A stretch of 30,977 nucleotides of DNA from Clostridia bacterium (GTDB lineage: Bacteria; Bacillota_A; Clostridia; Oscillospirales; CAG-272). The translations under genes and the position numbers were made by a program. This document shows positions 1-30,977 of the stretch, piece after piece (position 1 is the stretch's first letter; every line of letters begins with the position of its first letter). Where the stretch lies: contig JAFTKI010000065.1 of the NCBI GenBank assembly GCA_017453335.1, forward strand, positions 1 to 30,977, given 5' to 3'. The notes beneath the pieces were generated by a model that worked only from the letters and a program-made list of their open reading frames with translations, ran no database searches and was not told the DNA's origin.

Positions 1-160
1 CCTTTACACAAGGGAGGCTCACAGTGGAACCCGTTTACGGGTGGCAAGTAACAATTGCATGGCTGGCAGGCCAATCTACAACGCACTTGTGCGTAGCCAG
101 TAGTATTAGGGCTATGCCCGAAACTGAAATACCCCCCGTTATACGGGGGGATATTTATTA
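1..160 (+). other. Hairpin-rich segment, possible structured RNA or transposon right end
   Basis: Several short inverted repeats follow one another: a hairpin around 29-42 (ACCCG/CGGGT arms), a CGCAC/GTGCG-like hairpin near 80-92, GGGC-TAT-GCCC near 110-120, and a perfect 8-bp stem CCCCCCGT/ACGGGGGG with a 3-nt loop near 134-152. A G/C hairpin after a short purine-rich linker resembles the right ends (omega-RNA 3' ends) of IS605-family tnpB elements. I recognise the style rather than a defined family. All three forward frames are open for the first 48 bases, so a truncated gene tail at the window edge is possible. Without the upstream DNA the assignment stays open. Confidence 0.35.
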
Positions 161-251
161 GCTGTCGGCAGACGGCGTTTGAATAGCTATGTCTCCAACA
201 TCTCATCCACCGTTGCGAGGCGGATGAGGTGTAGAAAAAGAATTTCCTTGG
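160..251. other. Intergenic stretch before the HAD gene
   Basis: No gene seen. It contains an inverted repeat at about 199-230 (CATCTCATCC pairing with GGATGAGGTG, one G:U), possibly a weak terminator for whatever lies upstream. There is no clean U-tract. Confidence 0.3.
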
Positions 252-280
252 TTGACATTCTTTCCAAATTGTGATACAAT
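252..280 (+). promoter_or_regulatory. Sigma-A promoter of the HAD phosphatase gene
   Basis: TTGACA at 252-257 and TACAAT at 275-280 are separated by 17 bp, about 30 bp upstream of the start codon at 313. A 7-bp inverted repeat (CCTTGGT near 246 and ACCAAGG near 291) flanks the promoter and could be an operator or chance. Confidence 0.75.
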
Positions 281-312
281 AAAGCGAAAGACCAAGGGAA
301 GGACTGAAACAA

Positions 313-1050
313 ATGAAAAAATTGGTGGTAGCCGACTTTGACGGGACGCTGAAGCCTTATAAGGATGCGTTCGTGTCGCAGGCTGTCAAGGATCGGATCG
401 ATGCGCTTTTGGAGAAGGGAATTTATTTTGCGGTTTCCTCGGGAAGAACCTACGGGGAGCTTGCCGCCTTTTTGCCGGACTATATTGATCGGATCTTTTT
501 TATCTGCAACGATGGCGCTTGCTATCTGAAAAACGGAAAGCCTTTGTATGAAAAGCAGATCGAAACCGAGGATCTATTGCGTTTCTTTTCCTGTACAGAA
601 GAGGGGGGCTGTATTTTTCACGGGCTTGATCAAAACTACAGCATCGGTACGGTAGCGTCTGCTTATGCGGAATCCTTTGCGCCCACTCCGATCAAAACCG
701 TATATCAGATCAAGGAAAAGATCTTTAAGGTCACCACGTTTGGAAAAACGGTCACTTTGCCGCAGGGCTGCGGACTTCGCACCCATTGGGACGGCGGCCC
801 CGATCGCTCGGCACAATACGTCAATCGCTTTGTAAGCAAGGGACGGGCGCTGTCTGATCTGCAGATTCGCCTGATGCTGACAAGCTTTGATACCGTTTGT
901 ATCGGAGATGCGGGAAATGATGTTGCCATGATGACGGGAGCCAAATATTCCTTCTGTATCGGAAACCGTTCCCCCGAGCTTTCCGCCGCCTGCAACAAAC
1001 GCGCCGAGCGAATTGAGGATGCCCTTGATTTTTGCTTGAACGAATTCTAA
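313..1050 (+). CDS. Cof-type HAD family phosphatase
   Basis: A 245-residue cytosolic HAD-superfamily hydrolase, probably dephosphorylating small phosphorylated metabolites such as sugar phosphates. Motif I is DFDGTL at residues 8-13 (nucleophile D8, acid/base D10). Motif II is the Ser of VSSGR near residue 42, a Lys lies in the C-terminal VSKGRAL stretch, and motif IV is GDAGNDVAMM near residue 198. The cap between motifs II and III fits the C2B (Cof) type, and the length is slightly below the usual 260-290. It starts at an ATG after AAGGGAAGGA. It has its own promoter and is separated from the BMC operon by P1, so co-regulation is not implied. The substrate cannot be read from the sequence. 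Confidence 0.85.
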   Translation: MKKLVVADFDGTLKPYKDAFVSQAVKDRIDALLEKGIYFAVSSGRTYGELAAFLPDYIDRIFFICNDGACYLKNGKPLYEKQIETEDLLRFFSCTEEGGCIFHGLDQNYSIGTVASAYAESFAPTPIKTVYQIKEKIFKVTTFGKTVTLPQGCGLRTHWDGGPDRSAQYVNRFVSKGRALSDLQIRLMLTSFDTVCIGDAGNDVAMMTGAKYSFCIGNRSPELSAACNKRAERIEDALDFCLNEF

Positions 1051-1121
1051 AACCACATAAAATCAACACAAAACAACAATTTATTTTGGAAAACAAAAGA
1101 AAATCCAAAGTAAATTGTTGT
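1049..1121 (+). promoter_or_regulatory. Phased CAACA-type operator array upstream of P1
   Basis: C(A/C)ACA cores at 1053, 1064 and 1074 are spaced 11 and 10 bp, each preceded by an A-run, and are followed by ATTTATTTTG. A perfect 11-bp inverted copy (ACAACAATTTA at 1073-1083, TAAATTGTTGT at 1111-1121) places a second half-site just upstream of the -35 box. The same phased motif precedes P2 at 5348-5398, so a shared regulator is inferred, most likely the DeoR-family protein encoded at 11689-12447. Confidence 0.65.
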
Positions 1122-1128
1122 TTTTCTA

Positions 1129-1157
1129 TTGACAAACACAGAAAAACATAGTATAAT
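1129..1157 (+). promoter_or_regulatory. Promoter P1 of the GRE-activase operon
   Basis: A perfect consensus promoter: TTGACA at 1129-1134, a 17-bp spacer, TATAAT at 1152-1157. It rules out the in-frame TTG at 1129 as the GRE start and supports the ATG cluster at 1204-1212. Confidence 0.9.
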
Positions 1158-1209
1158 GCAAAATAGAAGATGTATGTCCCAAAAGCGTAAAGGTAAGGAA
1201 GTGATGATG

Positions 1210-3720
1210 ATGTCGGCATACAATAGTACAAGAAGCGCAAAAAGCGATCGAATCGAGCGGCTGAAGGCAGAGCTGTTTCGTCAAATGCCCGCAATCGAGG
1301 CAGACCGTGCAGTTCTTTTGACCGAAAGCTATATGAGAACCGAGGGGGAACCGATGGTCACGCGCCGAGCAAAGGCGTTTGCGAATATCCTGAAGCATAT
1401 TCCGATCACGATCCGTCCCGACGAGCTGATAGTCAGTTCCGCAACGGTGCGCCCGAGAAGCTGTCAGGTATTTCCCGAGTTTTCCTTTGAGTGGCTGGAG
1501 GCTGAGTTCGATACGGTGGAAACCCGTTCGGCAGATCCGTTCTATATCTCCGAGGGAACCAAGAAAACGCTGCACACCGTTTATACATATTGGAAGGGAA
1601 AGACTACCAGCGAGCTGGCGACCTCGATGATCGCACCCGAGGCGCAAAAGGCAATGGATCATAACGTGTTCACGCCCGGAAACTATTTCTACAACGGCGT
1701 GGGACATGTCACCGTTCAATACGATAAGGTGATGGCGATCGGGTATCGCGGCATTATGGAAGAGGTTGTGGCGGAAAAGGCACGCATGAACTTCGGTGAT
1801 GCCGATTACTGCTCCAAAACCGCGCTTTTGGATGCAATTTTGCTTTCCTGTGAAGCGGTGATCGAATATGCCCATCGCTATGCAAGTCTTGCCCGCGAGA
1901 TGGCAAGCGCGGAGAGCGACTCGCGCCGCCGTGCCGAGCTTGAGGCGATTGCCGAGAACTGTACCCGCGTTCCCGAATACGGTGCGCGCAATTTCTACGA
2001 AGCGTGCCAGAGCTTCTGGTTCGTGCAGATGCTTTTGCAAGTAGAGTCGAGCGGACATTCGATCTCCCCCGGGCGCTTTGACCAATATATGTATCCGTAT
2101 TATAAAAACGATATGGAAAGCGGAAAAATCACCAAGGCGTTTGCGCAGGAGCTGATGGATTGTATCTGGATCAAGTTCAACGATCTGAACAAATGCCGTG
2201 ATGCGGCATCCGCGGAGGGCTTTGCGGGATATTCGCTGTTCCAAAATCTGATCGCGGGCGGACAGACACCGAGCGGTGAGGATGCCACAAACGATCTTTC
2301 GTTTATGTGCATCGAGGCAACCATGCATGTGATGCTTCCCGCGCCGTCGTTCTCGGTTCGTGTTTGGAACAAAACGCCGCATGAATTCCTGATCCGTGCT
2401 GCCGAGCTGACGCGGACAGGCGTTGGTTTGCCTGCTTATTATAATGATGAAGTGATCATTCCGTCGCTGATGTCGCGCGGACTGACGCTGGAGGATGCAA
2501 GAGATTATAACATCATCGGTTGCGTGGAGCCTCAAAAGGCGGGAAAGACCTGGGGCTGGCACGATGCGGCATTCTTCAATATGCTCAAGCCGATGGAGCT
2601 GGTATTTTCCAACGGTATGCTTGACGGCGAGCAGGTGGGACTGAAAACAGGCGATGTTTCTTCCTTCACCACCTTTGATGCGTTCTTTGATGCTTATAAA
2701 AAACAAATGGAATATATGATCTCGCTGTTGGTCAATGCCGACAACGCGATCGATGAGGCACACGCGATCCGTTGCCCTCTGCCGTACCTTTCGTGCATGG
2801 TGGACGATTGCATCAAGCGCGGAAAAACACCCGAGCAGGGCGGTGCGGTCTATAATTTCACGGGACCGCAGGGCTTTGGAATTGCCAACGTGGCAGACTC
2901 GCTGTATGCGATCCGCAAGCTGGTTTATGAGGAGCACAGATTTTCGCTGACCGAGCTGCGCGATGCTTTGCAGGCAAACTTCGGCAATGGAACGGTCGAT
3001 GCCGAGAAGATGACCGAAAAGATCGCAAGATCGTTGGCGGCAAGCGGCGTTACACTCAACGAGCGCGTGATCGCCGAGATCTATCGCACCGTAAAGGAGC
3101 GCGGTGGAGACCCGAGATATGCAGAGATCCGTGAGATGATCCTTTCATTGGATGCCTACGGTAACGATATTGCCGAGGTCGATGCCATGGCACGCGAGGC
3201 AGCATATACCTACACCAAGCCGATGCTGAAATACTACAATCCGCGCGGAGGACAGTTCCAGGCAGGTCTGTATCCCGTTTCGGCAAACGTACCGCTTGGT
3301 GCGCAGACGGGAGCAACTCCCGACGGAAGACTGGCGGGAACTCCTGTTGCCGACGGCGTTTCGCCCTCTGCAGGACGTGATGTGTGCGGACCTACCGCGG
3401 CGGCAAACTCGGTTTCCTGCCTTGACCATGGAATCGCTTCCAACGGAACGCTGTTTAATATGAAGTTCCATCCGTCGGCTCTGGCAGGCGAATCGGGACT
3501 TGAAAACTTCGTTGCTTTGGTGCAAACCTATTTTGAAATGAAGGGAAGCCATATGCAGTTCAACGTTGTCAGCCGCGAAACGCTGTACGATGCGCAAAAG
3601 CATCCCGAAAAATACCAAAGCCTCGTGGTCCGCGTTGCAGGCTACAGCGCACTCTTTACCACGCTGTCCAAATCCCTGCAGGATGACATTATCAACCGCA
3701 CTGAGCAAGCGGCGTTCTGA
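1210..3720 (+). CDS. Glycyl radical diol dehydratase-like enzyme (BMC signature enzyme)
   Basis: An 836-residue glycyl radical enzyme closest by eye to B12-independent glycerol/1,2-propanediol dehydratases such as Clostridium butyricum DhaB1. All key residues are recognisable: His166 (GVGHV), His283-Ser284 (GHSIS), thiyl-radical Cys438 and Glu440 in GCVEP, Asp452 (GWHD), and radical Gly811 in RVAGYSALF. It likely dehydrates 1,2-propanediol or a related vicinal diol to an aldehyde inside the BMC. Compared with DhaB1 as I recall it, about 43 residues are inserted near 595-640, including a helix resembling an encapsulation peptide (NERVIAEIYRTVKERGG). The N-terminal extension typical of some BMC-linked GREs is absent. 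Start: ATGs at 1204, 1207 and 1210; AAGGAAG at 1195-1201 favours 1210. It is first in the operon and followed 8 bp later by its activase. Confidence 0.9.
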   Translation: MSAYNSTRSAKSDRIERLKAELFRQMPAIEADRAVLLTESYMRTEGEPMVTRRAKAFANILKHIPITIRPDELIVSSATVRPRSCQVFPEFSFEWLEAEFDTVETRSADPFYISEGTKKTLHTVYTYWKGKTTSELATSMIAPEAQKAMDHNVFTPGNYFYNGVGHVTVQYDKVMAIGYRGIMEEVVAEKARMNFGDADYCSKTALLDAILLSCEAVIEYAHRYASLAREMASAESDSRRRAELEAIAENCTRVPEYGARNFYEACQSFWFVQMLLQVESSGHSISPGRFDQYMYPYYKNDMESGKITKAFAQELMDCIWIKFNDLNKCRDAASAEGFAGYSLFQNLIAGGQTPSGEDATNDLSFMCIEATMHVMLPAPSFSVRVWNKTPHEFLIRAAELTRTGVGLPAYYNDEVIIPSLMSRGLTLEDARDYNIIGCVEPQKAGKTWGWHDAAFFNMLKPMELVFSNGMLDGEQVGLKTGDVSSFTTFDAFFDAYKKQMEYMISLLVNADNAIDEAHAIRCPLPYLSCMVDDCIKRGKTPEQGGAVYNFTGPQGFGIANVADSLYAIRKLVYEEHRFSLTELRDALQANFGNGTVDAEKMTEKIARSLAASGVTLNERVIAEIYRTVKERGGDPRYAEIREMILSLDAYGNDIAEVDAMAREAAYTYTKPMLKYYNPRGGQFQAGLYPVSANVPLGAQTGATPDGRLAGTPVADGVSPSAGRDVCGPTAAANSVSCLDHGIASNGTLFNMKFHPSALAGESGLENFVALVQTYFEMKGSHMQFNVVSRETLYDAQKHPEKYQSLVVRVAGYSALFTTLSKSLQDDIINRTEQAAF

Positions 3721-3728
3721 GGTGCGGA

Positions 3729-4517
3729 ATGGATTACAATATAATTAAAGGAAGAATTTTTGACATTCAGAAGTTCTCCACGCACGACGGTCCCGGAATT
3801 CGCACCATCGTGTTCCTCAAGGGGTGTATCCTGCGGTGTCGGTGGTGCTGTAATCCCGAATCGCAGAGCTATCCCATTCAGAGACTGAAGACGAAAAACG
3901 GGATCAAAACGGTGGGGGAGGACGTGACGGTTGAGGCGGTCATGCAAAAGGTGTTGCGTGATATGCCGTATTACCGCCGAACGGGAGGAGGGCTGACTCT
4001 TTCCGGCGGCGAGGCGCTTTGCCAGACCGAATTCGTCCATGCTCTTTTGACCTATGCCAAGGAGCATGGCTTGAATACCGCTGTGGAAACCACCGCTTGC
4101 TTGCCGTTTGATACGATGATCAAGCCGCATCTTGCGCTTTTGGATCACGTTCTGATGGATATCAAGCACGTGGATTCCGAAAAGCACGAGCGTTTTACGG
4201 GAATGCGCAACGAGCTGATCCTGCAAAACGCAAAAAAGATTGCCGAGAGCGGCGCGCATCTTGTGATCCGCGTACCAACCATCCCCGGCTTTAACGATAC
4301 CGAGGCGGAGATCCGCGCGATCGCCCGCTTTGCCGCATCGTTGCACGGCGTTCGGGAGATCCATCTTTTGCCGTATCACCGATTGGGATACGACAAGTAC
4401 ATGGGGCTTGACCGGGAATACGGCATGGGAGACGTTCCCCCGCCAACTCCCGAGCAGATGGAACGCCTGAGACAGGTTGCCGAATCCGAGGGACTTCGCG
4501 CGATCCTTGGCGGTTAA
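3729..4517 (+). CDS. Glycyl radical enzyme activase (radical SAM)
   Basis: A 262-residue radical SAM protein that would install the Gly811 radical on the upstream GRE. It opens with the activase signature [13 protein letters not shown], then the [4Fe-4S] motif Cys33-x3-Cys37-x2-Cys40 (GCILRCRWC), and later LTLSGGE. C. butyricum DhaB2 and most activases of this branch have a ferredoxin-like insertion of about 50 residues with eight Cys just after the radical SAM motif. Here the chain goes straight from CCNPESQ to a short linker, so the two auxiliary clusters are missing, as in the shorter pyruvate formate-lyase activase type. It begins 8 bp after the GRE stop, so translation is probably coupled. 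Confidence 0.92.
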
Positions 4518-4539
4518 GATCCTTTTTGGAGGAATGAGA

Positions 4540-4908
4540 ATGAATCAGAATTACGAAAACAAGCAACGCATCATTCAGGAGATCGTGCCGGGAAAGCAGA
4601 TCACGCTGGCGCACATCATTGCCAATCCCGATGATACGCTTTATAAAAAACTGGGACTGGATCCCACGGTGGACTATTCCAAGAAATCCGCGATCGGGAT
4701 CGTTACCATGTCGCCGAGCGAATACGCCATCATTGCCGCTGACCTTGCGATGAAGTCTTCGGGGGCAGAGGTCGGCTTTGTGGATCGCTTTTCGGGAACG
4801 CTGATCACGGTCGGAACGGTTTCCGAGGTCGAGGCGGGCTTGCTTGCTGTGGTCGAGTATGCGCAAAATAAGCTCGGCTTTTCGGTTTGCGATATTACGA
4901 AGACCTGA
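4540..4908 (+). CDS. PduU/EutS-like circularly permuted BMC-H shell protein
   Basis: A 122-residue shell protein of the PduU/EutS type. The N-terminal stretch [19 protein letters not shown] matches the beta-barrel-forming segment of PduU, followed by the permuted BMC fold ([32 protein letters not shown], ending CDITKT). The hexamer is expected to tile shell facets with its pore capped by the barrel. The start at 4540 is chosen because GGAGGA at 4528-4533 lies at a good distance; an ATG at 4534 is too close and upstream in-frame codons overlap the activase. It sits with the GRE and activase under P1, apart from the main shell cluster. Confidence 0.9.
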
Positions 4909-4913
4909 CCGAG

Positions 4914-5339
4914 ATGAAGAAAACGATCTTTATCGGGCGAAGCGGCGCGGGAAAGACTACCTTGATCGAGGCTTTGCGCGGCGAGGAGCTGGTCTACCGT
5001 AAAACGCAGGCGATCAGCTACGACAGCGACTTTATGGATACTCCCGGTGAATATGCGGAAGGGAAGGATCTGGGAGGAGCCTTGGCGGTTTACTCCTACG
5101 AAGCCGATGTGGTTGCGTTGGTCATTGATGCGACCGATGGCTACAGCATCTTTCCGCCTGCTTGTGCGGCGGTGGCAAACCGTCCCGTGATCGGTGTGGT
5201 TACCAAGTGCGATGCGCGCGATGCAAGAGCCGATCTTGCCGCCGATTGGTTGCGCCTTTCGGGATGTGAGCCGATCTTTTTTACCTCTTCCCGGGAAAAA
5301 CAGGGGGTCGAAGAGCTGCTTTCTTACCTGAATTCTTGA
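4914..5339 (+). CDS. EutP/PduV-like small GTPase
   Basis: A 141-residue P-loop protein with Walker A GRSGAGKTT near residues 8-16, a DTPGEY switch-II-like motif, and TKCD for guanine recognition. EutP/PduV proteins accompany many BMC loci; PduV has been linked to BMC positioning or movement, and the exact role is unclear. The ATG at 4914 lies 5 bp after the shell-gene stop, so coupling is likely; no strong ribosome binding site is seen. It is the last gene before P2. I see no intervening hairpin terminator, so P1 transcripts may read into the next group. Confidence 0.88.
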   Translation: MKKTIFIGRSGAGKTTLIEALRGEELVYRKTQAISYDSDFMDTPGEYAEGKDLGGALAVYSYEADVVALVIDATDGYSIFPPACAAVANRPVIGVVTKCDARDARADLAADWLRLSGCEPIFFTSSREKQGVEELLSYLNS

Positions 5340-5347
5340 AAAACGAT

Positions 5348-5398
5348 AAAAACAACACAAAAACAACATAAAAACAAAGAAAAACAACATTTATTTTG
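5348..5398 (+). promoter_or_regulatory. Phased AAAAACAACA operator array upstream of P2
   Basis: Four tandem direct repeats of A-run plus CAACA have cores at 5353, 5364, 5375 (variant CAAAG) and 5385, spaced 11, 11 and 10 bp. All lie on one face of the helix and are followed by TTTATTTTGC. Arrangement and flank match the array before P1. Tandem direct repeats of about 11 bp are known for DeoR-family regulators such as IolR. Binding by the DeoR-like protein at 11689-12447 is inference. Confidence 0.7.
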
Positions 5399-5407
5399 CA
5401 AAAACTA

Positions 5408-5436
5408 TTGACAAAACCAAAAGACAGTGGTATGAT
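5408..5436 (+). promoter_or_regulatory. Promoter P2 of the aldolase-shell operon
   Basis: TTGACA at 5408-5413, a 17-bp spacer and TATGAT at 5431-5436, shortly downstream of the CAACA array and ahead of an AAGGAG ribosome binding site near 5478. It shares the local sequence CTATTGACA with P1. Confidence 0.88.
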
Positions 5437-5494
5437 ATAGGAGTAAAAGCAAAAAAACGCAAATCCGAATTGAAACGAAAAGGAGATCAGAACA

Positions 5495-6304
5495 ATGTCT
5501 GAATACGAAATCAAAAAACAAATTTGTGAAATCGGTAAAAGAATCTACGACAAGGGAATGGTTGCCTCCAACGACGGTAACATTTCCGTAAAGCTGAACG
5601 ACAATGAATTCCTCTGCACTCCTACCGGTGTATCCAAGGGCTTTATGACTCCCGAATACATCTGTAAGGTTGATGCAAACGGAAATGTCATTCAGGCAAA
5701 CGAGGGCTTCAGACCTTCCTCCGAGATCAAGATGCACATGAGAGTGTACAAGGAAAGACCCGACGTTAAGAGCGTTGTTCACGCACATCCTCTGTACGCA
5801 ACCAGCTTTGCAATCGCAGGTATTCCGTTGACCGAGCCGATCATGCCCGAGGCAGTAATCGCGCTGGGCTGTGTTCCGATCGCCGAGTACGGTACTCCCT
5901 CCACCGAGGAAATCCCCGATGCTGTTTCCAAGTATCTGCAGCACTTTGATGCCGTACTGCTTGCAAACCACGGCGCGCTGTCTTTCTCCGACAGCCTCCT
6001 CAATGCATATCACAAGATGGAGTCGGTTGAGTTCTACGCACAGCTGATGTATCAGGCAAAGATGCTGGGCGGTCCCAAGCAGCTTTCCAACGCACAGGTA
6101 CAAAGACTGTACGAGATCAGACGTCAGTTCGGTCTGAAGGGTAAGCATCCCGCTGATATCTGCCCCAACGCAAAGCAGGGTAAGCCCAGCTGCCACACCT
6201 GCGGTGTTCAGACCGGTGACTTCTGCGGCGGTGCAGGTGCTGCCTCCGAGGAGGACGTGATCGCTGAGATCACCAGAAAGGTTCTTGCCGCTCTCGGTAA
6301 ATAA
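5495..6304 (+). CDS. Class II aldolase (L-fuculose-phosphate type) with C-terminal encapsulation peptide
   Basis: A 269-residue Zn-dependent class II aldolase/adducin-family protein. Predicted metal and catalytic residues are Glu77 (SSEIKMH), His96 and His98 (HAHPLY) and His159 (ANHG). The family cleaves L-fuculose- or L-rhamnulose-1-phosphate to DHAP plus lactaldehyde. The C terminus is extended by about 50 residues: a linker with four Cys (223, 233, 236, 244), a Gly/Ala stretch, then the amphipathic helix EEDVIAEITRKVLAALGK, a typical encapsulation peptide. The enzyme is therefore expected to work in the lumen and feed lactaldehyde to the dehydrogenases. No fucose or rhamnose isomerase or kinase is in the window. 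First gene after P2. Confidence 0.9.
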   Translation: MSEYEIKKQICEIGKRIYDKGMVASNDGNISVKLNDNEFLCTPTGVSKGFMTPEYICKVDANGNVIQANEGFRPSSEIKMHMRVYKERPDVKSVVHAHPLYATSFAIAGIPLTEPIMPEAVIALGCVPIAEYGTPSTEEIPDAVSKYLQHFDAVLLANHGALSFSDSLLNAYHKMESVEFYAQLMYQAKMLGGPKQLSNAQVQRLYEIRRQFGLKGKHPADICPNAKQGKPSCHTCGVQTGDFCGGAGAASEEDVIAEITRKVLAALGK

Positions 6305-6310
6305 TTTCGG

Positions 6311-6814
6311 ATGAGTACCGATATTGAAGCGTTGGTTCGGCGCGCGGTCAGTGAGCTTTACGCAAAGCCGACGGGGCAGAATCAAGAAAAGAAAAAAATC
6401 GAAAGCATATCACTCGCAGATGCCAAGCTGCTTGCCGAGCGCGTAGAGGCAAAGGCAAGGGAAATGGGTGTTTGCGCGGTGGTCGCTATTGCCGATGAGG
6501 GCGGAAATCTCAAGCTGTGCGAGTGCATGGACAACTCCTATCTCGCCAGTCGGGATATTGCCATCAACAAGGCATATACATCGGTAGCACTCAAGATGTC
6601 AACGGCAAAGCTGGCAACGCTGGCGGCTCCGGGAGGCCCTCTTTACGGAATCGAGAATACCAATCAAGGTCGAATTGTGATCTTTGGCGGGGGAGATTTC
6701 TTAGAGACTCGCGGAAAGATCCTTGGCGGACTTGGTGTCAGCGGTGGCAGTGCCGAGCAGGATACCGCGCTTTCGGCTTACGGTAAAAAAGTATTCGGAG
6801 AGCTTTTTGTATAA
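6311..6814 (+). CDS. PduO C-terminal/GlcG-like (DUF336) protein with N-terminal encapsulation peptide
   Basis: A 167-residue protein whose body (from about residue 30) is a GlcG/HbpS/PduO-C domain: VVAIADEGGNLKLCE, SRDIAINKAYTSVALKM, GGPLYGIENT and GGLGVSGGSAEQD. Domains of this family bind heme or corrinoid-like ligands in PduO and HbpS; the ligand here is unknown. The first 19 residues, MSTDIEALVRRAVSELYAK, form an amphipathic helix followed by a polar linker, so it is a predicted lumen protein. The adenosyltransferase half of PduO is absent, as expected in a B12-independent locus. It starts 6 bp after the aldolase stop without a clear ribosome binding site. A redox or heme-delivery role beside PduS is possible. 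Confidence 0.85.
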   Translation: MSTDIEALVRRAVSELYAKPTGQNQEKKKIESISLADAKLLAERVEAKAREMGVCAVVAIADEGGNLKLCECMDNSYLASRDIAINKAYTSVALKMSTAKLATLAAPGGPLYGIENTNQGRIVIFGGGDFLETRGKILGGLGVSGGSAEQDTALSAYGKKVFGELFV

Positions 6815-6840
6815 AAGGCTCTTACAGAAAGGATAACGAA

Positions 6841-8037
6841 ATGACAGAACAGGAAAGAATTGAAGCCATCGTACGCCAGGTGGTCGCAGGAATGAAGGGT
6901 GGCAACGCAGGCGGTGCGGCAAAGGCTTCGGGTTCGATTCCCAAAACCTCGCGTGTGGCTCTTTTGACCGAAAAGGAAAAGTTTGAGATCCGCGAATATC
7001 CCATTCCCGAGATCGGGGACGACGATATTCTGGTCAAAATGGAAGGCTGCGGCGTTTGCGGAACCGACGCGCACGAATTCAAGCGCGATCCCTTCGGTCT
7101 GATCCCTGTTGTTCTCGGACATGAGGGAACGGGTGAGATCGTGAAGATCGGTAAGAACGTGACCAAGGATAGCGCGGGCAAGGCTTTGGGACTGGGTGAC
7201 AAGGTGGTCACCTGCATGATCTTCAAGGACAACCCCGACATTACGATGTTCGACCTGAACAAGCAGAACGTGGGCGGTGCAGACGTTTACGGTCTGTTGC
7301 CCGATGATGACGTACATCTGAACGGCTGGTATGCCGATTATATCGTGATCCGTAAGGGCTCGACCGTGTTTAACGTCAGCCACCTGGATCTTGATTCCAG
7401 AATTCTGATCGAGCCGAGTGCCGTGCTGATCCATGCGGTCGAGCGTGCAAAAACAACGGGGATTCTTCGTTTCAATTCCCGTGTTGCGGTACAGGGATGT
7501 GGTCCGATCGGACTGTTGTGCATCGCAGTGCTTCGCACAATGGGAATTGAGAACATCACGGCGGTAGACGGCAACGAGCAGCGCTTGGAATTTGCCAAGC
7601 TGATGGGTGCCGATCACACCGTAAACTTCAAAAACTATAAGGACCGTGATGCTCTGGCAGAAGCTGTGAAGGAATCCTTCGGTGGCTATTATGCCGATTT
7701 TGGGTTCCAATGCACAGGTTCTCCCGTGGCACATGCCAATATTTATAAGTTTATCCGCAACGGCGGCGGACTTTGCGAGCTTGGCTTCTTTATCAACGGC
7801 GGCGATGCAACCATCAACCCGCACTTTGATATCTGCGCCAAGGAAATTACATTGGTTGGATCCTGGGTATACACGTTGCGTGACTATGCCACCACCTTTG
7901 ATTTCCTCAAGCGCGCAAAGGCAATCGGACTTCCCTTGGAAAAGCTGATTACGCACAAGTTCCATCTGGCAGACGCAAACGAGGCACTTCAAACCAATCT
8001 CCGTCAGGACGGCTTGAAGATCGCTATCATCCCGTAA
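6841..8037 (+). CDS. Zn-dependent alcohol dehydrogenase (MDR) with N-terminal encapsulation peptide
   Basis: A 398-residue medium-chain dehydrogenase. Residues 1-19 (MTEQERIEAIVRQVVAGMK) are an encapsulation-type amphipathic helix, followed by a Gly/Ala linker to about residue 32. Catalytic zinc ligands are Cys73 (GVCGTD) and His94-Glu95 (GHEG). The Rossmann motif GCGPIG is at 219-224, with AVDGN at the following strand, suggesting NAD(H). The four-Cys structural zinc lobe is missing and replaced by a longer loop (about 124-145), unlike the second Zn dehydrogenase at 15960. It probably interconverts aldehydes and alcohols in the lumen, for example lactaldehyde/1,2-propanediol or propanal/propanol. 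Direction and substrate are inferred from context only. Good ribosome binding site AGAAAGGA. Confidence 0.88.
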   Translation: MTEQERIEAIVRQVVAGMKGGNAGGAAKASGSIPKTSRVALLTEKEKFEIREYPIPEIGDDDILVKMEGCGVCGTDAHEFKRDPFGLIPVVLGHEGTGEIVKIGKNVTKDSAGKALGLGDKVVTCMIFKDNPDITMFDLNKQNVGGADVYGLLPDDDVHLNGWYADYIVIRKGSTVFNVSHLDLDSRILIEPSAVLIHAVERAKTTGILRFNSRVAVQGCGPIGLLCIAVLRTMGIENITAVDGNEQRLEFAKLMGADHTVNFKNYKDRDALAEAVKESFGGYYADFGFQCTGSPVAHANIYKFIRNGGGLCELGFFINGGDATINPHFDICAKEITLVGSWVYTLRDYATTFDFLKRAKAIGLPLEKLITHKFHLADANEALQTNLRQDGLKIAIIP

Positions 8038-8049
8038 GCGAGGTAGCGT

Positions 8050-8364
8050 ATGCGACAGGCAGTTGGAATCATTGAGGTTTATGGCTTGGTTGCCGCATTT
8101 GCCGCTTGTGATGCAGGCTGCAAGGCTGCCAACGTGACTGTTGAACCGTTTGATAAAAACAGACCCTTTGGCAAAGAGGATATTCCGGTACCGCTTTTGG
8201 TGCTTGTAAAGTTCCGCGGAAGCGTGGAAAACGTTACGGCGGCGGTTGAGGCGGCTGAGGCGGCCGCAAACAGGATCAGCGGAGTATCGTCAAAGCATAT
8301 TATATCGGTTGTAGAGGACGGGGCAGAGGCAATGCTTCATCTCAACGCATTCGATAAAACCTAA
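8050..8364 (+). CDS. Divergent BMC-H shell protein
   Basis: A 104-residue single BMC-domain protein (AVGIIEVYGLVAAFAACDAGCKAANV at the start, SVENVTAAVEAAEAAANRI later). The loop that lines the hexamer pore in canonical BMC-H proteins (KIGSG) is replaced by a longer segment, DKNRPFGKEDIPVPLL, and the C terminus is extended (AEAMLHLNAFDKT). Pore size and charge should differ from the neighbouring shell proteins, suggesting a specialised channel or minor facet component. It begins 12 bp after the Zn-ADH stop, with GAGG at the expected distance. Confidence 0.88.
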   Translation: MRQAVGIIEVYGLVAAFAACDAGCKAANVTVEPFDKNRPFGKEDIPVPLLVLVKFRGSVENVTAAVEAAEAAANRISGVSSKHIISVVEDGAEAMLHLNAFDKT

Positions 8365-8406
8365 AAAAAGAAAAATAAAACATATAAAATTTGGAGGTAT
8401 TGAAAA

Positions 8407-8682
8407 ATGGCACAGGAATCTCTCGGAATGATCGAGACCAGAGGCTTGACCGCAGCGATTGAGGCTGCAGATGCAATGGTAAAAGCAGCAGAGGTAACTC
8501 TCGTTGGAACCGAAAAGATCGGTTCTGGCTTGGTATCGGTTATGGTACGCGGCGATGTTGGCGCTGTAAAGGCTGCTGTTGAGGCAGGCTCTGCGGCTGC
8601 AAGCAGACTTGGCGAGGTTATCGCAACGCACGTTATTCCCAGACCCCACGCAGATGTGGAAAAGATCCTTCCCAAAATCTAA
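8407..8682 (+). CDS. Canonical BMC-H shell protein, copy 1
   Basis: A 91-residue PduA/EutM-like hexameric shell protein with the standard pore loop [10 protein letters not shown] and the C-terminal [15 protein letters not shown]. It is close to 90 percent identical to the product at 9086-9364. A strong GGAGG ribosome binding site after an A-rich leader (8365-8395) suggests high expression, as expected for the main facet protein. Confidence 0.95.
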
Positions 8683-8703
8683 TCTCAATTTGGAGACGAC
8701 AGC

Positions 8704-8997
8704 ATGAAATCCCTGGGATTTATCGAGGTGTCCGGTGTCGTTGCGGCGGTGGATGCACTCGACGTAATGTGTAAGAGCTCGGCAGTTGAGTTCGTTACAT
8801 GGGAAAGAAAGCTGGGCGGCAGAATGGTCACGATTGTGATCAGCGGCTCGGTTTCGGACGTCACCGAAGCCATCGAGTGCGCAAAGCGCAACGCTTGTGC
8901 GCCGATCATGGCTTCCAACGTCATTGCAAACCCGCATGATGAGACGGTTCGCTTGGTCAATCTGAGCGCATCGCGTCTTGCAAAAAAGACAAAGTGA
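8704..8997 (+). CDS. BMC-H shell protein with Arg-containing pore loop and basic tail
   Basis: A 97-residue BMC-domain protein ([28 protein letters not shown]). The pore-loop equivalent is [10 protein letters not shown] rather than KIGSGLVSV, putting an Arg at or next to the pore, which would favour anionic solutes. The C terminus ends in a basic tail ([10 protein letters not shown]). It lies between the two near-identical canonical BMC-H genes. The ATG follows GGAG, 21 bp after the previous stop. Confidence 0.9.
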
Positions 8998-9085
8998 GGG
9001 ACGAGTAATGGCAACGAAAAAGGCAACAGCCTCCCCTGCAAAGTCCTTGCAGACGGAGCAAAAAAAAGAAAAGGAGATACATACA

Positions 9086-9364
9086 ATGGTACAGCAGGCA
9101 TTAGGTATGGTTGAGACTCGCGGTCTCGTTGCAGCAATCGAGGCAGCAGACGCAATGGTTAAGGCAGCAAACGTTGAGCTCGTAGGCACCGAGAAGATCG
9201 GTTCGGGCTTGGTATCGGTTATGGTACGCGGCGACGTTGGCGCTGTAAAGGCAGCCGTTGAGACCGGTGCGGCAGCAGCATCCTCTTTGGGCGAAGTGAT
9301 CGCAACTCACGTGATCCCCAGACCCCATGCAGATGTAGAGAAGATTCTCCCTGCATTGAAGTAA
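9086..9364 (+). CDS. Canonical BMC-H shell protein, copy 2 (possible N-terminally extended form)
   Basis: A 92-residue PduA/EutM-like shell protein with pore loop [10 protein letters not shown] and the same [15 protein letters not shown] end as the copy at 8407. The start at 9086 follows AAGGAG at 9071-9076, the best ribosome binding site. An in-frame ATG at 9008 after GAGGGACGAG would add 26 residues rich in Lys, Ala, Thr and Ser, so two forms may be made from one gene. It is the last gene before a 142-bp region with competing hairpins. Confidence 0.93.
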
Positions 9365-9388
9365 GAGAGAAAGACTCGCAAGAGGAAA

Positions 9389-9470
9389 CCGACGGGGCAG
9401 AGCCCCGTCGGGCTCTGCGGCTTTTACGCGGTCTATTAAATTTTGATGGATGGCGTAAAAATCGCAGAAC
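9389..9470 (+). promoter_or_regulatory. Nested alternative RNA hairpins between BMC-H and BMC-P genes
   Basis: Three hairpins compete. A pairs CCGACGGGG (9389-9397) with CCCCGTCGG (9403-9411). B pairs GCAGAGCCC (9397-9405) with GGGCTCTGC (9410-9418). C pairs 9412-9429 with 9453-9470, an 18-position stem with about two mismatches. A and C are adjacent and compatible, while B excludes both. The layout resembles an attenuator, but no hairpin is followed by a long U-tract. A role in tuning expression or mRNA processing between the abundant hexamer and the scarce pentamer is inference. Confidence 0.6.
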
Positions 9471-9506
9471 AGTTTCACAATCGATTGATTCGGGAAAGGA
9501 ACGGAT

Positions 9507-9758
9507 ATGGTAATCGGAAAAGTGGTGGGCAGTATTATTGCCACCAGAAAAAATGAAAAGCTCGTTGGACAAAAGCTGTTGGTGGTTCGTCCCTTGGAGA
9601 GCATGGAAGAAAAAATGGAATTTGTTGCGATCGACAACGTGGGTGCCGGAATCGGAGAAACGGTTTTGGTAGCGCGCGGATCGGCTGCACGGATCGGCTG
9701 CTCGCTGGAGAATGCCCCCGTAGATGCCGCTATTGTCGGAATCGTAGATGAAGCGTGA
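9507..9758 (+). CDS. BMC-P (EutN/CcmL family) vertex protein
   Basis: An 83-residue EutN/CcmL/PduN-family protein (MVIGKVVGSIIATRKNEKLVGQ, VAIDNVGAGIGETVLVARGSAAR, AAIVGIVDEA). Such proteins form pentamers that close the vertices of the polyhedral shell and are needed in few copies. It is the only BMC-P in the window, enough for shell closure. AAAGGA precedes the ATG. It lies downstream of the alternative hairpins at 9389-9470. Confidence 0.95.
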   Translation: MVIGKVVGSIIATRKNEKLVGQKLLVVRPLESMEEKMEFVAIDNVGAGIGETVLVARGSAARIGCSLENAPVDAAIVGIVDEA

Positions 9759-9783
9759 AGCTCCCGAAAGGAAGGATTGAACA

Positions 9784-11112
9784 ATGGATATGAATACCTT
9801 TGGCGCAATTATGCGCGAGGCGGGTGTGGTTGGCGCCGGCGGCGCGGGATTTCCGTCTTATGCAAAACTGAATCAAGCGGCAGATACGATTATTCTTAAC
9901 TGTGCCGAGTGTGAGCCTTTGTTGAAGCTCCACCGTCAAGTGTTGGCGCGCTATGCAAAAGAGATCATGATGACCTTGGAGGAGATCGCGGATACGATCG
10001 GTGCCGAGCAGGTGATCATCGCGGTCAAGCATGCGTATACCGAGGCTGTTGAGGCAGTCAAGGCACATCTGGGCGAGTTCAAAAAGACCAAGATCGGCTT
10101 GTTGCCCGAGATCTATCCCGCTGGCGACGAGGTCGTTACGATCTACGAGACCACGGGGCGCGTGGTCAATCCGGGTGCGCTTCCGATCACGGTCGGTTGC
10201 ATTGTGTACAACGTGGAAACCATCTACAATGCATATCGCGCATGGAAGGAAAATGCTCCCGTAACCCATAAATACATCACGATCGCGGGTGAGGTGCAGA
10301 ATCCCTGCACGCTCAAGGCTCCCTTGGGCATCACTTACGGAGAACTGCTGGCAATGGCAGGCGGTGCTACCTGTCCCGATCCCGTTTTGATCGCGGGCGG
10401 ACCCATGACGGGCGGAATCGCAGGCATGGGAGACGTGGTGACCAAGACCTCGAATGCAATCCTTGTGATGCCGAGAAACGCATACATCGTACAAAAGCGT
10501 GTAACTCCCGTGAAGATCAACACCAAGCGTGCAATGGCGGCTTGCTGTCAGTGCAGAATGTGTACCGATCTTTGCTCCCGTAATCTGTTGGGACATCCCA
10601 TCGAGCCGCATAAGCTGATGCGTGCGATCGCTTCGGGCAGTGTGTCTGATCAAGCGGCACTTCTGAATGCTTATTCCTGCTCCTCCTGCGGACTTTGCGA
10701 AATGTATGCCTGCGGACAGAGTCTGAATCCCAGAACCCTGATCAACGAGATCAAGGGCGAGCTTCGCAAGAACGGAGTGGCACCCTTGCGCGGATTGCAG
10801 GCGGCTCCCGTGAATTCCACGCGCGAATACCGCAAGGTTCCCATGTCGCGACTGATCGCAAGACTGGGACTTGGAAAATATGATAAGCCTGCTCCCATCG
10901 TGGATGTGGAGATCAGCTCCAAGCGCTTGAAAATCAAGCTGGGGCAGAGCATCGGTGCGCCGAGTGTCTGCTGTGTTAGCGTTGGCGACCGTGTCAATGC
11001 AGGCGACGTGCTGGGCAAGTTTACCCCCGATAAGCTGGGTACCTCGGTACACGCTCCCATGAACGGTACCGTGATAGAGGTCAACGATCAGTTCGTGATC
11101 CTCGAAGCGTAA
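9784..11112 (+). CDS. PduS-like RnfC-family Fe-S flavoprotein
   Basis: A 442-residue RnfC/PduS-family electron-transfer protein. GAGGAGFP at 17-24 and CAECEPLL are the N-terminal nucleotide/FMN-binding signatures. GGPMTGG lies in the SLBB-adjacent region. Two [4Fe-4S] motifs follow: Cys254-x2-257-x2-260-x3-264 and Cys299-x2-302-x2-305-x4-310, the last with a 4-residue gap instead of the usual 3. The C-terminal part (about 370-442) is a barrel-sandwich domain. In Pdu systems PduS is a cobalamin reductase that interacts with PduT. The signature enzyme here needs no B12, so a general electron conduit is more likely. It is encoded directly before the PduT-like BMC-T. Confidence 0.92.
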   Translation: MDMNTFGAIMREAGVVGAGGAGFPSYAKLNQAADTIILNCAECEPLLKLHRQVLARYAKEIMMTLEEIADTIGAEQVIIAVKHAYTEAVEAVKAHLGEFKKTKIGLLPEIYPAGDEVVTIYETTGRVVNPGALPITVGCIVYNVETIYNAYRAWKENAPVTHKYITIAGEVQNPCTLKAPLGITYGELLAMAGGATCPDPVLIAGGPMTGGIAGMGDVVTKTSNAILVMPRNAYIVQKRVTPVKINTKRAMAACCQCRMCTDLCSRNLLGHPIEPHKLMRAIASGSVSDQAALLNAYSCSSCGLCEMYACGQSLNPRTLINEIKGELRKNGVAPLRGLQAAPVNSTREYRKVPMSRLIARLGLGKYDKPAPIVDVEISSKRLKIKLGQSIGAPSVCCVSVGDRVNAGDVLGKFTPDKLGTSVHAPMNGTVIEVNDQFVILEA

Positions 11113-11133
11113 TTGTAAGGAAGGACGAAGCGT

Positions 11134-11685
11134 ATGTTGAATAAAGCAATAGGCATGGTAGAATATCAGACCGTATCCTCGGGTATCACCGCGGCGGATC
11201 TGATGGTGAAAACGGCAAACGTGGAGGTGCTTCAATCCTCTGTTGTATGTCCCGGTAAATATATCATTATCATCAGCGGTGAGCTGTCGGCGATCAGCGC
11301 GGCAATCGATGCCGCAAAGGTTCAGCTTGGCGAAAAGCTGACCGACTCCTTCGTGCTGGGCAATCCCCACGGTGATATTTTTCCCGCGATCTACGGCGGC
11401 GCACCTGTGGAAAACGCAAAGGCATTGGGTGTGTTGGAGACCTTCTCCGCGCCTGCGATCATCGTAGCGGCTGATACTGCGGCAAAGACCAGCGAGGTCT
11501 CGCTGATCGAATTGCGCATTGCAAGAGGTATGTGCGGAAAATCTTATATGCTCCTCACGGGTGACGTTGCGGCGGTCAGCGCGGCAATCGAGGCGGCAAA
11601 GGCTAAGATCGGTGCCGAGGGCTTGCTGCTTGACAGCTCGGTGATCCCGAATCCCGACAAGTCTCTTTGGGACAGCATTCTGTAA
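11134..11685 (+). CDS. PduT-like tandem-domain BMC-T shell protein
   Basis: A 183-residue protein with two BMC domains (about 1-90 and 96-183) forming trimeric pseudohexamers. The first-domain pore loop reads VVCPGKY with Cys39, equivalent to the Cys of PduT that binds a [4Fe-4S] cluster at the pore, so an electron-conducting pore is predicted. The second-domain loop has another Cys (Cys134, RGMCGKSY) near the same position. Genes for PduS-like and PduT-like proteins are adjacent (21 bp), consistent with a transmembrane-like redox relay across the shell. Strong ribosome binding site AAGGAAGGA. Confidence 0.93.
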   Translation: MLNKAIGMVEYQTVSSGITAADLMVKTANVEVLQSSVVCPGKYIIIISGELSAISAAIDAAKVQLGEKLTDSFVLGNPHGDIFPAIYGGAPVENAKALGVLETFSAPAIIVAADTAAKTSEVSLIELRIARGMCGKSYMLLTGDVAAVSAAIEAAKAKIGAEGLLLDSSVIPNPDKSLWDSIL

Positions 11686-11688
11686 GCG

Positions 11689-12447
11689 ATGTTACCGATT
11701 GAAAGAAGAAGTGTGATCCTGCAGCAGCTGATGATGGACGGAAAGGTCGTGGTCAGCGAGCTTGCGGAGAAATATGATGTTACCGAGGAGACCATCCGCC
11801 GCGATCTGGAAAAGCTGGAAGCCGACGGATATGCAAAAAAGACCTACGGCGGCGCGATACGCAGTGATAACAATACGGTAGAGCTTCCGTATACGGTGCG
11901 TAAACAGACCAACGTTAGCGGAAAGAAGTATATTGCCGAAATCATCGGTCGTCTGATCAATGACGGCGACAGTCTGCTTTTGGATGCCAGTACCACGGCG
12001 TTGTTTACGGTAAAAAGCATTTTCTCCAAGAAGAATATTAAGATCGTGACCAATTCCGTTGGTATTTTGTTGGATCTTCCACAGGATCAGGGTTGGAGCG
12101 TACAAGCTACGGGTGGCTCATATCATAGTGAATCAATGTCCTTTTTCGGATATGCAGCACAGGAGGTTGTGGAGAAATTCTATGCCGAATATGCCATCCT
12201 TTCATGCAAGGGCGTGGACATGGAAAAGGGGATCACGGATACGCGTGAGGTTTTTGCCGAATTAAAGAAATCCTTTTTCAAATCGGCAAAAAAGGTGATC
12301 CTCGCAGTTGACCACACAAAATTTGACCGTATTTCCTACGTTCGCATTGGAGACTTTGAAGGGGTTGACATTGTGGTCACCGATGTGGAGCCGAGCGACG
12401 AATGGAAGGCCCTGTTTGAAAAGAAGGGAATAGAGCTTTATTATTAA
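11689..12447 (+). CDS. DeoR-family transcriptional regulator, probable BMC-locus repressor
   Basis: A 252-residue DeoR/GlpR-type regulator. The N-terminal helix-turn-helix spans about 20-55 (VSELAEKYDVTEETIRRDLEKLEADG) with the family's KTYGGA turn. The C-terminal DeoRC domain has LLLDASTTALF, IVTNSVG and the CKGVD/ILAVDHTKF segments, the sugar-phosphate sensing fold. Its effector is probably a phosphorylated intermediate such as a ketose-1-phosphate or DHAP. It begins 3 bp after the BMC-T stop without a good ribosome binding site, so it should be translated by coupling and autoregulated through P2. It is the best candidate to bind the phased CAACA arrays before P1 and P2. Confidence 0.9.
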   Translation: MLPIERRSVILQQLMMDGKVVVSELAEKYDVTEETIRRDLEKLEADGYAKKTYGGAIRSDNNTVELPYTVRKQTNVSGKKYIAEIIGRLINDGDSLLLDASTTALFTVKSIFSKKNIKIVTNSVGILLDLPQDQGWSVQATGGSYHSESMSFFGYAAQEVVEKFYAEYAILSCKGVDMEKGITDTREVFAELKKSFFKSAKKVILAVDHTKFDRISYVRIGDFEGVDIVVTDVEPSDEWKALFEKKGIELYY

Positions 12448-12466
12448 GAATAGTTGAGGAACGAAA

Positions 12467-13612
12467 ATGAACGTATTTCAATTAAAGCCGCGTGTCTGTT
12501 TTGGAGAGAATTCTCTGGATGCACTGAAGGAATTGAAGGCACAAAACGCTGTGATCTTCACCGATGGATTTATGTATAAATCGGGAACTGCCGACCGTAT
12601 TGCCGCGACCATGACGGGATGCGGACAGATCAAGATTTTTTCCGAGATCAAGCCGGATCCTCCTGTTGAGTTGATTGCCGATGCATTGCGCTTTTTGTTG
12701 GACTCCAACGCCGAGCTTGCTGTGGCACTTGGCGGAGGCTCGGTAATCGATGCGGCAAAGGCAACTCTTTGGATGTATCAGAAAAAAACGGGAAATAAGC
12801 TTCCCCTGATCGCGCTTCCCACCACCAGCGGAACGGGAAGTGAGGTTACGCAGTTTTCGGTGATCACCGACCGTGATCTGGGCATGAAATATCCGCTTTA
12901 TTCCGAGGATATGTTGCCCGATATCGCCATTCTTTCGGCAGAACTGACGGTCAGTGTGCCCGCAAATATTACAGCAGACACGGGATTTGACGTGATCACG
13001 CACGCGCTGGAGGCGTATATTTCTACAAAAGCCAACGACTTTACCGATGCACTTGCAGAAAAGGCACTCAAGCTTGCGTTTGAATATTTGCCCACGGCTT
13101 GCAAGAACGGAAAAGATACCGTGGCACGCGAGAAAATGCACACGGCATCTTGCTTGGCAGGTATGGCGTTTAATGACGTTAGTCTTGGTGTGAACCACGC
13201 GATCGCACACGCATTGGGCGCAACCTTCCATATTCCTCACGGCCGTGCCAACGCGCTGATTTTGCCGCATGTGATGCGCTACAACGCATCGTTGGAAACT
13301 ACGGGCTATGGAAGTGAGGTAACTCCAACCTGCAAAAAGCTGGCAGAAATTGCGAGAATGATCGGATTGCCCGCGCAAAACGCACGCATGGGAGCTTCCA
13401 ATCTGGTAGCACACATCACGCGCATGAGCCGTGAGCTGGGAATTCCGCAGTCGCTGGGTGACGCAGGCGTTACGCGCGCCGATTACCTGAGCAACAAGGC
13501 GCACATTCTCAAAAATGCCGCCAAGGATGTAACAGCCCTGACCAACCCGCGTCCCATCGACGAGGCTGCCGTAGAGCAGATCGTAAAGGGAATTGAAAAA
13601 TTTAAAGCATAA
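12467..13612 (+). CDS. Iron-containing alcohol dehydrogenase (PduQ/FucO-like)
   Basis: A 381-residue group III Fe-ADH. The NAD-binding GGGSVID is at 89-95 and PTTSGTGSEVT at about 118-128. Predicted Fe ligands are Asp175, His179 (FDVITHALEAY), His244 (GVNHA) and His258 (PHG). Members reduce propanal to 1-propanol (PduQ) or lactaldehyde to 1,2-propanediol (FucO). No encapsulation peptide is visible at either end, unlike the Zn-ADH. It is last in the P2 operon and followed by a strong hairpin. In this locus without an aldehyde dehydrogenase it would be the second NADH-consuming step, or a cytosolic counterpart of the lumen ADH. Confidence 0.9.
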   Translation: MNVFQLKPRVCFGENSLDALKELKAQNAVIFTDGFMYKSGTADRIAATMTGCGQIKIFSEIKPDPPVELIADALRFLLDSNAELAVALGGGSVIDAAKATLWMYQKKTGNKLPLIALPTTSGTGSEVTQFSVITDRDLGMKYPLYSEDMLPDIAILSAELTVSVPANITADTGFDVITHALEAYISTKANDFTDALAEKALKLAFEYLPTACKNGKDTVAREKMHTASCLAGMAFNDVSLGVNHAIAHALGATFHIPHGRANALILPHVMRYNASLETTGYGSEVTPTCKKLAEIARMIGLPAQNARMGASNLVAHITRMSRELGIPQSLGDAGVTRADYLSNKAHILKNAAKDVTALTNPRPIDEAAVEQIVKGIEKFKA

Positions 13613-13619
13613 TAGAAAA

Positions 13620-13648
13620 AAGACAGGCACCCATCGGGTGCCTGTCTT
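13620..13648 (+). terminator. Hairpin terminator after the BMC operon
   Basis: A perfect 13-bp stem (13620-13632 with 13636-13648, loop ATC) eight bases after the Fe-ADH stop, flanked by an A-run on the left. The right flank is only moderately T-rich, so it may work better on the minus strand or act bidirectionally. Confidence 0.75.
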
Positions 13649-13689
13649 AGCTTACTCTCAAAGGAGTCAACAGCATCCATTTGACGAAA

Positions 13690-13830
13690 AGTTTTGGTCA
13701 AGCTTTTTCAAAAGCTTGCGCGGTGGAGGGCGCGAAGCCCTCCTCGACCTCCGCAGAGGTCGAAATATCTTATTCGGCGTTTCTTTTTGTGAACTTTTTC
13801 TTTGCGCCTTTTTATGCAAAGAAAAAGTGG
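13690..13830. repeat. Four-hairpin intergenic repeat element (MITE/REP-like)
   Basis: Four consecutive perfect hairpins without coding content: 13699-13718 (9-bp stem CAAGCTTTT), 13725-13743 (7-bp GGAGGGC), 13744-13763 (8-bp TCGACCTC) and 13793-13828 (13-bp ACTTTTTCTTTGC). The dense packing in a convergent gap suggests a dispersed palindromic element. A short related stretch (TTTTGTCAAGCTTTTTTC) occurs at about 20697-20713, also just past a terminator. Small open frames across it look spurious. Confidence 0.55.
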
Positions 13831-13887
13831 AGTAACGATTTTTGTTGCTTAACGAATTGCGTTTTTTGAAGAGAAATTGTCAAGATA

Positions 13888-13920
13888 AAAAGATAGGTAC
13901 CCAATGGATACCTATCTTTT
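13888..13920 (-). terminator. Terminator at the convergent junction
   Basis: A 12-bp perfect stem (AAAAGATAGGTA with TACCTATCTTTT) plus two inner pairs after one mismatch, with A-run and T-run on opposite sides, so it can terminate in both directions. It lies just beyond the stop of the minus-strand UlaG-like gene. Its sequence closely resembles the hairpin at 13620-13648. Confidence 0.8.
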
Positions 13921-13930
13921 CTGTTATGAA

Positions 13931-14755
13931 TTATTTCATATAAACGATTCGCTCGCCGGGGGCAAAGATGTGATAGCTTTGCGTGGGATTGAGCGCCATC
14001 AGCGTGTTTACAAAGTTTGCGGGGCTGACGCGGTTGACCTCGTACAGATCGTGATGCATGGGAACCAGAAGTCCGGCTCCGATCTCCTTTGCCAGCGTTA
14101 CGGCTTCCTCGCAGTTGAAGTTTCCGATGATGTCGTTCTTGTTGCGGAAATAGTCTCTGCCGTTGATGGGCAACAGCGCTACGTCAACGCCTGAAAGACG
14201 CTCGATCAATCCGTCGTACATACACATATCACCCGCATGGAAAATACGGATCTCGCCTGCATCGATCAGATAGCCAAGCTCGCAATAATTGCCGTTTTCA
14301 TCGGTGTGCAGCTCCTCGTGCGCAGAGGGGATCGGCGTGACAGTGAAGCCGTCGATCTCGATCGGCTGATCGGCAACCGCCGCGATGATGCGCTCCTTTT
14401 CAATTCCGTAGGAAGCAATGGTATCAACCTCGGGGGCGGGGACAACAAAGCGAGCCGTAGGATTCGCGGTGGCAAGCTTGGGAAGAGTACACGGATCGCT
14501 GTGGTCGTAATGCGTATGCGTGCAAAGGATCACGTTGAGAAAGTTCAATTCCTCTGCAGCTACGGGAGCAGGGTAGAGACGCTCCCATTTTACAAACTGA
14601 CAGCAGTGCTGATCCACGTAATCGCTCAGATACAGGTCGGTTGCAAGGTAACGGTCGCCATGCTTGATCACAAAGCCCTCTTGTCCCAGATACCAGAGTG
14701 CCGCCTGCTTGTCGGTCAATTTTGCTTCTGTTATTTTAGAAATTTGAGATTTCAT
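13931..14755 (-). CDS. UlaG-like metallo-beta-lactamase-fold hydrolase
   Basis: A 274-residue metallo-beta-lactamase-fold protein with the metal motif HTHYDH at 80-85. Further ligand candidates are HAGD (about residue 173) and PMHHD (about 237). The overall pattern, including NFNCEEAVTLAKEIGAGLLVPMHHDLY, matches L-ascorbate-6-phosphate lactonase (UlaG) relatives, which open sugar-acid lactones or related esters. No other ula gene is present, so the physiological substrate is probably a sugar-acid (phosphate) lactone of the neighbouring pathway. It is transcribed divergently from the ROK regulator through the shared palindromic promoter. The ATG at 14755 follows GGAGGG (minus strand). Confidence 0.85.
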   Translation of the reverse strand: MKSQISKITEAKLTDKQAALWYLGQEGFVIKHGDRYLATDLYLSDYVDQHCCQFVKWERLYPAPVAAEELNFLNVILCTHTHYDHSDPCTLPKLATANPTARFVVPAPEVDTIASYGIEKERIIAAVADQPIEIDGFTVTPIPSAHEELHTDENGNYCELGYLIDAGEIRIFHAGDMCMYDGLIERLSGVDVALLPINGRDYFRNKNDIIGNFNCEEAVTLAKEIGAGLLVPMHHDLYEVNRVSPANFVNTLMALNPTQSYHIFAPGERIVYMK

Positions 14756-14782
14756 AAAAACCCTCCGAAAAAAATTGGTTTA

Positions 14783-14827
14783 TCCTATTGACAATTATAT
14801 CAAACTTTGATATAATTGTCAATAGGA
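14783..14827. promoter_or_regulatory. Perfectly symmetrical superimposed divergent promoters/ROK operator
   Basis: A 45-bp palindrome: 22-bp arms (14783-14804 and 14806-14827) around a single central base, with no mismatch. The plus strand reads TTGACA (14788-14793), 17 bp, TATAAT (14811-14816). The minus strand has the identical promoter (TTGACA complement at 14817-14822, TATAAT complement at 14794-14799). The -10 of each abuts the -35 of the other, so two polymerases cannot bind together. It serves the UlaG-like gene (minus) and the ROK operon (plus), and is likely the ROK operator. Confidence 0.9.
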
Positions 14828-14838
14828 AGGATGAAAAA

Positions 14839-15930
14839 ATGAAAAAATATATTACACAGGATCGATTAAAAAAGAATAATACTGCGGATATTTTCATTTT
14901 TATCTTGGAAAAGGGAACCACCACGCGCCGCGAGATTGAATGGGAAACCGGTTTCAGCTGGGGAACCGTTTCGGCAAACGTCGCCTTTTTGATTGAAAAG
15001 GGCTATGTGGTGGAGGAAAAAAGCAAGAAAACGGGAACAGCAGGGCGACTGACGCTGTGCTTGCGCCCAAATGGTGAGAAGATCGTCAGCATCGGCGTGG
15101 ACGTGAACCGAACAGGCCTGACTGCCGAGGTGGTGGGCTTGGACCTGAGCGTGAAGAAGCGTTTTACCGTGCCTTTTGAAGCAGAAACGCAGGCAGAGCT
15201 TCTGGAACAAGCCGAAACGATCTGCAAAGAGGCGATCGATTGGTGCGCAGACAAATTTCGCGTATTCAGTTTAGGACTTGCTTTTCAAGGTGCTATCAAC
15301 GGCAGGGAAGGCTTTTCTATGCACTTTCCGCAGATCCGCGATTGGGTTCCTTATAATATTAAGGAACATTTTGCAGAAAAATTTGATCTGCCCGTCTATC
15401 TCGGACATGACCCCAAGTGCATGTTGCTTGGTGTGTTGAGCCGCAAAAAGTACAGCGATTGTGTGCTGGTGCGTGTGGACGAGGGCATTGGTATGGCTGT
15501 TGCGCAGGACGGCAGAATTCTTGACGACACCGAAAAGCTGGAGCTTGGACACACGCTTTCGGTAAAGAACGGTTTGCCCTGCGTATGCGGTAAGAACGGC
15601 TGTTTGGAAGCGTATGCATCTTTGCGCGGAATCTGTCGCAGACTTGGCATTTCGATCGAGGAGCTGTTCGCAAATCCCGATCGGTATACAAGCTTTCTTC
15701 GGGAGGCGGCAGACTATTTCACGCTTGCCCTTTATAATGTTTGTATGCTGTTCCGTCCGCAAAAGCTGATTCTTACGGGACGCGCGATGGATCTTGAGCC
15801 TTATGCAAACGCCGTTTCCAAGGATGTGCAGGTCGAACATGTCACGCTCAAATTCGACCCCGAGGTCTCAGCCGCATTCGGAGCCGCCGCCGAATCGATG
15901 AAATCGGCGATCAAAAGCTTTGATATTTAA
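14839..15930 (+). CDS. ROK-family transcriptional repressor
   Basis: A 363-residue ROK regulator. The N-terminal winged helix (about 10-65) includes TRREIEWETGFSWGTVSANVA and the wing sequence KTGTAGR. The C-terminal sugar-kinase-like fold has the zinc motif CVCGKNGCLEAYAS (about 251-264). The canonical kinase phosphate-site motif (NDANAAA) is degenerate here (GHDPKCMLLG), so catalysis is unlikely. The start at 14839 follows AGGAAGG; an upstream in-frame TTG at 14788 lies inside the promoter and is rejected. It heads the polyol dehydrogenase/kinase operon and probably autoregulates via the 45-bp palindrome, responding to a sugar, sugar acid or polyol. Confidence 0.9.
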   Translation: MKKYITQDRLKKNNTADIFIFILEKGTTTRREIEWETGFSWGTVSANVAFLIEKGYVVEEKSKKTGTAGRLTLCLRPNGEKIVSIGVDVNRTGLTAEVVGLDLSVKKRFTVPFEAETQAELLEQAETICKEAIDWCADKFRVFSLGLAFQGAINGREGFSMHFPQIRDWVPYNIKEHFAEKFDLPVYLGHDPKCMLLGVLSRKKYSDCVLVRVDEGIGMAVAQDGRILDDTEKLELGHTLSVKNGLPCVCGKNGCLEAYASLRGICRRLGISIEELFANPDRYTSFLREAADYFTLALYNVCMLFRPQKLILTGRAMDLEPYANAVSKDVQVEHVTLKFDPEVSAAFGAAAESMKSAIKSFDI

Positions 15931-15959
15931 GAATCTTTATAAAAATGAGGTAATTGAAA

Positions 15960-16979
15960 ATGAAATGTGTTGTGATCGAGAAGCCGGGCCGTGTGATCTA
16001 CACCGACCGCGACCTGCCGCCCTTGGCACCCAATTTTGCGCGCATCCGCGTCAAAGCGGCTGCCGTTTGCGCAACCGACCTTGAGGTGGTGGACGGCAAT
16101 ATCCCCGCAAACTATCCCTTAACTCCCGGACATGAGTGGTCGGGTATCGTGGAAGCGGTGGAAAACGAGCGTTTTGCTTCTTGGGTAGGCAAGCGTGTGA
16201 CCGGCTCCAACGACGTGACCTGCGGCGTGTGCGAGGCTTGCCGCAGCGGAAACTGGAGATATTGCAAGGAATTTGAGGAGATCGGCTTCAAGCGCAACGG
16301 TGCTTATGCCGAGTACATCGACGTTCCCGCCTACGGACTGGTAGAGCTTCCCGACGATCTGCCCTTTACGCACGCGGCTCTTGCCGAGCCGATGGGCGTG
16401 GCTCTCGGTACATGGGAAAAGCTGGATCCCGTGAGCGGTAAGACCTGCCTCATCTACGGCGCGGGCTCGATCGGACTTTGCTGCCTGGCGGTTGCAAAGG
16501 CAATGGGAATGCGCAAGATCGTTGTGGTTGCAACCACCTCCAAGCGCTTGGAGATCGCAAAGACGCTGGGGGCTTACGCAACCGTGGCAACCCGCGAGGA
16601 GGATCTCTTTGAGGCGATGAAGAAATATCATCCCGAGGGAACCGACTATATTATCGAGGCAACCGGTATTGAGGAGTGCATCCGGAATAGCCTGAAGCTT
16701 TGCAAAAAGGGCGGATACGTGGCACTGGCAGGATACGGCAGAGGCAAGACCATGTCGATCCGCATCGACGATATCCACGTCAACAACCTGCATTTGGTAG
16801 GTGCAGGAAACAACTGGAATCAGCACAAGAAGGCAATCGAGATGATGGCAGACGGTGCTGTGGATATGACTCCCTTTATCAGCGAAACCTTGCCGCTGTC
16901 CGAGGTGCAAAAGGCTCTGGACGATGCGCGCAACCGTCCCGTTGGATTCGTGAAGGCGATCTTTACCTTCGACGATTGA
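15960..16979 (+). CDS. Zn-dependent polyol/sugar-acid dehydrogenase (MDR)
   Basis: A 339-residue medium-chain dehydrogenase of the sorbitol/threonine/idonate dehydrogenase type. The catalytic Zn site is Cys37 and His58-Glu59 (GHEW). An intact structural zinc lobe has Cys88, 91, 94 and 102 (CGVCEACRSGNWRYC). The Rossmann motif is YGAGSIG. It likely oxidises a secondary alcohol of a polyol or aldonate to a keto group with NAD(P). The ATG at 15960 is preferred over the in-frame TTG at 15954, which is too close to GAGG at 15947. The kinase starts 1 bp after its stop, so the two enzymes probably act in sequence: polyol to ketose to ketose phosphate. Confidence 0.88.
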   Translation: MKCVVIEKPGRVIYTDRDLPPLAPNFARIRVKAAAVCATDLEVVDGNIPANYPLTPGHEWSGIVEAVENERFASWVGKRVTGSNDVTCGVCEACRSGNWRYCKEFEEIGFKRNGAYAEYIDVPAYGLVELPDDLPFTHAALAEPMGVALGTWEKLDPVSGKTCLIYGAGSIGLCCLAVAKAMGMRKIVVVATTSKRLEIAKTLGAYATVATREEDLFEAMKKYHPEGTDYIIEATGIEECIRNSLKLCKKGGYVALAGYGRGKTMSIRIDDIHVNNLHLVGAGNNWNQHKKAIEMMADGAVDMTPFISETLPLSEVQKALDDARNRPVGFVKAIFTFDD

Positions 16980-16980
16980 T

Positions 16981-18375
16981 ATGAGAATCTACTATTTGGG
17001 GCTTGACCTTGGTACCTCGTCGGTCAAGGGTATTTTGCGAAGTGCCGACGGTGACAGCATCAAGGGAAAAGCGTCTTACTCCGACAAAACGGTGGTGGGT
17101 TGGAAGTCTGCCATCGGAGAAATGCTTTCCGATATGACGGCGGAGCTGGAATTGCGCGGAGGAAAGATCGGAGCGATCGCGCTGTCTTCACAGGTTGGAA
17201 CCTACGTTGTGAACGGCGAGACCGTGATCGGTTGGCAATCTGCGGCAGGCAGAGACGAGCTTGCCGAGATCAAATCCAAGATCTCGCAGGCAGAGTTTAT
17301 CCAAGACATCGGTATGCCGCATCCCGATATCATTTCCTATCCGCTTCCAAGGCTGTTGCATATTCAAAGAACCTATCCGAATGCCCGCGAGGTGCTGATG
17401 CCCAAGGAGCTTTTGATCCGTGAGCTGACAGGAGAGACGGTTACCGATTTCTTCTCAATGCGCGGGATCGTGCATCCGAGGACGGGACGCTATGCGGAGG
17501 GCTTGATGGAGCGCTTGGGCATCACGCTCAGGCTCCCTCCCGTAAAGGCTCCCACCGACAGGGCAGGGTACGTGACCGAGCGAGCGGCAAAGCAATACGG
17601 CTTGCCTGCGGGAATCCCCGTGTATCTCGGATGTAACGACTTTTTTGCAGGACTTCTCGGAATGGGCGTGTATGAGACCAACACGGCGTTCGATCTTTCG
17701 GGAACCAGCGAGCATGTTGGCTTTATTTCCGAGGAGCTGATGCCCAGCGGCGTGGTCAGCGGCGGATATTTCAACGGATTTTGTACCTACGGAGGCACGA
17801 AATCCAGCGGCGTTTCCTGTGCGTTTGCCATGAAGCAATTCGGGCTTGACGGCTTGGATCTGAAAACGATGCTTTCGAGTGGGCCGCCTGTGTTTCTGCC
17901 GTATTTGAACGGTGAGCGTGCGCCGATCTTTGATGAGAACGCGCGCGGTGTTTACTTCGGACTCCGTGAGGGAACCGAAAAAAGCCATCTTGCATACGCA
18001 ACGCTGGAGGGTGTTTGCTTCAGCCTGTTGGATATTGCGAAAAGCCTTGATATGCCAAAGCCCGATCGCTTGATCTGCGGAGGCGGTTCGGCGGTCGATC
18101 CACTGATGAACGCTTTGCGCGCCGAGCTGTTCGGCTGTGACGTGCTTTGTGTGACCGAGAACGATACCTCGGCGCTGGGAGCTGTGATGCTGGCGATGGT
18201 GGGAGACGGCGTGTATGCCGACTTGCCGAGTGCGATCGCCAATTGTGTGCGTTATCATGCACCGATCAAGCCCTGTGGCAGCTATCAAGCGCAACTGCTG
18301 CATCGGTTTGAGATCTATCGCAAGCTGTACCGTGATTTGAAAGAAACTTTTGAATTATTTAATAAAGGAGAATAA
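16981..18375 (+). CDS. FGGY-family carbohydrate kinase
   Basis: A 464-residue FGGY kinase, xylulokinase-like. The phosphate-1 loop is LGLDLGTSSVKG at the N terminus. The C-terminal ATPase half has DLSGTSEHVGF, FLPYLNGERAPIFDENARGVYFGL, LICGGGSAVDPL and TSALGAVMLA. These features suit a ketose substrate (xylulose, ribulose or a related keto-sugar), which cannot be fixed from sequence. It sits between a polyol dehydrogenase and two MtlD-like dehydrogenases, so phosphorylation of the dehydrogenase product is the simplest role. Its start is 1 bp after the previous stop, and its end overlaps the ribosome binding site of the next gene (AAAGGAG). Confidence 0.88.
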   Translation: MRIYYLGLDLGTSSVKGILRSADGDSIKGKASYSDKTVVGWKSAIGEMLSDMTAELELRGGKIGAIALSSQVGTYVVNGETVIGWQSAAGRDELAEIKSKISQAEFIQDIGMPHPDIISYPLPRLLHIQRTYPNAREVLMPKELLIRELTGETVTDFFSMRGIVHPRTGRYAEGLMERLGITLRLPPVKAPTDRAGYVTERAAKQYGLPAGIPVYLGCNDFFAGLLGMGVYETNTAFDLSGTSEHVGFISEELMPSGVVSGGYFNGFCTYGGTKSSGVSCAFAMKQFGLDGLDLKTMLSSGPPVFLPYLNGERAPIFDENARGVYFGLREGTEKSHLAYATLEGVCFSLLDIAKSLDMPKPDRLICGGGSAVDPLMNALRAELFGCDVLCVTENDTSALGAVMLAMVGDGVYADLPSAIANCVRYHAPIKPCGSYQAQLLHRFEIYRKLYRDLKETFELFNKGE

Positions 18376-18378
18376 AAA

Positions 18379-19554
18379 ATGAGCTGTGTAATTTTTGGTG
18401 CGGGTAAGATCGCACGCGGATTCGTGGGACATCTGCTCTTTATGAGCAAGATCGATTTTATCTTTGTTGAAAAGGTGGACGCACTTGCCGATCTGATCAA
18501 CGAAAGAGGACAGTACACCGTTAATATTCTGGGAGATTCGAGCAAGAACACCGTAGTAACGGGTGCAAAATGTCTTAAATTCTCGGAAGCCGACAAGATT
18601 GCCGATGCGATTGCCGAGGCAGACTGCATTTTTGATGCGGTTGGCGGTAAGAATCTGGGCGAGATCGTTCCGTTTTTGATCAGCGGAATCGAAAAGCGCG
18701 CAAAGGTCAATCCGAAGCCCATGAATATCGTGACCTGCGAGAACTGGAAGCTTCCCGCCGATATTCTTCGCCGCGGTATTTCCGAGGGTATTTCCGAGGA
18801 CTGCCGTGCATTCTTTGAAGCAAACGTTGGTATCACCGAGGCTGTTATCATGCGTTCCGCCATCGAGTCCACGCCCGATATGCTGGCAAAGGATCCGCTG
18901 GTCGTTAACGCACAGGATTTCTGGGAATTCCCCTACGATGCATCGCGCCTGAAGGCTCCCATGCCCGAGGGAATGATCTGCCGGAAGCCGATCTATGAGT
19001 TTACGGGATTCTTGGAAAGAAAGTTCTACACCTACAACGCCGCAAACGGCACCACCTCCTTTGTGGGTGCGCTCCTGGGATACAAGTACATCGCAGATGC
19101 AGCTCACGACGAGCGTATTCTCAAGCTCTTGGACGGTGTTTACACCGAAACAGCTACCGCACTTTCCAAAAAGCACAACTTCCCGTTTGACGAGCAATGG
19201 GCATTCACCCGTACCTCGCTCCGCAAGCTGCAGGACCGCAATATCGTAGACTATATTGAGAGAAACGCGCGCGATCCCATGCGTAAGCTGGGCAAGGATG
19301 ACCGCTTGGTTGGTTCGGCCCGCCTGTGCTTGGAGTACGGTGTAAAGCCCGAGTCGCTGGCAACCGCTATCGCTTGCGCTATGCACTATGAGGAGCCTAC
19401 CGATGAGTTCGCCGTAACGCTCAAGGCAATGCGTGAGAACGAGGGCTACGATGCAATTCTGGAGAAGGTTTGCTCGCTTGATCCCAACGGTGAGCTTGGT
19501 ATGCTTGTAAAAGAAAAGATCGCACAGATCAAGGAATGGGGATGGCTGAAATGA
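18379..19554 (+). CDS. MtlD-like mannitol dehydrogenase family protein, copy 1
   Basis: A 391-residue polyol-specific long-chain dehydrogenase resembling mannitol-1-phosphate 5-dehydrogenase. The N-terminal NAD motif is VIFGAGKIARGF. The catalytic segment reads ERKFYTYNAANG: Lys215 and Asn220 match the family motif K-x4-N-x2-H, but the His position is Asn223. The family interconverts polyol (phosphates) or aldonates with ketoses or ketoacids. Fructuronate reductases (UxuB) belong to the same superfamily but are usually about 480 residues. The uxuA gene nearby makes a uronate-type substrate conceivable. The stop overlaps the next start by ATGA. Confidence 0.85.
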   Translation: MSCVIFGAGKIARGFVGHLLFMSKIDFIFVEKVDALADLINERGQYTVNILGDSSKNTVVTGAKCLKFSEADKIADAIAEADCIFDAVGGKNLGEIVPFLISGIEKRAKVNPKPMNIVTCENWKLPADILRRGISEGISEDCRAFFEANVGITEAVIMRSAIESTPDMLAKDPLVVNAQDFWEFPYDASRLKAPMPEGMICRKPIYEFTGFLERKFYTYNAANGTTSFVGALLGYKYIADAAHDERILKLLDGVYTETATALSKKHNFPFDEQWAFTRTSLRKLQDRNIVDYIERNARDPMRKLGKDDRLVGSARLCLEYGVKPESLATAIACAMHYEEPTDEFAVTLKAMRENEGYDAILEKVCSLDPNGELGMLVKEKIAQIKEWGWLK

Positions 19555-20624
19555 GTAAGGTAGTAATCGTTGGCGCAGGTAAGACGGGCAGAGGGTTCCT
19601 CGCACGTCTTCTGAATGGAAATGAGATCGTTCTGATCGATAAAAACGCGGCTTTGGTAGAGGCGCTGAACAACACCAAAACCGTTGACATTGACTTCTTT
19701 GGCGGCAAAAAGCCCTCGATGAAGGTTGCACTTTCCAAGGTTTGCACTTGGGAGACCGTTTCGGCAGCTGATTTTGACGGTGCCGAGGTGATCCTTGTAT
19801 CGGTTGGCGGCACCAATCTTGCAGACGTTGGAGCAGAGCTGAAAAAATACGTAAACAAGGACACGAAGATCATTGTTTGCGAAAACGCCTCCTCTCCTGC
19901 GAAGAAGCTGGGCGCGGCAATCGGTATCGACGGCTTGCGGATCGCGGAATCCACCGTGTTCTGCACCACGATCGAGCGCGAAAAGGGAAGCCTGGAGATC
20001 AACTCCGAGTGGTATCCCTACCTGCAATTTGACGGTGATGTGTTCGGCGCGGACGCTCCCGTGCTTGACGGCATCAAGGCGGTTGCAAACTTTGGCGGAT
20101 TCCTTGACCGTAAGCTGTTCACCTACAACAGCGCAAGCTGTGTGATCGCATATCTGGGTGCACTCAAGGGCTATACCGTTTATTCGGATGCCGCAAACGA
20201 TCCCGAGATCCTTAAGCTTCTGGATTATAACTACGAGATCATCAACGAGTGTATCTGCCGTGAATACGGCTACGAGGAGCAGGATCAGAAGGAATTTGCT
20301 CTTCTGTCGCGTGATAAGTTCACCGACAAGACCTTGGTGGACACCGTTGCGCGCAACGCTCGTGAGCCGCAGAGAAAGATCACGCGCACCGAGCGTATCG
20401 TAGCTCCCATGCTTTTGGAGGAAAAATACGGCAAGGACAGCAGTGTTCTGGAAAAGACGCTGGCAGCAGCACTTCTGTATACTCCCGACGAGGAGACCGA
20501 GTGGAACGCAATGCTTGCCGAAAAGGGCTACGAGGGCATTTTGACCGAGCTTGCGGGACTTGATCCCAACAGCGCGATCTTTGCCCGCGTGCTGAAGATG
20601 GCAAAAACCAAATCGATCCTTTGA
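19551..20624 (+). CDS. MtlD-like mannitol dehydrogenase family protein, copy 2
   Basis: A 357-residue paralogue of the preceding protein with NAD motif VIVGAGKTGRGF and the same family organisation (KRKITRTERIVAPMLLEEKYG near the C terminus). The catalytic segment is DRKLFTYNSASC: Lys188 and Asn193 are kept and the His position is Ser196. The start at 19551 overlaps the upstream stop (ATGA), indicating translational coupling and perhaps a heteromeric enzyme. Copies 1 and 2 are clearly diverged, so this is not a recent duplication. It is the last gene of the ROK operon, followed by a 19-bp-stem terminator. Confidence 0.85.
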   Translation: MSKVVIVGAGKTGRGFLARLLNGNEIVLIDKNAALVEALNNTKTVDIDFFGGKKPSMKVALSKVCTWETVSAADFDGAEVILVSVGGTNLADVGAELKKYVNKDTKIIVCENASSPAKKLGAAIGIDGLRIAESTVFCTTIEREKGSLEINSEWYPYLQFDGDVFGADAPVLDGIKAVANFGGFLDRKLFTYNSASCVIAYLGALKGYTVYSDAANDPEILKLLDYNYEIINECICREYGYEEQDQKEFALLSRDKFTDKTLVDTVARNAREPQRKITRTERIVAPMLLEEKYGKDSSVLEKTLAAALLYTPDEETEWNAMLAEKGYEGILTELAGLDPNSAIFARVLKMAKTKSIL

Positions 20625-20636
20625 TCAGATTACAGC

Positions 20637-20677
20637 AAACGAGGAGCCCTTCCCATGTTGGGAAGGGCTCCTCGTTT
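20637..20677 (+). terminator. Strong terminator between the dehydrogenase operon and uxuA
   Basis: A perfect 19-bp stem (20637-20655 with 20659-20677, loop TGT) starting with AAAC and ending with GTTT. It lies between convergent genes and probably terminates both. About 20 bp further is the TCAAGCTTTTTT stretch shared with the repeat element at 13.7 kb. Confidence 0.85.
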
Positions 20678-20727
20678 ACAGTGTTTCCAAAAACATTTTG
20701 TCAAGCTTTTTTCATGTTTGATACCGT

Positions 20728-21780
20728 TTATTTACAGGTCTTTTCGCAAGCTTCAAACAGACCGTTGATATAAGCCGCACCGAGTGCGCGGTCAAAGAGT
20801 CCGTAGCCGGGCTTGCCTGTCTCTCCCCAGATCATGCGTCCGTGGTCGGGACGAACGTAACCGTCAAAGTTGTTTTCAACCAAAGCCTTCACGATCTCGG
20901 TCATATCCAAGGAACCGCAGGACGACAGGTGTGCGCGCTCTTCAAACGAGCCGTCTTCCATGATCTTGACGTTGCGGATGTGCATAAATGCGATGCGATC
21001 CATCTCGGCATATTTGCGCACCAAACGGGGAATATCATTGAAGGAGGCACAGCCAAGGCTTCCCGTGCAAAGGCAAAGTCCGTTGTAGGGGCTATCCACG
21101 ATCGAAAGGAAACGGTCAAGATTTGCCTCGTTGGTGATGATGCGGGGAAGACCGAAGATCGGGTAGGGCGGATCATCGGGATGAATTGCCATCTTTACGT
21201 CGCATTCCTCGGCAACGGGGATCACGGTTTTGAGGAACTTTTCAAGGGTTTTCCAAAGACCTTCCTCTCCGATCTCGCCGTAAGCGGTGATCAGCTCACG
21301 AACCTCTTCCTGTGTGTAACTGGAGTCCCAGCCGGGCAAATGGATATCGTCCTTCAAGGGATCAAGTCCCTTCATTTGCTCCCAATACATGACAAGGCTG
21401 GTCGAGCCGTCGGGAGCCTTCTTGTCAAGCTGCGTACGCGTCCAGTCGAACACGGGCATAAAGTTGTAGGTTACGCACTTCACACCATATTTTGCGCAAC
21501 GGCGGATATTTTCGCAATAAACCTCCAGAAGCTGATCCACGTTTCCGCGACCGAGCTTGATATCCTCGTGAACGGGGATCGATTCCACAATATCAAAAAT
21601 CAATCCGTGTGCTTCACACGCTTCCTTCATTTTTTTCAGGCTTTCCTCGGGCCAAACCTCGCCGGGACGCACATCATAAACCGCCGAAACGATCGAGCGC
21701 ATACCGGGGATCTGCGAAATGTACTCCAAGGAGATCGGGTCATCCTTTCCGTACCAACGAAACGAAAGCTTCATATTCAT
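20728..21780 (-). CDS. uxuA: Mannonate dehydratase
   Basis: A 350-residue TIM-barrel protein of the UxuA family, converting D-mannonate to 2-keto-3-deoxy-D-gluconate. Diagnostic segments include LSFRWYGKDDPISLEYI at the N terminus, YNFMPVFDWTRT, MAIHPDDPP, LCLCTGSLG, HIRNVK and RPDHGRMIWGE, covering the His/Cys/Asp metal ligands of the family. The length is somewhat under E. coli UxuA (about 394), as in many Bacillota homologues. The start at 21780 is chosen for the GGAGGA at 21793-21788 (minus); an upstream in-frame ATG at 21810 lies between the -10 box and the ribosome binding site. It is divergent from the symporter-GH2 operon. Confidence 0.95.
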   Translation of the reverse strand: MNMKLSFRWYGKDDPISLEYISQIPGMRSIVSAVYDVRPGEVWPEESLKKMKEACEAHGLIFDIVESIPVHEDIKLGRGNVDQLLEVYCENIRRCAKYGVKCVTYNFMPVFDWTRTQLDKKAPDGSTSLVMYWEQMKGLDPLKDDIHLPGWDSSYTQEEVRELITAYGEIGEEGLWKTLEKFLKTVIPVAEECDVKMAIHPDDPPYPIFGLPRIITNEANLDRFLSIVDSPYNGLCLCTGSLGCASFNDIPRLVRKYAEMDRIAFMHIRNVKIMEDGSFEERAHLSSCGSLDMTEIVKALVENNFDGYVRPDHGRMIWGETGKPGYGLFDRALGAAYINGLFEACEKTCK

Positions 21781-21821
21781 CGTTTTATCCTCCATTTGAA
21801 AGATCATCATTTTACAATTTC

Positions 21822-21850
21822 ATTATAACACACATCCCTCTTGATTACAA
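21822..21850 (-). promoter_or_regulatory. Promoter of uxuA (minus strand)
   Basis: On the minus strand TTGTAA (21850-21845), a 17-bp spacer and TATAAT (21827-21822), about 40 bp upstream of the start at 21780. No equally good promoter was seen for the divergent symporter gene within 21851-21978. Confidence 0.75.
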
Positions 21851-21978
21851 CCGAATTTTTGAAAAACGGCAAGAAATGCATGAAGTTTTCAAAAAATATT
21901 GTACTTAAAAAGCATTTTTGTGTGCATGATAAAGGATAGAGATTTTTCTGCAAGCAGATAGGGAAAAGAGGGAGTTTT

Positions 21979-23403
21979 ATGAAACGAAAGCAGGAATCGG
22001 GATCGAAAAAAGAAACACGGAAATTTGGTTTGCTGGACAGTATCTCTTATGCGGCAGGCGATTTCGGATGTAACATGAGCTTTGCGCTCAAGGGAACGCT
22101 GGCGATCTTCTGGACACAGTATATGGGGCTGGATCTTTGGTATTCGGCTCTGCTTGTGATCGTGCAGATCTGGGATGCGATCAACGATCCTCTGATCGGT
22201 TCCTTGATCGATGCCGATCACCGCCGTTATCGCCGTAATAAGTTTTTGACCTATATTCAGGTCGGTGCGATCGGTCTTGTGGCGGCAGGTGCGCTGTGCT
22301 TCATTCCGCTTCCCAATGCACCCCTGTGGGCAAAAATGATCATTTTTGTGGTGGGATATGTGATCTGGGACGCATTTTATACCATTGCAAACGTTCCCTA
22401 CGGGTCGCTTTTGTCATTGATCTCCCAAAATCATGCCGACCGCGCCTCCCTGTCGGCATGGCGATCGGTTGGCTCCGTGGTTGGCAGTATGATCCCGATG
22501 GTGATCCTGCCGTTTATCATTTACGATAAGAATGATAATCTGATCGGTGAAAACGTCTTTTTGGCGGCACTGATCATGGGATTGCTCGGATTTTTGGCGT
22601 TCCAGTTTATGATCCGTACCACCGAGATCCGAGACGAAAAGGAGATCCAACTGGAGCATCACGAAAAATTCAATATTCTTTCGGCAATTCGGAATTTCTT
22701 TGGAAACCGCCCTGCAGTTGGGGCAACGCTGGCGGCAATGGGAATGTTTCTTGGAATGCACGGAGCCACCACCGCCGTGACGGTGCTGTTTCAATCCTAT
22801 TTTCACAACGTGCAGATCTCGGGTGTCGTACAGCTTTTTTCGATGATCCCCGTGGTCGTGTTTACTCCTTTGGCGCGAAAAATGGTGGTGCGTTTCGGAA
22901 AAAAAGAGCTGTCGGTATTCGGAAGTCTGTTGTGCATTGCGGCAGGGGTTCTGCTCTTGGTTTTGCCGATCACGCCAAACATGCGCGGGATCGCAATCTA
23001 CGTGGTCTGTCAGCTCTTTTACAGTCTCGGGCTGGGAATCTATAACACCGTAAGCTGGGCAATGATGGGGGATGCCATTGATTACCATGAATGGAAGCAC
23101 GGGAAGCGCGAGGAGGGAATGGTTTATTCGATCCACTCCTTTTTCCGCAAAATGTCGCAGGGAATCGGCCCCGCGCTGATCCTTGTTGTAATGGTGTGGC
23201 TGGGATATGTTGGCGAAAATCAGGGACAGCAGACCTATGAGGTTGCCGAAAATATGCGCTATCTGGTGGCGGCACTGTATCTGATCAGCGCGGTGCTGCA
23301 GTTTATCGGCGTGGCATTGATCTACAATCTGGACAAAAAGACGCTGGCACAAATGAACCGTGAGCTGGGGCGTCACACAAGCGATATGGAGGAGAAGCGA
23401 TGA
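21979..23403 (+). CDS. GPH-family glycoside/uronide:cation symporter (MFS)
   Basis: A 474-residue integral membrane protein of the glycoside-pentoside-hexuronide:cation symporter family, with about 12 predicted transmembrane segments. Family signatures include DSISYAAGDFGCNMSFAL near the N terminus, IWDAINDPLIGSLIDADHR in the first cytoplasmic loop, and GDAIDYHEWKHGKREEGMVYS in the second half, which matches the conserved second-half loop of these symporters. It imports a glycoside, likely a uronide or galactoside cleaved by the GH2 enzyme whose start overlaps its stop (ATGA at 23400-23403). The start at 21979 follows GAGGGAG. Confidence 0.9.
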   Translation: MKRKQESGSKKETRKFGLLDSISYAAGDFGCNMSFALKGTLAIFWTQYMGLDLWYSALLVIVQIWDAINDPLIGSLIDADHRRYRRNKFLTYIQVGAIGLVAAGALCFIPLPNAPLWAKMIIFVVGYVIWDAFYTIANVPYGSLLSLISQNHADRASLSAWRSVGSVVGSMIPMVILPFIIYDKNDNLIGENVFLAALIMGLLGFLAFQFMIRTTEIRDEKEIQLEHHEKFNILSAIRNFFGNRPAVGATLAAMGMFLGMHGATTAVTVLFQSYFHNVQISGVVQLFSMIPVVVFTPLARKMVVRFGKKELSVFGSLLCIAAGVLLLVLPITPNMRGIAIYVVCQLFYSLGLGIYNTVSWAMMGDAIDYHEWKHGKREEGMVYSIHSFFRKMSQGIGPALILVVMVWLGYVGENQGQQTYEVAENMRYLVAALYLISAVLQFIGVALIYNLDKKTLAQMNRELGRHTSDMEEKR

Positions 23404-25643
23404 GACATGTATACAATTTGAATCATAAGTGGGCATTTACCAAGATGGCAACAGAAATACCCTCGGAAATGCCGAAAAATTGGGATTTTGTCAATCTTCC
23501 GCACACGTGGAATGCGATCGACGGTCAGGACGGTGGAAACGATTATTACCGCGGCCGTTGCTTTTACGCAAAATCGTTGGATCTGCAGGAGTTTCCCGCG
23601 TCCGATTGCTACTATCTGGAGATCAGAGGTGCGAATTCCTCTGCAGACGTTTATCTTGGCGGCAAGCACCTTGCTCACCACGATGGGGGATATTCCACCT
23701 TTCGCGTTGATCTGACCGAAGCACTTGCACGCGAGAATCTTCTGGTGATTGCGGTTGACAATTCTCCCAATCAGACCGTTTATCCGCAGGTTGCCGATTT
23801 TACCTTCTACGGCGGTCTTTACCGCGATGTCAATCTGATCTGCGTTCCGAAAAGCCATTTTGATCTCGATTATTTTGGCGGGGAAGGACTTGCCGTTACT
23901 CCCACGCTTGTCGGTGACCGTGCCGATGTGAAGCTATCTGCCCATGTCTGCAATCAAACAGCGGAACAGCGGGTGGTCTACACGGTATATAACAAGGAAG
24001 GGGACGCCATCGCCACCGAGGAGACCGACCAAGGTGAAATGACGCTTCCGATCGAGCAGGTTCACCGTTGGCACGGAAAGAGAAATCCGTATCTGTATAC
24101 GGCAACCGTCTCGCTGTATGAGGGCAGTGAGCTGTTGGACAGCGTTTCTGCGCGATTTGGGTGCCGGGAATTTGAGATCGATCCCAACAAGGGCTTTTTG
24201 CTCAACGGCGAATCCTACCCCTTGCGCGGTGTTTCGCGGCATCAGGACCGATGGGGCATCGGAAACGCGCTGTCACGAGAGGATCACCTTTCCGATATCG
24301 ATCTGATCTGCGATCTTGGTGCAACCACCGTTCGCCTTGCGCATTATCAGCACGATCAGTATTTTTACGATCTTTGCGATGAGCGCGGGCTTGTTGTTTG
24401 GGCGGAGATCCCGTATATCTCCCAGCATATGCCAACGGCGATCGATAACACTGTTTCCCAGATGCAGGAGCTGATCGTGCAAAATTACAATCACCCCTCG
24501 ATCGTGGTCTGGGGACTTTCCAACGAGATCACCATGAAGGGGGATCGGGATCCGCACCTTTTGGAAAATCACCGCTTGCTCAATGATCTGTGTCACAAGA
24601 TGGATCCCACGCGGAAAACCGTGGTAGCGGCGGTCTCGCCCTGTCCCATCGACAGTCCCTATTTGCAGATCCCCGATGCGGTTTCCTACAATCATTATTT
24701 CGGCTGGTACGGCGGAGATACGTCCATGAACGGACCGTGGTTCGATCGGTTCCACAAAACGCATCCCGATATTCCGATCGGTTGCTCGGAATACGGATGC
24801 GAAGCGCTGGATTGGCACAGCTCGGAGCCCGAGCAGGGCGATTATACCGAGGAATACCAAGCCTATTATCACGAGGAGCTGATCAAAGCCCTTTTTTCAA
24901 GACCCTATCTTTGGGCAACGCACGTGTGGAATATGTTTGATTTCGGTGCCGATGCAAGATGCGAGGGCGGGGAGAACGGGCAAAATCACAAAGGCCTTGT
25001 TACTTTTGACCGCAAATACAAAAAAGATGCATTTTACGCATATCGTGCGTGGCTTTCGGACGATCCCTTCGTGCATCTGTGCGGAAAGAGATACACCGAC
25101 CGTGTCGAGGAGGAAACGACCATAACCGTTTATTCCAATCTTCCCGAGGTCGAACTGTTTGTCAACGGAAAAAGCGTTGGCAAGCAAAAGGCGGAGGATC
25201 ACTTCTTCCGTTTCCGTATTCCGAATCAAGGCCGCTCGGATCTGGTGGCTGTTGCGGGAGACTGCAGGGACGAATCCTTTGTTCAGCGCGTGGATAGCTT
25301 CCCCGAAAAATACCGATTGCGTGAAAAGGGAGCCGTTCTCAACTGGTTTGATATCACCGCGCCAGAGGGGTATTTTTCACTCAACGATAAGGTGAATGAC
25401 ATTTTTGCAACCGAGCAGGGTGCCGAGCTTCTCGGCGGTCTGTTTGCAAAGCTGATGCCTAAAGAGGGGGATACCTTGATGGGAGGCTTTGAGATGAACG
25501 AGAGCATGATGCAGATGATGGGGGGCTTTACCTTGCTGCGCCTTTCGGGGATGATGGGAATGATGGGGGTAACTCTTGGGAAAGAAGAGCTTCTGTCGAT
25601 CAATGCCCGCCTCAATCGTATCGAAAAGCCAAAGATGCAGTAA
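23400..25643 (+). CDS. Glycoside hydrolase family 2 protein
   Basis: A 747-residue GH2 enzyme without signal peptide, so cytosolic. Domains: sugar-binding jelly roll (about 1-165), Ig-like (about 165-265), TIM barrel (about 265-560), then a C-terminal beta domain. Acid/base Glu376 is in GLSNEI and nucleophile Glu464 in GCSEYGCEAL. The end of the barrel reads ENGQNHKGLVTFDRKYKKDAFYAY. This contains N-x-K, as in beta-glucuronidases, but the local sequence is also typical of beta-galactosidases, so the substrate is open. The last 60 residues include an odd Met-rich stretch (about 698-722). It is co-translated with the symporter and next to uxuA, which favours a uronide. Confidence 0.9.
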   Translation: MRHVYNLNHKWAFTKMATEIPSEMPKNWDFVNLPHTWNAIDGQDGGNDYYRGRCFYAKSLDLQEFPASDCYYLEIRGANSSADVYLGGKHLAHHDGGYSTFRVDLTEALARENLLVIAVDNSPNQTVYPQVADFTFYGGLYRDVNLICVPKSHFDLDYFGGEGLAVTPTLVGDRADVKLSAHVCNQTAEQRVVYTVYNKEGDAIATEETDQGEMTLPIEQVHRWHGKRNPYLYTATVSLYEGSELLDSVSARFGCREFEIDPNKGFLLNGESYPLRGVSRHQDRWGIGNALSREDHLSDIDLICDLGATTVRLAHYQHDQYFYDLCDERGLVVWAEIPYISQHMPTAIDNTVSQMQELIVQNYNHPSIVVWGLSNEITMKGDRDPHLLENHRLLNDLCHKMDPTRKTVVAAVSPCPIDSPYLQIPDAVSYNHYFGWYGGDTSMNGPWFDRFHKTHPDIPIGCSEYGCEALDWHSSEPEQGDYTEEYQAYYHEELIKALFSRPYLWATHVWNMFDFGADARCEGGENGQNHKGLVTFDRKYKKDAFYAYRAWLSDDPFVHLCGKRYTDRVEEETTITVYSNLPEVELFVNGKSVGKQKAEDHFFRFRIPNQGRSDLVAVAGDCRDESFVQRVDSFPEKYRLREKGAVLNWFDITAPEGYFSLNDKVNDIFATEQGAELLGGLFAKLMPKEGDTLMGGFEMNESMMQMMGGFTLLRLSGMMGMMGVTLGKEELLSINARLNRIEKPKMQ

Positions 25644-25660
25644 AACCGAAAATTATTTCC

Positions 25661-25708
25661 GACCGACAGATCATGGAATTTCTGCGATTTGTCGGTCTTT
25701 TCTTTTTT
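25661..25708 (+). terminator. Terminator after the GH2 gene
   Basis: A stem of about 12 bp (GACCGACAGATC at 25661-25672 with GATTTGTCGGTC at 25686-25697, one G:U) followed by TTTTCTTTTTT. Confidence 0.85.
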
Positions 25709-25742
25709 GCCGAAAAAGGATACAATCAGCACAAAAATCCCC

Positions 25743-25771
25743 TTGACGGATTGGGTATATTGTAGTATAAT
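25743..25771 (+). promoter_or_regulatory. Promoter of rsmE
   Basis: TTGACG (25743-25748), a 17-bp spacer and TATAAT (25766-25771), 29 bp before the start codon. Confidence 0.85.
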
Positions 25772-25800
25772 AAAAGCAATCTAATCAAAAAGAGGGTACT

Positions 25801-26553
25801 ATGCCGAGATTTTTTGTTTGCAGGGAGCAGATCGAGGACGGATGCGTGACCATCAAGGGCGATGACGCACATCACCTGTCACGGTCGCTTCGCATGGCTG
25901 TTGGAGAGCATATCACAGTTTGTGATATGCAAAAAAAAGAATATGAATGTGAGCTTACGGCTTTCTTGCCCGACCGTGTGGAGGCAAGAATTCTTTCGGC
26001 GCGCGAAAGCGATACCGAGCCGCCCTATACGGCTACGGTCTATCAGGCACTTCCCAAGGGCGATAAGCTGGATCAGATCATCCAGAAGGCGGTGGAGTGC
26101 GGTGCCTCGGAGATCGTGACCTTTGAGAGCGAGCGGTGCGTGGTAAGGGCGAAAGAGGGCAACGAGGAGAAAAAGGTTGAGCGCCGCCGTCGCATCGCGC
26201 TGGAAGCGGCAAAGCAGAGCGGCAGGTCGATCCTTCCGAACGTTGCGCCTACCGTATCCTTTGAAAAGGCGCTTGAATTGGCAAGCCGCGCCGATATCGG
26301 GCTGTTTTGCTATGAGGGAGACGGTACCGAATCGCTGTCAAAGTGCTTGCGGGAGATGAAAACGCAAATGCTTGAGAAAGAAAACCCCACCGTTTCGATC
26401 GTGATCGGAAGCGAGGGCGGCTTTTCCCATAAGGAGACGGAGCTGGCAAAACAGGCGGGGCTTTGCTCCGTGGGACTCGGGAAGAGGATCCTGCGCACCG
26501 AAACCGCCGCATCCTTTGTTTTGGCTTGCCTGGTCTATGAATTGGAGCTCTAA
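25801..26553 (+). CDS. rsmE: 16S rRNA (uracil-1498-N3)-methyltransferase RsmE
   Basis: A 250-residue SPOUT methyltransferase that methylates U1498 of 16S rRNA. The N-terminal PUA-like domain begins MPRFFV and contains GDDAHHLSRSLRM. The trefoil-knot SAM site has IVIGSEGGFSHKE (about 200-212) and LGKRILRTETAASFVLACLVY at the C terminus. KGDKLDQIIQKAVECGASEIVTFESERCV is also diagnostic. Length is normal. It is preceded by its own promoter and not linked in function to the sugar genes. Confidence 0.95.
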   Translation: MPRFFVCREQIEDGCVTIKGDDAHHLSRSLRMAVGEHITVCDMQKKEYECELTAFLPDRVEARILSARESDTEPPYTATVYQALPKGDKLDQIIQKAVECGASEIVTFESERCVVRAKEGNEEKKVERRRRIALEAAKQSGRSILPNVAPTVSFEKALELASRADIGLFCYEGDGTESLSKCLREMKTQMLEKENPTVSIVIGSEGGFSHKETELAKQAGLCSVGLGKRILRTETAASFVLACLVYELEL

Positions 26554-26671
26554 AAGCCGATTCTTTCGTTCTTTTTGTCGATTTTTCTGTGAAAATGCCA
26601 ACCTTTTTTGACAAGATATGCAGAATGAACGAAAAAAAAGAAAAAATTTATGAAAAATATTGAAAAACCTA
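26554..26671. other. AT-rich intergenic gap after rsmE
   Basis: No gene and no convincing hairpin. The stretch is strongly A-rich towards the next promoter. Confidence 0.4.
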
Positions 26672-26700
26672 TTGAAAAAATACAAAAAATGGTGTAAAAT
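26672..26700 (+). promoter_or_regulatory. Promoter of the CdaR-like regulator
   Basis: TTGAAA (26672-26677), a 17-bp spacer and TAAAAT (26695-26700). The start codon is 55 bp downstream, after AGAGGAG. Confidence 0.75.
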
Positions 26701-26754
26701 ACAAGTAGTTTTTCTACAACCTTATTGGAATTTCGAAAAAAGAGGAGATTTAGT

Positions 26755-27840
26755 ATGTCTAACAGGTTATTTCAGGGTGTCATTCACCAGATGAAGGATG
26801 CAATCGACCGTATCATCGGTGTTATTGATGAAAACGGAGTGATCATCGCCTGCTCTGAATTGGTAAAGATCGGTGAGATCCGTCAGGGAATCCGCGACGA
26901 ATTGGGATACACGGGAGAGGTTATCACCAACAATGGCTATACCTACCGTCCCATGACGAACGGCCCCAAAACCGATTATATCGTGTTTGTTGAGGGCGAG
27001 GACAAGATGGCAGAGAAAATGTCCAAGCTGCTTGCCATTTCGCTCGGTAATATCAAGAATCTATATGATGAAAAATACGATAAGGGATCCTTTATCAAGA
27101 ATATCATTCTCGATAATATCCTGCCCAGCGACATCTACATCAAATCCAAGGAGCTGCATTTCAGCACCGAGGAGATGCGTATCGTGTTCCTGATCAAGTT
27201 CTATGGAAAGACCGATATGATGCCCTTCGAGATGCTGCAGAATATGTTCCCCGATAAGTCCAAGGACTACGTGATCAGCGTTGGCGAGCATGATATCGTG
27301 CTGGTGAAGGACATCAAGCCGGGAACCGAAACCAAGGATATCGAAAAGATCGCAACCAACATTGCAGATACGCTGTCTACCGAGTTTTATACCCGCGTGT
27401 CGATCGGTATTTCCACCGTTGTGGAGAATATCAAGGATCTGGCGCGCGCATACAAGGAGGCACAGGTTGCTCTTGAGGTTGGTAAGGTGTTTGAAACCGA
27501 GAAGAATATCATCAATTATGAGAATCTCGGCATCGGCAGATTGATCTATCAGCTTCCTACCACTCTGTGCGAGATGTTCTTGCAGGAGGTATTCAAGAAG
27601 GGAAGTCTGGAGTCTCTTGACCGCGAGACCTTGATGACCATTCAGTGCTTCTTTGAAAACAATCTGAACGTTTCCGAAACCTCCAGAAAGCTGTTTGTAC
27701 ACAGAAACACGTTGGTATACCGTTTGGAGAAGATCCGCAAGCTGACGGGACTTGATCTGCGTGAGTTTGAGCATGCGATCACCTTTAAGGTTGCTCTGAT
27801 GGTTAAGAAATATCTCAATTCCAAGCCCATTAAGTTCTGA
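26755..27840 (+). CDS. CdaR/PucR-type transcriptional regulator
   Basis: A 361-residue protein with an N-terminal sugar-diacid-recognition-like region (about 1-130: VIDENGVIIACSELVKIGEIR, AEKMSKLLAISLGNI), a central GGDEF-like regulatory segment (VSIGISTVVENIKDLARAYKEAQVALEVG), and a C-terminal PucR/CdaR helix-turn-helix (about 298-358: FFENNLNVSETSRKLFVHRNTLVYRLEKI). Such proteins respond to sugar diacids such as glucarate in E. coli; in Clostridia many are uncharacterised. It is monocistronic with its own promoter and a trailing hairpin. The start at 26755 has a GAGGAG ribosome binding site; the upstream in-frame codon at 26725 does not. Confidence 0.88.
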   Translation: MSNRLFQGVIHQMKDAIDRIIGVIDENGVIIACSELVKIGEIRQGIRDELGYTGEVITNNGYTYRPMTNGPKTDYIVFVEGEDKMAEKMSKLLAISLGNIKNLYDEKYDKGSFIKNIILDNILPSDIYIKSKELHFSTEEMRIVFLIKFYGKTDMMPFEMLQNMFPDKSKDYVISVGEHDIVLVKDIKPGTETKDIEKIATNIADTLSTEFYTRVSIGISTVVENIKDLARAYKEAQVALEVGKVFETEKNIINYENLGIGRLIYQLPTTLCEMFLQEVFKKGSLESLDRETLMTIQCFFENNLNVSETSRKLFVHRNTLVYRLEKIRKLTGLDLREFEHAITFKVALMVKKYLNSKPIKF

Positions 27841-27863
27841 TTTGACCTTTTATGATGACGGAA

Positions 27864-27915
27864 AGCGGAATGTCCAAGGAAGTCTTGGCATTTCGCTTCT
27901 GTACTGTTTTTTGGT
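27864..27915 (+). terminator. Probable terminator after the CdaR-like gene
   Basis: AGCGGAATG-T-CCAAG (27864-27878) pairs with CTTGG-CATTTCGCT (27884-27897), with one bulge and one G:U. A T6 run follows at about 27907, a little distant from the stem, so efficiency is uncertain. Confidence 0.5.
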
Positions 27916-27999
27916 ACGGATTTGAATAAGTCTTCTTTGTCATCCATAAAATATAAAAAGAGCGACAGGTGCGCATCTTTTTGATGGAAAGGAACAAGA

Positions 28000-29523
28000 A
28001 TGGAACACAAGGAACAAGATTATTACCCCGAAAAAGACGATTCACAACAAGAAAAAAAGGAGCCTTCCGAGGTTGCAGAGCCTGCACGGGAGAATGAAGC
28101 AGAACCGCAACCGACGAATGAGGAACCGCACATGCAGGCTGCTCCGACGGGAACCGAAAAAAAGGTTTCAATCCATTTTCTGATCTCTTTGGTTTGTATC
28201 GTTGCCGCGATCTCGATCCTTTTGACCTTCGTGATCACCAACAACGCAAACCGACACTATTATTCGCAGGAGCTTGAGAGCCAACAGGCGATCATCGACC
28301 GATACAGGGGAAACGGCACCTCTTTGGGCGGGGACGAAATTCCCGATTTCGAGCAGCTTGCTGTTCTGGCACAGCTATTTCAGCAGTTTTCCTACTATGC
28401 GGAGGAGCTGAGCGAGGAAGAACTCCTAACTGCCGTGATGAAAGCGTATGCCACGGCAACGGGAGATGCGTATGCGGAATACTACACCGAAGAAGAGTAC
28501 GCAGAGATCACCGCCGATCGGGAGGGAGATCACGTTGGAATCGGTGTGAGTGTCGTTCAAACCGCACTTGATGTGGAAGGAACCCAACACGCAGTATTTC
28601 AGATTACGGCGATCTACCGGAACGCGCCTGCCGAGTCATCGGGATTGCGCGCGGGCGACTGTATTTACGCAATCAAGACCGAGTCGGGCTATCAGAATGT
28701 CAGCACACTCGGCTACTCCAACGCCATGTCGCTCTTCGGCGGCGAACGCGGCACCGCTGTTGAATTTTTGGTGTTCCGTTCAAGCGGAGACGGCTATGAA
28801 TCGCTTCCGTTTTCAATCGTGCGCAACGATTTCGAATCGCAGTCGGTTTCCTATACAACGGCCGAGAATGATCGGTCGGTGGGAATCGTACGGATCACAG
28901 GCTTTGATCTGACCACACCGCACCAGCTCAAAAGCGCGGTGCAGACTTTGCAGGGACAGGGCGTGAACAAGTTTGTTTTTGATGTGCGCAACAATCCGGG
29001 AGGCGACCTGCAATCGATCAAGGCAAGCTTGACCTACTTTTTGCAAAAGGGAGATCTGATCCTCAGCTCGATCGACCGCGAGGGAACCGTTGCAAAATCC
29101 TATTTTGCCGAGGCAATGTATTTCACGGGCGAATATGCCTCGTGTAACGTGAGCGAGGATGAGATCGGGATGTTTGCAGAGCTTGATATGGTGGTTTTGT
29201 GCAATGAAAATACCGCCAGTGCGGCAGAGGTTTTTGCCGCTACCATGCGCGATTACGAGCTTGCAAAGCTGGTGGGAGAGACCACCTTCGGCAAAGGGAT
29301 CATGCAGTCCTTTTTCCCCATGTCGGCGTTCGGCAATTACAAGGGCTACGCAAAAATGACGACTTATGCGTATGTTACCAAATGCGGTGTCACCTATCAT
29401 GAGATCGGCATCGCGCCACACGTGAATGTTCCGCTTTCCGAGGAAGCGAAGCAATATAATTTTTATGTGTTGCCGCAGGCAAAGGATAATCAACTGCAAG
29501 CGGCGATCACGCAATTTCAGTAA
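28000..29523 (+). CDS. S41-family C-terminal processing peptidase (CtpA-like)
   Basis: A 507-residue membrane-anchored serine protease. The first 55 residues are highly acidic and Pro/Glu-rich, cytoplasmic by prediction. One transmembrane helix spans about 57-80 (FLISLVCIVAAISILLTFVI). Next come a helical region, a PDZ domain (about 175-265: GIGVSVV, APAESSGLRAGDCIYAI), and the S41 catalytic domain with nucleophile Ser407 (NENTASAAEVFA) and Lys432 (GETTFGKG). It processes extracytoplasmic proteins. It is followed by greA after 33 bp, possibly one transcript. The acidic N-terminal tail is longer than in typical CtpA. Confidence 0.92.
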   Translation: MEHKEQDYYPEKDDSQQEKKEPSEVAEPARENEAEPQPTNEEPHMQAAPTGTEKKVSIHFLISLVCIVAAISILLTFVITNNANRHYYSQELESQQAIIDRYRGNGTSLGGDEIPDFEQLAVLAQLFQQFSYYAEELSEEELLTAVMKAYATATGDAYAEYYTEEEYAEITADREGDHVGIGVSVVQTALDVEGTQHAVFQITAIYRNAPAESSGLRAGDCIYAIKTESGYQNVSTLGYSNAMSLFGGERGTAVEFLVFRSSGDGYESLPFSIVRNDFESQSVSYTTAENDRSVGIVRITGFDLTTPHQLKSAVQTLQGQGVNKFVFDVRNNPGGDLQSIKASLTYFLQKGDLILSSIDREGTVAKSYFAEAMYFTGEYASCNVSEDEIGMFAELDMVVLCNENTASAAEVFAATMRDYELAKLVGETTFGKGIMQSFFPMSAFGNYKGYAKMTTYAYVTKCGVTYHEIGIAPHVNVPLSEEAKQYNFYVLPQAKDNQLQAAITQFQ

Positions 29524-29556
29524 AATCTAACAAGGATATAAGAGAGGATTTTCATC

Positions 29557-30045
29557 ATGGCAAAGGGAAAACAAATTCTTTACACACAACAGGGCTACCA
29601 GGAACTCGTGGATGAGTTGCACTATCTGAAGCACGAAAAAAGAGAGAAAATCAAGAACGATATCGCTGTAGCACGTTCCTTCGGTGACCTTTCGGAGAAC
29701 TCCGAGTACGATGAGGCAAGAAACGAGCAAGCGAAAAACGAAGCGCGCATCAAGGAGCTGGAGGAGCTGGTTGAAAATGCGGTGATTCTGGACGAATCGC
29801 AGATCGATACCGGCGTTGTCAGCCTGGGTTCCAACGTCAAGGTGCTGAACGTTGCTTTGAACAAAGAGATCAGCTACGATCTGGTTGGCTCCAACGAGGC
29901 AAACCCGTTGGAGAACAAAATTTCCGACTTGTCTCCCATCGGCGCGGCTCTGATCGGCAAGCAGGCAGGTGCTGAGGTTTCGGTTGAGGTGCCGAACGGA
30001 ATCGTGAAGCTGAAGGTTCTGGCAGTTTCCAGAACACAGAACTGA
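29557..30045 (+). CDS. greA: Transcription elongation factor GreA
   Basis: A 162-residue Gre factor that rescues backtracked RNA polymerase by stimulating transcript cleavage. The N-terminal coiled coil (about 1-80) carries the acidic tip FGDLSENSEYDEARNEQ, which enters the secondary channel. The C-terminal FKBP-like domain follows (SLGSNVKVLN, SDLSPIGAALIGKQAGAEVSVEVPNG). Length is normal. Ribosome binding site AGAGAGGA. Followed by a hairpin with a T5 tail. Confidence 0.96.
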   Translation: MAKGKQILYTQQGYQELVDELHYLKHEKREKIKNDIAVARSFGDLSENSEYDEARNEQAKNEARIKELEELVENAVILDESQIDTGVVSLGSNVKVLNVALNKEISYDLVGSNEANPLENKISDLSPIGAALIGKQAGAEVSVEVPNGIVKLKVLAVSRTQN

Positions 30046-30056
30046 TAAAAACAACG

Positions 30057-30102
30057 CGGAACGGACAGGGCAAAAGAAAACTGCTCGGTTCGTTCCGTTT
30101 TT
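30057..30102 (+). terminator. Terminator after greA
   Basis: CGGAACGGAC (30057-30066) pairs with GTTCGTTCCG (30088-30097), one G:U, followed by TTTTT. It lies within the leader of the next gene (start 30115), so it could also act as an attenuator or the next gene depends on read-through. Confidence 0.75.
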
Positions 30103-30114
30103 GAAAGGATCGTT

Positions 30115-30867
30115 ATGAGTCAAAGATATGAAAAACAGCAGGCGGGAGAGATCGTGATTCAAAACCGCTTTGTGAACTGGTTGGATAACTTTTGGTATCA
30201 CTATAAATGGCACACCATCATGGTCGTTTTTTTCCTGTTTGTTTTCGTGGTGTGCTTCGTGCAATGCTCTACCTCGCAGGGAGCGGCAGATATTCGCTTT
30301 GCTTATGTCGGCGGCTACGAGCCGAGCCCCGAGGAACGGCAGGGCATCCTTTCCGTGTTCGAGTCGATCGCGCCCGATCAGGGAGAAGAGGACACCGCGG
30401 TCGTGGTGGATCTGCGAACCTTTGGCGTGTACAGCGAAGAACAGATCAAAGACCTTTGCTGGGACGAGGACGCGGGACAGGTACATACGCCGTCTGCCAA
30501 CTCCTTGCAACAATACAGCCATAACAATTTCAAGCAATTTTATGATTACAGCATGACGGGAGATTCCGCAGTTTGGCTGGTGAGCGAGAACGTTTATCTT
30601 GAAAATCTTGATAAGTCGCGTATCCGACCGCTGTCCGATCTGTACCAAACCGCGCCCGACAGCGCGTATGACGAATATGCGATCCGTTTGTCCGACACCG
30701 AGCTGTATCAATCGCTCGATGCCCTCAAGGCTCTGCCCGAGGACACCTTGGTGGTATTGCCGCGGCAGGTGGTGCTCGGAAGCTCCTCGGACGACGATAC
30801 TTATGCATCCTTCGTGGCAATGTTCCGCGCGATCGTGGAATATCGGGCGCCTGTAACCAACGGATGA
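30115..30867 (+). CDS. Membrane-anchored protein of unknown function
   Basis: A 250-residue protein I do not recognise. It has a short basic/aromatic N terminus (FVNWLDNFWYHYKWH), one transmembrane helix at about 34-50 (TIMVVFFLFVFVVCFVQC), then an acidic soluble domain of about 195 residues predicted outside the cytoplasm. The domain has an alternating alpha/beta pattern (DIRFAYVGGYEPSPEER, VWLVSENVYLENL, VVLPRQVVLGSS) reminiscent of a substrate-binding fold, which is only an impression. The Cys at the end of the helix is not in a clear lipobox. AAAGGA precedes the start. It lies after greA and ends before a strong terminator. Confidence 0.75.
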   Translation: MSQRYEKQQAGEIVIQNRFVNWLDNFWYHYKWHTIMVVFFLFVFVVCFVQCSTSQGAADIRFAYVGGYEPSPEERQGILSVFESIAPDQGEEDTAVVVDLRTFGVYSEEQIKDLCWDEDAGQVHTPSANSLQQYSHNNFKQFYDYSMTGDSAVWLVSENVYLENLDKSRIRPLSDLYQTAPDSAYDEYAIRLSDTELYQSLDALKALPEDTLVVLPRQVVLGSSSDDDTYASFVAMFRAIVEYRAPVTNG

Positions 30868-30880
30868 ATCAATTAACAAC

Positions 30881-30917
30881 GAGCGCTTGCGGCAGTCGCC
30901 GCAGGCGCTCAATTTTT
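30881..30917 (+). terminator. Terminator after the membrane protein gene
   Basis: A 13-bp stem GAGCGCTTGCGGC (30881-30893) with GCCGCAGGCGCTC (30898-30910), one G:U, a 4-nt loop, followed by AATTTTT. Confidence 0.9.
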
Positions 30918-30933
30918 GGATATCCAAAATAAA

Positions 30934-30952
30934 CCCCTGGTTCTACCAGGGG
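30934..30952. other. Hairpin at window edge, possible mobile-element end
   Basis: CCCCTGG (30934-30940) pairs perfectly with CCAGGGG (30946-30952) around TTCTA, with no T-run. A subterminal hairpin of this kind is typical of IS200/IS605 left ends, but the sequence stops 25 bases later, so this is only a suggestion. Confidence 0.25.
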
Positions 30953-30977
30953 AGCGGTAAACGAGCGGAGCAAACGA

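Follow-up and report, generated by a model that had tools for sequence, protein, structure and literature searches.

Catabolic microcompartments are usually seen as sites of aldehyde disproportionation, where an alcohol dehydrogenase works alongside an acylating dehydrogenase and the luminal NAD(H) is recycled between them. The closest described systems to the locus studied here are the GRM5 loci of Roseburia inulinivorans and Clostridium phytofermentans, with which it has in common a glycyl radical enzyme (GRE) of the 1,2-propanediol dehydratase type, a short activase, a class II aldolase, a DUF336 protein and an MDR-type Zn-dependent alcohol dehydrogenase (Zn-ADH) (PMC3557285, Table 1; PMC4207490), as well as PduU-, PduN-, PduS- and PduT-type genes, a DeoR regulator and a similar gene order (PMC3557285; PMC4207490). 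C. phytofermentans is reported to form both propanol and propionate from fucose or rhamnose (PMC3557285). The present locus differs from these systems in that it carries neither a PduP-type acylating aldehyde dehydrogenase (ALDH) nor PduL, and in that an Fe-dependent alcohol dehydrogenase (Fe-ADH) follows deoR.

The analysis covered a stretch of 30,977 bases, hereafter the window. Every gene named in a preliminary description of this DNA was found, open and in the same orientation, including the seven shell genes (Table 1). Truncation by the ends of the window was discarded, as the cluster is internal to it and flanked on both sides by unrelated genes. Among solved structures, the top match of the GRE was the diol dehydratase 5i2a (1271 bits, residues 3-833), which we take to be the Roseburia inulinivorans enzyme; the internal insertion of the window GRE is covered by this alignment and absent from 1r8w and 9rco. 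The match rules out a GRE of unknown function, and with it the suggestion that this could be one of the GRE loci left unassigned in surveys. The R. inulinivorans diol dehydratase has been assigned to a GRM5 locus, and both an insertion-bearing GRE of the 1,2-propanediol dehydratase group and an activase lacking the ferredoxin-like insertion are GRM5 features (PMC6325248). The former is present in the window; as to the latter, the main match of the activase to activase profiles begins at about profile positions 91-103, and the protein appears to be the short form found in GRM5. The remaining GRM5 features, namely the class II aldolase, the DUF336 protein, the DeoR regulator, PduS and PduT, are all there, save for the PduP-type ALDH and PduL, neither of which lies within the window. 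Judged from its sequence, the operon is thus an intact microcompartment locus of the predicted GRM5 type (fucose/rhamnose, 1,2-propanediol dehydratase).

Table 1. Features of the operon, in window coordinates. The GRE start was picked among ATG codons at 1204-1210; the CPGKY pore motif of PduT is taken from PMC6325248.
Feature	Position	Strand	Basis
Candidate operator 5' of promoter 1 (CAACA-type direct repeat)	1064..1078	+	pattern search
Promoter 1, TTGACA-17-TATAAT	1129..1157	+	12/12 sigma-70 consensus
Glycyl radical 1,2-propanediol dehydratase (GRE), internal insertion at residues ~592-637	1204..3720	+	homology
Short-form radical SAM activase of the GRE (262 aa)	3729..4517	+	profile match
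EutS/PduU-like BMC shell protein	4534..4908	+	
EutP/PduV family GTPase	4914..5339	+	above TIGR02528 curated cut-off
Candidate operator 5' of promoter 2 (CAACA-type direct repeat)	5353..5368	+	pattern search
Promoter 2, TTGACA-17-TATGAT	5408..5436	+	11/12 sigma-70 consensus
Class II aldolase (fuculose/rhamnulose-phosphate-type), encapsulation-peptide-type C-terminal extension	5495..6304	+	
HbpS/DUF336 (PduO C-terminal-like) protein, N-terminal extension	6311..6814	+	
Zn-dependent medium-chain alcohol dehydrogenase, encapsulation-peptide-type N-terminal extension	6841..8037	+	
BMC-H shell protein 1	8050..8364	+	
BMC-H shell protein 2 (EutM-like)	8407..8682	+	
BMC-H shell protein 3	8704..8997	+	
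BMC-H shell protein 4 (EutM-like), lysine-rich N-terminal extension	9008..9364	+	
BMC-P vertex protein	9507..9758	+	
PduS-type RnfC-like flavo-Fe/S oxidoreductase	9784..11112	+	
PduT-type tandem BMC-T shell protein, pore motif CPGKY	11134..11685	+	
DeoR-family regulator	11689..12447	+	
Fe-dependent alcohol dehydrogenase (Fe-ADH), no long terminal extension	12467..13612	+	
Strong hairpin, T tail on - strand; possible operon end on + strand	13620..13648	-	

The operon had been described as lying between two promoters and a terminator. Both promoters stood up to scrutiny, in a region where promoter-like sites number 18, against 12.0 (sd 3.9) in shuffles. Upstream of each lies the repeat CAACACAAA(A)ACAACA; a loose form of this pattern has 3 matches in the window for 1.1 expected, which is not significant (8 of 100 shuffles reach 3). 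Similar CAACA-type repeats occur 5' of the GRE in loci L001, L004, L005 and L006, and the same pattern found none at that position in L002, L003 and L007-L010. The terminator was not retained: the hairpin just past the Fe-ADH stop codon is strong (-24.5 kcal/mol, z -5.7), there is no T run 3' of it on the + strand, and its T tail proved to be on the opposite strand, so that it is a good terminator in the leftward direction and a possible one for the operon itself. The region shows no excess of terminator-like sites (14 for 15.3 by chance).

The absence of a PduP-type dehydrogenase, PduL and acetate kinase was confirmed over the whole window: tblastn with four PduP-type, four PduL and one AckA protein found none of the three, be it hidden, frameshifted or as a remnant (best E = 0.13), and the same queries recovered all three genes in a relative, G001, as a positive control. 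The slot 3' of deoR, filled by Fe-ADH in the window, is taken by ackA and a PduP-type ALDH gene in G001 and G006; pduL comes after ackA-ALDH in G001, and the G006 contig stops within the ALDH. Five further loci (L024, L043, L052, L055 and L060) have ALDH after deoR. The missing oxidative arm would comprise the PduP-type dehydrogenase and PduL, plus acetate kinase in some relatives.

Fe-ADH directly follows deoR in genomes G002, G004, G005, G007-G011, G021 and G093-G095, and pduT in G037, G087, G088, G089 and G091. In these 17 relatives no recognised gene of the cluster comes after it, except in G037, where an ALDH gene does; in G087, G088, G089 and G091 a single contig carries the cluster from the GRE through Fe-ADH, with unrelated genes beyond. 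Because a gene on the same strand lies 3' of Fe-ADH in 10 of the 17 (the ALDH in G037; elsewhere, where typed, genes for an amidohydrolase, an SseB-like protein, a response regulator, an MFS protein, a CmpB-like protein and Mntp), Fe-ADH as the end of the operon is only putative in those. Whole-assembly searches found no PduP-type ALDH in 12 of the 17 relatives; the other five have one, four on other contigs (all of one Fe-ADH clade) and G037 adjoining Fe-ADH. A looser eighteenth case, G012, has a PduP-type ALDH as well, and since the two genes are neighbours in G037 and share a genome in G012, Fe-ADH does not exclude ALDH. BMC-type PduL was not found in the 12 ALDH-free genomes, eight of which hold only a relative at 48-53% (146-163 bits) and four none. 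Conservation of the absence among syntenic loci, which the preliminary description had put forward as a check, is thus seen in 12 relatives with Fe-ADH after deoR or pduT, supporting the view that the missing acylating dehydrogenase is no local accident. Gaps in the draft assemblies are unlikely to be its whole cause: recA scored above cut-off in 11 of the 12 (G002, G004, G005 and G007 included; below in G021), and L-rhamnose isomerase (RhaA) is encoded in all of them. When 394 genomes were drawn from the order to which G007 belongs, the 7 Fe-ADH loci that came up at E <= 1e-110 had all been seen before.

One ALDH search covered the genomes of 40 of 80 loci, and one Fe-ADH search and a PF00171 search covered 16 of those 40. 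With kinship ignored, Fe-ADH and ALDH absence were associated over 43 rows (Fisher p = 4e-7); the kinship-corrected association was not significant, because it leaves too few independent pairs (2-3). The 43 rows, 17 with Fe-ADH and 26 others, were scored by hand, Fe-ADH absence in many of the 26 being read from the locus or from the deoR-ALDH order and assumed in cut loci. Left out were L003 (whose main locus is cut and whose ALDH lies on a separate contig, next to another deoR), L076 (cut locus, with neither ALDH in the genome nor Fe-ADH; its addition makes 1 of 27 Fe-ADH-free rows devoid of ALDH), L078 (partial GRE), G095 (contig without GRE), the window and loci with unsearched genomes. The 17 Fe-ADH rows of the test include L012 (G012) and omit G095, the reverse of the 17 genomes of the survey; both sets divide into 12 without and 5 with ALDH.

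In the GRE tree, the ALDH-free state appears in at least three places, and it takes 6 changes to explain the ALDH-free Fe-ADH label, of which starred branches force at least 4. A point against an ALDH-free reading of the window is that its nearest single row in the GRE comparison is L001, which carries ackA-pduP-pduL. A first alternative is that the locus is an ordinary GRM5 with a satellite, the ALDH and PduL being encoded elsewhere in the genome of the window organism and entering the same shell. Such an arrangement is apparent in a sister clade: in G011, G093 and G094 a separate contig bears ALDH and PduL along with a BMC gene, and in G095 PduL and fragments of ALDH lie on contigs apart from the main locus. 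Moreover, CAACA-kind repeats lie 5' of the ALDH in G011, G093 and G094 (all three upstream regions examined), with an exact CAACACAAAACAACA in G011, and for the window organism the absence of ALDH is known from the 30,977 bases only. However, in the Fe-ADH tree the window, albeit on a long branch (0.43), groups at 100/99 with G002, G004, G005 and G007, all four with recA and none with a PduP-type ALDH, and the satellite-bearing clade (G011, G093-G095) is separate at 100/100. An ALDH elsewhere in the genome under the CAACA operator, which the preliminary description had named as counter-evidence, hence exists in the sister clade and was not found in the Fe-ADH group of the window, and we hold the satellite explanation to be improbable.

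We consider it probable that the window encodes a GRM5-derived fucose/rhamnose microcompartment devoid of the oxidative, ATP-yielding arm, with Fe-ADH in that slot, and making only 1-propanol as a way of disposing of electrons. The aldolase would split the 1-phosphate of L-rhamnulose or L-fuculose into DHAP and L-lactaldehyde, lactaldehyde would be reduced by the tagged Zn-ADH to 1,2-propanediol, the GRE would dehydrate the diol to propanal, and Fe-ADH and/or Zn-ADH would reduce propanal to 1-propanol. The two reductions would take up one NADH from triose oxidation and one NADH equivalent from pyruvate oxidation; with these electrons absorbed, by calculation the deoxyhexose balance C6H12O5 -> C3H8O + C2H4O2 + CO2 closes with neither H2 nor propionate formed, for a yield of about 2 ATP per sugar as against 2.5. 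The all-reductive route from lactaldehyde to propanol proposed earlier remains the simplest reading, in keeping with the rhamnose isomerase of all 12 ALDH-free genomes and the fucose isomerase (FucI) of 9 of them; its NADH-making PduS/PduT relay is doubtful. The rhaA gene adjoins an FGGY kinase gene in four of five surroundings examined (G005, G007, G009 and G010, not G089), the kinase being a rhamnulokinase by best match in G009.

The putative encapsulation tags are supported by position and pattern and not by the helical-moment test: of 2000 shuffles, 315 reached the moment of the Zn-ADH tail, 512 that of HbpS and 199 that of the aldolase, and 27 that of the L013 ALDH. Fe-ADH carries no tag and may act in the cytosol, though the score of its C-terminal tail (0.40) is close to that of HbpS (0.41).

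A second alternative would let propanal leave the compartment, a cytosolic AdhE or non-acylating aldehyde dehydrogenase turning it into propionate outside the shell. Seven of the 12 genomes without ALDH encode AdhE-length proteins, which could acylate propanal (G002, G007, G009, G010, G021, G088 and G091), but the remaining five (G004, G005, G008, G087 and G089) have no AdhE at E <= 1e-20. A PF00171 search of 8 of the 12 returned AdhE-length frames, frames of 407-436 aa named ProA by length only, and one further kind of aldehyde dehydrogenase in G002, G005 and G009 (typed in G005, where it is nearest to benzaldehyde dehydrogenase, below the model cut-off); however, matches of equal length and score also occur in the PduP-bearing G001 and G003. 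Export would, besides, defeat aldehyde retention, and we regard this explanation as improbable. A third, that Fe-ADH is a cytosolic lactaldehyde reductase and Zn-ADH the sole reductase of the lumen, the change mainly supplying 1,2-propanediol, with 1,2-propanediol and propanol excreted, would fit an untagged Fe-ADH with lactaldehyde reductase among its matches and a C. phytofermentans Zn-ADH proposed as propanol dehydrogenase (PMC3557285), but it is very unlikely, as the closest solved structure to Fe-ADH is the alcohol dehydrogenase domain of AdhE (317 bits, against 165 for lactaldehyde reductase), and the aldolase carries a tag, so that lactaldehyde should form inside the compartment.

Returning to the proposed propanol-forming microcompartment, the preliminary description had given PduS and PduT the task of regenerating luminal NADH with electrons from outside. 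This is doubtful: both proteins occur in 57 of 57 surveyed GRM5 loci, and the PduT cluster of a PDU has a potential of +99 mV (PMC6325248), far too positive for NAD+ reduction. A role in activase reduction or general redox exchange is more likely. Nor would import of reducing power be peculiar to the variant, as had been supposed, since by our bookkeeping the canonical GRM5 lumen, too, would lack sufficient NADH were lactaldehyde reduction to take place within it.

A bolder version of the propanol reading, which we put forward tentatively and do not favour, makes the metabolosome a pure electron sink, which would take in reducing power, yield no acyl-CoA or ATP, and convert rhamnose or fucose quantitatively to 1-propanol, with acetate and CO2 arising in the cytosol. 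The position 3' of deoR would then be an evolutionary switch between a reductive module, Fe-ADH, and an oxidative one, ackA-pduP-pduL; it would have flipped on more than one occasion, with a probable reversal in the L001/L006 lineage. A conserved variant that occurs in nature and is devoid of the oxidative half would test whether an NAD(H) cycle is needed and how reducing power gets across the shell. It would also constrain PduS and PduT, as a relay solely exporting surplus luminal electrons would be purposeless without a luminal NADH-making step. Bacteria routing deoxyhexose electrons to 1-propanol instead of H2 or formate are predicted, and the variant would represent a natural design for propanol production.

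In the parts of the papers drawn on, the literature searched does not describe any GRM5 locus that lacks AldDH; the supplementary tables of the surveys may list some. Three other described classes resemble the window in part. PVM and PVM-like loci share the class II aldolase and the DeoR regulator; PVM-like loci are described with AldDH, whereas the window has a GRE and its activase and no AldDH (PMC4207490; PMC8156839). BUF, the survey class of microcompartments without AldDH, shares that absence from the locus, but in the window both the signature enzyme and the class of substrate are assignable, and everything else in the locus is of GRM5 type (PMC8217296). Finally, the GUF or GRMguf loci are likewise GRE-associated microcompartments (classes from PMC6325248), and the window differs from them in that its GRE matches a solved diol dehydratase.

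The absence of a PduP-type acylating aldehyde dehydrogenase (ALDH), PduL and acetate kinase from the window, already remarked in the preliminary description, was confirmed by tblastn with relatives' proteins as queries (best E 0.13); the same queries recovered all three in the positive control, the genome of relative G001. Three of these kinds of ALDH (L013, G001 and G011) score above the curated NF011927 cut-off, as does the L013 PduL for NF011652. The window (G+C 51%) holds a single gene cluster, entirely on the + strand and with two promoters. Only 19 bases separate the deoR stop from the Fe-ADH start, thus the two genes are likely co-transcribed. A terminator had been proposed after the Fe-ADH gene: a strong hairpin is indeed present, but its T tail lies on the opposite strand and it is therefore only a possible end of the operon.

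Features of the window, with positions and strands
Feature	Position	Strand	Remarks
HAD-IIB phosphatase	313-1050		upstream of GRE; possibly belongs to the pathway
BMC operon	~1050-13612	+	
Promoter 1		+	12/12 consensus matches; upstream of GRE, activase, EutS/PduU-like shell gene, eutP
Promoter 2		+	11/12 consensus matches; upstream of aldolase, DUF336 protein, Zn-ADH, four BMC-H, BMC-P, pduS, pduT, deoR, Fe-ADH
Fourth BMC-H	9008-9364	+	shares 89% identity with the second across 89 residues; lysine-rich N-terminal extension
Strong hairpin	13620-13648		T tail on - strand; 3' of Fe-ADH
Metallo-beta-lactamase-fold gene	13931-14755	-	
Divergent promoter	14788-14822	both	near-palindromic; two overlapping 12/12 sigma-70-type promoters, between the metallo-beta-lactamase-fold gene and the ROK-type regulator
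Sugar-acid-like cluster	14788-25643		past the BMC operon; ROK-type regulator, Zn-ADH, FGGY kinase, two tandem mannitol-1-phosphate-dehydrogenase-like genes, UxuA (-), GPH symporter, beta-glucuronidase-like hydrolase

The HAD-IIB phosphatase is matched at the same place in L003, L004, L005 and L007 (46-54% identity), with distant matches in other loci.

In all but its oxidative arm, the locus is a GRM5, the fucose/rhamnose microcompartment type. Residues 3-833 of the glycyl radical enzyme (GRE) align with the diol dehydratase structure 5i2a (1271 bits), which we take to be the R. inulinivorans enzyme, and its internal insertion is also found in the window GRE. Given this close match, the earlier idea of a GRE locus of unassigned function was abandoned. 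The activase is of the short form (262 aa), peculiar to GRM5 according to the parts of PMC6325248 consulted.

A GRE scan of relatives retained 80 of 212 confirmed loci, many of which share the gene order of the window. In G001 and G006, ackA and then ALDH come after deoR, with pduL next in G001 (the G006 contig ends inside ALDH); in other relatives ALDH directly follows deoR or pduT. For 40 of the 80 loci the genome was searched: PduP-type ALDH was found in 31 and not in nine (G002, G004, G005, G007-G010, G021, G039); FeADH is the next gene after deoR in eight of these nine, and none was seen in G039, where the locus is cut. FeADH was also present in 10 of 63 genomes of the G005 family, seven of them new, each time adjoining pduT or deoR. 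No PduP-type ALDH was found in G087, G088, G089 and G091, which carry the whole locus on one contig; G093-G095 have it on other contigs. Altogether, in the 17 FeADH genomes PduP-type ALDH was not found in 12, lay on another contig in four and was adjacent in one (G037); the absence recurs in relatives. The other-contig ALDH is accompanied by a BMC gene and PduL in G011, G093 and G094; in G095 it is in pieces, and the placement of FeADH is uncertain because its contig ends 107 bases past the gene. An ALDH encoded elsewhere under the same CAACA operator had been named previously as a refutation; an ALDH on another contig was seen in this sister clade, where the ALDH-BMC-PduL cassettes L107, L138 and L139 have upstream CAACA-type repeats resembling those at the window promoters, but was not found in 12 of the 17 FeADH genomes.

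The gene 3' of FeADH is on the opposite strand in G008, G009, G011, G093 and G094, and on the same strand in G002 (amidohydrolase), G004 and G005 (SseB-like), G007 (response regulator), G010 (MFS), G021 (CmpB-like), G087 (Mntp), G088, G089 and G091; no aldehyde dehydrogenase occurs among those typed (all same-strand genes but the last three). G012, outside the 17, has a less complete locus in which FeADH follows pduT, and an ALDH elsewhere. Its locus L012 (Sporanaerobium hydrogeniformans, a record not labelled MAG) comprises GRE, activase, pduU, eutP, one BMC-H, pduS, pduT and Fe-ADH (48%), without aldolase or Zn-ADH, another Fe-ADH arrangement. In G003 (L110), ALDH and PduL adjoin a deoR with just 44% likeness to that of the window, with no pduT or pduS next to it; their contig is separate from that of the 81% GRE locus, which points to a second locus or mis-binning.

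Could draft gaps explain the missing ALDH? In the 12 ALDH-free FeADH genomes, recA is above cut-off in 11, L-rhamnose isomerase is present in all and fucose isomerase in nine. None of the 12 yielded a BMC-type PduL; eight have a 48-53% relative (146-163 bits), of a kind that most ALDH-bearing genomes also carry as a second copy. A PF00171 search of eight of the 12 returned frames of AdhE length, others of 407-436 aa that were assigned to ProA on length, and one further class, typed in G005 only. All together, these results make it very probable that the absence is real in most of the 12.

In a FastTree phylogeny of 86 GRE rows, six changes are needed to account for the ALDH-free FeADH state, at least four of them forced by starred branches. 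The window GRE belongs to a starred eight-row clade with L001-L007, in which L002, L004, L005 and L007 have FeADH and no ALDH, and L001 and L006 have ackA-pduP. In an IQ-TREE phylogeny of 18 FeADH rows, the window groups with G002, G004, G005 and G007 (100/99) and the satellite clade is separate (100/100). Together the trees suggest that FeADH is older in the window's clade; ackA-pduP-pduL was probably regained in the L001/L006 lineage, a direction that is inferred. ALDH is absent in 12 of 17 FeADH rows versus 0 of 26 rows without FeADH, FeADH having been searched for in part of the latter (Fisher p = 4e-7, kinship ignored); corrected for kinship, with 2-3 independent pairs remaining, the association is not significant.

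How might such a compartment work? The BMC aldolase would supply DHAP and lactaldehyde, the latter being converted to 1-propanol by GRE and two reductases, with NADH as the assumed donor. The Fe-ADH lacks an encapsulation tag and, in an alignment, retains its family's metal-ligand motifs. Were the triose half oxidised to acetate and CO2, C6H12O5 = C3H8O + C2H4O2 + CO2 would balance, and by our own bookkeeping the yield would be ~2 ATP per sugar versus ~2.5 plus one H2 (or formate) in a disproportionating version. rhaA adjoins an FGGY kinase in G005, G007, G009 and G010, not in G089; the G009 kinase best matches rhamnulokinase, slightly below its cut-off. No window-type aldolase was seen beside rhaA in these genomes, where the remaining neighbours are untyped.

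An inward PduS/PduT relay making NADH, as first proposed, is disfavoured: the parts of PMC6325248 consulted report a PduT cluster at +99 mV, NADH oxidation by a PDU PduS, and PduS and PduT in 57 of 57 GRM5 loci. Supplying electrons to the activase, or a role in exchange, fits better than NAD+ reduction by electrons that pass through PduT. Since an export-only role makes little sense without a luminal NADH-making step, the ALDH-free variant is a useful test case for PduS/PduT.

As far as the consulted parts of the surveys go, AldDH-free BMCs without a defining feature are classed as BUF (PMC8217296, PMC4207490), and in the literature searched, main texts consulted in part and excluding survey supplements, we came across no account of a GRM5 lacking AldDH. 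GRM5 is described there with AldDH (PMC5311937, PMC3557285), whereas the window locus has none.
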